A stretch of DNA of 64,000 nucleotides. It comes from Sugiyamaella lignohabitans. Its lineage: Eukaryota; Ascomycota; Dipodascomycetes; Dipodascales; Trichomonascaceae. The translations under genes were made by a program, and so were the position numbers. The notes below the pieces were generated by a model that worked only from the letters and a program-made list of their open reading frames with translations, was not told where the DNA came from and made no database searches. The DNA lies in the NCBI RefSeq assembly GCF_001640025.1, contig NC_031672.1:4402001-4466000 (forward strand), written 5' to 3'. Positions 1 through 64,000 of the stretch are shown in pieces. Numbering within the stretch: the stretch's first letter is position 1; every line of letters begins with the position of its first letter.

Positions 1-1
1 T

Positions 2-403
2 CGTCGCAGAATTGTTGGTAACCAAGCTAATGGGAACGAGTTTGCGCCATTAAGCAAACCTGAATGGAGAAACATCATTGAAAACTATCTGTTAAACCTG
101 GGATGTGAAGCTCAATGCCGATTGGATTATAAGAGAGTTTGCATGCAACTCAAGCGCCAGAAACAAGCTCTTGCCAAAGAAACCTCATCGCATTCATCCT
201 CGTCCAACTCGCTTCTCAAGAAAGCCCTCCTTGCATCCTCGTCCACGTCTCCCGACTTCCCCTCGTACCTCAAGAATAACATGAACTCACAAAAGCCCAA
301 GCCCAGTCTTACCCGCCACGAGAAACAAGTGGTCTGGGTCCAAGTGCAATCCCAGCTCTACCAACGCCTGGGACTCGACTGGGAAGCCGACGAGCTCGTC
401 TAA
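2..403 (+). CDS. 3' end of an unrecognised protein gene (partial)
   Basis: An open frame runs from the window edge (frame of base 2) to TAA at 401-403, giving the last 133 residues. The true start lies outside the window. The visible part begins with a basic stretch. It continues with a helix-like block (residues about 22-60, with EWRNIIENYLLNLGCEAQCR), then a Ser-rich low-complexity stretch, and ends in an amphipathic segment that closes with LDWEADELV. The block looks like a conserved C-terminal domain, but I do not recognise the family and assign no function. A GC-rich inverted-repeat pair begins 105 bp after the stop. Coding status is supported by the uninterrupted frame and the globular-looking ends. 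Confidence 0.7.
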   Translation, partial: RRRIVGNQANGNEFAPLSKPEWRNIIENYLLNLGCEAQCRLDYKRVCMQLKRQKQALAKETSSHSSSSNSLLKKALLASSSTSPDFPSYLKNNMNSQKPKPSLTRHEKQVVWVQVQSQLYQRLGLDWEADELV

Positions 404-507
404 ACCCCACACTCACACACTATTTAACTGCATTTTCACGACCACGATTCTATGACTTATTTATTAATGATTAATTTATTCTCTTACACACACTTGGCTG
501 GGGGGTC

Positions 508-661
508 TGCCTCCGGCGGCTGGGGCTCCGCCCCAGACCCTGGTAGCTCTTGCTTCGCAAGAGTTGGTGGGGACCGACGACGAAACGACTCGGACGAAAC
601 GACTCGAGCGAAGCGAGAGGAGCCACCAGGGTCTGGGGCGGAGCCCCAGCCGCCGGAGGCA
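508..661. repeat. GC-rich hairpin element, inverted pair
   Basis: The left arm begins TGCCTCCGGCGG and carries CTGGGGC-TCC-GCCCCAG. Its second hairpin is CTCTTGC-TTC-GCAAGAG, a variant of the usual CTCCTGC-TTC-GCAGGAG in which both stem sides have changed together. The right arm is the inverted form with CTCGAGCGAAGCGAGAG. The spacer contains a 13-bp duplication (580-592 and 594-606). It lies 105 bp after the stop of the preceding gene. Confidence 0.9.
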
Positions 662-1112
662 CACCCCCCTCGGCCCCCTGGGCCCGGAAGTAGGGTCGTA
701 TGTGGTATTCGGGAGAAGGTGCCGATAACTGCGGGGATCGGCTGGTGCTAAATTATACATGCAGTGTTCGGAAAAACTCTGGCGCCCTTGCCCACGGAGA
801 TGCTGCCCCCACTGGCACGTACTCGCTGCAGCAGTGCCGTGTGGGCAGGGGCCGCGTGGTTCGTTTCACGAGACCACGCTCGTGGTAGGTGGCGCTGGTG
901 TACCACCGTAACGGACTGGTTGCGAGACAGAGGGGGTGTGAGAATGGAAATGAGAGTTATGGTAGCGATAGAGTTGGCAAAAGGAGGGGGGAGGGGAGGG
1001 GATGGGGATCGCGGGAGACATGCGGCCGGGGACGGCAGGAGGTGAGGTGTGGTGCAGCTGCAGGAGTCCTGGTGAAACAGTGGCCGGATAAACTAGGCCA
1101 GAGCGGGGGGAC

Positions 1113-1253
1113 TGCCTCCGGCGGCTGGGGCTCCGCCCCAGACCCTGGTAGCTCCTGCTTCGCAGGAGATTGCCGGGACCGTTGACGAAAGCGACTCGAG
1201 CGAAGCGAGAGGAGCCACCAGGGTCTGGGGCGGAGCCCCAGCCGCCGGAGGCA
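1113..1253. repeat. GC-rich hairpin element, inverted pair
   Basis: A complete 141-bp pair. The left arm has CTCCTGCTTCGCAGGAG and the right arm CTCGAGCGAAGCGAGAG. The centre holds the semi-conserved GGGACCG. It lies in gene-poor DNA. Confidence 0.9.
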
Positions 1254-2009
1254 CACCTCGGTGAGGGGCATGCCCATCTCAGTAACCAGGATCCGTATTC
1301 CGTAGTCCGTGATCCATGTTCCGCGTGCCGTCAGATCGCGCTTTACCGGGTGAGGAAAGGCCAGTGCATTCCCACGACTCCCCACCGAGCTACTCCTGTA
1401 ACAGTAGTAGCACTTGAACCTCGCTGATGACCCCCTTGTTACTAAGCTACCTTGTTATCGGCTAGTGGCCCACATGAGCGGCACATCAGGCGTGGCTTGC
1501 GGGGAACAACCACAAACGCACCCCGCCGATCTTGGCTCAATGGGATAAAAGTTGCTTGATGCGGACAAAAGTTCTTTACGTCGGCACCGCTGCACAGAAT
1601 ATTATCAGCACTAACTACAACCGGCTGATTGCCAGCTGCACCGATCCAGCACCCCCCTCCGAGACTTGAGTTCCCGTAGCCCGGTATATCGAGCGGCCGC
1701 ACCCCCACCACCGCCGCCATCGTCATCGTGGCAACATCGCGGAGCCACTGGTGATGAAAACAAAAACAACATCGATTTTACGATTAAACTATTCTTTTTG
1801 TTTTGCGTTCGATTTCCCGACACCGATCGCACCAGCCATGCGTCCATTTCTCCGGACCACCACTGCCAGGCTCTGGATAATTCACCCAGTCCATGCATAG
1901 ACCCCCGGCTGGCTGCAGCGACCCACGGTGCCAAGTGTGTGGGGTTCTGACAGCTTAAACACCCGGGGTACACATATTCGCCCGTGCAGGCCCTCCGGGG
2001 GTGGGGTGC

Positions 2010-2148
2010 TGCCTCCGGCGGCTGGGGCTGCGCCCCAGACCCCACTGCTCCTCTCGCTACGCTCGAGTCGGGTGTCGGGGAGGGTCCTAGCAACTCCTGC
2101 GAAGCAGGAGCTATGGGGTCTGGGGCGGAGCCCCAGCCGCCGGAGGCA
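2010..2148. repeat. GC-rich hairpin element, inverted pair, inner modules swapped
   Basis: Same outer arms (here CTGGGGC-TGC-GCCCCAG), but the CTCGAG-type inner hairpin is on the left and CTCCTGCGAAGCAGGAG is on the right, opposite to most copies. Confidence 0.9.
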
Positions 2149-2305
2149 CTTGCGGCCCACCCCCGGGCCCGGGGACCTCCCCGAGTGGGTATGCAGGTCG
2201 ATATGTGCCGTGCAAGATAAGTGGTGGACGTGCGTCCGCACGGTGTGATTGGCGCCGATGGCTCCCCGAGTGCAAACCTCCCTAACACAGGGGCGATCCC
2301 ACGCT

Positions 2306-2366
2306 CGACTCGAGCGAAGCGAGAGGAGCCACGGGGTCTGGGGCGCAGCCCCAGCCGCCGGAGGCA
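2306..2366 (-). repeat. GC-rich hairpin element, single right module
   Basis: A solitary inverted module, from CGACTCGAGCGAAGCGAG to the outer end GGAGGCA, with hairpin loop GCA (GGGGC-GCA-GCCCC). The nearest left-type module, at 2590, lies outside rather than opposite it. Confidence 0.85.
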
Positions 2367-2589
2367 GCATCCCACCGGTTAATTATTCGCAGCAGCACGC
2401 GTGCCATCGTGGCCACCACGCACCGTGCTAATGATAATCCGAGCGAGATGGCCCCGTTTGTCCGGCAGTCTGGTTCAAGCGCCCCCACGCGAGACCCCAC
2501 ACGACGGAGAATGAGCCTGGGCCTGGGGGATATTTTCCGGGTTTACCCCACACGTTATACGAACTGATAAGACAGGCTGGGGGTGGGTG

Positions 2590-2644
2590 TGCCTCCGGCG
2601 GCTGGGGCGCTGCCCCAGACCCCGTTGCTCCTGCTTCGCAGGAG
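2590..2644 (+). repeat. GC-rich hairpin element, single left module
   Basis: A solitary left module with outer end GGGTGTGCCTCC, CTGGGGC-GCT-GCCCCAG, then CTCCTGCTTCGCAGGAG. Confidence 0.85.
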
Positions 2645-3342
2645 ATTTGTTCGGGGTGAGGGCCCACTGAGGTGGGTGTGAGTGATCTCACGGGGTAGGT
2701 GTTGGTGTGGGTGTGGGCGTGTGAGTGGGAGTTAGCGGCAGCGGATCAATTGTCGTGGGACGACGTGTTTTAGCGTGTGTCCCCGATACCGGGGCTACCC
2801 CTCGCGACGACGCTACGAGCTATAGGGTATAGACCTGGAATGCTATTGCAGTGGGCTATTCTAGACCCCGCTTAAATCGACGTGCCTGGCCCCGATGCTA
2901 TGTGCTAGTGTGGGGATAGTACCTGCAACTCTGTTACAGATGAGTTGTTACGGTTGTTGTTTGTTGTTATAGACCCCGCTAAGCCCACCAGCCCGAAGCT
3001 AGCCCCCATCGAACCGGCAGTCCGCGAATGCATGGAATGTACCCACCACCCCAGTGCCCGGTGGTGGGTCCCTAGCGCGACAATTCTCCCCGCGTCCTAC
3101 CCGGCCCACCACTACCCCACACCGCGTTTTGAGGGGCTAACGGGCCTTGCACAATCAACTGCGAGATAAGAACGGCCATGCATAGATACCCTCCCCACAA
3201 CGGCGCTGCGGGTAAATAGACCCACTCACGACGCCAAACTCAACAGTTTTTCCCCCAAAAATACCTGTATGCAGACAGGAGGTGGCGATGTATGACTCAA
3301 CGGGCCCACTGACTGGGTGACCTTATTCAGTGGGAGGGGGAC

Positions 3343-3555
3343 TGCCTCCGGCGGCTGGGGCTCCGCCCCAGACCCCGCTGCTCCTCTCGCTACGCTCGAG
3401 TCGTTTCGTCGGGGTCCCAGACTTGTGATGGAAAAGTGTGGTAGCTGATGGTTGCTCAATGGGGAGAAGAGTGGGTGTGGGGATCCCCGAGAAACGACTC
3501 GAGCGCAGCGAGAGGAGCAGCGGGGTCTGGGGCGGAGCCCCAGCCGCCGGAAGCA
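3343..3555. repeat. GC-rich hairpin element with about 65-bp near-perfect inverted arms
   Basis: The largest symmetrical copy in this region. Both inner modules are of the CTCGAG type, so the arms are complementary over about 65 bp, ending with GTTTC/GAAAC at the centre. Mismatches seen are in the inner hairpin loop (CTACG versus CTGCG) and at the outer end (GGAAGC instead of GGAGGC). The unrelated spacer is about 80 bp. Confidence 0.9.
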
Positions 3556-4680
3556 CAGCCCGCGACGGTGGTTGATGCCGCGGTGGTAGCGGTGCAAGTC
3601 GGTTTTTAAATTCTGTTAATTGTGTGAGTTTTGCACGTTTCACTGTATGAGTGGAACTGGGCTTTGGCTGCATGTGCCGTCTGTCCCTGCATAGGCCTGG
3701 TAGTTCACTGTATGGATTGGCCATAGTCTTATTACAGAGGTGAAACGGTACTCGGTAAATGTAAAGTTGGTGTGGGCGATAAAAGTGTTGGAATGGAATT
3801 GTTAATTGTAGGAAATGGAATTGAAATGAAAATCTGGTGGGGTGTTGGGATATGAGATATGAAAATGCAGGATGCAATGCATTTGACTTGCAAAATGCAA
3901 TTTTGGTACTTGAATTGCAAAATGGAATGAGGAGGATATATGAAATGCAATTTGTAAAGTTCTGGCAGGCCATTCTATGGGAATAAGTTGGCCGGCTCCT
4001 TCGACGACCGTAGGTTTAGTTAAAAGTACAAGAACGCCTGTTATTTTATCCTTGGTAGACCCGTTCGGAGAGTTGGCCGGTAAGGCTTTGAGGCTTGAGA
4101 GATCAGGATGTGAAAAAGAGATAGTATTTGTATGATACTCTCGTCTCATATTCACTGCATTTATTTGAGGAGCAAATGCCATATAGCATAGCAATTATAG
4201 ATCATGAGAGTTATTTTCAAAATTAATTGTTTTTATTTCCAAGTCTATTGGCGACATACTGCTCGCTTAAAGCCCAGTTACGTATTGGCATTCCATGCTT
4301 TCAAGTTCCCGAAGTCAGGAGAGTCCAATGCATGGCTGTTCTCTTCAGACTGGCACCAGATGACGATTCAATTTACTTCAAGATCTCATATATAGGACCC
4401 GAGATATTTTCAGATTTATTTAAATCTTGTTTGGTAGAGAGTTTGATAAGAAAGATTGAGGCTAAGTCATGTCTGCTAGTTATTCCCCGCTAGGAGAAAT
4501 ATTGCTTTAGAGGGGTCACTCAGTTCATGTAGTTTACTGGGTCTCAGTTCTTGTCTAAATCTCTGATTTCACTGTTGAAATCAAGTTCTTCTTCTTGTCG
4601 AGTCAGCGTGAAACTAGATGGCACTTTTAAATAACAGGTTTTACAGCTATTTGGTATGATTAAGACTACCAAGAGTTGTA

Positions 4681-4689
4681 TCACGTGAT
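4681..4689. promoter_or_regulatory. TCACGTGAT E-box upstream of DBP5
   Basis: A CACGTG-centred site 275 bp upstream of the DBP5 start. The same TCACGTGA core occurs before RPL28, EMG1 and MRP4. CACGTG is the known site of Cbf1/Tye7-type bHLH factors in yeasts. Use here is inferred. Confidence 0.35.
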
Positions 4690-4963
4690 CAACAATTTAA
4701 AATTCAGATTATTAGTTCTATCATGGCCAAATTTTACTAGAAATTGTTCTGTAAGTCAGATAAGCTCCAGGTACTGAAATAGAGTGTAATTAGACAAGCC
4801 AGTGGCTCCGGGTATGGTGGAGTGCCAACTTTTAATGACCCGCAAAATGCGTATGGGGTTAGGGTGTACTCGGACAGGATCTGAAATATTTCGATTTTGA
4901 TGTAAACAGACGAACATAAACAGATACATCTGTTGAAACTACTTTGTATTTTGAAGTAGCAAA

Positions 4964-6550
4964 ATGTCGTTAGAAAACAGATTCAATCCTCGTCCTGTCG
5001 AGGATAAGGATGAAGACTATGAGGATATTGTGAGCGATAGCGAAGAAGTCAGCCAGGAATCAAACAAGGCTGCTGATTTGCTTTCTGGGCTTAGCATTGC
5101 ATCAGATGCGAAATCCAAGGAAGAGGCAAAGCCTGAAGAAGCCAAGACTGAAGATATTAAAGTTCAAGACACTAAAGCTGAAGAGAGCGAATCTAAAGAA
5201 ACTACAGCTTCAGAAACTAAGACTGATGATGCTAAGGACGACAAGAAGACCGCCTCAGAGGAAGGCGAAGGATCCGATCCAGAAAACAATCTTATCAAGA
5301 CCACCTACGAAGTTCGAGTCAAGTTAGCAGATCTTCAAGCAGACCCCAACTCACCATTGTACTCCGTCAAAAGATTTGAAGATCTAGGACTCAGTGAGGA
5401 ACTCCTTAAAGGTCTGTATGCCATGAAGTTCAGCAAGCCATCCAAGATTCAAGAGAAAGCGCTTCCTTTGCTACTTAATAACCCACCACAAAACTTAATT
5501 GGTCAAAGTCAGTCTGGTACTGGTAAAACCGCAGCATTTGCACTGAATATGCTCTCTCGTGTCGATACCAAAGTTAACAAAGTTCAGGCTCTTTGCCTGT
5601 CGCCAACCCGTGAGTTGGTCAGACAAATTATGGACGTTGTTGAAACCATGGGCAAGTTCACCGATATTACTACAGCACTTGCTATTCCCGACAGTTATGA
5701 GCGTAATGCTAAAGTCAATGCTCATATTATTGTTGGTACTCCCGGTACAGTGCTAGATCTTGTTCGTCGAAGACAATTGGACTTGTCGGCACTCAAGGTG
5801 TTTGTACTAGATGAAGCTGATAATATGCTTGATTTACAAGGTCTGGGAGACCAATGTCAGCGAGTCAAGAAAATGATCAAACCCAATGTGCAATTAGTAC
5901 TGTTCAGTGCTACATTTGCCGACGAGGTCCGTGTATATGCCGAGAAGTTTGTTCCTAATGCCAACGAAATCAAGCTCAAGGCCGAGGAGCTCAACGTCGA
6001 CGGAATCAAGCAATTATACATGGACTGTAAAGACGAGGCTCATAAATATGAGGTTCTTGTTGGTTTATACGAGCTATTGACTATTGGATCATCCATTATC
6101 TTTGTACGAAAGAAGGAGACTGCTAACTTTTTGTATGGCAAGATGACGAAAGAAGGACACAAAGTGTCGGTTTTGCACAGTGACTTGACTACCGAGGATC
6201 GTGACCGACTAATCGACGATTTCAGAGACGGCCGCAGTAAAGTCCTGATCACTACCAACGTTCTTGCCAGAGGTATTGATATCGCTTCGGTGACCATGGT
6301 GGTCAACTACGACCTTCCCACCGACAGAAACGGCCGCGCCGACCCTGCCACCTACCTCCACCGTATCGGACGTACCGGTCGTTTCGGTCGTACAGGTGTG
6401 TCCATCTCGTTCATCCACGACCGAGCCTCGTACAACGTCCTCCAGGACATCATCGACTACTTTGGCGAGGGCGGCATCACCATGACCAAAGTGCCCACCG
6501 ACGACTGGGAAGAGATCGAGAAAATCGTTAACAAAGCCATCAAAAGCTAG
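4964..6550 (+). CDS. DBP5: DEAD-box ATP-dependent RNA helicase Dbp5
   Basis: 528 aa, ATG at 4964. It is an ATP-dependent RNA helicase that, in known yeasts, acts at the cytoplasmic face of the nuclear pore with Gle1 to remodel exported mRNPs, and also helps translation termination. Visible motifs: Q motif near residues 138-163 (KPSKIQEKALPLL), Walker A SQSGTGKT at 182-189, PTREL near 214, DEAD at 283-286, SAT at 315-317, RGID near 437 and HRIGRTGR at 467-474. The acidic/lysine-rich N-terminal tail (residues 15-105, EAK-like repeats) is longer than in S. cerevisiae Dbp5 (482 aa). The phrasing IGQSQSGTGKTA and the Dbp5-like N-domain separate it from eIF4A. A GC-rich inverted pair starts 49 bp after the stop. 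Confidence 0.96.
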   Translation: MSLENRFNPRPVEDKDEDYEDIVSDSEEVSQESNKAADLLSGLSIASDAKSKEEAKPEEAKTEDIKVQDTKAEESESKETTASETKTDDAKDDKKTASEEGEGSDPENNLIKTTYEVRVKLADLQADPNSPLYSVKRFEDLGLSEELLKGLYAMKFSKPSKIQEKALPLLLNNPPQNLIGQSQSGTGKTAAFALNMLSRVDTKVNKVQALCLSPTRELVRQIMDVVETMGKFTDITTALAIPDSYERNAKVNAHIIVGTPGTVLDLVRRRQLDLSALKVFVLDEADNMLDLQGLGDQCQRVKKMIKPNVQLVLFSATFADEVRVYAEKFVPNANEIKLKAEELNVDGIKQLYMDCKDEAHKYEVLVGLYELLTIGSSIIFVRKKETANFLYGKMTKEGHKVSVLHSDLTTEDRDRLIDDFRDGRSKVLITTNVLARGIDIASVTMVVNYDLPTDRNGRADPATYLHRIGRTGRFGRTGVSISFIHDRASYNVLQDIIDYFGEGGITMTKVPTDDWEEIEKIVNKAIKS

Positions 6551-6598
6551 ACTCTGATATATATAAATAGACCATGAATCGTATTGTGAGCGAGACTG

Positions 6599-6735
6599 TG
6601 CCTCCGGCGGCTGGGGCGCTGCCCCAGACCCCGTTGTGCTCCGCTTCGCGGAGCTGCTGCGACCGTCGACGGACCGACTCGAGCGAAGCGAGAGGAGCCG
6701 GGGGGTCTGGGGCGCAGCCCCAGCCGCCGGAGGCA
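6599..6735. repeat. GC-rich hairpin element pair centred between convergent genes
   Basis: A 137-bp pair lying 49 bp from the DBP5 stop and 47 bp from the stop of the convergent zinc-finger gene. The second hairpin on the left is a third stem variant, GCTCCGC-TTC-GCGGAGC, still fully self-complementary. Candidate bidirectional 3'-end signal (inference). Confidence 0.9.
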
Positions 6736-6781
6736 GAAGGGCCCGTCAAAGAAAATGCTCGTTAGAATATAAATAGGGAGG

Positions 6782-8008
6782 TCAGGAGATGGCCAGCGAG
6801 GCAGCGGCGTCGGGACCGAGTTGGGTCGCTAGGAGCTCGTCGAAGAGTCGTTCTTTGCGGAGGACTTCGATATTTTTTTGTTTTTTGGCGGTCTTGAGCT
6901 CGGATTCTAGCTGTTCTTGAAGTTCTAGAGACCAGAGGAGTTGTCGCTTGAGCTGGTTGATGGTTGCTTCGGGGTCGGATTCGTCCTGTAGGGTGAGGTC
7001 GTTGTCGAGCTCGTCGTTCTCGCGAGTGTCGTAGAGACTCTCTTTTTCTCTGATTTTTCTGATCTGTGTTAGGAGACCGGGGTTTAGTGCTTTGGCTTTC
7101 GCTAGAGGCTCTTTTGGCTCCTTTTCTTTGGGTCGTGAGTTTTCGTTGGGTTCCACTTCTCGGGTTATGGGGTCGTATCCGTGGATGACTCGAACGTGTT
7201 TAATGAGCGTGGCAGTTCGTGAAAAGGTTCGATCGCATTCAGGAACGAAGCAGAAGAATGGCAGCTGTGGAATGTGCTGTCGTGAATGATGGACGAGGAC
7301 GGATTTTGACTCTTGGGGAGATCCTTTTTGTGTGCATTGGTCCCATTCACAGGCATAGTTGGAACTCTGTCCAACATGACCGTCTATCAGATGTGATATC
7401 ATTTCTTCAAGGTTCAGTTGCTCGGGCTGCTGGCAGTTTTGCCATTTGCAGATGAATTGGTTAACTTCGCCATCGGTTGTGGGTCCATGTTCTTGTCGAT
7501 AGAGCTTGGCTATATGGTTGACACCGTGAGAGGTGTTGTCATCGTCGTCACTGATATTATCTAGACTATCGTCTTCAGTATCCTTCTCATCTTCTTCGTC
7601 TTCTAAAGTGTCGTTGTGTCCATTTCGAATGGGCTCAGTGTCTTCATCGACTGTTTCTTCTCCTTCGTCTATTGGCTCTTGTAGTTGGGATTGGTTTGGG
7701 TCTTGCGATTGGATTTGCAAATGAGACTGCTGTTGCTGCTGCTGCAATTTGAGTTCTTCGGACGAGTGAGCTAGTTCAGGTTGCCGGGTCTGTGACAATT
7801 GCACGGTGTTGACGCTGCCCTGGGGTACCTGATTTGTCGTGGAAGCAACGGCAGTTGTATCTTCCGTTCGGTTGTCGAGTAAATCTGATAGGGGAATTGT
7901 AGACCCGTTTCTGTTTGAAGATGGATGCCCTTCAGCAGATGTGTTGGTTCCTGTCACGACTGTAGCTGGCACTGTGCTGCTCCCATTGCTGAGAGGGTAG
8001 TCTGCCAT
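6782..8008 (-). CDS. C2H2 zinc-finger protein, probable transcription factor
   Basis: 408 aa, ATG at 8008. Three C2H2-type fingers are visible: C187-x4-C192...H206-x4-H211, C220-x4-C225...H240-x4-H245, and C253-x4-C258...H271-x4-H276. The wide Cys spacing with a Trp in the first two (CKWQNC, CEWDQC) is the style of GLI/ZIC/PacC-class fingers. The N-terminal 165 residues are Gln- and Asp/Glu-rich and look like an activation or interaction region. A C-terminal coiled coil spans about 340-395. It is probably a nuclear DNA-binding regulator. I cannot match it to a named yeast factor; it does not look like Rim101 outside the fingers. It converges with DBP5, and its start faces FRS2. Confidence 0.88.
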   Translation of the reverse strand: MADYPLSNGSSTVPATVVTGTNTSAEGHPSSNRNGSTIPLSDLLDNRTEDTTAVASTTNQVPQGSVNTVQLSQTRQPELAHSSEELKLQQQQQQSHLQIQSQDPNQSQLQEPIDEGEETVDEDTEPIRNGHNDTLEDEEDEKDTEDDSLDNISDDDDNTSHGVNHIAKLYRQEHGPTTDGEVNQFICKWQNCQQPEQLNLEEMISHLIDGHVGQSSNYACEWDQCTQKGSPQESKSVLVHHSRQHIPQLPFFCFVPECDRTFSRTATLIKHVRVIHGYDPITREVEPNENSRPKEKEPKEPLAKAKALNPGLLTQIRKIREKESLYDTRENDELDNDLTLQDESDPEATINQLKRQLLWSLELQEQLESELKTAKKQKNIEVLRKERLFDELLATQLGPDAAASLAIS

Positions 8009-8641
8009 TGCAAGTGTCAGGATTCGTGGTTTCTATGATCTGTCGGCGAATTTATCTTAACTTTCACGATTCGAATCTGTGATTATTTGTCAATGAATTG
8101 ATACACTGTCGTATTTCTAGACCAGTTCCGTTCACTGCTATAATAATTTTTTCAGTTCAGTCAGATCGTATAAGTAGTTCAAGTCCAATTCCAGGATCCA
8201 GTTTTGACAGTTGAAAAAATGATAAACTGGTTTCAATATTCGAAGTTGAAATATTTTACAAACCAAACAAAATCGACCAACCACTTGAGTATCCAGTTGA
8301 TAATCACACTTTATCAGAAATGCCAATTCTATTCCCTATTTGTCGTAATTAGACTGGTGCTATTCAGCATCTTCTGCTTCACCAGTCCACGCGGCTGGTC
8401 CGATGCACATCCCACACTTCACGACGTGGGTTAGGAGAATGAAAATAATGAAGATGATTCATTTTCTAGATACGCATGCTGTTGTAAGTGATCAAGTAAA
8501 AATCTTGCGGCATCAACGGACAAGCATTCGGGGAATTTGAACCTATTGACCATTGAACTGGGGTATTTTTCAGAGTTCATTCTGCTGGCAATACTGATAT
8601 AAAATAATCGTTCAAACCGTGGGTTTCCTAACATATTTACA
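8009..8641. other. Divergent intergenic region, zinc-finger gene / FRS2
   Basis: 633 bp, AT-rich, with no repeat element and no supported ORF. It presumably holds both promoters. Nothing distinctive was recognised beyond short A/T runs. Confidence 0.5.
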
Positions 8642-10120
8642 ATGTCGGACTTCGCGTTAACAGTTTTGGCTACCCTGAATAAGGGTCCTGTTACTGATTC
8701 TAGGGAAACCTTCCCAGGAATCGACTCTCAGGTCGTTCAGGGTGCAGTCACTTCTTTGGCTGCTAGAAATATGGTTACTTTCAAGCAAATTGAGAAAGAG
8801 CTGTGGGCTCCTACTGCCGAGGGTGAAGACATTATCGCCAATGGGTCACATGAAATTCGTCTTTATGATGAAGTTATCAAGTCTTTAGAAGGTTTAAAGA
8901 TTGCCGATGTTGCCAAAGTTCTAGGACCAAGTGGCAAGGTCGGTCAACAACGAGCTTTCAAGAACGGCTGGGTCAAGAAAGACGGCGATAAATTAGTCAA
9001 GGGAGTTGATGAAGCCCCTGTCGATGTCACTAAGGACCAATTAACCACTATCAAAAGTACTGGTACTTTAGACGATGCCAAGGAGCTCAATGAATTAAAA
9101 AAGCGTAAACTAGTGACCAAGACCAAACTTGTATCGTATTCCATTGAAAAGGGACCTGAGTTTGCACTTGAAATCAAGAAATTAGATACCGACTTGACTA
9201 TTGAAATGCTACAATCAGGAACTTGGAAGACGTCCGAGTTCAAGCCATATAACTTTTCTGCCGAAGGTATCAACACCAATGGTGGAGCATTCCATCCACT
9301 TAACAAGGTGCGTGAAGAATTCCGACAAATCTTCTTCTCCATGGGATTCACTGAAATGCCCACTAATCAGTATGTTGAGAGTGGATTCTGGAACTTCGAT
9401 ACCTTGTATGTTCCTCAACAACATCCTGCCAGAGATTTGCAAGATACTTTCTACTTGAAAGATCCTGTCAAGGCCCTTGAGCCTGAAGACAAGACTTACT
9501 GGAGTCATGTTCGTAAAGTTCATGAGGAAGGTGAGTTTGGTTCGATTGGTTACAGATATCCATGGAAGCCCGAGGAGGCCACCAAACTTGTTCTACGTAC
9601 CCACACGACCTCTGTTTCTGCTGCCATGTTACACAAGTTAGCCAAGAACCCTGGACCTGCCAGATATTTCAGTATTGACAAAGTGTTCCGTAACGAGGCC
9701 GTCGATGCTACCCATTTAGCCGAGTTCCACCAAGTCGAAGGTGTTATTGCCGATTATAACCTGACTCTTGGCGATTTGATTGGATTCATGGAACGCTACT
9801 TCTCCAAGATGGGAGTCAACCAGATCAGATTCAAGCCTGCATACAACCCCTACACCGAGCCCAGTATGGAGATTTTCGGATACCACGAGGGACTCGGCAA
9901 ATGGGTCGAGGTCGGCAACTCGGGCATGTTCCGTCCCGAGATGCTCGAGTCCATGGGTCTACCCAAAGACCTACGTGTCCACGGATTCGGTCTCAGTTTA
10001 GAGCGTCCCACCATGATCAAGTACGCCGTCAGCAACATCCGTGAGCTGCTCGGTCACAAGGTCAGTCTCGACTTCATCGAGAACAACCCTGCCGTCAGAT
10101 TCGAAGAAGCATTAGTTTAG
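8642..10120 (+). CDS. FRS2: Phenylalanyl-tRNA synthetase alpha subunit, cytosolic
   Basis: 492 aa, ATG at 8642; S. cerevisiae Frs2 is 503 aa. It is the catalytic subunit of the cytosolic alpha2-beta2 enzyme that charges tRNA-Phe. Visible features: an N-terminal winged-helix-like tRNA-binding region (1-150), then the class II core with motif 2 (YFSIDKVFRNE...HLAEFHQVEG) and motif 3 (GFGLSLERPTMIKY, about 447-460). There is no transit peptide, which excludes the mitochondrial enzyme. The third-base GC content rises in the last 100 codons. A single GC-rich module in sense orientation starts 43 bp after the stop. Confidence 0.97.
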   Translation: MSDFALTVLATLNKGPVTDSRETFPGIDSQVVQGAVTSLAARNMVTFKQIEKELWAPTAEGEDIIANGSHEIRLYDEVIKSLEGLKIADVAKVLGPSGKVGQQRAFKNGWVKKDGDKLVKGVDEAPVDVTKDQLTTIKSTGTLDDAKELNELKKRKLVTKTKLVSYSIEKGPEFALEIKKLDTDLTIEMLQSGTWKTSEFKPYNFSAEGINTNGGAFHPLNKVREEFRQIFFSMGFTEMPTNQYVESGFWNFDTLYVPQQHPARDLQDTFYLKDPVKALEPEDKTYWSHVRKVHEEGEFGSIGYRYPWKPEEATKLVLRTHTTSVSAAMLHKLAKNPGPARYFSIDKVFRNEAVDATHLAEFHQVEGVIADYNLTLGDLIGFMERYFSKMGVNQIRFKPAYNPYTEPSMEIFGYHEGLGKWVEVGNSGMFRPEMLESMGLPKDLRVHGFGLSLERPTMIKYAVSNIRELLGHKVSLDFIENNPAVRFEEALV

Positions 10121-10162
10121 ACCCACAATACATTAATACTAGACTCACATCGACGGGGACCA

Positions 10163-10224
10163 TGCCTCCGGCGGCTGGGGCTTCGCCCCAGACCCTGCTG
10201 CTCCTCTCGCTTCGCTCGAGTCGA
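10163..10224 (+). repeat. GC-rich hairpin element, single left module
   Basis: Left module with loop TTC (CTGGGGC-TTC-GCCCCAG) and inner CTCGCTTCGCTCGAG. It is in sense orientation, 43 bp after the FRS2 stop. Confidence 0.88.
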
Positions 10225-10262
10225 GATCTGGACCCTGCGTCGGACCCTGCATCCGACCACTG

Positions 10263-10397
10263 TGCCTCCGGCGGCTGGGGCGCTGCCCCAGACCCCGTGG
10301 CTCCTGCTTCGCAGGAGAGTACCGGGACCCCCACGCCCGACTCGAGCGCAGCGAGAGGAGCAGCGGGGTCTGGGGCGGAGCCCCAGCCGCCGGAGGC
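10263..10397. repeat. GC-rich hairpin element, inverted pair
   Basis: A 135-bp pair immediately downstream of the single module, giving three modules in a row. The left inner hairpin is CTCCTGCTTCGCAGGAG and the right is CTCGAGCGCAGCGAGAG. Confidence 0.9.
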
Positions 10398-10944
10398 GCT
10401 GGACCCTGCATGGCTCGCAGGGTGGATCGTGGGCTGAGATCTAATAAAGTTAGTTTGGGACACGGGACTGTGGCGGGGCAAGGGGTGAGCGAGTCCCCTG
10501 CCGCGAAACCCACTCAGCCCCGTGGACACGGATGCTACTGCCGCAAGTTGGGGGGGCGCTGAGTTACAGGGGAATTGCTGCGGTGCCGGCGTGTTTGCTT
10601 GCTGTAAAACTTTATTGCCCCCAAAAACGCTTTCTTCAGGAGCAGTCCATTGCTTCAGAAAGGAGGGCCCTAACCCGATCGTTTTTGAAAGCCACCCCCA
10701 TGTTCCCCCAAACGCAGCATGCTAATAAACGACGCAGTATCGTACATTTCAATTGTCGTTTGTCATGCATGACCCGGGTTGGTTTTTTTTTTGTGTGTCT
10801 TACTTCGGCAGGGCACAGCAGCAGCCAGCCACCCACTGTAGGCCGGTGCCCTAACCCCGAAAACAACTATGTATAACAGTGATCCTGCGTCAACCTGTGT
10901 TTGTGCTGCTCCTTATTCACATCCGGTTTTTTGGTTGCTACTGT

Positions 10945-10953
10945 TATATATAA
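10945..10953 (+). promoter_or_regulatory. TATA-like box of PMP3
   Basis: TATATATAA, 79 bp before the PMP3 ATG. The position and sequence suit a TATA-dependent promoter, but no start site can be seen directly. Confidence 0.4.
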
Positions 10954-11031
10954 GGAGATCGTGTTCAATTGACGTTTTCTCTCTTGAAATATTTTTGACA
11001 ACAAATCATTCAAATAAACTAATAGTTCACA

Positions 11032-11885
11032 ATGGTTAATTCTTCTGATATTGTTAAGATTGCTCTTGGTAAGTTGGGTGGTGGCGTTTGTTTGCGGGGG
11101 TCGGATTTTTCGGTGCGAGGCGCAATTGAGGGGTAGATATGGAGAGTTTTTTTGTTGTTGGATTGTTGGGCGAATTTTTGAGAATTACATTGAAACGAAG
11201 TTACAAATGAGTAATGAGTGAAGAGATGTTAGTTGGACGATGAAAGTTCGATGAAGAAGGTTTGATGGAGCAGGGTCTGGTGGGTGTGAGAGCGTGTGGT
11301 TGAATGGGTCGATAACCAGCAAATTCAAGTGCCGTACGAGTGAACTCGTAAACGACCAAGTTCCAATATTTTCTATCGAATAACGCCATGAGATAGCCGA
11401 AACAGCTTTCTAATTGCTAGTTTGTTAGATAGACTGTTGGACATAGCCACAGTATAAGAGAATCGAGAATAGAAGCCAACCAGCCTCTTTTTCAACTCTG
11501 CACTGCTACTTCTCGAAGACCAATTGTTGATAGAACTGCGAATCGTGTCTTCTGTCATGTCTTCTATATCTTTTGAAGAAACTCAATGGCTCGTTTAGCT
11601 CTTTGTTTTGTCGATAAATCTTCATCTCTTTCAGTATCACCCATTTCCCTCCCTGTATTGCTTTGCTCTTCAATCTGTTACCCATTACCTCATCAATTAA
11701 TTTTGAAATCCTTTAGTATTAACGTAGTACCAATTCTAACACTCACAGCTCTTATTGTCCCTCCTGTTGCCGTCTTCATGGAGAGAGGATGTGGTATTGA
11801 ATTGCTTATCAACGTCATCCTCTGTTGTTTCGCCTGGTTCCCAGGAATGATTCATGCGTTGTATGTGGTATTCAGCACTAGATAG
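11032..11885 (+). CDS. PMP3: Pmp3-type plasma membrane proteolipid (spliced)
   Basis: Exons 11032-11068 and 11749-11885 join to 57 aa; S. cerevisiae Pmp3 is 55 aa. Exon 1 is MVNSSDIVKIAL plus one base, before GTAAGT. The acceptor is CTAAC-actcacAG. The protein has two hydrophobic segments around the family signature ERGCG (VPPVAVFMERGCGIELLINV), then FPGMIHALYVVF. Known relatives are small stress-induced membrane proteins that limit excess cation uptake and affect plasma-membrane potential. The 680-nt intron is nearly four times the coding length. Reading exon 2 alone upstream gives a non-homologous N-terminus, which supports the splice. Confidence 0.93.
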
Positions 11886-12477
11886 TTTGCTGCTTCTAAT
11901 CCCGGCATTGTCATGACCTCCACTACCTCTTGTACCAGTTCTCCCCAGGCAACGACTGGATCTTATTTTTCTTTCCCCTTACAATGCCTGTTGTACTTGC
12001 TATCACTATGTTGTTCATCTTGTTTACTATATAATTAATAGCTATAAGCTTTTTTATTTTTACTGAGAGTCTGCTGCTGACTGGGTTTTGCCTGGATCAT
12101 TAGCGATAAAATAAGCATCGTTCGGTGAAACAATCCCCCGTCAAGCTGTATTAGGCCGTGCGGACGTGCGAGTGTCATGATTCGTCCATGTGGACTATCG
12201 CAAGACTACCTCCTTGACTCCTCTGTACAGTACTCTATTGACCAAATGTTATTCATGACGAACAACATTGATCTCGATAGCAACAGTTGAGTCCTGCAGA
12301 CATGGATATGCCAAAAAAAAAAGGGTGAGCTACAACACCTTCTGTTCACGCCTGGTCTCCCACGGCATTACTGATCAAGGCTCTTCAAGGCTTAAATAGG
12401 ATTGATCGGACGGGAAATCTTGCACTACTTGAGATGTGGTCGTAGCTGACGAGGTTCTTTACAGACTGGATAGGTTC

Positions 12478-12532
12478 TGCCTCCGGCGGCTGGGGCTCCG
12501 CCCCAGACCTCGTAGCTCCTGCTTCGCAGGAG
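12478..12532 (+). repeat. GC-rich hairpin element, single left module
   Basis: Left module, CTGGGGC-TCC-GCCCCAG then CTCCTGCTTCGCAGGAG, followed by GGATCG in place of the usual centre. It is the lone copy in this stretch and lies 593 bp after the PMP3 stop. Confidence 0.85.
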
Positions 12533-13666
12533 ATGGCTAGGATCGTGGGCCCGGGTGAATTAACTCAATTCAGCGGTGGAAGTGATGGCGAAGTGCTTAG
12601 AAGCTACTAGATAGTATAATGTGCCAAATATTCAAGGTTTCTCATCAATAAAGTCTTTGGCAGAATTCTCGTCCTAGTCATGTTCGATTGAGCTGATCTG
12701 TCGAAGGTGTACCAGGATTTCGAGACTTCACAAAGTTGCCGATTATTACTGGAGAGTGGTAGTCGGTGACACTGAACATAGATCAAATCTAATGCGAATA
12801 TGAGTGGTTTGTTTTAGGTCAAGTCAAGTGAAAACTTTAAACAAGATTTATTCATTCAGTCGAGTGAGATGTGTTCTTGAACATCTGTACGCATACTGAG
12901 CATCAGAGCACTTCCATGTGCCCTAAGCTCAAAAGAGCTGGCAGATGTATCTGATGTTCTTTCACACTTAGGAAGAAAGCGTTAGTCGAATGGACTATGA
13001 AAGTCGAGAAGGAATCAGATCACGAGTGGTTGGCACCTTGGTTTCAGGTAGAACTTCAACAGCTTTAAAAAATAAGTCTTTCACAAAGCAAAAAGTCGCT
13101 AGCCAGTCTTTTTCGACTCTTGAATGTTATTGATAAGTAGGATGGATAAATACTCAGAATCGAATTTTCGTAAGGCATGGATCACATATTAAATGAGCCA
13201 AGAGTACCACCTCTAGCGGAGGGAACACCTAACTTCAAACTGATAATCAAGACTGGATTTCTTATCGAAGTTCTTATCGAGATTCCTAAATGTTGAACAT
13301 GACATGAACTCAAAAATTGTAAGAAAGACATGTTGGCTTTAAAGCTGAATATTTGGACACACAGTTCGTGCATGCTTTAAGTCGAAACCTTCTCAGTTGT
13401 ATATCCTAGCTATGAAATGGCAGAACTGACTGTCAATGGAGGGTCTTTTCTTTTCTTCCCTCCTATTAGTCAAGTTAGTATCTCTTAAAATCACCTCTTA
13501 TGAAAAATATTGCACAAGACAATCCATTTCTAGCTTCGTCTGCGTTCGCGAGAACTATCCGTCAGATTATCGCCAGAGTCAGATTTTGGAGCCGCTTAAA
13601 GACTGCTTATTATCATTGCTGGTCCACAAAACATTTGCCAAAAGTCGAACTCGAGACAGGGGGTCC

Positions 13667-14058
13667 TGCCTCCGGCGGCTGGGGCTCCGCCCCAGACCCC
13701 GCTGCTCCTCTCGCTCCGCTCGAGTCGATCCCCCCAGAATTACCTGGGGTTTGTCCGGAGGTGCCCCTGGAGGTAGTCTTCCCCACCTGTGTACTTTGCA
13801 GAAACCGAATGATCGAGACTGAAATTCCAATCACAAGAATTCTGGAAATAAACCTGAGTGCCAGTTTGCGACAGTTGCGAACCAGATCAGGCCACCAGAT
13901 GTTCAACGAGACCAAACTGAACCCAAGAAACAACAGAGACTCTGCTCTCGAACTCACTCCCCTCTCTGACTCGAGCTACTGGCATCGCCGACGCAACGAC
14001 TCGAGCGAAGCGAGAGGAGCAACCAGGGTCTGGGGCGGAGCCCCAGCCGCCGGAGGCA
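13667..14058. repeat. Widely spaced inverted pair of GC-rich modules
   Basis: Left module at 13667-13728 (inner CTCGCTCCGCTCGAG) and right module at 13996-14058 (inner CTCGAGCGAAGCGAG). They are separated by about 267 bp of unrelated DNA instead of the usual 20-25 bp. Either two independent half-copies or one element with inserted cargo. Confidence 0.85.
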
Positions 14059-14575
14059 GGTGAGTCCCCCTGAATCTACGGAATCTAAGGATCGGCGGTG
14101 CTTATCTTGAACAAGGTTGCAGCTAACGCAAGATAGATGCGCGGGGGCGGGAATTCAGGGGCGATCGAAATGAGGCACTTTTTGACGATGTTCGCGAACG
14201 GTGATTTGTGCACGCCAGTGAACAGATGATTGAGGATGATGGCGGGGACTGCTTTGGTGGATGGGTTACCACGGCGAGCAGTCGTGCGTCAATTTGGGCT
14301 TGCATTTAGTTGCATACATGGATATATATTTTGAGGTGTCGGTCAACTGGAGAATGTCTATCATTAGACGCTGCTTCAGCATCGACACAGGGGAAAAGTT
14401 AACTATTGATTTAACAGGTTTGGCTAGATTTATACACATTTTGGAGACAGTTATTTAGTCACATTGGTATTTCATTTCTTTTTTTTGGTGATATTCTATT
14501 TGACTAGGACGAGACGGGCCTTGACTGGGTTTGAGGCACGCCAGAAACTGGAGGTCAGTCAGATTCAACAGGAGA

Positions 14576-15931
14576 ATGGGATGTGTTCCAAGTAGCCAGG
14601 GCAATCTGGGGGGTCGAAATAAGTATGGCACGAGGAGAACGAGAGCCCGGGATAGGCATATTGACACGGCCATGACAACCTTGAAGAAGAAGTCCGAGAT
14701 GGTCAAGATTCTGTTACTAGGAGCAGGCGAGTCAGGTAAATCCACAGTATTGAAACAGATGCGATTGATTCATGGTACAGGGTTCACGAGTTTTGAACGG
14801 ATCCAGTATTCGAAAGTGATCTGGTCTGACACGGTGCAGTCAATGAGAACAATGCTGCAACAAGCGGATATTCTAGGGATTCCACTCGACTGTAATGATA
14901 CATCGTCGAAACTGTATAAAAGCAAACAGGTGCTGCTAGCAACTGATGAGTGGGATATCATGAAGAAAGAGTTCAGTCCTGAAGCAAAGAGGTTTCTTAG
15001 TGATTATACTGTAGATATGGGACCGACTGTGACTATTCAAACAGCCATGAACATGAATCACATGAATCACATGGACACAGAAGACGATGATGTTTCAGGC
15101 ACGAGTAATGGAATTGGTATGATCGCATCAAATAATGACAACGGCCATGATGATGACGAGGACGACGAAGAAGTCAGTGAAACCACTGCTATGCTTCCTG
15201 CACCACCTCCACTTCCCAGTCGACTGGAGGTCGCACAAGCTATACACGATCTATGGACACAGGATGTCGGGATTCGAAGGGTGTATCAGAATGCACATAT
15301 GTTCCAGATGGAAGTGAACGCTAAACATTATTTCGAGCAGGTGTTTGATTTCGCCAATCCGCAGTATAAAGCAACTGATACAGACATTCTCGTTGGCCGG
15401 ATCAAGACCACGGGAATTTTTCAAATGCAGTTTAAAGTGAAAGGCACTCCATTACGGATGTTTGATGTAGGAGGTCAGCGGAGTGAGAGACGCAAATGGG
15501 TTCACTGTTTTGATAATGTCACTGCCGTCTTATTTGTAGCAGCAGTATCTGAATACGACGAAGTGCTATTTGAAGACGATGAGGTCAACCGAATGCAAGA
15601 AACACTCGACTTGTTTGAACAAATCTGTGACACCAGATGGTTCCGCGACACACCGATCATATTATTTCTAAACAAAATGGACATTCTGCGCACCAAACTC
15701 AAACGGTCTCTCTTCACAGACTACCAACCAGCGTACCCTGGCGACCCACTCAACCCAGACCAAGTGTGTTCATACATGGAACGAATCTTCCTGTCCAAGA
15801 ACAAATACCCCGGCCGGCCAATCTACGTGCACCGCACCTGTGCCACCGACACCAAATCCATGGCCTTCGTCATGGCCGCCGTCACCGACATGGTCTTCCA
15901 AAAGAACCTCACCTGGTCGGGTGTCATCTAA
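14576..15931 (+). CDS. GPA1: Heterotrimeric G-protein alpha subunit, Gpa1 type
   Basis: 451 aa. The start ATG at 14576 gives MGCVPSS, a dual N-myristoylation (G2) and palmitoylation (C3) signal; the frame extends upstream only without ATG. GTPase motifs: GAGESGKST 49-57, switch I RIKTTG 275-280, DVGGQ 297-301 (catalytic Q301), NKMD 366-369, TCAT 421-424. The MGC start and the block IWSDTVQSM...LGIPLDC resemble S. cerevisiae Gpa1 rather than Gpa2. An insert of about 65 residues (about 150-215; Met/His- and Asp/Glu-rich) sits in the helical domain, where Gpa1 also has an insert of different sequence. It likely couples a GPCR to Gbeta-gamma at the plasma membrane. A GC-rich pair starts 44 bp after the stop. 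Confidence 0.93.
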   Translation: MGCVPSSQGNLGGRNKYGTRRTRARDRHIDTAMTTLKKKSEMVKILLLGAGESGKSTVLKQMRLIHGTGFTSFERIQYSKVIWSDTVQSMRTMLQQADILGIPLDCNDTSSKLYKSKQVLLATDEWDIMKKEFSPEAKRFLSDYTVDMGPTVTIQTAMNMNHMNHMDTEDDDVSGTSNGIGMIASNNDNGHDDDEDDEEVSETTAMLPAPPPLPSRLEVAQAIHDLWTQDVGIRRVYQNAHMFQMEVNAKHYFEQVFDFANPQYKATDTDILVGRIKTTGIFQMQFKVKGTPLRMFDVGGQRSERRKWVHCFDNVTAVLFVAAVSEYDEVLFEDDEVNRMQETLDLFEQICDTRWFRDTPIILFLNKMDILRTKLKRSLFTDYQPAYPGDPLNPDQVCSYMERIFLSKNKYPGRPIYVHRTCATDTKSMAFVMAAVTDMVFQKNLTWSGVI

Positions 15932-17419
15932 TCTCTCTACTAATACACTAATTCGCTTTCCAGGAGGGGGGCTCTGCCTCCGGCGGCTGGGGCTCCGCCC
16001 CAGACCCTGGTTGCTCCTGCTTCGCAGGAGTTGGCCAGGACCGAACACGGACCGACTCGAGCGCAGCGAGAGGAGCAACCAGGGTCTGGGGCGGAGCCCC
16101 AGCCGCCGGAGGCACACCCCGGTCCCTGAGTATACACCGGAGATAACCGGGCAGGGTGCGGAGAAGGTCGGGCTGTCACATGCAAGAAGCGGGTAGCGGC
16201 GGCTGCGGGGGATAACCGAGCGCTCCCGATGGCCGGTGAGACACGCACGTCAATTTAGCCGGCCAGCAGGGTGACGATAGTGAATAATAATTAGAGACAA
16301 GCGTGCGTTTCGTTTCAATTATGCCTATTTGACATAAGCCAAATAGCGGATCAAGCAGGTGGCCGGCAGGGGATATACAGGAAACTTACAGGACAGTTAC
16401 AGGGCCGATTAACAGCCCGATTATGGGTTACAGTCTGGCGAGTGGAGACCGAGTAATGTTATTTTTGATAGACGGGGTTGGCAACGATAATGACCATTTC
16501 CGCCAGTCTTTGATATGACCGAATGGAAGGGTGGCTCGGTGGGTTGTTTTTCCCTCGGCATTTTTGTTTTGTCGCCTTAGTATGGTGTAATGCCGCCTTG
16601 ACGTTGTAACGGCGTTTTGTTTAGTCCCCACAGCCAGCTGCTGTCTACCCCCACCTTTGTCGATAACGGCCGACCTGATACGGCGCACTACCGACCAGCC
16701 GATTGTGCCAGCACCAGCGGCATATTTTTCCACTTACCCCATAACGTAAGTTATCTCGCAGATTCTGCAAGTACCGATCTGATATGGAACCGTACCGAAA
16801 CGGGGATAGGGGGGTCGGTCCGAAAAGAAATAAAAAAAAGGATAAATATCAGCTAATGGTCGTATTTTCGATATTTTACACGTACCTAATAGAATTTTTT
16901 TTTTGTTCGATCCGATCGTTAAAGTGGTCTTATTAGTTCGTTTTAGTCTTATTAACCATCAGTCCAGACCGTCTGTCTAAATTATCAGTCTTTTGTGAAG
17001 TGAAAGAAAAAGTCTGTTTTGTAAAGTCAGCCAGCCAGCCAGTCACAGATAGAGTGGCATTTTTTGATAGCATTACAAACACATAACCGTCAGTCATTGG
17101 ACATCATAAGAGGTGGCAGGACTGTATTTGAAGAAATAATCGTGACAAAGAATCGTGATAAGACCCAGCCAGTCAAAGAAGCGAGTACCAAGAAGCAAGT
17201 GATTACCGACAAGACGCTCGTCAATAGGAAAAGGTAGAACCATTTAGAAGAACCTGAACCAGTATAGCCGTCTTTTATTTCAGATTGAGCTGGATATCAT
17301 TTTCTAGGACATAGAACAGAAGAGGATAGAAATTTCATTTGTTTTTTTTTGGCAGCCAGCTACTCATTAACTTAAGGAATCTGCACTTTGTATCTTCAGA
17401 GAGACGAAGAGACAGAAAC
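15932..17419. other. GPA1 3' flank and long upstream region of the 136-aa ORF
   Basis: 1.5 kb with one GC-rich pair (15975-16114). The remainder is an AT-rich upstream region with T- and A-runs and a CAGCCAGCCAGCCAG tract (about 17027-17042). No ORF is credible. The length suggests a long promoter or leader for the small downstream ORF. Confidence 0.5.
15975..16114. repeat. GC-rich hairpin element, inverted pair
   Basis: A 140-bp canonical pair 44 bp after the GPA1 stop. Left inner CTCCTGCTTCGCAGGAG, right inner CTCGAGCGCAGCGAGAG, centre with GGACCG. Confidence 0.9.
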
Positions 17420-17830
17420 ATGTCGATGCCTACATCACCAATTCAACCGGTGTCGGTCAAACAAAAGTTCACTACAGACTTTACAAACTACACAGCTCGA
17501 ACACATTGTAACATGCCATCGCGAGTGCCGTCCAACATAGACGTCACGACCACTTCTCCTTCACCGGGTCTATCTGTTTCGCTTGGTTCAAGCTATACAT
17601 TTGACGGACCAGTGTCGCAATTCAACAGCTCAGTAAACCTTCAGAGCCTCAATAAAGGACTGACTGGGCTCGAAAACGATTTTGATTATGACCCGACCTC
17701 GATTCTACCCGGTACCACCACCCCTCGGGAAGGCACCGAGTCCAGTTCCGTGTTCCAGTTTGATATTCTCGCAGAAGCAGCCAAGCGCGCTGAAATGAGT
17801 CTCCTGATCTGTGACTTTGAGACCCTGTAA
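17420..17830 (+). CDS. Hypothetical 136-aa protein, Ser/Thr-rich
   Basis: ATG at 17420 (MSMPTSPIQ...), stop at 17828-17830. The frame is open further upstream but has no earlier ATG. Composition is Ser/Thr/Pro-rich, probably disordered (residues 30-110). It ends with a hydrophobic/amphipathic helix-like tail (FDILAEAAKRAEMSLLICDFETL), which looks like a conserved short motif. There is no signal peptide or membrane segment. I do not recognise it. The long upstream region (about 1.3 kb after the previous repeat) suits a regulated gene. Coding potential is moderate. Confidence 0.5.
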   Translation: MSMPTSPIQPVSVKQKFTTDFTNYTARTHCNMPSRVPSNIDVTTTSPSPGLSVSLGSSYTFDGPVSQFNSSVNLQSLNKGLTGLENDFDYDPTSILPGTTTPREGTESSSVFQFDILAEAAKRAEMSLLICDFETL

Positions 17831-18233
17831 CGGTGTTGACTAGACTGCCGCTATTTTTTATTTCCTATTTATTAGATGTTTAATGACCTCACACTGCTAA
17901 TACTAATATTAATATTATTAATACTGATACGATATTTTATACAAAGTTCATGACAGCCACTTAAACGGTAGTCCACCTAATACAAATAAAAAAAATACAG
18001 GTATTAAATCTGATGTTAAATCTGATATTATTATCAAGTTCATGACATGCTACACGCTAACGATGGTACTCGTACCAATGCTAATAATGATACTGGTATT
18101 ATCAACTACATGGAAACAACAACCAGGTTGCCATGCTGTACTAATACTACCACCAACAATGATATATCTATCGAATTCGTGAAAAAAGTACAACCTAGCG
18201 GCGTAAACTACAAAAGCAAAAAAAGAAGGGATG

Positions 18234-18305
18234 CTCCGCAACTGGGAATCGAACCCAGATCTCCCGCGTGACAGGCGGAGATTCTAGCCATTAAACTATT
18301 GCGGA
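18234..18305 (-). tRNA. tRNA-Asp (anticodon GTC)
   Basis: A 72-nt cloverleaf on the minus strand: acceptor TCCGCAA/TTGCGGA with discriminator G, anticodon loop CTGTCAC, and T arm CTGGG-TTCGATT-CCCAG. There is no intron. It is flanked downstream on the transcribed strand by A/T-rich sequence (TTCTTTTTTTGC), which fits Pol III termination. A GC-rich element pair lies about 190 bp upstream of it. Confidence 0.95.
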
Positions 18306-18494
18306 TGTTATTGGAAAAAAAGTTTCCGCACACTCCAACAGATGGCCCTGCCCCTCCCCCTTCTCCCCCTCCAGACCCTCAATATCGGCTCCAAAACACC
18401 GAATCCGGTGCCTTCTGACTACAACCGACCCTAAAACTGCCCCTAAACGCGCACAGGGGACATATACTCCTGCCGGGAGCTGTAGGGGTGAGTC

Positions 18495-18633
18495 TGCCTC
18501 CGGCGGCTGGGGCTCCGCCCCAGACCCTGGTTGCTCCTGCTTCGCAGGAGATATTGGGACCGGAGACGAAAACGACTCGAGCGGAGCGAGAGGAGCAGCG
18601 GGGTCTGGGGCGGAGCCCCAGCCGCCGGAGGCA
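18495..18633. repeat. GC-rich hairpin element, inverted pair
   Basis: A 139-bp canonical pair. Left inner CTCCTGCTTCGCAGGAG, right inner CTCGAGCGGAGCGAGAG, centre with GGGACCG...GACGAAAA. It lies between tRNA-Asp and CAP1 and is followed by a poly-C run. Confidence 0.9.
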
Positions 18634-18802
18634 GGGTCACCACCCCCCCCCCCCTGAGAACCCCGTTTAAGCACTCGATCTGCGATGCAGAGTGATATCC
18701 CCCAAACAAGCTCATGTCAACACCGGTTCACAAGTCAGCTGCTATCGCATCGCTCGGGTTGGACCTTTTACAGTAGGAAGTATTGATTTCGTCACACCAG
18801 AA

Positions 18803-20151
18803 ATGTCTCAAACCGCATCAGATCTCTCGAGCTTTGTTCAGGACGCTCCGCCAGGAGAAGTAAGTACCAATTGCACAGTTACAGTCCGCTTGTTTTACTA
18901 ACAACACCTTCCAGGTCAACAACGTTGTTGAAGGTCAGTCCAGTCAAGTCATCCAATTGGTCCAGGATACGAAATCCAGAGTCGAAATTCTGACAGCTAT
19001 TGGCTCAGTTGTCTGAGCTCTTCTTCTTATTCTTCTTCTTTTGGCTCTTGTTTTGGTCTTGGTTATTAACGTCGGACAATTCTAACGGAATGCAGATATC
19101 AAAGTGCTCGTGGAAGGGAACCCCCAATTGGTAGCTGGTCTAGACAAGGAGGTTGCCCAGCACAACATCGAGCAGTTTCAGGTCGTCAAGCTCCCCGGAA
19201 AAGGCACTGTAAGTACCCAGTCACCTCAAAAAGCCGGAACCCACCCGCAATTGCCAGTTTACACCCCCATCCCCAGTCCAGACTAACAACATCTCTCTTT
19301 AGACGGTGATCAGTAAATTCAACCAGCTCTCCAACGACCGCTTCTTCGACGCCAACCACGGTGTCTCGTTCTCCTACGACCACACCACCAACAAACCCAC
19401 CAACATCGAGCCCTACACCAGTTCCGTGGATGTGTAAGTCCCGCTCCTCCTCCGTGGACCACTGCCTCCGGCGGCTGGGGCTGCGCCCCAGACCCCCTGG
19501 CTCCTCTCGCTGCGCTCGAGTCGTTTACGTCACCAATCCCCCATCAAAAACTCCTGCGAAGCAGGAGCAACCAGGGTCTGGGGCGGAGCAACCAGGGTCT
19601 GGGGCGGAGCCCCAGCCGCCGGAGGCAGCACCCCCTCCTCCCCCAAAACTAACCCCCTTAGCTCCAGTGTAAGTGCGGCCCTGGAAACGTATGTGGCCGA
19701 GCATTTCCCGTCCGAGGCCGGTTCAGGCGTGTTTCCCCAGGAGGACGGGTCCGTGGCTGTAGTGATTGTGGACGGCAAGTACAACCCGTCGAACTTCTGG
19801 AACGGTAAATGGAAGTCGTCGTATGTTTTAGACGAGTCGCGAAACAAGTTCCAGGGCACGATTGAACTCGATATTCATTACTACGAAGACGGTAATGTTC
19901 GGTTAAAGACTAAAAAAGACGTTGAATTGACCGGTGCATCGCTGTCCGACAGCTCGAGTATCATCAAAAAGATCGCACTCGCCGAAACCCAGTACCAACA
20001 GGAAGTCAGCAACACTTTCATCGGACTCAACGACGGCGCATTCAAAGCGCTCCGACGCCAACTGCCCGTGACCCGGTCTAAAATGGTCTGGGGCAAAGCC
20101 ATCGGCAACTACCGCGTGGGTCAAGACATCAGCGGCGCTGCTCGCGAATAA
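18803..20151 (+). CDS. CAP1: F-actin capping protein alpha subunit (five exons)
   Basis: Exons 18803-18859, 18915-18933, 19096-19208, 19303-19433 and 19662-20151 give 269 aa; S. cerevisiae Cap1 is 268 aa. It is the alpha subunit of the heterodimer that caps actin-filament barbed ends at cortical patches. Exon 1 encodes FVQDAPPGE, matching the family N-terminus. Later blocks are RFFDANHGVSFSYDHTT, the NPSNFWNGKWKS signature and a C-terminal GNYRVGQDI tail. All donors are GTAAGT or GTCAGT and all acceptors follow CTAAC by a few bases. Intron 4 (19434-19661) contains a complete GC-rich inverted pair. Exon 2 is only 19 nt. A second pair starts 24 bp after the stop. Confidence 0.94.
19463..19627. 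repeat. GC-rich hairpin element pair inside CAP1 intron 4
   Basis: A 165-bp pair filling most of the 228-nt intron. The left inner is the CTCGAG type; the right inner is CTCCTGCGAAGCAGGAG. The right arm carries a 21-bp tandem duplication (19565-19585, 19586-19606). The branch site ACTAAC lies between the element and the acceptor, so splice signals are intact. Confidence 0.92.
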
Positions 20152-20174
20152 ACTTATTTCTTCTTCTTTCGGAT

Positions 20175-20319
20175 CTGCCTCCGGCGGCTGGGGCTGCGCC
20201 CCAGACCCCCCCGGCTCCTCTCGCTTCGCTCGAGTCGGTTGTATCTCGGATCCCGGCGAAAAACTCCTGCGAAGCAGGAGCAACCAGGGTCTGGGGCGGA
20301 GCCCCAGCCGCCGGAGGCA
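20175..20319. repeat. GC-rich hairpin element pair between convergent CAP1 and SFT1
   Basis: A 145-bp pair, 24 bp from the CAP1 stop and 31 bp from the SFT1 stop. The left inner is the CTCGAG type; the right inner is CTCCTGCGAAGCAGGAG. Confidence 0.92.
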
Positions 20320-20349
20320 TGCCCCCCTCAGAAAATAAATATCGGTTCT

Positions 20350-20764
20350 TTACAGAAACTTAGCTAGCGTGTAGAGCACGGAAAAAGCCAGGAGAGCCAG
20401 GCCCACGGTTTTGGCAACGGGGTGGCCAGCGGCCACGGCTCGTGTGAGCCGGCTGGCAGACCCTCGCACCGACGTCAGCATCGAGCTCATAGACTCGGTC
20501 TGTGAAGTGGTTAGTAATTCAGCACCCTGAAAAGAAGAGGAAACGGAAGTACTTACTGTGGAGTCGATGAGACTGTAGTCTGAGGCATGGCCATGGATCT
20601 CCGAGGTGACGTTGCGCAACGCCGATATCTTCGAGTGGAGCTCGTTGAGTCGCGTGTCGTTCTATTCCTGTTAGTTCCCTGTTTCACCCGTCCGGTCTCA
20701 CCCGTTTGTCACCACTGCTACCCGCAAAACCTACCTGTTGCTCTCGATCATACGCTTGCGACAT
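20350..20764 (-). CDS. SFT1: Golgi Qc-SNARE Sft1 (three exons)
   Basis: Exons on the minus strand are 20764-20735, 20661-20557 and 20499-20350, giving 94 aa; S. cerevisiae Sft1 is 97 aa. It is an intra-Golgi retrograde v-SNARE. The N-terminus MSQAYDREQQNDTRLNEL leads into a SNARE heptad helix. The C-terminal block SSMLTSVRGSASRLTRAV is followed by the tail anchor VGLALLAFSVLYTLAKFL, the same layout as Sft1 rather than Bet1. Donors are GTAGGT and GTAAGT. Intron 2 has CTAAC followed by CACTTCACAG; an earlier TTTTCAG is passed over, because using it would insert extra residues. Introns are 73 and 57 nt. Confidence 0.92.
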
Positions 20765-21089
20765 GCTGGTTGTAATTCAAGAGCTGCTGTCCTTCCCACC
20801 TGATCTGGTTCACGTATATTGCATATGTATAAGAATATCGCACCCCCAAATATTCTACATCTAGCAGGGTCGACCCCGGAGGGGGTGTGCCTCCGGCGGC
20901 TGGGGCTCCGCCCCAGACCCTGGTTGCTCCTGCTTCGCAGGAGTTTTTGCCAGGGACCGGACACGGGATCGACTCGAGCGGAGCGAGAGGAGCCGGGGGG
21001 TCTGGGGCGCAGCCCCAGCCGCCGGAGGCACACCCCACCCCGTGTGGGGGCGGACAAGTCTATATTGAAATGATACAGGATATAAATGG
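20765..21089. other. SFT1 promoter / HSE1 3' flank
   Basis: 325 bp, nearly half of it a GC-rich inverted pair (20888-21030). The remainder is short AT-rich flank. Confidence 0.6.
20888..21030. repeat. GC-rich hairpin element, inverted pair
   Basis: A 143-bp pair, 60 bp after the HSE1 stop. Complementarity extends outward: GGGTGTGCCTCC on the left and GGAGGCACACCCC on the right. Centre GGGACCG; right loop GCA. Confidence 0.92.
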
Positions 21090-23216
21090 TTATGTTAGAT
21101 AGCTGACCGGGGGCTGTGAGGGAGATTGGGAGGGCGGGTTGTATGTTTGGACGCCGTTGACGTAGGGGTTGGTGGTGGGAGGTCGGGCTGGGTCTATGGG
21201 GGCCGAGGGTGGGGGCGGAGCAGCGTAGGTTGGGGGCTGAGTGGGGGTTTGGTAGGGGGACGAGGGTCCAGGGGCTGAGGGTGGGGCAGATGGAGGTGCT
21301 GAGGGTGCGGAGGATGGGGATTGGCTGGGTCCGGGTCCGTAGTTGGGAGCAGAAGTATACTGGGGTTGTGGGGCGTAGGAAGGAGCTCCTGGCTGGGATG
21401 AGTAGGGAGCGGTTGGATGACTGGGGCCTGGGGGTGGTTGGCTCTGAATTGAGTGGCCCGAATTGATCGAGTTCACGGAACCTACAGACAGTCGTGACAT
21501 TCTAGGATCCGTGTATGGCGATGTTGCAGGGTGACTGGGTTGGTTGTATGAGTATGGTACTTGATTAACCTGGCCAGGAGACTGGGACCCTGCTTGTGGA
21601 GCCCCTTGTGGAGATCCTTGTGGAGCAGGTTGTGATGGCACATACTGCTGTGGTTGTGGTTGAGAATGATATTGAGGTTGTGGTAGTTGCGATTGTGGGG
21701 GTGGTTGTTGGTGGTACGACTGCGACTGCTGGGGACCCGGTCTTTGATATCCCTGAGGAGGAGGTTGCTGCTGCTGCTGTTGTTGTGGTTGTGGCTGTGG
21801 TTGTGGCTGTTGTGGGTAGCCAGGTCGTTGTTGTTGAAGTCGCTGTTGTTGTGGTGGTTGTTGCTGTTGGGAATGCTGGTGATTTCCGTAGTGGTCGGGA
21901 TGTGCTCGTTGAGGGCCGTATCCACTGTCAACAGGGTATGGCGGCTGAGGAAACGGGATTCGACCTGGTGGTTGCTGGTATGAACCCACTGGATAATTGT
22001 TTCGACGAGCTTCTACCGAGCTCTCGACAAGTTGGTCGTAGATTCTCATGGCCTTGGCAAATTTATCATTGAGACTGATGAGATCATCCTTTTTCTGCGA
22101 GTACTTATCAATCAGCTTCACCAGCTTTGGTCGAAGTGCTACTGTCGAATGATATGTATTTTGTAACTCCTCGTTCTCCAAAATCATTGATCCCTCACCT
22201 CTTTGGTCTATAGAGCTCAAATAAGCTAATAAATTCTCGATATTGCGTGACTGGTTAAACACCTTGGCCTCGTCTTCGGCCTCTTTACGAAGGTCTTCAG
22301 GAGTCGGATCAGTCAGTGGTGTCACATAGTTTAATGGGAATAAACCCACTGCTCCTCGCAACGACCCCTTCCACCAGTCTTTGAACGAAGTATCCATAAC
22401 CAAAATGACATCTCCAGTCCGAAACGACAATTCAGACTCTTCCGAGGCTGTATGGTCGTACAATGCTCGAACTCTAGTGATTTTCTTAGTTTCTTGTTTC
22501 TGTTGTTGACCAGCTGAACCTGACGACACACCACCATCGACATTTCCACCGGCACTTTCACTGGCATTTCCACTTGCACCACTGACACTACCAAAATTGC
22601 CACTATTAGCGGTACTGGTGCTACTGTCATTAGAATAAAGAGGACTTGGCAGAGCACTTATGTTATTATTCTGCTGTTCTGACAGAGATAAAGCAAGAAC
22701 CATTTGTAGCTCTTCCTCTTCTCGTTGCTTGTCACTATCAGTCATGACAGGCTTATCAGGTTTCGGGGGTAATGCAATAGCTGGGTTCGACTTCATCAAT
22801 TTCGAATAAGCATCAGCCATGATTTTAAGTGAAGGATCTGTTTTGAACTCATCACTCAATGATTTCATGACCTCTGCTATTTTCGATTTGACCGTCTTAT
22901 GAACAGACTTGTCTTTACTGATCTTCAACAACAAATCCGTGAACTTCTTGGTGGCGATTTCTCTCTGCATCTTGGATCCACAATTCTGGGCAAGTGCTGA
23001 TACCAATGTCAATGAATACAGTTGGACATTGGCCACTGATAATCCCAGACGTTTGGATACCGCGTCAATGGCATTCTTGGATCCATCCTCGGGGTCGTCA
23101 TTGACTTTATCACACACATCCAAAATAAGCTCCCAGTTCTCAGTAGTCAGATTCGAGTCGGTGGCCTTAGTAACCACCTCGTCCAGTGGGTTGGGTGGAG
23201 GAGCTGATCTAAACAT
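21090..23216 (-). CDS. HSE1: ESCRT-0 subunit Hse1 (STAM homologue)
   Basis: 708 aa, ATG at 23216. With Vps27 it sorts ubiquitinated cargo at endosomes into multivesicular bodies. Domains: VHS (about 1-145, starting PNPLDEVVTKATDSNLTTENW), ubiquitin-interacting motif (about 167-182, REEEELQMVLALSLSEQQ), SH3 (about 245-303, ALYDHTASEESELSFRTGD...WWKG...FPLNYV), and a helical GAT-like Vps27-binding core (about 315-405). A very long Gln/Pro-rich tail (about 410-708) follows. The tail makes it longer than S. cerevisiae Hse1 (452 aa). The CAG/CAA-rich tail creates long antisense frames that are not genes. A GC-rich pair ends 60 bp beyond the stop. Confidence 0.95.
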   Translation of the reverse strand: MFRSAPPPNPLDEVVTKATDSNLTTENWELILDVCDKVNDDPEDGSKNAIDAVSKRLGLSVANVQLYSLTLVSALAQNCGSKMQREIATKKFTDLLLKISKDKSVHKTVKSKIAEVMKSLSDEFKTDPSLKIMADAYSKLMKSNPAIALPPKPDKPVMTDSDKQREEEELQMVLALSLSEQQNNNISALPSPLYSNDSSTSTANSGNFGSVSGASGNASESAGGNVDGGVSSGSAGQQQKQETKKITRVRALYDHTASEESELSFRTGDVILVMDTSFKDWWKGSLRGAVGLFPLNYVTPLTDPTPEDLRKEAEDEAKVFNQSRNIENLLAYLSSIDQRGEGSMILENEELQNTYHSTVALRPKLVKLIDKYSQKKDDLISLNDKFAKAMRIYDQLVESSVEARRNNYPVGSYQQPPGRIPFPQPPYPVDSGYGPQRAHPDHYGNHQHSQQQQPPQQQRLQQQRPGYPQQPQPQPQPQQQQQQQPPPQGYQRPGPQQSQSYHQQPPPQSQLPQPQYHSQPQPQQYVPSQPAPQGSPQGAPQAGSQSPGQVNQVPYSYNQPSHPATSPYTDPRMSRLSVGSVNSINSGHSIQSQPPPGPSHPTAPYSSQPGAPSYAPQPQYTSAPNYGPGPSQSPSSAPSAPPSAPPSAPGPSSPYQTPTQPPTYAAPPPPSAPIDPARPPTTNPYVNGVQTYNPPSQSPSQPPVSYLT

Positions 23217-23583
23217 GGCAAAAACTGTACCTGTGGCAATTCAAACTAGCGATTCTGTTCTGATTACTACCGGCCTGTCTGTAATCACACTCGATTCTGA
23301 TTCCCGGTTCGTTGCTTATTCTCTGAGCCTGTACGTCTCTTTTCTTCTCTGTTTTTCTTTGATTTCTTTTCTTCTCCTGATTTTTTTGTTTCTTCTCCAG
23401 AGTTTTACGTTGTAGAATGACAAATACCACCCTTCTCAGATGGCGGTTGTTCTGGTTCGTTCTGGTGCTGCTGCTGCTGCTGCTGCTACTAATAACTCTA
23501 TAAAGTGCTACAGTCAGCTTACCACCATGCTTTACCTGCTTATCACACCGCTGGCTGCATATCGGCTTCTCATACTCACTCCA

Positions 23584-23592
23584 TCACGTGAC
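23584..23592. promoter_or_regulatory. TCACGTGAC E-box
   Basis: A 9-bp CACGTG-centred site, 368 bp upstream of the HSE1 start. Identical to the sites before RPL28, EMG1 and MRP4. Confidence 0.35.
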
Positions 23593-23718
23593 GCCCCTTC
23601 ACAGCCACCCGGGTACGGGCTACGGGCTCGACCCTTCCTCTCCTCCACCCCTGCCACCATCACACGAACACTGTTCACGATCGCCAGGGGTCACCAAAAA
23701 CCGTACACGGGGCCGTCC

Positions 23719-23861
23719 TGCCTCCGGCGGCTGGGGCTCCGCCCCAGACCCTGGTAGCTCCTGCTTCGCAGGAGAAGAAAACAACTGGGGCCCCACGCCC
23801 GACTCGAGCGAAGCGAGAGGAGCAACCAGGGTCTGGGGCGGAGCCCCAGCTGCCGGAGGCA
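23719..23861. repeat. GC-rich hairpin element, inverted pair
   Basis: A 143-bp pair. Left inner CTCCTGCTTCGCAGGAG, right inner CTCGAGCGAAGCGAGAG. The right outer arm has one change (GCTGCCGG). It lies in the HSE1/LAG1 divergent region. Confidence 0.9.
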
Positions 23862-24139
23862 CAGGACCACACCCCCGAGCCCGACCCCGGAACTCCGCGC
23901 GCATGTGTCCGCATGCGGCGCGGCCAGGGGGAGGGGCTGAGGTTTTTCAGAGGTCGTAAATTCACTGTACACAAACAAAAACAAACGAACACACTCCGCG
24001 ATATCTCCAGAAAAAAAGTGTGAGTTGGTCGCGAGTTTGGTTGACCTTACACGAACACGACGCCAGACTGAATCGCCGTCGTTGAAGCTGTTGCTGATAT
24101 AAATCCCGGAGTTCGCTCGTGAAAACCACCCACTCAATT

Positions 24140-24350
24140 GTAAGTCGTGATCTGAGGAGGGGAGGTCGTGCCTCCGGCGGCTGGGGCTCTGCCCCAGACC
24201 CCGTGGCTCCTCGAGCGGAGCTCGAGGAGTGGTCGGAGGGTGTCCAGTGATGGGGAATTGAACTTGGGCTCTGGATCTTGGGGGTTTGGCCGCTGGGGTA
24301 GAGATCCCTAAACCGTCCGCACGCATTCAGACACTAACAGGAACTCGCAG
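24140..24350 (+). other. Probable 5'UTR intron of LAG1
   Basis: Donor GTAAGT at 24140, branch CTAAC at 24333, acceptor CAG at 24348-24350, four bases before the ATG. There is no ATG in the short upstream exon. A single GC-rich module (24169-24229) sits inside. Confidence 0.6.
24169..24229 (+). repeat. GC-rich hairpin element, single left module, in LAG1 leader intron
   Basis: The first hairpin loop is TCT. The second hairpin is a distinctive 9-bp stem CTCCTCGAG-CGGAG-CTCGAGGAG, shared only with the copy at 35288. Confidence 0.88.
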
Positions 24351-24354
24351 TCCA

Positions 24355-25575
24355 ATGGCAAGACAGAGAAGAACTTCAAGTGTTGGAAATATACCGCTTG
24401 GCGACAACGCAGGTCCGGCCCTTTCTACAATGCAACCAGCAGCCTCGAGTGTTCGGGCTTCTGCCAAGCGGAGAAGAGCCTTGAGCGGAGTGTCGGGGCA
24501 GCCCTCGTCTAGTCGTCGGCTATGGCTGAGATATCGTGAATTGACTTATCGCAACACTTGGATCAATCCATTGTTGTTAATGGGATTCTTTTATGCGTGG
24601 TTTTATTTGTCGGAAGACCAGTCTGAAAACCACTTTTTACACAAGTTCTTGCGTTTATCTTATGCAGTTGAAGGTACTGGTACTGGTCCTGAAAACCCTA
24701 CCTTGTACGGTAAAGGACCTAAAGATTTCGCATTTGTTGGTTTCCATATTCTTTTTTTCACTTTCTTTCGAGAATTCTGTATGCAAGTGATTCTTCATCC
24801 AATGGCCATTTACTGTGGCATCAGCAAGAAATCTAAGATCTCCCGGTTCATGGAACAAGCTTATTCCATTGTCTACTACGGTCTGTCCGGTCCTTTCGGT
24901 TTGTACATTATGTACCATACACCCATCTGGTTCTTCAACACCACTGCCTTTTACGAACACTATCCTCATAAGACCCATGAGGCTCTTTTTAAGCTGTTCT
25001 ATCTGTTACAAGCGTCTTTCTGGGCCCAACAGTCGGTGGTTCTAATGCTGCAATTGGAAAAGCCTCGTAAAGATTTCTACGAGCTTGTTTTTCACCATAT
25101 AGTGACTGTGGCTCTCATCTTCCTGTCGTACCGATTCCATTTCACCTGGATCGGTCTTGCTGTATACATTACTATGGACATCAGTGACGTGTTTTTAGCC
25201 ACTTCGAAGACCCTCAACTATCTGGATTCCCCTATAACCAAGCCCTTTTTCATTGTTTTCGCCATTGTTTGGATATACATGCGTCACTATTTAAACATTG
25301 TGTTCCTATGGTCTATTCTCACCGAGTTCCGTACCGTTGGCGACTTTGAACTAAACTGGGACACCCAGCAATACAAGTGCTGGATCTCACAAATCATTAC
25401 CTTTGGTCTTGTATTTGCCCTACAGTTGGTCAACCTGTACTGGCTGTTCCTGATTTTCCGCATCGCCTGGAGATTGGTGTTCTCTGAAATCGCCGAGGAC
25501 CCCCGGTCCGAAGACGACGACGATGACGACGAAGATGAATCCTCGCCCGCTCCCGAGTCCAAGAAAGACCAATAG
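24355..25575 (+). CDS. LAG1: Ceramide synthase (Lag1/Lac1 family)
   Basis: 406 aa from ATG 24355; S. cerevisiae Lag1 is 411 aa. It joins very-long-chain acyl-CoA to a sphingoid base in the ER membrane. About eight hydrophobic segments are visible, with a TLC domain across about 160-375. The Lag1 motif is clear: ELVFHHIVTVAL with H247-H248, and YITMDISDVFLATSK with D275 and D278. The acidic tail (SEDDDDDDEDESS) contains casein-kinase-2-type sites like those in known yeast Lag1/Lac1. Frame upstream of the ATG is open but lacks ATG and lies in the leader intron. A trinucleotide microsatellite follows the stop directly, and a sense-oriented GC-rich module lies 170 bp downstream. Confidence 0.95.
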   Translation: MARQRRTSSVGNIPLGDNAGPALSTMQPAASSVRASAKRRRALSGVSGQPSSSRRLWLRYRELTYRNTWINPLLLMGFFYAWFYLSEDQSENHFLHKFLRLSYAVEGTGTGPENPTLYGKGPKDFAFVGFHILFFTFFREFCMQVILHPMAIYCGISKKSKISRFMEQAYSIVYYGLSGPFGLYIMYHTPIWFFNTTAFYEHYPHKTHEALFKLFYLLQASFWAQQSVVLMLQLEKPRKDFYELVFHHIVTVALIFLSYRFHFTWIGLAVYITMDISDVFLATSKTLNYLDSPITKPFFIVFAIVWIYMRHYLNIVFLWSILTEFRTVGDFELNWDTQQYKCWISQIITFGLVFALQLVNLYWLFLIFRIAWRLVFSEIAEDPRSEDDDDDDEDESSPAPESKKDQ

Positions 25576-25647
25576 ACCACCACCACCACCACTACTACTA
25601 CTACTACTACCACCACCACCACCACCATCCACCATCCACCATCCGCC
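25576..25647 (+). repeat. ACC/ACT trinucleotide microsatellite
   Basis: Runs of ACC, then ACT, then ACC, then ATCC repeats begin directly after the LAG1 stop codon, probably in the 3'UTR. Confidence 0.85.
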
Positions 25648-25744
25648 TGACTAACACTAATGCTCTACAGTCCAGTCCTACTGCATAATATAATGTATAA
25701 TAATACTAATAATGATACCATCAGCATCTCACGAGGGTCCCGAC

Positions 25745-25800
25745 TGCCTCCGGCGGCTGGGGCTCCGCTCCAGACCCTGGCTGTGCTCGCTTCGCGAGCT
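25745..25800 (+). repeat. GC-rich hairpin element, single left module (slightly decayed)
   Basis: The first hairpin has a broken stem (GGGGC-TCC-GCTCC). The second is GCTCGC-TTC-GCGAGC. It is sense-oriented to LAG1, 170 bp after the stop. Confidence 0.82.
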
Positions 25801-26138
25801 ACTGGAATCTCGCACGACCAGCACCTCTCGGGAATCTCTGCCTCCGACTGTTGATAGTTTGATAGGTTCACGAGTCGATCAGTTGATAGTTCAGCTGTCT
25901 CTTAGGTTTGACTGTTCATGATGTTCAACTGCCTGTTGTGTCGTGTAGAACAACTACCTTCAAGTCGTTTTGCGTCTGATGTAGTAATAATATTATATCA
26001 CGATGTAGCAGGATAATCGATGGGTATTAGTCGATATACATTACAATTTAGCTCACTTTCACCTCGTATCGACACTGACTCCTACATTCACCTCAGACCT
26101 TGAGTTTCTGCTTTCCTGACAGCTCCTGGGTCTCCGTA

Positions 26139-26193
26139 GCTCGCGAAGCGAGCACAACCAGGGTCTGGGGCGGAGCCCCAGCCGCCGGAGGCA
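26139..26193 (-). repeat. GC-rich hairpin element, single right module
   Basis: GCTCGC-GAA-GCGAGC followed by GGGTCTGGGGC-GGA-GCCCCAG. First of two direct copies spaced 90 bp apart. Confidence 0.87.
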
Positions 26194-26228
26194 GTCCGGC
26201 CCAAAAGATTCTGGTCAGAACTCCCCTA

Positions 26229-26283
26229 GCTCGCGAAGCGAGCACAGCCAGGGTCTGGGGCGGAGCCCCAGCTGCCGGAGGCA
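26229..26283 (-). repeat. GC-rich hairpin element, single right module (second copy)
   Basis: Nearly identical to the copy at 26139 (outer arm GCTGCCGG). Its outer end lies 45 bp beyond the MRP4 stop, so it is in sense orientation to MRP4. Confidence 0.87.
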
Positions 26284-26327
26284 GAGTGAGAAAACGAGAA
26301 TTATTTACATTGTAGGTACAGAGGGGT

Positions 26328-27878
26328 TTAGGCGGAGAGACCCGATTTTGGGGCTCTTCTTCTGGAGCGGGTTTCTTGGGCCGCGAGGTTGGCGAGGTCC
26401 TCTTCTGGGACGATGGAGTCGGCAGTGGTAGAAGAGGTGTGTTCGTGAGTGTTGAATGCATTGGTTTGCTCGGATTCGGTGGCTTCGCGTTGGTATTGAG
26501 TGTATTCAGCCAATCGCTTGTTGCGACCGCGTTGAGCAGACTTGGACAGAATACCCACAATGAGGTCGCTGGTACGCAGCGAGTCGTCATTAGCAGGAAT
26601 GGGGTACGTCACTAATGAGGGCTCCGAGTTGGTATCAATAATACCAATAGTAGGAATTCTGGTGGCCAAACATTCGTGGATTAGGTTTCTGTTCTCAACA
26701 GGGTTCAAAATCACCACAAGATCGGGCTTTACAATGGTCTTATGAAGATTAGGAGCCAGTTTACGACCGGTGGGTGCATCAGCCATATCCACCTCGTGTC
26801 GTGCCCAACTGCCTGATACTTGAGAAGAGTTGGTCAAAGTTCCTGGAATCCATCTGGAATGGACATAGTATCCATTAGATCTGTTGGCAGCCACTTGTAA
26901 CGACTTCTCCTGTCCTTCCAAAGTACCCACATACAAAATAACACCTCCTTTCTCCGAAACTCCTTGCACGACATTAGCAGCTCGTCGCAAGTACGTTAGA
27001 GTCTGCTCCAAATCGATGATGTGAATGCCATCTCGGATACCGTATACAAACTGCTGGTTGTTCTGACGCAGCATCGACGTCGAATGGCCCAGATGGGCAC
27101 CAGCCGCTAATAAAGTGTTGATAGATGTCTGTCTGATGCTTGGAGGCGAGAAAATGTCCTGGTGTGGTTTATATACATTGCTAATGGTGGACCCCAGTCC
27201 TGAAACGCTCGACGCATGGAACAGTCTTCGCAAATACAGCTCCTGTGAAGTATAGGGCTCATCGATTTCGCTGTGCACAACATTTGGGAACTGCACTTGT
27301 CCCTTGATATTTCCAGACTCGTCGATCGACTTTTCAGACCCTTGTGCCTTGATTGAAAGAATGCTCTTCACATCCGACGACTTTGTATCGTCGACATTCA
27401 CCACTGACAAGAACTCTTCTAAAAAGTCGTTCTCCACGAGAAACTCTCGCAGGAAATTATTGAACTCATCGTCTAATTTCTTTTGCATCTCTGGAGACAT
27501 ATCTACTTTAGATTCTGTCTCCGACACTTGTCTTGACTTGAACAATCTTCTAATATGGGCCATCTCCTCTTCCACGGCAATGGCCTGTTCAGCTGCATCC
27601 AACGGTCCAGCATCTGCACTTTCGTTTACGCTCTCAGATACTTCTGAAGCGTTAGAAGTAGCTTCTGACGAGACAGAAGAAGCCGAAGAGGGGTCTTCTT
27701 CAGCAACTGTACTAGCGGATCCACTCGACGACGAACTGTTAAATCTGGCCAGCATCAAGCTCGAGCTGCTGCTAACTGGCCGGTTGCGGAGCATTGCCAG
27801 GCGATTGCTCCTCCTGGCAGTCAGCTGTGCACCTCGGCCCAGCACCAGTCTGGTCACAACTGCTCCCTTTGTCAGCAT
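26328..27878 (-). CDS. MRP4: Mitochondrial small-subunit ribosomal protein uS2m
   Basis: 516 aa, ATG at 27878. The N-terminus is basic and Ser-rich (MLTKGAVVTRLVLGRGAQLTARRS...), typical of a mitochondrial targeting peptide. A long acidic, low-complexity linker (about 60-240) follows. The conserved S2 fold spans about 245-470: TLLAAGAHLGHSTSMLRQNNQQFVYG, then IIDLEQTLTYLRRA, then RWIPGTLTN, and VVILNPVENRNLIHECLATRIPTIGIIDTNSEP. S. cerevisiae Mrp4 is 394 aa, so the linker is an expansion. It converges with LAG1. A TCACGTGAC site lies 120 bp upstream. Confidence 0.95.
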   Translation of the reverse strand: MLTKGAVVTRLVLGRGAQLTARRSNRLAMLRNRPVSSSSSLMLARFNSSSSSGSASTVAEEDPSSASSVSSEATSNASEVSESVNESADAGPLDAAEQAIAVEEEMAHIRRLFKSRQVSETESKVDMSPEMQKKLDDEFNNFLREFLVENDFLEEFLSVVNVDDTKSSDVKSILSIKAQGSEKSIDESGNIKGQVQFPNVVHSEIDEPYTSQELYLRRLFHASSVSGLGSTISNVYKPHQDIFSPPSIRQTSINTLLAAGAHLGHSTSMLRQNNQQFVYGIRDGIHIIDLEQTLTYLRRAANVVQGVSEKGGVILYVGTLEGQEKSLQVAANRSNGYYVHSRWIPGTLTNSSQVSGSWARHEVDMADAPTGRKLAPNLHKTIVKPDLVVILNPVENRNLIHECLATRIPTIGIIDTNSEPSLVTYPIPANDDSLRTSDLIVGILSKSAQRGRNKRLAEYTQYQREATESEQTNAFNTHEHTSSTTADSIVPEEDLANLAAQETRSRRRAPKSGLSA

Positions 27879-27997
27879 CCTATCCTTATTCGACCTTGGT
27901 CTTCTGGTCCTTGGATATTTTTATAGACGTACGACCAACTGAAATTTCACTTCATGCATTTGCATTAGATCCCGACGCTAGAAATTTTCAACCTGCA

Positions 27998-28006
27998 TCA
28001 CGTGAC
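27998..28006. promoter_or_regulatory. TCACGTGAC E-box upstream of MRP4
   Basis: CACGTG-centred site 120 bp before the MRP4 ATG, a plausible Cbf1-type promoter element. Confidence 0.45.
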
Positions 28007-28042
28007 TGGAAGCTTCAGGGTCCTCAGGGGAGGGAGGGCAGA

Positions 28043-28096
28043 TGCCTCCGGCGGCTGGGACGTTGCCCCAGACCCCATGGCTCCTGCTTCGCAGAA
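28043..28096 (+). repeat. GC-rich hairpin element, degenerate left module
   Basis: The outer end is intact, but the first hairpin is altered (CTGGGACGTTGCCCCAG) and the second is broken (CTGCTTCGCAGAAAG). It is an older or decaying copy, 177 bp beyond the STE20 stop and antisense to STE20. Confidence 0.8.
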
Positions 28097-28272
28097 AGCT
28101 GCTAGGACTGTCTAGGGGATGGTAGATTCCTGTGGAGAGAGAAATATGCCAGGTTTCGGGAAGTGATAAGAGCCGGAAGCTCTGGTAGCTGCTGTGGATG
28201 TGCACAAAATGCGGTGATGGTCATAAAATATATACTAATGCTATAAAAGTCATGGAAAAAAGGTGATAGCGG

Positions 28273-31200
28273 TTAGACTCGCGTCTTCTCCGCAGCACGG
28301 GCTATACGGGCAGCTTTGACTAGAGGTGCAAGTGTTCGGCAACTATCGGCCTTTTTGATGAACTCGTGTTCAAGCAGATCAAGGGCTGTAGCACGCGCAT
28401 CGACTTCAACTTGAAGTGCCCAGTCAAGGAACGACTTGAAAACTGGTGACAACGATCCTGGATCTTTCAGTTCGGGTGTACCATTCGTCACAATCAAGTA
28501 AAGAGCTCGAATGGGCGACTCGTTGAGATATGGTGGCTCTCCTTCTACCATTTCAATGGCCATAATACCCAAACTCCACACATCAATCTTGGGTCCGTAC
28601 TCCTTTCTGCTGACAACTTCTGGTGCCATCCAGTATGGAGTACCCACCATAGTAGTTCTCTTCGAGTTCAGCTCGTTAATCTGTGCACAGTATCCAAAAT
28701 CAGTCAGCTTGATGTCTCCCTTGAGCGATAATAATACATTGTCCGACTTGATATCACGGTGAATAACTCCCTTGGAATGCAAATGTTCCAAACCAAGAAG
28801 CGTCTCACGACACACAGCACCAATCTGGCCTTCTGACATCATGTTGTATGTCACCACGTCGGTAAGACTACCTCCTTCCATGTACTCCATAACAACCCAC
28901 AAGTCGCCTCTATGGAGGAAACTATCAATAAAGTTGACGATATTTTTGTGTTTGCTCTCCTTCATAACCAAGATTTCGTTGATAATAAGCTCCTTCTTGG
29001 GTTGTTGGTCGAGATTCATTTGTTTGATAGCCACCGAATTGTTGGTGTTGACTTCGTAAGCAGTAAACACACCTCCACTAGCACCTTGGCCAATCTTAAC
29101 AAGACTACGGTAAATCTCTGTAGGATCTCCTGGTGTACAAATGGTAGACAGTTTAGCAATGGCTTCGTTATCCTTCTTTCTTCTTGCTTCACGTCGTCTA
29201 GCAGATGCATTGGGATCTTTTGGAGTACTACGAAGAGCATTGGCTTGTGATGGGTTGTTCATGTTAATGGCTTTCTTCAATTGCTTGAGCTCCTCAGGTT
29301 GATCCATAAGCTTCTGATGACCAGCATCCTCTTCAGCAGCTCCTGCTCCATGTGATGTAGAAACTGCATAATCTTGCAACTGTTGATGAGACTGTGCCTG
29401 TTGGATTTGAGCCTGCTGCACTTGCTGCGCTTGAGCTTGTTGCTGTTGTCGTAACTGCTGCTGTTGAAGTTGCATTTGGTGTTGCTGCTGTTGTTGCTTC
29501 TTTGCAAGAGCTGCTCGCAGCTGTTCTTGTTGTTGAAGCTTCATCTGAATTATTTGCTGCTGTTGTTGTTGCTGCATTTGAATTTGTTGTTGTTGTTGCT
29601 GTTGTTGCTGTTGCTGCTGTTGTTGTCTCAATGCTGGCGAAGACGTCAACTGATGATGAGGATGTCGTAATGGGAACTGTTGTTGCATTCGGTATTGTTG
29701 AGGACTCAGTAAACCGGATTCCACTGCATAGTTGAGTCGTTCCCGTTCTGAAGCTACCTTTTCTGAGAAATTAGCATGAACTGACGACACACCAAGTGGT
29801 GGAGCTGGAGGTGGTCGAGGTGGTGGTGACTGCGAAGGAAGTTTGGGAACTGCCGTGCTAGGTGGTGCACTAATAGTCGTTGGAGATAGAGGACCTCCAC
29901 CACTTCTCTTAGATGAAGTTGAAGGAATGCGAAGTATCGAACTGCCACTGCTGGTATTAGCGGGTGTGGATGACGAACTGGGAGGTGCAGTTGATGGAAC
30001 TGCTGCAGCTGCTGATGGCAGGTTTGCAGCTGGAGATGCTACACCTGGAGGTCTAGGGGCCGGTCGAGATGGAATAAAGTTACCTTGAGGAATTGCGGAA
30101 GGTTGTAATTCCTCATGTCTCTTGGGAATTGAGGGAGTAACTGGCGAAGTAACTTTAAAATACTCACTGTGTTCTTGGGTTGGCGACATAATTGGCGAAA
30201 TGATTACATCTTTTTGAGGATGTTTAGCCTTGTCGAACTTCTTCCAAACCTCGCTCTCGGTCGAATTGGAATCTTGATAAAACTTCATAACATCATAAAC
30301 TGCTTGAGGATGCTGTTCAGCCTCGGTCTTGGAAATTCCACTATCAGCCAGAAGTTTCTCCCATTCTTTGGGTATACCAGTGAACTGACCTGTGTCATTG
30401 TTATATCCAACGTGAGTAACATGCTTAGCATCATATGGCTCAGAAATTTTTAGGGTGCTTGAAGCTGATCCGAGGGTACTGGAACTATCTGATCCTCTAC
30501 TCATAGTGTTCTTTCGACTTAGACTGCTAGTATTTTCAGGACTACCTGGGCTGGCATCTCCAGAGCTTCTCATCGAGTTAACAATATTCGAAATAACTCC
30601 TTTAACAGTGGATTTCGTTCCACTGCCACTTAAAGTGGCTCTTCTCCTAGTGGTTGTAGAAGCTGGAGCAGATGAATCCGAACTATTACCGCCTGGAGTT
30701 ACCCCTGACGAGATTTGCCTCATCATTTTGGGTGACGTATTGACTGGAGTAGATAACTGGCTACTAGTACCATTCATACTGTGAGGTAATGTCGTTGGCA
30801 TAGGCGGTGCAGGGGTCTCGCCAGCTCGACTGGTGGCCCTACTTCTCGAACCGATACTACTAGTTGGCGTGGTAGCAAAAGATGCTGAAGAACGAGCTGG
30901 ATTTGGCGTTACCATGCCCACTGTACCAGCTGTAGCACCATCCGATGCAGATGTTTTGCTAGATTCCTGGCCATTGTTGCTGAGAGTGACATCACTTGGA
31001 CCAACAGTTTTAACTGGAAAAGGCTCCAGATATGGTTGTGGTTGGCTGGATGGGAAGTTTGTCTGTAAACTTGGAGTTTCAGGATGATTCAGCGACGCCG
31101 TTTTTGTTGGTGGAGCAAAATTTACACTTGTCCGCTGATTTGACAATACTGGCGACTGAGTAGACATAGCTGCTGTCGACGTTATAGCACTCGGAGCAGT

Positions 31201-33664
31201 ACCAGTAGTATATGCGAATCCGTTACTTCCCGGATGTTGACTAGCTGGGTTGCTGGTGTCATGAGCTGTGGCATAGAGGTCATAATTTCGAGGTGAATGA
31301 GAAATCTCACCTGCCGCAGTCGCTGTTGCTGACGCCGATGGTGTACGTTTAGGGCTTGATGTCGTCGAAGACGAGCCACTACTTGGTCTACTAATAATCC
31401 TTTCATCAATCGAAGAGTTTAAAGATGGGGCCACGCCGGTCGAAATAGGAGTTCCATCTGTAGTAGACACTAAACCACTTCGTGAAGCCGACGAGATCTT
31501 GCGATGAGGAGCTGTAGGTGGAATAGGAGGGGGTGAAGTCACTAACGAGGTTGATCTCTGTCGTCGTCCATCTCCAGCACTGGTATTGCTATATGAAGTA
31601 ACAGCGCTATTAACACTACTACTGCTGCCACTGCTATTCGTCTCATGTAAACCTGGTCGAGATGTGGTGAAGTTGCTATAACTCGACACTGATACAGGAG
31701 TCGTTTGACTGGTGCTTTCAGAGGCCATATCTACAGATCGTTGTTGTTGATGACTGTGATGATCTAGAACTCTGTCTACAGTTCCAGTTTGTGATATTCT
31801 GGTCCCGTTATATGTGGGAGTCAGCCCATCTTGGTATTCGTATCGTTCCACTAATTCAGACTCCTTCTTAGGAGAAGTATTTGTAGATTTGAGAAAAACT
31901 ATTGGTTCTTGTAGACCATTTGTCGCATTCGCTAAATATGTTAGATCAGCCCATATTCGACATATACAAAAAAAAATCAACTTGTGCATGGCATGGTACA
32001 AATCAGAGACCTCCGCACTGCTTGCACCGTCGGAATTTCACAACCAAACTTCTAGACTTCAAGGCATCTTCTAATGCCACACAACTAGATCATAAAAACT
32101 TACCGCCAGTCTCAGGCATTCTAGTAGCAGCTTTCTGCAACTGATGATTAAACCGTGATTGAGAAGGCGACGAAGGCGACGCCGGTGAAGAATACGACGA
32201 GGCCGACGACGACCGCGTAGATGATAATTGGCTTCCAGTCCCGTCTAAAAAGAAAAATAAACGTTAGTACTAAAATCTATCATTTAAGTGCATGAGGGAA
32301 CAAGCCAAGAAGGTATTTCAAGTGGGAAGGGTGAGGGAAAAGATTGGGCAAAATGGTCGAGATGTTCAGTATTCAGTCTGAATATGTGGAATGAATCACA
32401 AAGTTTAGCTTTAAATCTTGCATAACAAAAAACTGGCAGATGGTGGATGTGGCACCGGCAAGACGGCAAAAAAATCCGCAGGAACAAAAGAAAATGAAGA
32501 CAAAATAGAAATATCAGAAACCATCAAATTCGAAAAAGATTTCGGCAATTGGAATACCAAGCACAGCCCCTTTGGAGGCGGCGCAGGATATACGACTCAT
32601 AGGACCGCCAATAGCTAAAGCAGTAGACCCATATTTTTAGTTCTAGTTCTACCTCAAGCTTTAAGTGACCAGATAAAGTTGCAGAGACTGGTGTTTGTAT
32701 GCTCATTTGGGCCTACATTATCCACTATCAGACCGTTTAGGATAATGGGGCTCCAGTGCATACCTTGTAGTTTGGAGTACAAGTGTAATATCCTTGAAAC
32801 ACTGAATCAACCCCATTGCCCAGTCTCAGCTAATAGATCATAATAGAATAATCCAGCTATAACAAGAATGTCGTTTAGGTGTATCTAGTAGAAATTGGCA
32901 ATCAGATATCTCAAGTGATTATCGTCTTTTTCATTGTTATGATTTCCATGTGTAACTCATGCCTTATTACTGACACATGCTTGTGTCGCTAATGGTTTAT
33001 TTTTATCTTCAAACTTAATAAGCCACAAGGTTCAGAGCTTTTATTGTTTGCAGCCAGTTGGAAGCCAGTTGGACCCGCCTTGCACTGAGACATTCACACT
33101 AGTAATCAAAGTGACACACTCCTCTCTCCGCCAATTAATACATGTTTGAACATTCTGTACATTAGCTTTAACATGTGCTGATTGGTGTGCCATGCTGCTA
33201 ATGAATTTCCGTTTGTCTTCACCCACTCTCCGTTCTCAGATCATTTTAAATTTCTTTCATGTCTCATTTCTAGTCTCTAAAACCAAAATGAGGCCGAGAT
33301 TCTGATCCCAACTACCGAACGCAGTTCTAAGCAACATCCAAAAATCTGTCATCGGCCAAAAATGCACTCGGTTATGGGTCGCCAAGAGCTTGTTTATGAG
33401 ATCACCAGCTGTTTCGACCAAATACTCTACTAAAACCTCCATATCCTATATATCCACACCTCTTCCTGTTCACCGTGTTCATCGTCCATCAGGGGATTTC
33501 CCCTACTCATACTTACTTTCATCCAAGGTATTACCGATGCCGGCTATAGTCCCATAACTTGATTCGTCAATAAACCCGTTTGGAGTACTTTCGCTGGCAA
33601 TAGCCAGATCTTTTAGCGACTTTGTCACGGACTGGTCCGAATGTTGGTTAGATTCTGACGACAT
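28273..33664 (-). CDS. STE20: PAK-family protein kinase Ste20 (three exons)
   Basis: Exons on the minus strand are 33664-33517, 32244-32104 and 31931-28273, giving 1315 aa. It is a Cdc42-activated Ser/Thr kinase for mating, filamentation and polarity MAPK signalling. Features: CRIB (about 592-650, [16 protein letters not shown]), polyglutamine tracts (about 830-950), kinase domain (about 1036-1290) with VAIK Lys1066, HRDIKSDN (Asp1156) and DFG 1174-1176. A C-terminal Gbeta-binding motif is also present ([14 protein letters not shown], compare Ste20 SSLAPLVKLARLKK). There is no PH domain, which argues against Cla4. Intron 1 is 1272 nt with TACTAAC; intron 2 is 172 nt. The splices restore frame exactly. 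An unspliced start near 32001 would be non-homologous. Confidence 0.92.
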
Positions 33665-35083
33665 TGTAACTGCCAATCAAACCTAAAAAGAAGTAAAGGT
33701 ATCAACCGAAAATACGACTAAAAGAACGAAAATAAAACCAAACCGAAAACAGGTTCTAGCACCAATCCAAATATAAAAAAATTCTAAAAGAAAAAAAAAA
33801 TTTCTGTGACTAAAAATAAAAGCGAGAGCAAAAAGCGTCTGTTTGAAAGTTCGTTTGGGTATAGAACCTGTCCGTTACTTAGTCCATAGGATTTATTTTG
33901 TTATCGAACAATAAACAAAAAACCACCACTGAATATCCAATATGTTCTCCTTTTTCGTGAAGTTTAAACCTTTAGGTTTCTTTTATTGTCGTCAATAAAT
34001 AACCTTTTCCGCTTCGTGGGTAGTTTAGACTGAGTTGAATAGCTAACCCAACCTAGCGAGCGAGTCGGTGCAACTAATCCAACTAGTAATCTAATCTATT
34101 ATCACAGTCAAACAAAAACTGTAAAAATAACCAACACCAAATTTGAAACCAATGAATATCCAAACCAATATCGCGTATAACAGTGATCAATTAAATGGAA
34201 ATCACGATTGTCCAGACTATCAACTGTATAAAGAAACTATTGGCGGCCTATCACTGTCCCCTACAACACGATGTAATTTGCTGTAGTTAATTGATAGCAG
34301 GGCTATTCGACCCAGTTATAATTGTCTCCGTACCACTATATCCAAAAAAAATTGCCAAAAAAAAAATTTAATCCAAAATGTATGAACTAGTGAATAACCA
34401 AAATCCAACCTGAAAGTTATTCTTTAATGTTTTTGTGGTTTGTCGGATATACAAAGTTAGGAGCGTATGGAGTAGGTTGGTGTACTACGATAAGTTTAAA
34501 CCAGAGTTTAACGGGTTAGTTCGACAAGCGACAACTGAACACACCCCCGTTCAGCCCTGCGGAGGGTTGGGTGTTTACGTTTTGGATTATAGAACTTCAG
34601 TCTCTGCTGCAACCGAACACACACTAAACGTACGTTGGGTCGATTGTCGCTTCGATTTGATTTGATTTGTTTAATTATTCACTTGACTACCGAAAAATAA
34701 GTCCAATAATACTCGATTTTACTGCTGGACAATAGCCATTAGCTATACTTTTACACTGAGTAACAGATGGCGCTTGCTGTATCTCGGGTAACTGGTAAAG
34801 TGAATTGTAGCGACAGCAACGACGACGGCAACCACCACGGAAACGACGACGGAGACTCCCCTTAAAGCACCCTCCTGAGGTTAAATGGCCGGCCATTTTG
34901 GGGGGGTCCTCTTACATCTTCTCCTGGAACATCCACAACAGACAAGTACCCTAATCCTCCTGCGGTACCAGTAATACCGTTTCAGGCCTAAACTCCGAAT
35001 GAGGTTAAGGGCAACGACAAAATTTTTTTTGTTTTGATAGTCGCTGCATGGAATCAAATCAGACTCGCCGATCAATGACTATA

Positions 35084-35122
35084 GAGAGGTGGAGCAGAGA
35101 GGTGGAGCAGAGAGGTGGAGCA
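35084..35122. repeat. Tandem repeat, 3 x 13 bp (GAGAGGTGGAGCA)
   Basis: Three exact consecutive copies. Confidence 0.93.
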
Positions 35123-35287
35123 GAGCAGTCAACCTGATAGCGTGCTACTGGCTCGAAGATCACAATTGGTTCGCGCCGCGTCTACCATAGTGGGGTACAT
35201 GAAACAACTGGTCTTTTCTCTGGCTTTTTTTATCTCTGGTGAACCCTTTTATTGTACAATTGTACGGGGTAGGGTCTGGGTTGAGTC

Positions 35288-35349
35288 TGCCTCCGGCGGC
35301 TGGGGCTCTGCCCCAGACCCCGTGGCTCCTCGAGCGGAGCTCGAGGAGG
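35288..35349 (+). repeat. GC-rich hairpin element, single left module
   Basis: Same subtype as the LAG1-intron copy: loop TCT, then CTCCTCGAG-CGGAG-CTCGAGGAG. Confidence 0.88.
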
Positions 35350-36202
35350 GTTTTGGTCGTGCTAGGAACTCTGGGAACTGTCAGTTTCATCAGCACGAAC
35401 CCGTTTTTTGACTAGCGCAAACTGCCGTTTAATGCGTGCCGTTTCTTTGCATGCCAAACCGCAGATCTCTCTTTCCCCATCCTGACAGTAGCTTGTGCAT
35501 CCTCCTCACTTGCTACTACTATAACCCCTGAACACTCTCAATCCGCTTGCATCTTGGCTGAACTGGTTTTTTTTTCCTGCTGCTGATGCTGAGATTGGCC
35601 AACTACTACCCGTCTTTTTGAAGTACATCTGCATTGCAGCCTCAGGAGTCCGATTTTTGTTACTCGTCAGTCGGCCTATCCATTAAGAGGTCCAGGCTCT
35701 GATCCACAGCTTCCACCCCTTAGACTGACATGTTTCGGCTGTGGAAACCGAATGTGAAAAGTGAGGGGGTTTGACTGGTCAAAGACAGTCGGTGAACACC
35801 CAAAAAACTTCTCAGGTGTCGAGCTCGATCGGCAAAGCCAAGTTACAATTACAGTTTACACATCGTTGATAGACGTCAAGGGCGACCGACCTGTTGGCGG
35901 TGTTCATCCACTCCGTTCAGACTACTCTGTTCCAGTGTCTCGATTGTTGTTTTTATTGTCTATATTGTTTACATTGTTCCCATTGCTCACATTGTTCATG
36001 TTTATCAATTGTTAAACAGCGTTTGTTCAATCCAATTTTAGATAGCACGAGGGTTTGTAGTGTTTTTCTTTTCTCTTTTACCTCGAGGAATGCTGTGAAA
36101 ACACTTGTCCGATCGCGTTAAATCACCCGCTGATCTCCGCATTCCGACCTGCATGGAATGCACTCTTATCTTGAATCTGACGATTAATCGGATATGTACC
36201 TT

Positions 36203-36235
36203 CCTCTGGCGGTTAGGACTCCGCTCCTGACATCG
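36203..36235 (+). repeat. Relic of a GC-rich hairpin element
   Basis: CCTCTGGCGGTTAGGACTCC followed by GCTCCTGACATC aligns to the family's outer arm and first hairpin with several transitions that destroy the stem. Confidence 0.6.
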
Positions 36236-36320
36236 AGATCTGTTTAGCTCACTCGCTACATGCGTGCTTGACGAGACATTACAGTTTAGTATAGCCAATG
36301 TTAGCAAATGTTGTATTTAC

Positions 36321-36350
36321 TGATATCTACTGGTATCTACTGGTATCTAC
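36321..36350. repeat. Tandem repeat, 3 x 10 bp (TGGTATCTAC)
   Basis: Three consecutive 10-bp units, the first with one change (TGATATCTAC). Confidence 0.92.
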
Positions 36351-36513
36351 TTGGATTTCATATCAGTATATATCTGTCTTTTCACGTATTTTTTATTTTA
36401 TGTTATATTTTTATATTATATTTAATTAGTTTTGTACGACTGGACTAGCTCGTACTGAAGTAAAGAGGCTGGGAAGTAGGCCGTAAGCAATTATAGTATT
36501 ACAAATAAATAGT

Positions 36514-39126
36514 TTATACATTGGACTTCGAGTTGGAGCCCGTGGTCTGCTGTAGTAAGTCGAGCAGTGACTGGGGGTTTGAAGGGAGTCCACTCGTGCT
36601 CTGACTCGCGCTACCATTGTTACCTGCTAGAATTCCTTGAAGTAACGAGAATTCCGAAGTCGAAAGTGGTGCACTGGTAGCAGGTGGTGTTGATGTTGAA
36701 ACAGCTGTTACTGCTGGTGGAGTCGTCGACTGTCGAACTCCAGCTTTGAACGGTTGTACCACAAAAACTCCCAAAATAACATTGCCAGTCGTAGCTTGCA
36801 AGTGTCGTAGATATCCCAGTTGTTCCCCTGATAGTGTGAGATAGTCCGGTATCTCGTCATTTGCTCCTACTGTAACAATGTAAGCATCCTTTACGATTTT
36901 ATGACGGTGCTTAATAACGCCATATTTGTGTCGAGAATGGAAGTAATCAAAGAGTTCGTCTCCAGCATTAGGTTGCCCTGGATTACTAATCTCATCTGAT
37001 TTCAGTACGAAAGCAACTATGTCCTTTGAATGTCGAACATTGCGTAAGTAGGGAATAGCCTTAGTATCATCCAGTCGTCCATCAATCACTATGGGAGCAT
37101 CCAAATTAAACACTTGATTCCAGTTGCTAGTAGGGTCAAAATTGCCCCCACCAGCAATGTGAGTTGCCGACCCGGGAAATTGGGCAACTCCTGGCATAGT
37201 AACATGACCTGTCCAAATTAGAGGAGGACCAGTTATATCACTATTTATGTTATTATTATTACTACTAGCTAAATGGTCAGCTTGGTCATTTGGCTTTTCC
37301 ATTTGTTTCTCTTTTTCTTTGCCCTGTTCCTCAATGTTACTTAGATTGAAATCGTCATCATCAATGTCGTATTCTTCATTTTCTGGAGAACCGGGTGGTG
37401 AGTATGAAACCACATCCATATTACCACCTGAATCGTAATCCCTTTCTACTGATTGGCTTCGCTCTGATCGGAAAGTTTCTGCATTTAACAGCATTTCTCG
37501 GTTATTGGCATTGCCCTTGTCATCATCTCGTTCGTATGCATCCTCTTTCACTTGTTGCAAATCCAAAGCTTCGTCCCCTCCCACTAGTTCTTCTCCTTTG
37601 TGCGTCTTTCGTAGTCTAGGTGCTGTGTCTACTTTTAAAACTGACTCTCTAATGCTCTCTTTACGGACACTTTCAGCCAACTTCTGTAGCTCAGGATTCA
37701 ACATCTCCTCGTTAGTTAGAGTGACAAGTTGTTCTGCGGTCAGTTGTCCTGTTGCAATTCGTAATCTAAATTCTGGATTTTTGTCGTCTTTGAGGTTGAA
37801 CGATAAAGTACGGAACTTGTCTCTGTATTTCGGACCCACATCCTTAGGTTTAGATGAACCTGAAGGTTTCATTGCAAGGTGTTCGTAAAGTGATTCCTCG
37901 ATTTCAACGCTGAATTTTTCCGCAAGTCCGTCAATATTCGAAGAGGAATCAATCACCCCCTTCTTAACAGCCTCTGGCAGAATATTATTCTTAAAGATGC
38001 CACATAATGCAGTTGCAACTGACCGGCGTACTTTGTCTTGCAAGTCAGCAATTTTTTTGGTGCCAAGATCTACAAATGAACTTGAGTCCTTGTTTTTATC
38101 GGTAGTAATTGATGGTCTAGTTGCTTGATCAGTATTACCCGAGGTTGGTGATGGCGTCGCATCCACTGCTGAACTGACTGGCTCGCTGACGGCAGTATTA
38201 GTGGCATCCTCACTGGAAGAAGTCTGCTTATTAGGTGATTCATTAAATGACCCATTTTTTGGCTCTAAAACAGATGCCACTTTAGTTGACTCGTCGACTT
38301 GAGCGATAATTGGCCCTGTGGTGTCTGTCAGACTGGTCTTCCGCTTCTTTGACTTTTCCTGTTTAATCTCAGTTTCTCTGTCATTATCAGTAGCTCCTAA
38401 ACTTCCAGATTTTCTCTTTCTGATCTCTTTTGATTCAGCTTTGATGGGCTCTTGCTTCTCAGAATTCTCCTCTGACTTTTCCTCCTCTTCTTGCTTAGGC
38501 TTGTTCAGTAATTCTTCATAACTTGATGGATCACAAACATGACATTGATATTTCTCTGGTACAACCCGCTCGTCTTCAAATCCAAACATGCAAACTACGT
38601 GTTGCCATTTTAAACACTTTTCGCATTCTGCCATGACGCGGTCATCATCGTCATCAACCGAAGTGGCTCCACAAATACAGTTGACTTCGCCATCATTTTC
38701 ATCAGTTTCTCTCTCGCTGTCTTTCTTCTTGCGTCCTCTTTTCTTTTTCGGAATTGCTTCGCTGCTGTCTGAATTATTAACTTTATTGGCAGTAGCAGTA
38801 GCAGTAGCTTGGGATTTGCTATCCTTCTTCTTTTCATCTTCCAATTTTTTCTTCTCTTCTTTTTCAACTCGTTTTTTCTCTTTTTCAGCCTTGATTTTCT
38901 TGGCTTCTTCTTCTAGCTTATCGCGCTCTTCAAGTCTGGAATTCTTTCCTTTAGTAGCTCTTGAAGACCTTCTCGGTCCGCCTCCCCCTCCGGTTTCATC
39001 AGCTTTTGCTATGTTAGATATTGCTTTCTTGGCGGCATTTCGGTGGTAGATGGGAGCTCGACGTTCAACTGGCACTAATTCCACATCCCTACCGTGAAGA
39101 CTACTAAACTTACCAGGTTCTGACAT
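36514..39126 (-). CDS. BYE1: Bye1-like transcription elongation regulator (PHD-TFIIS-SPOC)
   Basis: 870 aa, ATG at 39126. A Lys/Glu-rich charged N-terminal region with GRKKK-type nuclear signals precedes a PHD finger at 149-199 (C150, C152, C168, C171, H176, C179, C195, C198; C4HC3). A TFIIS central-like domain follows at about 362-490 (VRRSVATALCGIF...KYRDKFRTLSFNLKD). An acidic linker and a SPOC domain come next (about 650-800; IWTGHVTMPGVAQFPGSA...). Known Bye1 binds RNA polymerase II and H3K4me3 chromatin. Domain order and length fit (S. cerevisiae Bye1 is 594 aa); the expansion is in low-complexity linkers. Its 5' end faces the LSM7 3' end. Confidence 0.94.
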   Translation of the reverse strand: MSEPGKFSSLHGRDVELVPVERRAPIYHRNAAKKAISNIAKADETGGGGGPRRSSRATKGKNSRLEERDKLEEEAKKIKAEKEKKRVEKEEKKKLEDEKKKDSKSQATATATANKVNNSDSSEAIPKKKRGRKKKDSERETDENDGEVNCICGATSVDDDDDRVMAECEKCLKWQHVVCMFGFEDERVVPEKYQCHVCDPSSYEELLNKPKQEEEEKSEENSEKQEPIKAESKEIRKRKSGSLGATDNDRETEIKQEKSKKRKTSLTDTTGPIIAQVDESTKVASVLEPKNGSFNESPNKQTSSSEDATNTAVSEPVSSAVDATPSPTSGNTDQATRPSITTDKNKDSSSFVDLGTKKIADLQDKVRRSVATALCGIFKNNILPEAVKKGVIDSSSNIDGLAEKFSVEIEESLYEHLAMKPSGSSKPKDVGPKYRDKFRTLSFNLKDDKNPEFRLRIATGQLTAEQLVTLTNEEMLNPELQKLAESVRKESIRESVLKVDTAPRLRKTHKGEELVGGDEALDLQQVKEDAYERDDDKGNANNREMLLNAETFRSERSQSVERDYDSGGNMDVVSYSPPGSPENEEYDIDDDDFNLSNIEEQGKEKEKQMEKPNDQADHLASSNNNNINSDITGPPLIWTGHVTMPGVAQFPGSATHIAGGGNFDPTSNWNQVFNLDAPIVIDGRLDDTKAIPYLRNVRHSKDIVAFVLKSDEISNPGQPNAGDELFDYFHSRHKYGVIKHRHKIVKDAYIVTVGANDEIPDYLTLSGEQLGYLRHLQATTGNVILGVFVVQPFKAGVRQSTTPPAVTAVSTSTPPATSAPLSTSEFSLLQGILAGNNGSASQSTSGLPSNPQSLLDLLQQTTGSNSKSNV

Positions 39127-39536
39127 TATGAAAATTGTATTTCAAATATATTTGAAAGTTCGGTTTGTTAACAGTAGCGGGCCTCACTTCAAAGCAAGTG
39201 ACCAATATAATTTAGGTAGGGTAAATAATAATAACCGTAGCCGCGATGGTGTAATGTCCCTGACAGGTCAGGGTCCAAGATTAAGCTGCATGCATATACC
39301 TAAATATCTATTACCCACGCGACCTTCTCTTCTTTCTGAATTGGTCTCATATATATATAGACCATCTCAAATATATTTGTCAATTCTCGGAAATACCGAA
39401 TACTCGAAGAATTCTCGGCTTCAAAGAGTAAAGTTAACCAGCAGAGAGGACCGATTCTCCTACCAGCAGCCGTTAACCAGTAGTCAACGTCAATTAAAAA
39501 AAAAAAACCAGTTCATTAATATATAAATTACACAAG
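39127..39536. other. BYE1 upstream region
   Basis: 410 bp, AT-rich, with ATATATATAG near 39350 and an A-run at 39498. No repeat element and no ORF supported. Confidence 0.5.
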
Positions 39537-40069
39537 CTATTCCTCTGCCACAAAAGGATTAGCAATGACTTCGTTGCCTGCTAAAGGAGCAATGGTTTGA
39601 AGTAAAGGTCCACGCACAATGATAGTACCCAATTCTCTAGTTTTGTCCAGTAGCACATTTTCATCTTCAGGATCTCTTAATGTTTCTTTAACATTCTCCA
39701 GTACCAGATTCATTAATTGATCATATCCTTTTAAAACTCCAATAACTTCCCGTCCACCAGTGAACTTTACCCTGATTTCTTGATCCTTGTATTTACCAAG
39801 GTCCAAAATGGCCTCCTTCTTAGGTCTAACCTCGCCAGGACGAAGTGCTCTATCTGCTCCTGATCTACCTCCACCACTGCCGCCGCCATTTCTTCTGTTA
39901 TTGTTTCCTTGCTGTTGTTGGCCCTGACGATGTCCTTGACCGCCATGTCCGCCTTGACGGTTGAAGTTATGGCTTCTCTGACCGCCTTGTTGCTTTAAAA
40001 ATAGTTAGCACAGTTCAATTATCACAAACAACCGTCCATTTCGTTTATACTTACTCCTCGGTGGTCCAT
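39537..40069 (-). CDS. LSM7: U6 snRNA / mRNA-decay protein Lsm7 (two exons)
   Basis: Exons on the minus strand are 40069-40055 and 39992-39537, giving 156 aa. It is a subunit of the Lsm1-7 (decapping) and Lsm2-8 (U6) rings. Exon 1 is only MDHRG before GTAAGT; the acceptor follows CTAAC-tatttttaaAG. The Sm fold is clear: AILDLGKYKDQEIRVKF, GGREVIGVLKGYDQLMNLVL, then ELGTIIVRG. About 60 residues between exon 1 and the fold are Gln/Gly/Arg-rich with RGG-like stretches. That tail is much longer than in S. cerevisiae Lsm7 (115 aa). The intron is 62 nt. A 52-codon frame starting upstream overlaps the first exon in another frame (see findings). Confidence 0.9.
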
Positions 40070-40850
40070 TGCGAAATGCTATTGAAGTCGTTTGGTGTGA
40101 GTCTGATGCGCGATTTGGTCAATTGGTTCTGAATTTTGATGCTCGTCGAAGTCTCACCAGCAGGGTAAATATCTGCGGCGTTGTGCGGCACTTGAATATT
40201 AGAGCTCATCTTGTTATATTATCTAAATAGAAGGTTAGGAAGAGTGATATTGGAAATAAATATATAGCAAGTTCTCTAGACGAGTAGTATCTTACAATGT
40301 TTGTACTTTCAAATTTATTTTTTCTACATGAGTGGTAACATAGGTACTTGATCTCGAATTATAGTAACCTAATATATAAATGCCACATATCGAACTCACT
40401 CTCAATTTAAAAGTCGCCAGGGTATAGAGCTCAAAAATTCTTTCAAACAACCTTAAGTCGCAATGCTAAAAATATATAAATTTTCGATATTTTTAATAGG
40501 AAAAACTCTCTCAATGGTGATTTAATTCCTGCAGGTACTTATTGTAGTCTGCACTGATAATCAAAAGATAACGGCCGAAGTGCATCAAGTCAAGGGCTTT
40601 ATTTTAACCGGACTCAAAAAGTTAGGATCAAGGCCCTCTCAAACAATTCATATCAGTTATTAAGTGACTGTATTACTTTTATTAATAAAGCTACTGAGAG
40701 ATGGAACTGGAAAGACATTAAACCCTCAGAGCTGATTCAACAATGTACTCGTTTCCAAGAATATTCCATAACTAGAGGTAGTCGTCCCCTGATACACGAT
40801 TTGTTTACACCTGGATCAAAGGTAAATAACCGTGATAAATACTGGCAAAA
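40070..40850. other. LSM7-ALF1 divergent promoter region
   Basis: 781 bp. It contains the start of a 52-codon frame overlapping LSM7 (ATG 40209, minus strand) and AT-rich sequence. No GC-rich element and no further gene. Confidence 0.5.
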
Positions 40851-41588
40851 ATGGCGACTAACGATGTTTCTATGTTTGTCACGTCAGAGCAGACGTCCTC
40901 TGAAAGAAGAATCTCTCCTGGCTGGACTGTAGCTCAACTTAAAGGCAAACTCGAGCATATCACGGGTATTCCACCTGCCTCACAAAAGATTCATATTCAC
41001 GGTCCTAGCACCAAAACCACTGGTCTATCAGTAGAATTATCCGACCAAGATGAAAACAAAATACTCAGCTCATACAATTTGGCGGAATATGGAAGAATTC
41101 ATGTGGAAGATACACGTCCTATTGGCAGCCAATTGAATTTCAATGACACCTCAGCTGTCGAGAAGTATGTCATGCCCGAAGACGAGTATTCCACCCGGGA
41201 AGATTCTGTTTTGAACTGGAAGAAAAAGAACCAGCTTGGGAGATTTGATCCCAACGCCAAGACTGTAATTGAAGAGCAGGAGCGACAGTCAGAGAAATTG
41301 ATCCAAGAAAAGGGAATCGCTGTTGGTTTAAGATGTCAAGTATCTAGTGAGGGAGCACATCGCAGGGGTCAAGTGAAGTTTGTAGGCGAAGTCCCAGAAA
41401 TTGCCAATAAAACGACCAAAGTCTGGATTGGTGTCGAGTTTGACGAGCCCTTGGGCAAAAACGATGGCTCTATTGCTGGTGTAAGATACTTTGAAGCAAA
41501 GCCTTTGCATGGCTCGTTCATCAAGCCAGAACTGGTCGAAGTAGGCGACTTCCCAGAAGAATCTTTGTTTGATGATGATGAATTGTGA
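40851..41588 (+). CDS. ALF1: Tubulin-folding cofactor B
   Basis: 245 aa, ATG at 40851; S. cerevisiae Alf1 is 254 aa. It binds alpha-tubulin in the folding pathway. An N-terminal ubiquitin-like domain (about 5-90, TVAQLKGKLEHITGIPPASQKI) and a linker precede a CAP-Gly domain (about 160-235). The CAP-Gly block reads RGQVKFVGEV...WIGVEFDEPLGKNDGSIAGVRYF then LHGSFIKP. It ends in an acidic FDDDEL tail, like the EEY/DDEL-type ends of cofactor B. Its stop lies only 105 bp from the convergent MIF2 stop, with no GC-rich element between them. Confidence 0.95.
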   Translation: MATNDVSMFVTSEQTSSERRISPGWTVAQLKGKLEHITGIPPASQKIHIHGPSTKTTGLSVELSDQDENKILSSYNLAEYGRIHVEDTRPIGSQLNFNDTSAVEKYVMPEDEYSTREDSVLNWKKKNQLGRFDPNAKTVIEEQERQSEKLIQEKGIAVGLRCQVSSEGAHRRGQVKFVGEVPEIANKTTKVWIGVEFDEPLGKNDGSIAGVRYFEAKPLHGSFIKPELVEVGDFPEESLFDDDEL

Positions 41589-41693
41589 TGACCCACGGGC
41601 CATATAAATTATAAATACAAATGATATAAACACTACTAATAAATAAAATTAATGCCGAGTACTTAGACTCGTGCGAAGGAGCGGAGACTGTGG

Positions 41694-43775
41694 TCAAGCT
41701 GTACCTCGAGTGTGATTCTCTAACGTGTCAGTTCCTTGGAAGAAGAACAGCTTGACTTCTGTCTTTGAAATATTGGAGATAGAGTAACGGGTGCCTCGCG
41801 GAATTTCAAACGCACTTCCCTTTCCAAGTCTAAGTACCGACTCGGCAATTGTCACTTCAACTGCCCCGCTGACGACATAGAACATATACAGATTGTACTT
41901 TGACGCCTTCATTGGTTTCATTCCGTCAACAGCAATCGACATGAATCCTCCAGCAGCAAAAGCACTATCCCTGTCGAAAAGGGTGGCGAAACTATAGCTG
42001 GCTTGGGGTAATTGGGTGAAACTTGGACCCTTCTCAGACCAAGCAACAATTCGACTTGATTTGACATTCTCAACATAGTCAGTTACTTCAATTTCAACAG
42101 AAAACGGTTGACCTTCTATCGCTTCACCTAGTTCTTCTATGGGGTTAGGTTGCGGGTGTTGTTCATGTTCGGTTACATTCTCAAGAACCTCTGGTTTGGC
42201 AGGCTCAACTTTTTTCTTGCGTCTAACTTTTCTCTTCTTAACTTCTGGAGTCGGTGCATAATAAACTTCCTTTATTTTTGGTGCGTCAGCTTCCCGATCA
42301 TAATTGAATAGAATTCGTTCGTTTTTCCAGAACTTCAGCGGAGCTAGTTTCATACGAGCTGATCTACGTAGTCCTGTCTCTCTAGCTGGTGTTACGGGGT
42401 CATTTGCAAATGTGGTTTCCTCATCGTCGTCTTCGTCATCATCGTCGTATATTTGTGAGGGAACATACTGACTGTATTCAACTTCCGGATCAGGTTCATC
42501 GTCATCCTCTTCATCTGTATCAATAAAGGAATATGCTTGAGATGGTCTAACAGGCTTTGTCTTTATGGAGCTTTCCGTTATCGTTACTTCGCTTTGTTCA
42601 TCATGTTCATCATATTCCTCATGCTCCTCTTCTGATCTCTCCTCCTCAAAAACTTCCGTTGCCCTTCCTGTTTCGCTCTCCTTTGTTCCGTCCTGCTCCT
42701 GATCACTCATATCGTCGTAATCGTCCACAAACGGGGCTTCTTCTAAATGCGGACTGCTATGAACGTCATGAAATGTAGCTGGTTCGGGATCTCGCGCACT
42801 ATTCATATTCAACTTAGATGGCATGGTAGGTGATTCTAGATCATCCTCTTGCTCTGCTTCCTCAACATCCTCACGTGAATTACCAAATTGATACAAATCT
42901 TTCGAGTTTTCTATGGGATCGGACTCTTCATCTACTTTGTCAAGACTGCCAAAATCTGGCTGATTCACTCCGAACCTGGGCGATAATACTGTCCTTTCTT
43001 GTTCGGGACTGCTGAGACCAAAATGCTCGTCTTTGTCATCATTTTCATCCTCAATTTCTTCAGATGACTCATCTGCAAGAACCATTGACACTGATTGTGA
43101 GGCCTGAGAAGGAATAATTCTATTGGAAATTGTTGATCTAGGAAGCTCAGATGGTCGCTGCCGGCTGATTTGAGAGCTGTCCTTTTGTGTTGGTATTGTA
43201 ATATCTCTGATGCTCTCATGTTGCGATTCGTTTACTTTTTGTGATGTTCGTTTATTCTTAACGAAGGAAGATAGGCTACCAAGAACACCGCTCTTTCTCT
43301 TCAACTGTTTAAGTGGTACATTATCCCCGTTGTCTGTGGCCATTGACATGTCAGCAACAAAGCTTTCATTTTCTAAACTAGTTAGATAAATTCAACCTTA
43401 ACGTCTTATTCGAATCAGCTGTCTAAACTCACCTCGTTCCCCAAGAATTGATCTGTGGCTGATATTCGCAATAGTAGTTGTGTCGGCCTGAGAATAATCC
43501 ATTGACATATCTAAAGCCGAGTCATCATTTTCATTGTTATCAACAATATTTTTAAATTGTTTATCCAAAAACGAATTCTCCTGACTGAAATACGCGTTGA
43601 TATCTTCTAAGCCATATTCATTTCGAGGAATATTATCTCGAATCTCAATCCCTGTTCGTCTACGCCTGTTAGATTTATTGCTCTTGGCATATATAAATTA
43701 AACTACCTACCGTCCTTTCAAGCCCAATTTGCTGAAGTCGAAGAAAGACGATGGATTGCCCCTTCTCGGAAGCAT
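41694..43775 (-). CDS. MIF2: Inner-kinetochore protein Mif2 (CENP-C), three exons
   Basis: Exons on the minus strand are 43775-43711, 43665-43433 and 43372-41694, giving 658 aa. It bridges CENP-A nucleosomes to the outer kinetochore. The spliced N-terminus (FSKLGLKGRRRTGIEIRDN, then IPRNEYGLEDINAYF) matches the Mif2 N-terminal region (compare LGLKSRKTGIDVKQDIP). The CENP-C motif is at about 433-455 (GLRRSARMKLAPLKFW), and the C-terminal cupin dimerisation domain spans about 555-650. The middle is highly acidic. Intron 1 is only 45 nt, with CTAAC directly followed by AG; intron 2 is 60 nt. An ACGCGT box lies 74 bp upstream. Confidence 0.94.
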
Positions 43776-44164
43776 CGTGCCTTTTTCGTTTTTTTTTTTA
43801 ACTTGATCTGAATATTTTTCAAATTTATATAAATATAATAAACATATAACGCGTTCTGTGCGCGATATGGACATGTAGCGCCGCGTGGACCCTTGCAGTA
43901 TGCACCTGCAAATTACCCCTGAGCATTAGACGCTCGAAATGGGCGTTTAATATAAAATGTATGACACTTGGTAGTAGAAGAGTTACTTAAAAAAGGGGAA
44001 TCCACTTACATAAAATTTCTGATTGCAGGGATCGCAATTGCAAGACCATTAAAGTAGGTTTTATTCGTTATTAAATTAGCTATACAAAAAACAGCTGGAG
44101 ATTAAAATATACAGTGAGTAGGGGAGTATATAAACCAAGCAAGGTAGTCTGCAGTGTCCACTCG
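43776..44164. other. MIF2 upstream / MRS6 3' flank
   Basis: 389 bp with a T-run and the ACGCGT box. No GC-rich element. Confidence 0.5.
43849..43854. promoter_or_regulatory. ACGCGT (MCB-type) box upstream of MIF2
   Basis: A palindromic MluI cell-cycle box 74 bp before the MIF2 ATG. MBF uses this site for G1/S genes in yeasts. Use here is inferred. Confidence 0.4.
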
Positions 44165-45928
44165 TTAGAGCTCCATATCCTGGCCAAACTCGTCGATGTC
44201 GTCATCTCGGGAATCAATTTGGTTGACCGTAGAAGCATCGATAGCATTGGGTGCGGAGCTGTTGGTTTGGTTTGCACCAGCGCTGGCCTCATCTTCATCT
44301 TCAAAATCGACATCAAAAAAGTCATCATCAGAACCCACAATCTTTGTGTACAGGTTCTTTACTTGTGTCAAAATACCGTCATAGGAGATTTCAGATAATC
44401 CGTATGGTGCTCGTAAAACTGTGGCTGGTGATGCTTCAGGAGTTTCTTCCGGTAGAATTGGCGCATCTGGTTGTGCACTATATTCCACTTTCTCCACAAA
44501 GGAAAGTTTAAGCAGATACTGAAGCTTCTCTCTGGGAACAAAGTTTTGCATTGATTGGCCGAGTTTGACAGAGGAGAGCACGGGCATGCCATCAGGACGG
44601 TAAGACACATCACTCTCATCGATATTCTCAAACTCGAAATCTTCAGTCGATTCACGAAGAATACTGGCTTCCAGCTTGGTAAAGGCTTCTTCAAGGTCTC
44701 TTTGAGCTTTGGTAGGATCCTGTTCAGTAGATGAAAGGTACCAGACAGACACGCCCTCAGGACACTGACCACTACCGCTTCCAAGAATAATGGCTTGAAC
44801 AGAAGTCTTGTTGTTGGTAGATAAAGTTGATGGTGGGAAAACCACCAAAGCAGCTTGCTCATTCTCGGCAAACCACTCTTTACAGTCCTTTGCAACAAAT
44901 GCAACAAGACGGGTGAGAATACCATTCTTAGTATTTTCCTTCTTAACAGCAGAACTGGGAGACAGAACGATCTTTTCAGCCACTTGGATTCTACTACCAT
45001 CATTAAGGGTCACTAATTTGTCATCAACAGAAGTAATGGCGGTGCCAAGTTTATAAGTGGCACCAGCAACTGCAGCCGAACGACAAAATCCTTGAGCAAG
45101 TTCACCAGCACCTCCATACATGGAAAACAAAACAGGAAAGTTACCATAAATATCAAGCGACACCAAGTATCTCTTTATTCTAGACAGAGCAACTGGTGTT
45201 GCTACTTCAAGACTTTGACAAAGACCAATGGAAAGTACCAATTCGGTAATCTGTTGAGGTTCTAGTTTAAATTTCTCAGTGAGAAATTTCTCAATTGATT
45301 CGTTTTGATAAGGTTTCCACAATTCAGTGTTTTCTTCCCATTCCAGTACAAACTTCATAAATCTCATGAGATTACGTTTGGTGACAAGTGAAAGAGATTG
45401 GTCAGTGAAGATATCTTCCTTGCTGCCAGCCACTTTGTCAAATGTGTCATTCTCATAAGTATGGAAATTACCCAGAGCTTTGAACTCGAGATATCGGAAT
45501 ACACGACTCTTAATAAGAAGTGAGAGCAGATCTGATCTGGCAAACATGATCTTAGGTGACAAGTCCACTAGGAATTTTTTAGAATCCAGAGGCCTTGGCA
45601 TGTACAGACGAGCATTAGAAAAGATTCGCTCTGCAGCCAATTCTGAAGAGCTGGGTGGTCTATTAACCCGGTCAACCCAGGCAAGTAATTGATCAATGTT
45701 AAAACATGAATTCGAATCTCCATAGTATGGGTTCGGATCAATGTGAATAACTGAAGATCCTTGCCAGGCAAGAGCAGCTGCCAAAATCGACTCCACCAAA
45801 CCAGTTCCACTAATAAGAACGTCACACTTTTGTGGAATGGGATTTTGTGCACCATTGGATTCTATACCGCTTAATGGCGGTACAACCGACCCTCTTCTCG
45901 TAGCAGCGGTAGCTGAGTATGACGACAT
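44165..45928 (-). CDS. MRS6: Rab escort protein
   Basis: 587 aa from ATG 45928; S. cerevisiae Mrs6 is 603 aa. It presents Rab/Ypt GTPases to geranylgeranyl transferase II. The GDI/REP fold shows near the N-terminus (CDVLISGTGLVESILAAALA, then IHIDPNPYYG). The middle block LTEKFKLEPQQITELVLSIGLCQ is REP-like. The length and the acidic C-terminal tail (EFGQDMEL) separate it from GDI1 (451 aa, ending differently). The frame upstream of the ATG has no ATG. A probable leader intron (45941-46113; GTAGGC donor, TACTAAT and CAG) precedes the start. No GC-rich element follows its stop. Confidence 0.92.
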   Translation of the reverse strand: MSSYSATAATRRGSVVPPLSGIESNGAQNPIPQKCDVLISGTGLVESILAAALAWQGSSVIHIDPNPYYGDSNSCFNIDQLLAWVDRVNRPPSSSELAAERIFSNARLYMPRPLDSKKFLVDLSPKIMFARSDLLSLLIKSRVFRYLEFKALGNFHTYENDTFDKVAGSKEDIFTDQSLSLVTKRNLMRFMKFVLEWEENTELWKPYQNESIEKFLTEKFKLEPQQITELVLSIGLCQSLEVATPVALSRIKRYLVSLDIYGNFPVLFSMYGGAGELAQGFCRSAAVAGATYKLGTAITSVDDKLVTLNDGSRIQVAEKIVLSPSSAVKKENTKNGILTRLVAFVAKDCKEWFAENEQAALVVFPPSTLSTNNKTSVQAIILGSGSGQCPEGVSVWYLSSTEQDPTKAQRDLEEAFTKLEASILRESTEDFEFENIDESDVSYRPDGMPVLSSVKLGQSMQNFVPREKLQYLLKLSFVEKVEYSAQPDAPILPEETPEASPATVLRAPYGLSEISYDGILTQVKNLYTKIVGSDDDFFDVDFEDEDEASAGANQTNSSAPNAIDASTVNQIDSRDDDIDEFGQDMEL

Positions 45929-45940
45929 GGTTCTATTATT

Positions 45941-46113
45941 CTGGATGATTAGTACCAACTATTAGTTTACCAGGTATAAAATTTTGCCAATGTCTTGTCG
46001 AAGAATAAACCAGTTTCACTATTATCGGCAATTATAAGGAATGTAATTGTCAATAAATGCCAAGGATAAATACTGGTCAATAAGTCAATGAGTCAATAGT
46101 ACAATAAGCCTAC
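45941..46113 (-). other. Possible 5'UTR intron of MRS6
   Basis: Donor GTAGGC, branch-like TACTAAT and acceptor CAG, 12 bases before the ATG. The branch and donor deviate from the local consensus, so this is tentative. Confidence 0.35.
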
Positions 46114-46913
46114 CTGAATCCAATATTTCCGACACTAAAAATCAAAAACCTAGTATTAGGTACCGCTGAATGAATTTTACTGTGATTTCTGATTGAGTCC
46201 ACCAATAATTTCCCCAGTTTTTGCAATGCAAAATCCAGGCTCTTTTACTACTCTTTACTTTTTATGTCCTTTAAAGAGGCAACAGGCAAACCCACCTTCC
46301 TCACAGACAATAGAAAATGATAAATTATTATCAAATATGATCTAGAAATCAATAAAAACCAATAATCAACAGAGATCTCGTATGTTCGACAACCAATTTA
46401 CACTTCTAATGAAAAGAAGGGTGTGGCACCGATTCAAATCCCAATCCACGGATAGCACGCAGTCACTACTCGCACCGTTTAAAAATGCAAATTTTTTTCC
46501 AGTCCTCAGATACCGAGCTCGTAGCCACAAAACGAAGCAGAGATAGGTTAGACGAGTTTCAAAAAAATTGAGTTTGTTGTGCAAAGTTTTATCTTGAGTT
46601 CAATTCGGTTGTGAGAATAGATACAGTTCTAACCAGAAACCGGCTGTGAAAGTGTCAAATGGGTGGGATAAGTCGTAATCTGCACCCCTGCGGCTGGAAC
46701 AACCCGGGGTGTGTGGGCTGGCTTGCGTTTAAACCTGGTCTCGAGGGCGGGGGTATTGTCTCACTTGTCAAGATTTTTTGCTCCAGATTCATGCGTTGCC
46801 GTATACAGGAGCATCGAATCTGTGTATTTGACCCCTTAAACGGACCATTGTGGTCCTTTTCGGCTGTCAGAAGTTGTCCGAAACTCCCTGAAGGAGGAGC
46901 TCCTTCCTCATTT

Positions 46914-46922
46914 TCACGTGAC
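46914..46922. promoter_or_regulatory. TCACGTGAC E-box within an inverted repeat
   Basis: The site lies inside 9-bp inverted arms CATTTTCAC (46909-46917) and GTGAAAATG (46937-46945). No gene start is close. Confidence 0.3.
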
Positions 46923-47210
46923 CTGCAATGACACATGTGAAAATGGAGCACATTAGCCAGCTATAATAATAAAGTTATGACTATATGGACTAATAAATTA
47001 GCATATAAAGTTTATAGATACAAAGATAAGGTACGTGGCCGGCAGATAACAAGGTTTAAAATTTGCCAGCAGCTCGCACCAACCGACCAATGGCGAAAAA
47101 CCTGTGTCGGCACCAGCGGCACGAGCGTGCCGCGAAGATTTTTCCGATTTTGTCAGATCGAGCGGGGATCGGTCGGCGGCTTCCGAGGGTGGATAGGGGG
47201 TGTCGGGGCA

Positions 47211-47430
47211 TGCCTCCGGCGGCTGGGGCTCTGCCCCAGACCCCGTTGCTCCTGCTTCGCAGGAGACTTCTGGGTGGTCAGGGGGTTCGTGGTGATAAAA
47301 TTGATGATATATGAAAAAAATCTAGTTATAAATGAATGAATATGAATCCAAAGAAAGTGGGACCGCCGACGACTCGGGCGAAGCGAGAGGAGCAGCGGAA
47401 CTGGGGCGGAGCCCCCAGCCGCCAGAGGCA
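47211..47430. repeat. Spaced, partly decayed inverted pair of GC-rich modules
   Basis: Left module at 47211-47265 is intact (loop TCT, CTCCTGCTTCGCAGGAG). Right module at 47369-47430 is decayed (CGACTCGGGCG, extra C in GCCCCCAG, GCCAGAGGC). The spacer is about 103 bp. The right outer end is 3 bp from the antiporter stop. Confidence 0.83.
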
Positions 47431-47432
47431 CT

Positions 47433-49004
47433 TCAGATAACGGTATCTTCAGTGTCAAGAGTCGAGGCAGCAGTCAGTCTCTGGCGGCGTTTATTGCGGA
47501 GCTTCTTGGTGGATTTGAGAAACACTTGTAGAATAGGAATGGAGATTCCGTGAACCAGAACTGAACTGAGAATTGAGAAGTAGACCACAGGTTTAATAGT
47601 GCGGACCATGACATTGCTGTTCGACAGTCCCATGCCCTGGAACTCTTGTAAAGCGACTTCCAGGTAGAATAGAGCACCGACTCCAATAGGACCGAAAAAG
47701 CCCGTGAAAACAGCCTCTTTGAGGTCGGCAATGTCGGGAATGATCCTATAAAACAGAAGTACGGCAGGCAGACGACGGAACAGAAGCAGAGCAATGCCCA
47801 TGACAATAAATTTCCATAAAGCAAATGTCGATACAAAGTCCTGCCACGGCATAGTAGCGCCAATCCACACGAAAATGCCCAGATTCAACGCCAGGTCCAC
47901 CGTCGGCTGAACCATGTCGTCACGAGTCCTAATGCGATACTCATCGTTCCACGTAAAGAAGTTACCAGCAATAAAACACGCCAGCAGGTCGTCTGTCCCA
48001 ATCATTCCAGCAGTACCCAAAATAAACAGCGCCAGTCCGAACACCGACAGCACGTATGATTCCTTATCAATTAGGTTCCTGTACCAGTTAGTAACTGGCG
48101 AGTGAGACGTGCCTCCGGCGGCTGGGGCTCCGCCCCAGACCCTGGTTGCTCCTGCTTCGCAGGAGATGGCCGGGACCGGAGACGAAAACGACTCGAGCGT
48201 AGCGAGAGGAGCCACGGGGTCTGGGGCAGATCCCCAGCCGTCGGGGGCTGTCCCCCCATCGAAAACTTACCGTTTGTTGGCAAACATCAGCAGTTCCTGG
48301 CCAATGTAGCCCACCACAGAACCGTAGACAACACTCAACAGAATCTGGTAGACAACCGTGTGAAGAAGCCACTGGCGAGCAATTTCCGTGCCCGAGTATC
48401 GGTAGATGGCCAGTGCCAGGAACAGGAACGGGTAACCGAACCCGTCGTTGGCTCCGGCCTCTGCGACAATGATCCGTCTGAGACGGTTGGTGACATATTT
48501 TTCAGCGAATGGACCGCTGACAATGGAGTTACTGAGAACTGGGTCTGTGGGAGTGATACAGGCAGCCAAGATAAGTGATTCAAGGAACTGGATTCCGGGA
48601 ACCAATAGGTAGATAATGACGGCTGATGCTATCCACATGACACCCATGACGCCTACCAGAAGAACACAAAGACTCTGCCAAGCATGGTACAAGTATTTGG
48701 CTGGAAGTTGGACTCCTACAATCATAAGCTGGAGACCCAGCACAAACCGGGCGAAATCCGCCGACTGAACGCCTTCATCATTGACACTAGGATTAATCCA
48801 TCCAAGGTGTCTGAATATAAGACCGAAAATGACTGCCGGTAGCGGTTCTGAAATGTACATGCCCTCCTTCAAAAAGAAGGAAAGGACGCAGAACACCACC
48901 GTGAACCCGCCAATGCAAGCAGCTATGACATTGAGACTGGAGATATCAAGAAACTGAGCTCGGGGAAGTAGTATCGGGACCGAGTCGGTAATGGGAGACT
49001 TCAT
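47433..49004 (-). CDS. NHA1: Plasma-membrane Na+/H+ antiporter (Nha1/Sod2 type), two exons
   Basis: Exons on the minus strand are 49004-48271 and 48078-47433, giving 459 aa. It exports Na+ (and perhaps K+) in exchange for H+. About twelve hydrophobic segments are visible, with the family blocks TPTDP at 151-155 and AEAGANDGFGYPFL at 181-194 (N186-D187). The second half carries the GTDDLLACFIAGNFFTW block. It lacks the long cytosolic tail of S. cerevisiae Nha1 (985 aa) and matches the size of S. pombe Sod2 (468 aa). The 192-nt intron (GTAAGT...TACTAAC...CAG) contains a GC-rich inverted pair. The last residues are TLDTEDTVI. The symbol marks the family, not strict orthology. Confidence 0.92.
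48110..48250. repeat. GC-rich hairpin element pair inside the antiporter intron
   Basis: The element fills most of the 192-nt intron. Left arm intact (CTCCTGCTTCGCAGGAG); centre GGGACCGGAGACGAAAA. The right arm is decayed at its outer end (loop AGA with a stem break, CCGTCGGGGGC). Confidence 0.9.
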
Positions 49005-49796
49005 ACCCCTTCCATGTAAAACTTCTATAAATAATTAATCAAAAGGGAAAAAAATGAATCACCTGCCAAAGTAACGACAGTCGTGATGTTATTATTGAAG
49101 AAAACTAGTGAATCAGCTGATAATATATATATAGACATACATGTGTATATCTTATCTTATCCAACAAACTACTGGTTCAAGCGCAAATGCCAAAATAGAG
49201 AATAAAACTCAAGAGCGAAACTTGGACCCAAAGCGTAACCGCAACTCTATTCGTAGCTCACAAAACAGATTAACTCAACAGTAATTACTCGGGTTATTCT
49301 GCTGTTAGTAATATTCTACTGCACTAGTTTATCAATTGTGAATATCTATTCTGTACCTTAGAGATAAGAAGAGCTGCAACATGCACGACCGTTAGATAGC
49401 AGTAGCCGCTTATAGGACTGCCAAATCTACATTTTTATGTTGACATTTCGTAACCAGTTTTAGTTCGCGACCTTATTTATCAATTTATTATATCAAAGTA
49501 TATATGATCTCTTTGGTAACGATAATATTGTTCTAGAGTTATTCAATCCAGAATACTGGGCATCCTCCATTATATGAGTCATGTCACGTGACGGAGGTTA
49601 ATGTAGACTGTGTGTTGAATATACAATTTCCTAAATAGGAAATACTGACAGTCACAGATATTTGCACTCAGAGATCATAGCCCGCTCAATGAGGATATGC
49701 GACTCACACTTGGATTGCAGCGAGTGAGGGATACTAGGTCTTGAAACTCTTCAACACCTTACGTTCGACAAGCCATCAACTTCATCGACAACAAAG
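49005..49796. other. Antiporter / RPL28 divergent promoter region
   Basis: 792 bp, AT-rich, with TATATATATA near 49122 and a TCACGTGAC site (49584). No GC-rich element. Confidence 0.55.
49584..49592. promoter_or_regulatory. TCACGTGAC E-box upstream of RPL28
   Basis: The 10-bp palindrome GTCACGTGAC lies 205 bp before the RPL28 ATG. A CACGTG-binding factor (Cbf1) is a known ribosomal-protein-gene regulator in several non-Saccharomyces yeasts. Use here is inferred. Confidence 0.5.
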
Positions 49797-50771
49797 ATGC
49801 CTACCAGACATACTAAGACCAGAAAGCTTAGAGGACACGTTTCTGGTATGTTTAAACACAACTGATAAAAGAGATTGAGATGGTGAGGAGACGAAATGGT
49901 TGATTTTGTTGTGGGTTCAAATGTGTATTGTGCTTTTGAGTTCGTAGAATATGGCAGTGATTTGTGAATTTCGACAAACGATTTACTGGTATCGATCTAT
50001 TAGGATACGTGAGACGACATATATCTTCGATATATTAGATTCAGAGCAGAGAACTTATTTTGTTTTGACGGATTGCTGAAAAAGTTTGCTCAACTTCCAG
50101 TGAGTCTCTGAACTTTGGTGGTCGATTATCGGAAAATATTTCATTTCGAATCCTCATTAATGTACATGATTCCATCAAGAAGTTAGTTCTCTTGTTCGAC
50201 ACAGTCAAGTTACTATCAACTTTACCAACAATCTTCATATTTCAGTAGTTGCAAATTTCTCATTGACTTGCATATTTCTGACACTGCATAACTTCCACGA
50301 TTTTTCAATCCGCATCATCTCACTCTCCAACAAAAAAAAAATAACGAATCATATACTAACAGTTTTTTAGCCGGTCACGGTCGTATCGGAAAGCACAGAA
50401 AGCACCCGGGTGGTAGAGGTATGGCCGGTGGTCAACACCACCACAGAACCAACCTTGATAAGTACCACCCTGGTTACTTTGGTAAGGTCGGTATGAGACA
50501 CTTCCACCTCCAAAGAAACCACTCTTGGGCCCCTACCCTCAACCTCGACAAGCTCTGGACCCTCGTTCCTGAGGAGAAGAGAGAGAAGTACCTTGCTGCT
50601 TCCTCTTCCAGCGCTGCTCCTGTTATCGACACATTGGCCGCCGGTTTCGGTAAGGTCCTCGGTAAGGGTAAATTACCTACCGTCCCTGTCATTGTCAAGG
50701 CCAGATACGTTTCCAAGTTGGCTGAGGAGAAGATCAAGGCCGCTGGTGGTGTTGTTGAGCTCATTGCTTAA
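49797..50771 (+). CDS. RPL28: 60S ribosomal protein uL15 (L28), two exons
   Basis: Exons 49797-49845 and 50371-50771 give exactly 149 aa, the length of S. cerevisiae Rpl28. Exon 1 ([16 protein letters not shown] plus one base) ends at GTATGT. The acceptor follows TACTAAC-agttttttAG. Family blocks: [28 protein letters not shown], and the C-terminal [15 protein letters not shown]. It lies near the peptidyl-transferase side of the large subunit and is the classical cycloheximide-resistance protein. The intron is 525 nt, typical of ribosomal-protein genes. A sense-oriented GC-rich module starts 122 bp after the stop. Confidence 0.97.
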
Positions 50772-51707
50772 GCCCATGTCTTATAAAAGTAACTAAAATT
50801 TATTTGTAATGTACAAGACCAATTACCGTACTATGTCATTCGCACCTTCGAAGGTATACTGTCATTTGATGTACCTGGGTGTCGAGGAAGTCTGCCTCCG
50901 GCGGCTGGGGCTCTGCCCCAGACCCCGTGGCTCCTCTCGCTACGGTCGAGTCGTTCCTACGTGGGGTATCTCAACTGAACAGAATAGAATGTTTATAGGT
51001 GTCGAGAGTAGGATGAGAACAGGGCCTGGACCTTCGGGGTATATAAGACCTGGTGGATAATAACTCGACGAGCCTGGTAAATGAGATCTAGTTTCTATCT
51101 GTTCCAACGCAGTTTATTTACTCCCGAATAGTTAGTAGCAGTACAGTCAACTTTTGAAGTAACTGTATTTTTTTGTAAACACAACTTATTCAGAAGTCAT
51201 TGTATGCTCTGACAATAGATACAAAGAATAATATAGCTTCTAATCTCTTGGAACTGTCCTCAGTTTATAAGGTCTTAGTTTTATCGCGTTTATTATCTTT
51301 GTTGGTTCGCTTTTGTATCGAATTCGAATTTCTAAGAGGTATCAACTCATGAAGTCAATACAATTGCCTTAAACAAGTGGGTACATCATGTGGAGATTTG
51401 CAGGGACTTCTCATCCTCTAGCAATTCATTTTTCGAGACATTTCAGAAAATCTACATCAAAAGTTTTTTTACATACCAATTTGTTGCTATATTATTTGGA
51501 ATTGTACCAGCAGTTCAAAAACCTAAATTATATGTAGTTAAGTCCTCCAGCCAACGGAAAGATAATGTGCATACACGTTCATCGAGCAGCCTTACAGATA
51601 TAGAACATCGGACCAATCGCGGCTTTCTAAAGACATGTCGAATCGCTGGAATTTAAATGACAGCCAACCGGTTGTGATTTGTATTTTTTTTGTTGAGTTT
51701 TCGCGTG
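50772..51707. other. RPL28 3' flank / YGK1 promoter
   Basis: 936 bp with one GC-rich module near RPL28. The rest is AT-rich upstream DNA of YGK1. No ORF supported. Confidence 0.5.
50893..50953 (+). repeat. GC-rich hairpin element, single left module
   Basis: Loop TCT, inner CTCGCTACGGTCGAGTCG (one change from the family). Sense-oriented to RPL28. Confidence 0.87.
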
Positions 51708-52673
51708 ATGAATCGCGCTATTAGATTAAGGCCTTGTCAAGTGACTAGTAACTTTTCTACTCAGCCTATAAGCAGCATTCCATTGGTGAGCCGCTCGAAT
51801 TTTAATGTTTACATTAGATCAGATCAATTATTTTTAAACTCTACAACGCACTGTCACTACAGTAAATTTACATCCAAACTTTTTAGGGGCAAGTTTCCTG
51901 CTCGCTATTATTCAAGTTTTGGAAACATGACTGAACCTGTTACTCTGGACACTGGTATCTGGAGTCCTGAAAAGGCCATCCCAGACAGCCTCAAACAGTA
52001 TATTTCCCAGCTCCAAGCTGGAGATTCTACTAATCCTTCTCAGGATTTTAAAAACAGTCATCTTTTAATCTTTCTTCATATTATTCAGTTTTTGAAAAGA
52101 ACTAAACGAACTGGTTGGGTCAATTTTGATGTTGAAGGGCCCGAATCTATTGCTGATCACATGTATCGCATGGGTATTATTTGCATGCTTACGGGTAATG
52201 AAGAGTTAAATTCAAGTCGATGTGTGAAAATCGCTCTCGTTCATGATATGGCCGAGTCCTTGGTTGGTGATATCACCCCCGTTGATAATGTTTCCAAGGA
52301 AGAGAAGCATCGTCGCGAATATGAGACTATTGTCTATTTGAGAGATCTCTTAAAACCTTATAATGCCAAGGCTGCTCAAGAGATCTATGATCTTTGGAAT
52401 GAATATGAAAACATTTCCTCTCCTGAAGCTCGTTTTGTTAAAGATGTAGACAAGTTCGAGCTTCTGGTTCAAGCTTATGAATATGAACAACAACACAACA
52501 AGACCAAGGATCTTAGTGATTTTGTTCATGTGCGAAAGCAAATCAAAACCCCTGAAGTCCAAAGCTGGGCCGATACAATCCTCAAACAACGTGAGGGTTT
52601 CTGGCAAGGCACTCCACGACCTGTAACAAAACGAAACACTACTAACATTAATTCCTCTACCTCTAATAATTAG
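51708..52673 (+). CDS. YGK1: HD-domain 5'-deoxynucleotidase (YGK1/HDDC2 family)
   Basis: 321 aa from ATG 51708. It hydrolyses dNMPs to deoxynucleosides in known relatives. The HD metal site is visible: H151 in SIADHMYRM, H179-D180 in LVHDMAESLVGD, and a downstream D in FVKDVDKFELL. The first 73 residues are basic and Ser/Arg-rich without acidic residues until late, like a mitochondrial presequence. A second in-frame ATG (51927, M74) begins exactly where the cytosolic family members start (MTEPVTLDTGIWSPEKAIPDSL). Two isoforms are therefore possible. It converges with ALG7 at 264 bp, without a GC-rich element. Confidence 0.92.
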   Translation: MNRAIRLRPCQVTSNFSTQPISSIPLVSRSNFNVYIRSDQLFLNSTTHCHYSKFTSKLFRGKFPARYYSSFGNMTEPVTLDTGIWSPEKAIPDSLKQYISQLQAGDSTNPSQDFKNSHLLIFLHIIQFLKRTKRTGWVNFDVEGPESIADHMYRMGIICMLTGNEELNSSRCVKIALVHDMAESLVGDITPVDNVSKEEKHRREYETIVYLRDLLKPYNAKAAQEIYDLWNEYENISSPEARFVKDVDKFELLVQAYEYEQQHNKTKDLSDFVHVRKQIKTPEVQSWADTILKQREGFWQGTPRPVTKRNTTNINSSTSNN

Positions 52674-52937
52674 ATTTCCTATTTAAATGCATGCTTTACC
52701 TCACTCTGACAATGAAGGCTCTGCCTCAAGGTCAGAACTACAATCATAATCCGAAGCGGAAAGATATGAATATAAAATAAAACGGTCTATTAGGGGGGTC
52801 ATTATTTTTGGATCAGACTGTAAATGTATAGTAACACTCCAGCCAAGGATCATATTGTTTCAGACAGATAGCCAACTAGTGGGGAGAGGTCTGGATTTTC
52901 ATGTCGATTATTCGCAAAAGCAACAAATTTTGTAGCA

Positions 52938-54311
52938 TTAGAAATTGTCACGACCAAAGACAAGCGCAGCAAGAGTGTGTCGAAGAACGATTGACGCCAG
53001 TCCGCACGTCAGTTGGAGGGATAGCAATACTATAAGAAGAGTGTCCTCGCGCAGAGGACCAAGCCACACCAATGCCAAGTTGATAAGGGTGAGATTTGAA
53101 ATTTCGTAGTGTTTATTAGGTTCAATTTCCCAAAGACCAACCAATCGTAACTTGGCCAATATTTTAAAGATGAGCAGAAGAGGTTTAGAAGGATTTTTTA
53201 GCGTGGCTCGAGACGGTTCCCGAAGACCAGTTTCAGCATTAAATCGTGGAAGTCGATGTCTAGGACAGTCTATGATTTTAAACAGCTGTGGTACACTGTA
53301 CACAAAATTGAAAATCTGGGGAATAAAAAATAGCAGAAGAGTCTTGGAAAAGTGTCCCAAAATTCCAACTACTGCAAAAACCATTCCCGCAAAGTAACAG
53401 AAGGTGTCACCCACAAAAACCTTGGCAGGGAACCAGTTGTGCATCAACAACGCACTTGATACACCCAACAGCGGAAGAAGAAAGTATGCAGACAAGAGAT
53501 GGGTCTCAGCAGCTGGATGAGTAGGATTAACAACAATGTACAGAAGATCGTTCAGCAGAATGCAAATACCAATGACAACTGATTGGCCCACTTCAAGGCC
53601 GTTGATTCCGGCATAGATGTTTATAGAGTTGGGGCAGAATATAGCCACTGATGCCATATACACATAATACAAAACTCCAAGATCAACTGTCGACGAACCA
53701 CTGAATTGAAGAAATGGAGGAATTACGACTTTAGTTACTCCAAAGTCGACATAGTAGACCACTAGTAAAGGCACGGCCGCAATGGCAGGTAAGAAGAACT
53801 TATTTCTCCATCGAATATCAAATAAATCGTCAGCCATACCAAGCAAAAGCATACTTTGGAGACATAATAGTGCGCTTAGATACTCGGCAAGCTTGTTATG
53901 AGGGAACAAATGCATTGGAAGTGTACGACCAGTCAATAAATCAATACCTGGCTCAGTGGCACTCTCCTCGAAGCCTTGGTCTCTGTTACCACCGCCGGAA
54001 GTAGCGGTAACCAGAAATTTGTAAAACATAAATGGAATAAATAATAACATGCAAAAAAGATAAACCAACGCGCACACTGCACCCATTGACTCAGCAAGTA
54101 CTGGTTTATCTTTCTTTGCAACATCTTTGCCAAATAGTCCAACACGAATAAATAGAGGTGCCATTACAGGTATCAACCAGTATGTAATCAGTCCACCCAC
54201 CAGAGAAATTCCAACCGAACTTATCAGAGGGCTCCCTGAAGGATTAAATATTAAGGCTGATCCAGCAGCCAGCACCACGCTGGATGTTCCAATATTCTTG
54301 ATCTTACTCAT
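52938..54311 (-). CDS. ALG7: UDP-GlcNAc:dolichyl-phosphate GlcNAc-1-phosphate transferase
   Basis: 457 aa, ATG at 54311; S. cerevisiae Alg7 is 448 aa. It carries out the first, tunicamycin-sensitive step of N-glycan assembly on the ER membrane. About ten hydrophobic segments are visible. Family motifs: GLFGKDVAKKDKPVLAESMG near the N-terminus, the metal/phosphate-binding GMADDLFDIRWRNK, NIYAGINGLEVGQS, and VFVGDTFCYFAGM. It ends without a classical KKXX signal (VFGRDNF). A perfect 20-bp palindrome lies 210 bp upstream. Confidence 0.96.
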   Translation of the reverse strand: MSKIKNIGTSSVVLAAGSALIFNPSGSPLISSVGISLVGGLITYWLIPVMAPLFIRVGLFGKDVAKKDKPVLAESMGAVCALVYLFCMLLFIPFMFYKFLVTATSGGGNRDQGFEESATEPGIDLLTGRTLPMHLFPHNKLAEYLSALLCLQSMLLLGMADDLFDIRWRNKFFLPAIAAVPLLVVYYVDFGVTKVVIPPFLQFSGSSTVDLGVLYYVYMASVAIFCPNSINIYAGINGLEVGQSVVIGICILLNDLLYIVVNPTHPAAETHLLSAYFLLPLLGVSSALLMHNWFPAKVFVGDTFCYFAGMVFAVVGILGHFSKTLLLFFIPQIFNFVYSVPQLFKIIDCPRHRLPRFNAETGLREPSRATLKNPSKPLLLIFKILAKLRLVGLWEIEPNKHYEISNLTLINLALVWLGPLREDTLLIVLLSLQLTCGLASIVLRHTLAALVFGRDNF

Positions 54312-55753
54312 ATTGACTCAATACACATCTACCACAAGATTCCACAAGATTCCACCAAAAGAGTCTTTAGATGTTGTTAGAGAGTACTCTATATATAGCT
54401 TAAAACTCTCTTCTTCTGGAATGCCCAACCTGGGTCTCGCTTCTTTATATGTGTGCTTTCTCAGCTGGATCTGACATATGGATCAGATAATGGTTCTCGA
54501 AGTGCGCTTGCAGCCGCGTGTATTTTACACGTGTAAAATAATGCACCTCTACCCCTGAAAATCTAATCGGCTTCCTGGTGAAATTGAACCTATATAGACT
54601 ATTGGAATGGTACTACAGAAAATTGATGTGAATGGTTTATTGAAGCGAATTTCCTTATAAGATTTTCTTAATTGAAAGCTCCCAGGATATCGATCTTTCT
54701 GCCTCCAAAGTCAGCTAATATTAAAGTCCCCACTATAATTCGTGCTATAAGCTAGCGGCCATTTCCTGTGGCTCCGTCAGACTGAATAATATTCATCTTT
54801 ACTGAGATGGGATTTTGAAGCACGTTGGCAGAGAAACAAAGTGAGGATCAGGTATCAATCATGATAACAAGGTTAAGCCATGAACCACTGTTACGATGAC
54901 AAAAAACAAGACATCATACCCCAAATTATTAAATCTTGAAGTCTTTCTTTTCAATAAGCCTTCGAAAGGCATCTCTAAAAATCTCTAAAATAAACCACTT
55001 GACTATCATACAAAGCAACCAAACAATTTACCAAAAAAAATCCGTAAGATTGAGTGAAAGCAAATCATATCTGCAACAATTAAGCTGCGAAAAACACCAT
55101 TAAATATAAGTATTTATGCTATTAGGGTCTCAGATGCAGATGATAGTTAACGTATATCAGGAAATGTACCTGCCGATCATTGCTGAAGGCATTTCGGATT
55201 TAGCTACCCAATAACTAATGTAAGATCCTGTTTTCAAGATGTACACAAGAGATATCCTATAGTTGTAGTTTGTTCATTAAATAGAAGCTAGATTCGAGAT
55301 TTAGACAGAAGAAAGAGGTCACTCTTGCCTCAAAGTTTGCAGGGAAGTGACTATATAACTGATAAATTCCAATAACTCATAGTCATGAAGAATGACTTGG
55401 TTGGTCAATTTTTTATGGATATAAAAAATCTTTAGTAAACTCTTCTCAAGCCCAAAGCTTCCCCTGAGTTTTTACATATGGAATCTGTCTTATGAAAGCA
55501 AGTGACTTTTTATCCTTTAAACCGCCTCGTATATGCTTCTACAAGTTCAACGTGCCGACGATTGAACCTGGTCATGTTCGAACGATTGCAGATTCACAGT
55601 CACAAGTGGAAATTGCCTAATAAGGTAATACACCCAATACACTGAAAAGCGACTCACAGGAATCACCGAGCAGCTTCACAGAAATTTGGTCCTATAGAGC
55701 GATTCCACTGCAACAGTTTAGAAGAGAAGTCAACCTCAACACCAAAATTAGAA
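54312..55753. other. ALG7-RPL37 divergent region
   Basis: 1.4 kb, AT-rich, with the 20-bp palindrome at 54521-54540. No GC-rich element, tRNA or ORF could be supported. Confidence 0.5.
54521..54540. promoter_or_regulatory. Perfect 20-bp palindrome upstream of ALG7
   Basis: TATTTTACACGTGTAAAATA, centred on ACACGTGT, 210 bp before the ALG7 start. It is probably a binding site for a dimeric regulator. The identity of the factor is unknown. Confidence 0.5.
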
Positions 55754-56473
55754 ATGACTAGTAAGTTGCGAAATCAATAAGATTAAGTCGATATGAGCAT
55801 GGAGAACAGAATGAAGAGACCATCAGGAGCTATTTCGACAAAAATTAGCTATTCCGGCTGTTAAACCGACACGATAGAAATAAGCATTTTACCTCGAATT
55901 TATTGAAAGAACAATTTATTTGCGTGATGAGTTATCTATTTTCTCGAAGTATACGACATTTCCTAATCCCCACGCTACTGGCTATTTATCAATCGAATGA
56001 TTTGTGGATGACGAAATTACAATTTTCGAGTGTTCAAGTTGAAATTTGATATTGTCTGACGTGATCAGTTTGGGGTACACCATACTATTGTTGAAATTTA
56101 TATGAAAACAACAACAAGCCAACCAAATTCAATCTGAAGAATCGATGAGTTTCTGTTTCTGTTTCTGTTCTTATTGCTAAATGTCGAGTCATTGGATGAT
56201 ATTCAGGGCTGTTTTACTAACATCATACCAGAGGGTACCTCCAGTTTCGGTAAAAGACACAACAAGTCCCACACTTTGTGCAACAGATGTGGTAGACGTT
56301 CTTTCCACATCCAAAAGAAGACCTGTGCCAGCTGTGGTTACCCCGCTGCTAAGACCAGATCTTACAACTGGGGTCAAAAGGCTAAGAGAAGACACACCAC
56401 CGGTACCGGCCGTGAGAGATACCTCAAGCACGTTTCCCGCAGATTCAAGAACGGTTTCCAAACCTCTGTTTAA
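55754..56473 (+). CDS. RPL37: 60S ribosomal protein eL37, two exons
   Basis: Exons 55754-55760 and 56232-56473 give 82 aa. Exon 1 is ATG-ACT-A before GTAAGT (MTK start); the acceptor follows TTTTACTAAC-atcataccAG. The protein [20 protein letters not shown]... has the zinc-ribbon cysteines C19, C22, C34 and C37, and a basic C-terminal half. It is slightly shorter than S. cerevisiae Rpl37 (88 aa) because the last few tail residues are absent. The 471-nt intron and the tiny first exon match the classical RPL37 layout. Confidence 0.95.
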
Positions 56474-56777
56474 ATCCTATCATCATGGTTCACTCTGACC
56501 TACAAAAGATTGGAGAAAAATAATAAATAAAATCTAGTTTTTGTTTACTCATGTGGCTATGTTTAAAAGAATGTTAAATATTTAAGACCGAAATGGGACT
56601 GAGGTTTCGATGGTTCATTTCAGGCCCTGCTCTGTGGGGTGCTGTGTAGACTACTCGAACATAGAATGAAGTTGATGAGTTGTATGTGTAAAGAAGCTCG
56701 CGAAGCGAGCACAACCGGGTCTGGGGCAGCGCCCCAGCCGCCGGAGGCAGAGAGAAAGAAAAGAAGATTCAACGGGT
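56474..56777. other. Convergent RPL37 / LCD1 3' flanks
   Basis: 304 bp with one right-oriented GC-rich module close to the LCD1 stop. Confidence 0.6.
56696..56749 (-). repeat. GC-rich hairpin element, single right module
   Basis: GCTCGC-GAA-GCGAGC then CTGGGGC-AGC-GCCCCAG. The outer end lies 29 bp beyond the LCD1 stop, in sense orientation to LCD1. Confidence 0.88.
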
Positions 56778-59158
56778 TCAAGTAGCGTACATGGATAAAT
56801 AAATCTCGTCAGCCTCGGTGAGGGTGATACATTGTTCGAGGATATCACGGGAGCGGTCGATGACATCAGCGTCAAAACGGACAGCTGGTGACGGCTTGGA
56901 CGGGTCTGGATACTCACTCAGAGCGATGCGAGCCATAGCAACTAGGTTTTCATGACCAGCATCACCGTATAGCGAACGTGTGAGTTGTGGTTTGTCGTCC
57001 GAAAGGGTCCATATGGCATGAAATAGGCGCACAGACGCGTTGACAAATTGAACACGGCCCATATCTGAAGAGTCCTGTGGGCATTCATAGATATCGTCCA
57101 GTTCATGAGATATTGCCTGTGTAAGAGTACCTACCAGCAAACTCTTGTTCACTAGTAAACCTACTCCTCGTCGTAATAATAATGCGGTGAAAAATTGGAT
57201 GATGGTACGCCGTAAGTTGATTGTCTCAAAGGCGTTAGTTATGTACAATTCATAGTTGACATTGCTGTCGTTGTTGCGACCGATATCAAGGCCCTTGGAT
57301 TTGCGGTGAGTCTGAATATACAAAGGAGTGATGGAATTTGATCTTCCAATGCTCGGACTGCCACTATAGTCGCTTTCTAGACCCGCAAATAAGAGGACTA
57401 GAGATTGCTCAAACTTTTGGGACTGTGATATATGACGAACCAGAGTGCTGATAATGAGCTGCTCTTGGTCTAGTTGAGCTTTAGCTCTTGATTCGACTGA
57501 CGGTGTGTTGGGCGAGTCGGTCACAATGGGTCCCAACATGCCCTCAGTTATCGAGGGGATAAGCATTCGTAACGTTTTTACTAGAATGTTGGTTGTTATG
57601 TGATGTTGATTTGGCGACAGCAGAAGACTATTGATCAAACGGAATGGAATCGTCGACCAGCATGCTTTCGAAGAATTTGCATCCAGTGAGCATGACAGGA
57701 CGACCGTCTCAAGAACATCTAAAGCACAAATCATGAGTGATGTTTTGGTCGCCTTTTCTGAATCAATTGTAATACATTTGAACCACGGTATTTCGCTCTC
57801 TGAGGGCAGCGAAAACGGAGAGTTTAAAGTTACTGATAGACCATGCTCTACAAACTGTACAAGCATTCGAATGGTTTCCAGTAAAATGCTTTCGTTTGAA
57901 ATGAAACGTATTGGATCAGCAGCAATGGCTGTATCCAAAAGGTGGAGAACGAGATACCCAGCATCCAGTGGCCATTCATTCTCGTTTACCTCCGGGTTGG
58001 GTTCAAATCTCATGTATGTACACACGTCAATACACCGACGAAAGAAACCTAGGTCACTGTCGCTGGATTTCGATACAAAAACATCGTCAAGCAGATAAGT
58101 GCCTAGTCCGCATGCTTTGAATTTAATTTTATCGAGCATCTGAATTGTGGTTTGTGTACTCTCAGGCAACTTATGTGTCTTGACTGCCATGTAGAAGTCC
58201 ATTTCAAGATTTTTCTGAATATAATCGGATGTGACATTTATAGTTTCGGCGGTAGATGCTAGTTCTAGTCCTGTTATCTCTTTTATTCGATTGGTTGTGG
58301 GAGTCGAGTGCTTGGACACCGACGCTGACCTCGGATGTCTGGCCCCTGGGTCTATGCTGACTTCATCGACCATCACAAAATCACCACCCTCTTCATCTTC
58401 GCCAAACCCTATATCTCTATTCCTGTGAGATTTCGACGGGCTCGATCTCGTGCTGTTACTGACAGGAACTCTTCGCATCTGGCGAAGAGCCTCTTGCCGT
58501 CTCCTTCTTCTCGAAGGTGAGTTGGGAGGGATGTCGAATCCATCTCTAAAACTAGCTTCGAGATCTCGTTTCACTCTCTTTTTGGAAGGACTGTTGTCTG
58601 GTGTTGTCTCCTGTGCACCATTAGCATGTGTAGAATGTCCTGTATCAGTCTGTGCATTAGTAGCAGACTCCACCTTTTCCCGCTTCCCTTTGGATGCTCG
58701 CATGGCCAACGAGACCTCCTGAACCTCGTTGCTCAAAAACATCTTTTCCACCCTGAGTCTCTCGACCTCTTTTTTCAGCACCTCAATCTGTTTCATATGA
58801 TCGTCCTTCGACTTGGTCTGACTGGCAATGAACTCGCCCACTGATCTGGTGTGCTCTTCGTCTTTTCTCGACAAATTTGATCGTAAAATGGCATTCTCGC
58901 CAGTCATAGTCTGTATATTCTTCGCCAATGCATCTTTCTCTGCTAATGCCTATAAAATGTTAGACCGTTTCACCCTCCTTCTGGCGTCTTTAAATACAAA
59001 CATACCCTGGCAAGACTCCGTTTGAGCTCTTCAACAGCATCTGAGCTACTGCCCCTATTCCCAGCCACTACATTCTGACTGCCCCTTGACTTCTGCTGAT
59101 GCTGTAGCCGATCAAGCTCCTCCAAGTCAATATCATCACTGCTCAGGTCGAACGACAT
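56778..59158 (-). CDS. LCD1: DNA-damage checkpoint protein Ddc2/Lcd1 (ATRIP), two exons
   Basis: Exons on the minus strand are 59158-59006 and 58949-56778, giving 774 aa; S. cerevisiae Ddc2 is 747 aa. It is the partner of Mec1/ATR that recruits it to RPA-coated ssDNA. The acidic N-terminus (SFDLSSDDIDLEELDRLQ) resembles the RPA-binding recruitment motif. A coiled coil (about 50-140) follows, then a basic nuclear-signal stretch (SKKRVKRDLE) and a long helical C-terminal domain. Identification rests on layout and motif similarity rather than a strong signature. Intron of 56 nt: GTATGT...TCTAACATTTTATAG. The 5' end faces EMG1. Confidence 0.82.
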
Positions 59159-59262
59159 AGCGACTCGCGAGTAGTTCGCGTACCACTCGTGAACCTCTAT
59201 ATGCAGGTTTAAATTAACCGAGCCGCATCTTGTGGGGCTCCTTATCATGGCTCTTGGAGTCC

Positions 59263-59323
59263 TGCCTCCGGCGGCTGGGGCTCCGCCCCAGACCCCGTGG
59301 CTCCTCTCGCTGCGCTCGAGTCG
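59263..59323 (+). repeat. GC-rich hairpin element, single left module
   Basis: CTGGGGC-TCC-GCCCCAG and inner CTCGCTGCGCTCGAGTCG, 105 bp upstream of the LCD1 start. Confidence 0.88.
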
Positions 59324-59684
59324 GGCTTCTGGGTTCCCATTAGGTCCAATAATAGCAGAAAAGTGATATGATATATATATATAACCCATTACTATTTACA
59401 TAGAGTTGACTGTGAGATTATATGCATCTGAAATAAATACCACAAAATAGCAAGTGATATCTACAAAGGCGTCCAACAAACGCACACACTCTTAGTTAAA
59501 TCCCAACTTAGAGTCAAGAGTCTAGCAAAATTGTTGTCTTTTATCAAAGTGCAATTATTCACAACCGCCTGGTTGCGAATCTGCAGGGTCTTGTCAGACT
59601 CTGCAGACTTTCCTCGACCTGGTTCACACAAACCGTTTCCTTCCATCCCAGCAGTCCCCTAACTAATAGGGAACCCCCTGAAAA

Positions 59685-59745
59685 CGACTCGAGCGCAGCG
59701 AGAGGAGCCACGGGGTCTGGGGCAGAGCCCCAGCCGCCGGAGGCA
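59685..59745 (-). repeat. GC-rich hairpin element, single right module
   Basis: Inner CGACTCGAGCGCAGCGAG, loop AGA, outer end GGAGGCACACCCC. It is inverted relative to the 59263 copy and lies 127 bp before the EMG1 start. Confidence 0.88.
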
Positions 59746-59759
59746 CACCCCCAGACCCC

Positions 59760-59768
59760 TCACGTGAC
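59760..59768. promoter_or_regulatory. TCACGTGAC E-box upstream of EMG1
   Basis: CACGTG-centred site 104 bp before the ATG of this ribosome-biogenesis gene. Confidence 0.45.
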
Positions 59769-59871
59769 ATGGGCAAGGGCACGCCTGATTTGAAATATTT
59801 TTTATATATTTTTCAAGGGCCTTCACATGTTGTAGACTGGAGATCAGATTACGAGAGCAACCGATTCCAAA

Positions 59872-60612
59872 ATGTCATCCCCCGATAACAAACCAGCAAC
59901 CAAGCCAGAGGAGACCGATCCTTCGTTGGTCCCCCAAGCTCCCAAGCCATTGAGCTCGAAAGACAAGAACACAAAGCGACTAATTGTGGTGTTATCCAAC
60001 GCCTGTTTAGAGACTCACAAGATCTCATCGGCCGGTGGAGATAGATACGCTCTTCTCAACTGTGATGACCACCAGGGTTTACTGAAGAAAATGAACAGAG
60101 ATATTGCTGACACCAGACCAGACATTACACACCAGTGCTTATTAACTTTATTGGATTCTCCTATCAACAAGGCTGGTAAGCTGCAAGTATATATCCAGAC
60201 AGCCCGAGGAGTGCTAATCGAGGTCAACCCCAGTGTCAGAATCCCTAGAACTTTTAAGAGATTCTCGGGACTGATGGTCCAACTGCTGCACAGACTGTCA
60301 ATCCGTTCAGTCAATTCTGAAGAGAAGCTCCTTAAAGTCATCAAGAACCCCATCACAGACCATTTGCCCACCAAATGCCGTAAAATCACTCTTTCTTTCG
60401 ATGCAAAGGTACAAAGGGTACAAGATTACGTCGAGACTCTTGATGACGACGAGAGTATATGTGTGTTTGTGGGTGCCATGGCCAAGGGTAAAGACAGCTT
60501 CGCCGACGAGTTCGTCGACGAGAAGATCGGTGTGTCGAACTACCCATTATCAGCCTCTGTCGCATGCAGCAAGTTCTGCCACGGTTGTGAAGATGCCTGG
60601 GGTATCATGTAA
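59872..60612 (+). CDS. EMG1: 18S rRNA pseudouridine N1-methyltransferase Emg1/Nep1
   Basis: 246 aa, ATG at 59872; S. cerevisiae Emg1 is 252 aa. It methylates N1 of the hypermodified pseudouridine in 18S rRNA and is needed for 40S assembly in the nucleolus. SPOUT-family blocks: [67 protein letters not shown], and the C-terminal knot region [16 protein letters not shown]...[15 protein letters not shown]. The disordered N-terminus is short. A sense-oriented GC-rich module begins 78 bp after the stop. Confidence 0.97.
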
Positions 60613-60689
60613 TGTAAATTAGTTTTCTCACGACTTTGTAACGCATATATCTAATCATATTTAATGGCATAGACGGTTGGGGGCGGGTG

Positions 60690-60750
60690 TGCCTCTGGCG
60701 GCTGGGGCTCTGCCCCAGACCCCGTGGCTCCTCTCGCTTCGCTCGAGTCG
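60690..60750 (+). repeat. GC-rich hairpin element, single left module
   Basis: Outer end GGGTGTGCCTCTGG (one transition), loop TCT, inner CTCGCTTCGCTCGAGTCG. Sense-oriented to EMG1. Confidence 0.87.
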
Positions 60751-61671
60751 GGCGTGGTGATCCCCGAGTTTATATTTTTCATGTTTGATGGACTGGCTGG
60801 GACTGGTGAGTTTCTGGCTGGAGTTTCAGGTGCGAGAGGGCCATGCTGGGGCATATGTGAGCGCCAATTGGACTTGGACGAAGACTGGGTGAGATGGATA
60901 TGAATTATAGACTGCCGTTCCATGAAAGTCGGAGTGCTATTGTCGAAATATTGGACCCAGGACGAGAATAACCCGAGAACTCATCAAGAAAAGTAGATGA
61001 GGCAGATTCTGAGTGCCGCAGGGTTCAGCCGATTATGTCATTGTCGAGGCGATCCCCCTGAGAACCTGCATGCTAGGGGTACCTGAGAGTTCGCGTGGTG
61101 ACTACGACCGTGGGTCGGTAATTTTCTGAACTTTATTTATAATTATAATGATATTATGATGCCATATGCCAAGTGGCCAAGAAATAAGCCTGCTTATGAG
61201 AAACAATGTTCACATTAAATCGTTATATGAGAGACATGTGCCTATAATTATCTCTTCTATCTTACTATCACTATCGGTGGACATGACGACTTTATCTCGT
61301 TAAGGCGTATGCATAGAAGCGTTTCATATGCAGCAGCAAGACGGCAAGACCGACTGAATATAAATCTTTCAACAGGTTATACCATCGGCAATAAAGCTAA
61401 AAAAAAAGATAGATAATAGAACTACCCGTGGAGATATAGCCAGATTCAAGGTAATTGAATCATGGGACCGCAAAACCGCAACAGAAACGCATTCAAGTCC
61501 CAAAGTCAAAAGGTAACTTTGCTGCTATCATCTGCTGATCGCGAAACTTGACGCTCAAGGCAGTGCAAATCATACGTTATCCAAGATCCATCCAACAAAG
61601 CTCCCAAACCTCAACCATGCCCTCAAAAAAAATCCACAATTTCCCAAATACTCCAATGACCGCCCGACGCC

Positions 61672-61732
61672 CGACTCGAGCGCAGCGAGAGGAGCCACGG
61701 GGTCTGGGGCGGAGCCCCAGCCGCCGGAGGCA
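61672..61732 (-). repeat. GC-rich hairpin element, single right module
   Basis: Inner CGACTCGAGCGCAGCGAG, loop GGA, outer end GGAGGCA. Intergenic, about 1 kb upstream of the terminal orphan gene. Confidence 0.88.
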
Positions 61733-62737
61733 TTCCGTTCCAGGGGTCCAAGTCAGGGGTAACTTCCGGCGCTAGATTTGCACCGAGGACCAGACGATCC
61801 ACGTGGGATCGGTGCGGCGGTAGGGCTAGGGCTAGATAAGGGGAAGGCCAGTTGGGAGTTTATAAACAGGCTATAGCCCGCTTAGCCACCTCTTTTTTTC
61901 GAACTTTTCTCTGAGCAACCGCTGGCGGGAATATTTATTTTCGTAACTCCCAGCCTACTTACTTGACAACCACTTTTTGTTACATAACAACCAGTGATTT
62001 TTGTTGCGCCACCACAAAAAACCCAGCGTTTTCTGAGGTGATCCAACGGAATACAATCAAAAAAATCGGCTTCAAATTCTTTTGATTTGTTATTTGTCAT
62101 ACAACCACGTCCAAAGATTTGTTGAAGCCTTAAATAGGAAGATAAATATCTTTTTTTCTTCTCTTTTTATCACTTCCGTTCTTTGTTACGGAACATTTTT
62201 CCTTTCGTAAGGCCCGTTTTACTACGTGTCTTGATTTTTTTTTGCTCTTTGTTTTTCGCCACCCTGGCAAATTTTTGCTCCAAAAGGTTCTAAAAGGTTC
62301 CATTGCATTTTCTATTGGTGTTCTTGTTTTTTTCTTTCACTTGCTTGCTTTGTTTTTTGGGAGTTTGTTCTATTTCTTTTTTCGGGTTCAGTTCATCGTA
62401 ATTACAAGATTTTTCTGTTGGGAGCATTGTTTTAACGAGTTCTGACTATATTTTTCTGTTATTTGGTTTTCTGGTGCTTTGTTTTCTGATTTTTTCTCAC
62501 TTAGTGCCGCACAAGAATTTTTTGAGCCTCAAGCCTCACTGAAAATTTTCATTCCCAGCCGCCGCTTCTTATACCTGTAGTCACCTAGCCAACTGCACCC
62601 CTTCACCAGTTGTCTCGAGTGTGCTTTTTGTGAGTCTGTGTCGCGAATTTAGATAAGACCACACATCTACATTTTGTCCCCTACCCACACCCCCCATCTT
62701 CCCCTTTTAACAGCACCACCACCACTGAAAGAATATT

Positions 62738-63931
62738 ATGGCCACTTTACCTAAACCCGCCACTTCAAATTTGGTTAAAGGTAAAAAGCATATTTCATTT
62801 CATAAAAATCCCGTGGTTGCTAGGACGACACCTGCTTCTGCAACTGGTGCACCCACTACTACTACACCTACACCTACCGGGGCTGCAGTCGCTTCAAATA
62901 TTCCTTCTGCACATGACCACAGGAAACGTCTTCTATGTGAGGCGTCTCCCTCGATCATAGGTAGTTGTCGGGCCAACAAGCTTCGACGACTAACTCCCGG
63001 TCATTCATACTCTGAGAATAACGACGATGATGATGACGATGAGGACGACGATATCTTTTTTGGCATCTCGCCTTCTAAGAAGCAACAACCAAACGGTTTG
63101 ATTCCCTTGTCACCTCCTCCTATTGTCTATTCGAGCTCTGAAGAGGAAGAGGATGAAGATGACGATGAAGATGATGTCGATGGTCACAATATTGCAGTGA
63201 CTGCTTCGTCGAACTTGACATCCAACCCATCTTCTTTTTACCACAAGAGATCGAGAACCCTTTCTAACTCGTCGTTGTCTCAACATAGAAAGTTGTCTCG
63301 TTCACACTCTTCGTCTTCTGGCGGAGCTGCTCGCAGAATGTCTTTATACTCTGCAGCTGGCTTTGGTGGTGCTGCCGCTGGAGGGTCTCCCTGTGGCCAG
63401 GGAGGCCACGGCCACCACCGCCGTCGAAGATCGATGTCAGTCCCTGAGTCTGATCAAATCTCTCGTCAAAGATGCTTTGACTACCTTGTGTCGGCAATCG
63501 ACGCAGTGTGGGCTCAGTACTGCGACTGTACGTCGTTTGCCGAGTCGGAGATCTATGACAACAAGAAACAACAGAATGGATCGTATCCATACGAATACCC
63601 CGAGCAACAGGATCTTCCTTGCTCGCCTGTAAGCCTCTGTGAAGAGGATATGGGTATGGACGAGCCAGTTCTGACCCCCAACACGGCAGTTTCCGAGCAA
63701 CCCACCAGTGTTCGTCTGATGAACCTTAAGGAACGCTTGCTGAAGGCCAAATACTTTTTTGTCGACCTGCTAGAAACCCTCGACATGGAAAAATCGGCCC
63801 AGTTCTGGCACAGATGGGATCTTGTCAAGTATGCCACTATCGAGCTTGTCGAAGAGGCCGACGACGACGAGACCATTGAAGACGTCAGTGCCGAGCTTGA
63901 GGAGGGCCGCTACTACGGCATGAGATGCTAG
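62738..63931 (+). CDS. Conserved-looking orphan protein, 397 aa
   Basis: ATG at 62738, stop TAG at 63929-63931. The N-terminal two-thirds is low complexity: a basic start (LVKGKKHISFHKNP), Thr-rich stretch, polyacidic runs (DDDDDDEDDD, EEEEDEDDDEDD), Ser-rich and His/Arg-rich segments. The C-terminal third looks folded: RQRCFDYLVSAIDAVWAQYCDCTSFAES near 245-275, and LKERLLKAKYFFVDLLETLD followed by AQFWHRWDLVKYATIELVEEAD near 330-375. There is no membrane segment or signal peptide. I do not recognise the family. The long T-rich leader suggests tight regulation. Confidence 0.72.
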   Translation: MATLPKPATSNLVKGKKHISFHKNPVVARTTPASATGAPTTTTPTPTGAAVASNIPSAHDHRKRLLCEASPSIIGSCRANKLRRLTPGHSYSENNDDDDDDEDDDIFFGISPSKKQQPNGLIPLSPPPIVYSSSEEEEDEDDDEDDVDGHNIAVTASSNLTSNPSSFYHKRSRTLSNSSLSQHRKLSRSHSSSSGGAARRMSLYSAAGFGGAAAGGSPCGQGGHGHHRRRRSMSVPESDQISRQRCFDYLVSAIDAVWAQYCDCTSFAESEIYDNKKQQNGSYPYEYPEQQDLPCSPVSLCEEDMGMDEPVLTPNTAVSEQPTSVRLMNLKERLLKAKYFFVDLLETLDMEKSAQFWHRWDLVKYATIELVEEADDDETIEDVSAELEEGRYYGMRC

Positions 63932-64000
63932 TTTTGATGCTAGTGTCGCTCCTCGCAAAATATAAAACACTCATGACCCCCCTCTACAATACTGCACTGC

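Follow-up and report, generated by a model that had tools for sequence, protein, structure and literature searches.

Palindromic repeats behind stop codons in the nuclear genome of Sugiyamaella lignohabitans and their relation to mRNA 3'-end signals

REP-like palindromes are known in bacteria, and GC-rich hairpin repeats are known in organelles. The bacterial REP, BIME and REPIN sequences are described as short extragenic imperfect palindromes, present in high copy and arranged as inverted doublets (PMC2817692), and some REP elements are reported close behind stop codons (PMC12306157). Fungal mitochondria carry double-hairpin elements and GC clusters, short GC-rich hairpins which are presumed to be mobile (PMC10085805, PMC4478555); a putative target duplication has been reported for GC clusters (PMC4478555).

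Here we analyze a hairpin repeat of the yeast Sugiyamaella lignohabitans, whose genome is described as about 50% coding, with dispersed 5S genes (PMC5499181). The assembly comprises 15.93 Mb in four contigs. The window, i.e. the whole stretch of 64,000 nt that was analyzed, corresponds to G000:C1:4402001-4466000. This repeat is not named in the titles or abstract openings of the searched literature, and a literal search for its head gave no title on repeats.

Module anatomy and copy number

The 19-nt module head TGCCTCCGGCGGCTGGGGC occurs in 5,342 exact copies genome-wide (2,675 forward and 2,667 reverse), and its reversed-sequence control gave 0 copies in the whole yeast genome. So many exact heads in one genome indicate amplification. 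Density is patchy in the first 600 kb of the contig that holds the window: among the matches listed (the first 100 forward places), forward copies are dense at 193-262 kb, with gaps of 30-49 kb nearby.

Modules were studied in a sample of 314 kb, made up of the window and the blocks C1:1.0-1.1 Mb, C1:3.0-3.1 Mb and C2:2.00-2.05 Mb. With up to 3 edits allowed, the sample contained 224 modules, 171 of them with the exact head. Matches with 4-5 edits were not counted, since many of them represent the palindrome in reverse reading or arise by chance. Each module consists of the head GCCTCCGGCGG, a 7-3-7 hairpin (CTGGGGC NNN GCCCCAG), GACCC and a second hairpin, and about 13 G-rich nt often lie directly before the head. 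Every position of the head TGCCTCCGGCGG agrees in 94-99% of the 224 modules, which were themselves found by this head. Hairpin 1 is intact (stem of at least 6) in 213/224 modules and its loop varies; whole-stem variants are CCGGGC/GCCCGG (8) and CTGGGC/GCCCAG (2). The pattern TAATGCCTCCGGCGGC was found in 8 copies.

Two modules are often joined as a heads-out pair, which spans about 140 bp. Spans were mostly 136-160 bp in a first fuzzy search, which missed imperfect copies. The 224 modules form 150 groups, of which 55 are of this '><' type and 83 are single. The regularly spaced inverted doublets of BIMEs are thus present, as are the two adjacent GC-rich hairpins that characterize the mitochondrial double-hairpin elements. 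The second hairpin could be assigned by sequence to a class (b, a, c or others) in 219/224 modules. Arms a and b are joined in 40 of the 55 pairs, and singles are chiefly b (54/83). The idea that singles are remnants of pairs was rejected: a remnant of the partner was found on the tail side in 10/83 and on the head side in 3/83, vs 11% at random places. Arm b showed no clear preference for stops, where b and a arms numbered 28 and 6 (vs 93 and 50 elsewhere, p=0.06).

Folded as RNA, the pair 6599-6736 forms a single extended hairpin (-111.2 kcal/mol, z -9.5), whereas in four single modules z ranged from -1.5 to -3.2. The second hairpin was weak in both class-b singles folded, b being the commonest class. 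At gathering level, Rfam families in the window were confined to a tRNA and a 5S gene, with the modules unmatched, and the interval 6550-6790 had no Rfam match at E up to 1; a known RNA family was rejected on this basis. The two matched genes, a dispersed 5S rRNA gene at 12327-12447 (-) and a tRNA gene at 18234-18305 (-), lie amid the repeats. Proteins translated through modules had no relatives found. At 19564-19610 of the window, in an apparent CAP1 intron, one module of a pair carries a 21-nt internal duplication (GGAGCAACCAGGGTCTGGGGC).

Position and orientation relative to genes

Genes were called with our own periodic Markov model, which gave 103 stops and a coding fraction of 41-68% per block; on reversed sequence the model made 29 false calls, most of which (17) fell in block C. 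In the block G000:C2:2000001-2050000 (L029-L033) we observed many genes and 13 modules per 50 kb. Here the reversed sequence also scores as coding, which indicates an unusual composition.

A sequence-only reading of the window had listed distances from 14 stops to the nearest module. After recomputing open reading frames and modules, all 14 proved correct within 1 nt (Table 1). The same reading held that six single modules, after FRS2, LAG1, MRP4, RPL28, LCD1 and EMG1, turn their TGCCTCC end to the stop. This orientation is found at all six, and four of them are single by 150-bp grouping (LAG1, RPL28, LCD1 and EMG1), while FRS2 and MRP4 have further modules. Among 10 window proteins, Pfam supports DEAD helicase (DBP5), PheRS (FRS2), G-alpha (GPA1), VHS/SH3/GAT (HSE1), TLC/LAG1, ribosomal S2 (MRP4), L27A (RPL28), LCD1 and EMG1, and the zinc-finger protein had no Pfam match. 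The names of the first gene, CAP1, SFT1 and the antiporter, outside this 10-protein scan, are those of the sequence-only reading.

Table 1. Modules and heads-out pairs beside stop codons in the window (positions of the window)
Feature	Position	Strand	Stop and distance	Remark
Heads-out pair after first gene	508..661	.	403, 104 nt between	motif 28-45 nt before head
Heads-out pair, convergent DBP5/zinc-finger gene	6599..6735	.	6550 (48 nt), 6782 (46 nt)	head to each stop
Stop-facing module after FRS2	10163..10218	+	10120, 42 nt	more modules at 10263 (+), 10343 (-)
Pair after GPA1	15975..16114	.	15931, 43 nt between	
Pair, convergent CAP1/SFT1 last exon	20176..20319	.	20151 (24 nt), 20350 (30 nt)	
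Pair near HSE1	20888..21030	.	21090, 59 nt between	head at 21030 toward stop
Single module after LAG1	25745..25800	+	25575, 169 nt	motif 28-45 nt before head
Stop-facing module after MRP4	26228..26283	-	26328, 44 nt	
Second MRP4 module	head at 26193	-		same orientation, 35 bp on
Exception	28043..28098	+	28273, 174 nt away	tail toward stop
Module with 2 edits after antiporter	47375..47430	-	47433, 2 nt between	
Pair with degraded stop-facing arm (4 edits)	48110..48249	.	48267	head of degraded arm toward stop, arm excluded from module count; 48110 module has tail toward stop 101 nt away
Single module after RPL28	50893..50955	+	50771, 121 nt between	
Single module after LCD1	56694..56749	-	56778, 28 nt between	
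Single module after EMG1	60690..60752	+	60612, 77 nt between	

A comparison of stop distance and orientation with shuffled positions, which the sequence-only reading had suggested for the whole genome, was made in the 314-kb sample. A module lies within 100 nt of 53/103 called stops, at 25-75 nt in 38 of these, and the TGCCTCC end (the head) is turned to the stop in 48 of the 53. When each group was kept in its own intergenic region and its place and flip were shuffled, the means were 26.6, 13.5 and 19.3, and 0/500 runs reached the observed values. Starts show no enrichment, with a module within 100 nt of 8 of the 91 scored starts vs 10.5 in the null. The pattern seen in the window, modules past stops with a fixed end to the gene, is confirmed as real and extends beyond the window. 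The window observation is stronger than the sequence-only reading could know.

Pairs are heads-out by build, so that orientation is informative in singles only. Tandem singles no more than 80 nt from the stop were head-first in 8/8 cases, those up to 200 nt away in 10/14 and those at any distance in 19/41. An even orientation relative to the upstream gene, which the sequence-only reading had named as evidence against its proposal, is thus what tandem singles show overall but not near stops. Among 39 isolated singles (no other module within 600 bp), those with a gene end within 200 nt presented the head to a stop in 16 cases, the tail to a stop in 4 and the head to a start in 2. The head-first rule is confined to the neighbourhood of the 3' end. 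Yeast heads also point toward starts (20/22 within 300 nt), because heads-out pairs in short gaps must do so.

Four pairs in the sample are shared by convergent genes, with a head to each stop. No module was found within 200 nt of 36/103 called stops; 35 of these were examined and have an AT-rich 3' region. Divergent regions carry 41/150 module groups, and many groups are far from stops. Inside called genes there was 1 group of the 150, a count that leans low because the gene caller discards short ORFs containing module sequence. Such avoidance of genes would be expected if random insertions survived only where they are harmless, the first such place being just past the cleavage site. Passive tolerance predicts, however, a flat intergenic spread, whereas 38 stops had their module at 25-75 nt vs 13.5 randomised (0/500), and it gives singles no orientation. 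We consider it improbable.

Spacing to the mRNA 3'-end motif and possible explanations

What anchors the stop-facing modules, the stop codon or a signal behind it? The motif set consisted of UAUAUA, UAUUUA, AAUAAA and five other chosen AU-rich hexamers of the yeast efficiency/positioning type. A motif lay between stop and head in 27/48 stop-facing cases and was missing in 21/48. Intervals of equal length behind module-free genes held it in 21/48, after exclusion of genes near a block end and of genes whose module lay 100-200 nt away or was tail-first. Since module-free intervals hold the motif about as often, its presence says little and the spacing alone is telling.

The motif-to-head distance was 36.2 nt (MAD 2, sd 7.8, n=27). 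The sd rose to 21.0 after re-pairing of positions (0/5000) and to 15.8 with the motif placed randomly in the interval (0/2000), and motif position correlated with head position at 0.86 (n=27). At 30-39 nt before the head, motif density was 0.646 per stop-facing head (n=48) vs 0.040 per other head (n=176). Seven other heads had a motif at 28-45 nt, and five of these face a stop 104-392 nt away. Strand specificity is partial, the count of opposite-strand motifs at 28-45 nt in the sample being 14 vs 23. At eight loci outside the sample the motif was present at 3/5 stop-facing heads vs 2/24 other heads. In the whole genome TATTTA gave 304 matches at 28-45 nt before the head and 57 at 88-105 nt, and its complement TAAATA gave 134 at 28-45 nt, with overlapping motifs counted twice at a few places.

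The anchor of stop-facing modules thus looks like the 3'-end signal rather than the stop codon. Together, position, the orientation of singles near stops and motif spacing, each set against randomised controls, strongly support a specific link of modules to transcript 3' ends. That module placement near genes follows the mRNA 3'-end signal is the best-supported step of our analysis.

In yeast CYC1 the efficiency element, the positioning element and the cleavage site are reported to lie all within 50 bases (PMC8522215). This span, taken with the spacing of about 36 nt, puts the head about where cleavage is expected; judged by the AU-rich hexamers, a cleavage site would probably be near the head. 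Such a place bears on the proposal that modules act within the mRNA as a functional transcribed 3'-UTR element, for stability or localisation. The constant strand relative to the gene near stops and the stable RNA fold are in its favour, whereas the location of the modules, some 36 nt downstream of the AU-rich motif and close to the expected cleavage, and the lack of an Rfam match argue against it. It is the least probable of the explanations considered here.

The sequence-only reading had suggested a 3'-end or terminator function. Its first half agrees with the link to transcript 3' ends. As to termination, modules are possible candidates: cleavage would occur just before the module, hairpins or the G-rich edge would pause RNA polymerase II, and selection would keep distance and orientation. 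The spacing locked to the 3'-end motif, the 48/103 called stops that face a head within 100 nt, the convergent genes sharing a pair and the intact hairpin 1 (213/224) are all consistent with such adoption. On the other side stand the 36/103 called stops without a module within 200 nt, the many copies elsewhere, and conservation. We found no stricter conservation of stop-facing heads; exact heads numbered 32/48 vs 139/176 of the others (Fisher p=0.09), i.e. in the opposite direction. This fits placement rather than sequence-specific function, and because stop-facing copies are no better conserved we modestly favour the placement of a selfish repeat over a working terminator, which we regard as doubtful.

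We therefore return to placement as the main reading: the modules would be nuclear REP/BIME-like palindromic repeats which insert, or are kept, in connection with mRNA 3'-end formation. To this reading we give a probability of about 0.5. Some 36 nt downstream of the AU-rich motif, the mRNA would be cleaved and RNA polymerase II would begin termination. The repeats may have inserted or survived in this zone because their spread was coupled to it, and its polarity would set module orientation. In that case the mature mRNA would end before most of the module, which would behave as tolerated DNA.

No mobiliser of the modules was found. The Y1 transposase RAYT (Y1_Tnp, PF01797) was matched in 0/1 yeast genomes, with 6/14 control genomes matched, and in 0/5 bacterial head carriers, with 5/14 controls matched; mobilisation by RAYT was rejected, as PF01797 was not found in the yeast or in the five bacterial carriers. 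A Helitron search gave no match in the yeast, nor in any control. For 55 pairs, the longest word common to the two flanks was 5.47 vs 4.98 with shuffled partners, a small excess without fixed length. A clear target-site duplication, as is typical of MITEs, was not found in these pairs, and a MITE with target duplication was rejected.

If the main reading is true, the yeast holds a nuclear family, thousands of copies strong, whose position is locked to mRNA 3'-end signals and whose core is common to bacterial repeats. A puzzling class of palindromes would be linked to transcription termination, and how such palindromes spread would become testable in a sequenced yeast.

Bacterial relatives and comparison with known systems

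A 19-mer scan of bacterial and archaeal genomes gave at least 120 stretches. Among the matches listed, carriers were mostly Sphingomonadales and Acetobacteraceae MAGs, MAG Alphaproteobacteria PA4, Polymorphobacter and few others. Among 70 inspected copies of the bacterial set, two from Streptomyces and one from Azospirillum are without hairpin and look like chance matches. Nine picked bacterial genomes held from 1 to 107 exact copies (77 in 3.0 Mb, 107 in 3.4 Mb), and the reversed control held 0. Bacterial copies usually read TGCCTCCGGCGGCTGGGGCC NNN GGCCCCAGACCCC and often occur as heads-out pairs; the Solidesulfovibrio repeat has a short yeast-like stem and a second hairpin. On a contig from a viral collection (L155) the bacterial repeat occurs three times, and two of these copies form a heads-out pair.

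At the bacterial loci (at least 120), 81/91 adjacent +- modules are less than 200 bp apart. A module lies before the next gene at 154 gene stops; 117 of these are at -20 to 25 nt, and 110/117 are head-first. Bacterial heads also point toward starts (53/54 within 100 nt), because heads-out pairs in short gaps must do so. Tandem singles at these loci show no head-first preference (4 vs 7). The loci were chosen for holding a head, so that gene fractions there are meaningless.

The origin of the family is a separate question, and its odds are not summed with those of the explanations above. The yeast family may be independent, its likeness to the bacterial repeats resulting from convergence of GC-rich hairpins. 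The exact head is rare: of 398 genomes sampled from the phylum of one seed genome, the seed alone carried the 18-mer, and of 297 genomes in another phylum the seed alone matched a looser core. Bacterial spread is therefore patchy. Hairpin-only matches in Streptomyces and Vibrio plasmids also favour convergence. Against convergence, the likeness extends beyond hairpin 1 to the head of 12-13 nt and GACCC, and both families form heads-out pairs and lie behind stop codons. We rate convergence somewhat below an even chance. That one lineage of palindromic mobile DNA, with the GCCTCCGGCGG head and heads-out pairs, is present in bacteria and in the yeast nucleus, in each targets transcription units at their 3' ends and has colonised about half of the sampled yeast mRNA 3'-end zones with a fixed spacing to the cleavage signal is a tentative and rather unlikely reading.

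How does the yeast repeat compare with described systems? Like MITEs, it is short, non-coding, inverted-repeat and high in copy; unlike them, it shows no clear target-site duplication, no autonomous parent was found, and its singles are oriented relative to the gene. It shares short GC-rich hairpins with the mitochondrial double-hairpin elements and GC clusters but differs from them in that its copies lie on multi-Mb contigs among nuclear genes and have no clear duplication. As far as the cited sources describe REP, BIME and REPIN sequences, the yeast repeat resembles them as a short, imperfect palindrome that is extragenic, high in copy, arranged in inverted doublets and in some cases placed behind stops. 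It differs from these in being nuclear and in that its position is linked to a poly(A)-type motif. A GTAG/GTGG-type head at the palindrome foot, as in REP, was looked for and is absent from the yeast head, and the Y1 (RAYT) transposase was not found in the yeast or in five head-carrying bacterial genomes.

The bacterial repeats with the head TGCCTCCGGCGGC (Sphingomonadales, Acetobacteraceae, Solidesulfovibrio) have, to our knowledge, no established name. In the alphaproteobacterial ones stems are mostly one pair longer. Spacers and second hairpins of the bacterial repeats differ from those of yeast, the stop distance is mostly 0-25 nt, and bacterial tandem singles, unlike those of yeast near stops, have no head-first preference. 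The head of the TGCCTCCGGCGGC repeats is nevertheless identical to that of yeast, the stem TGGGGC...GCCCCA and GACCCC recur in both, and the bacterial copies likewise form heads-out pairs and lie behind stops.
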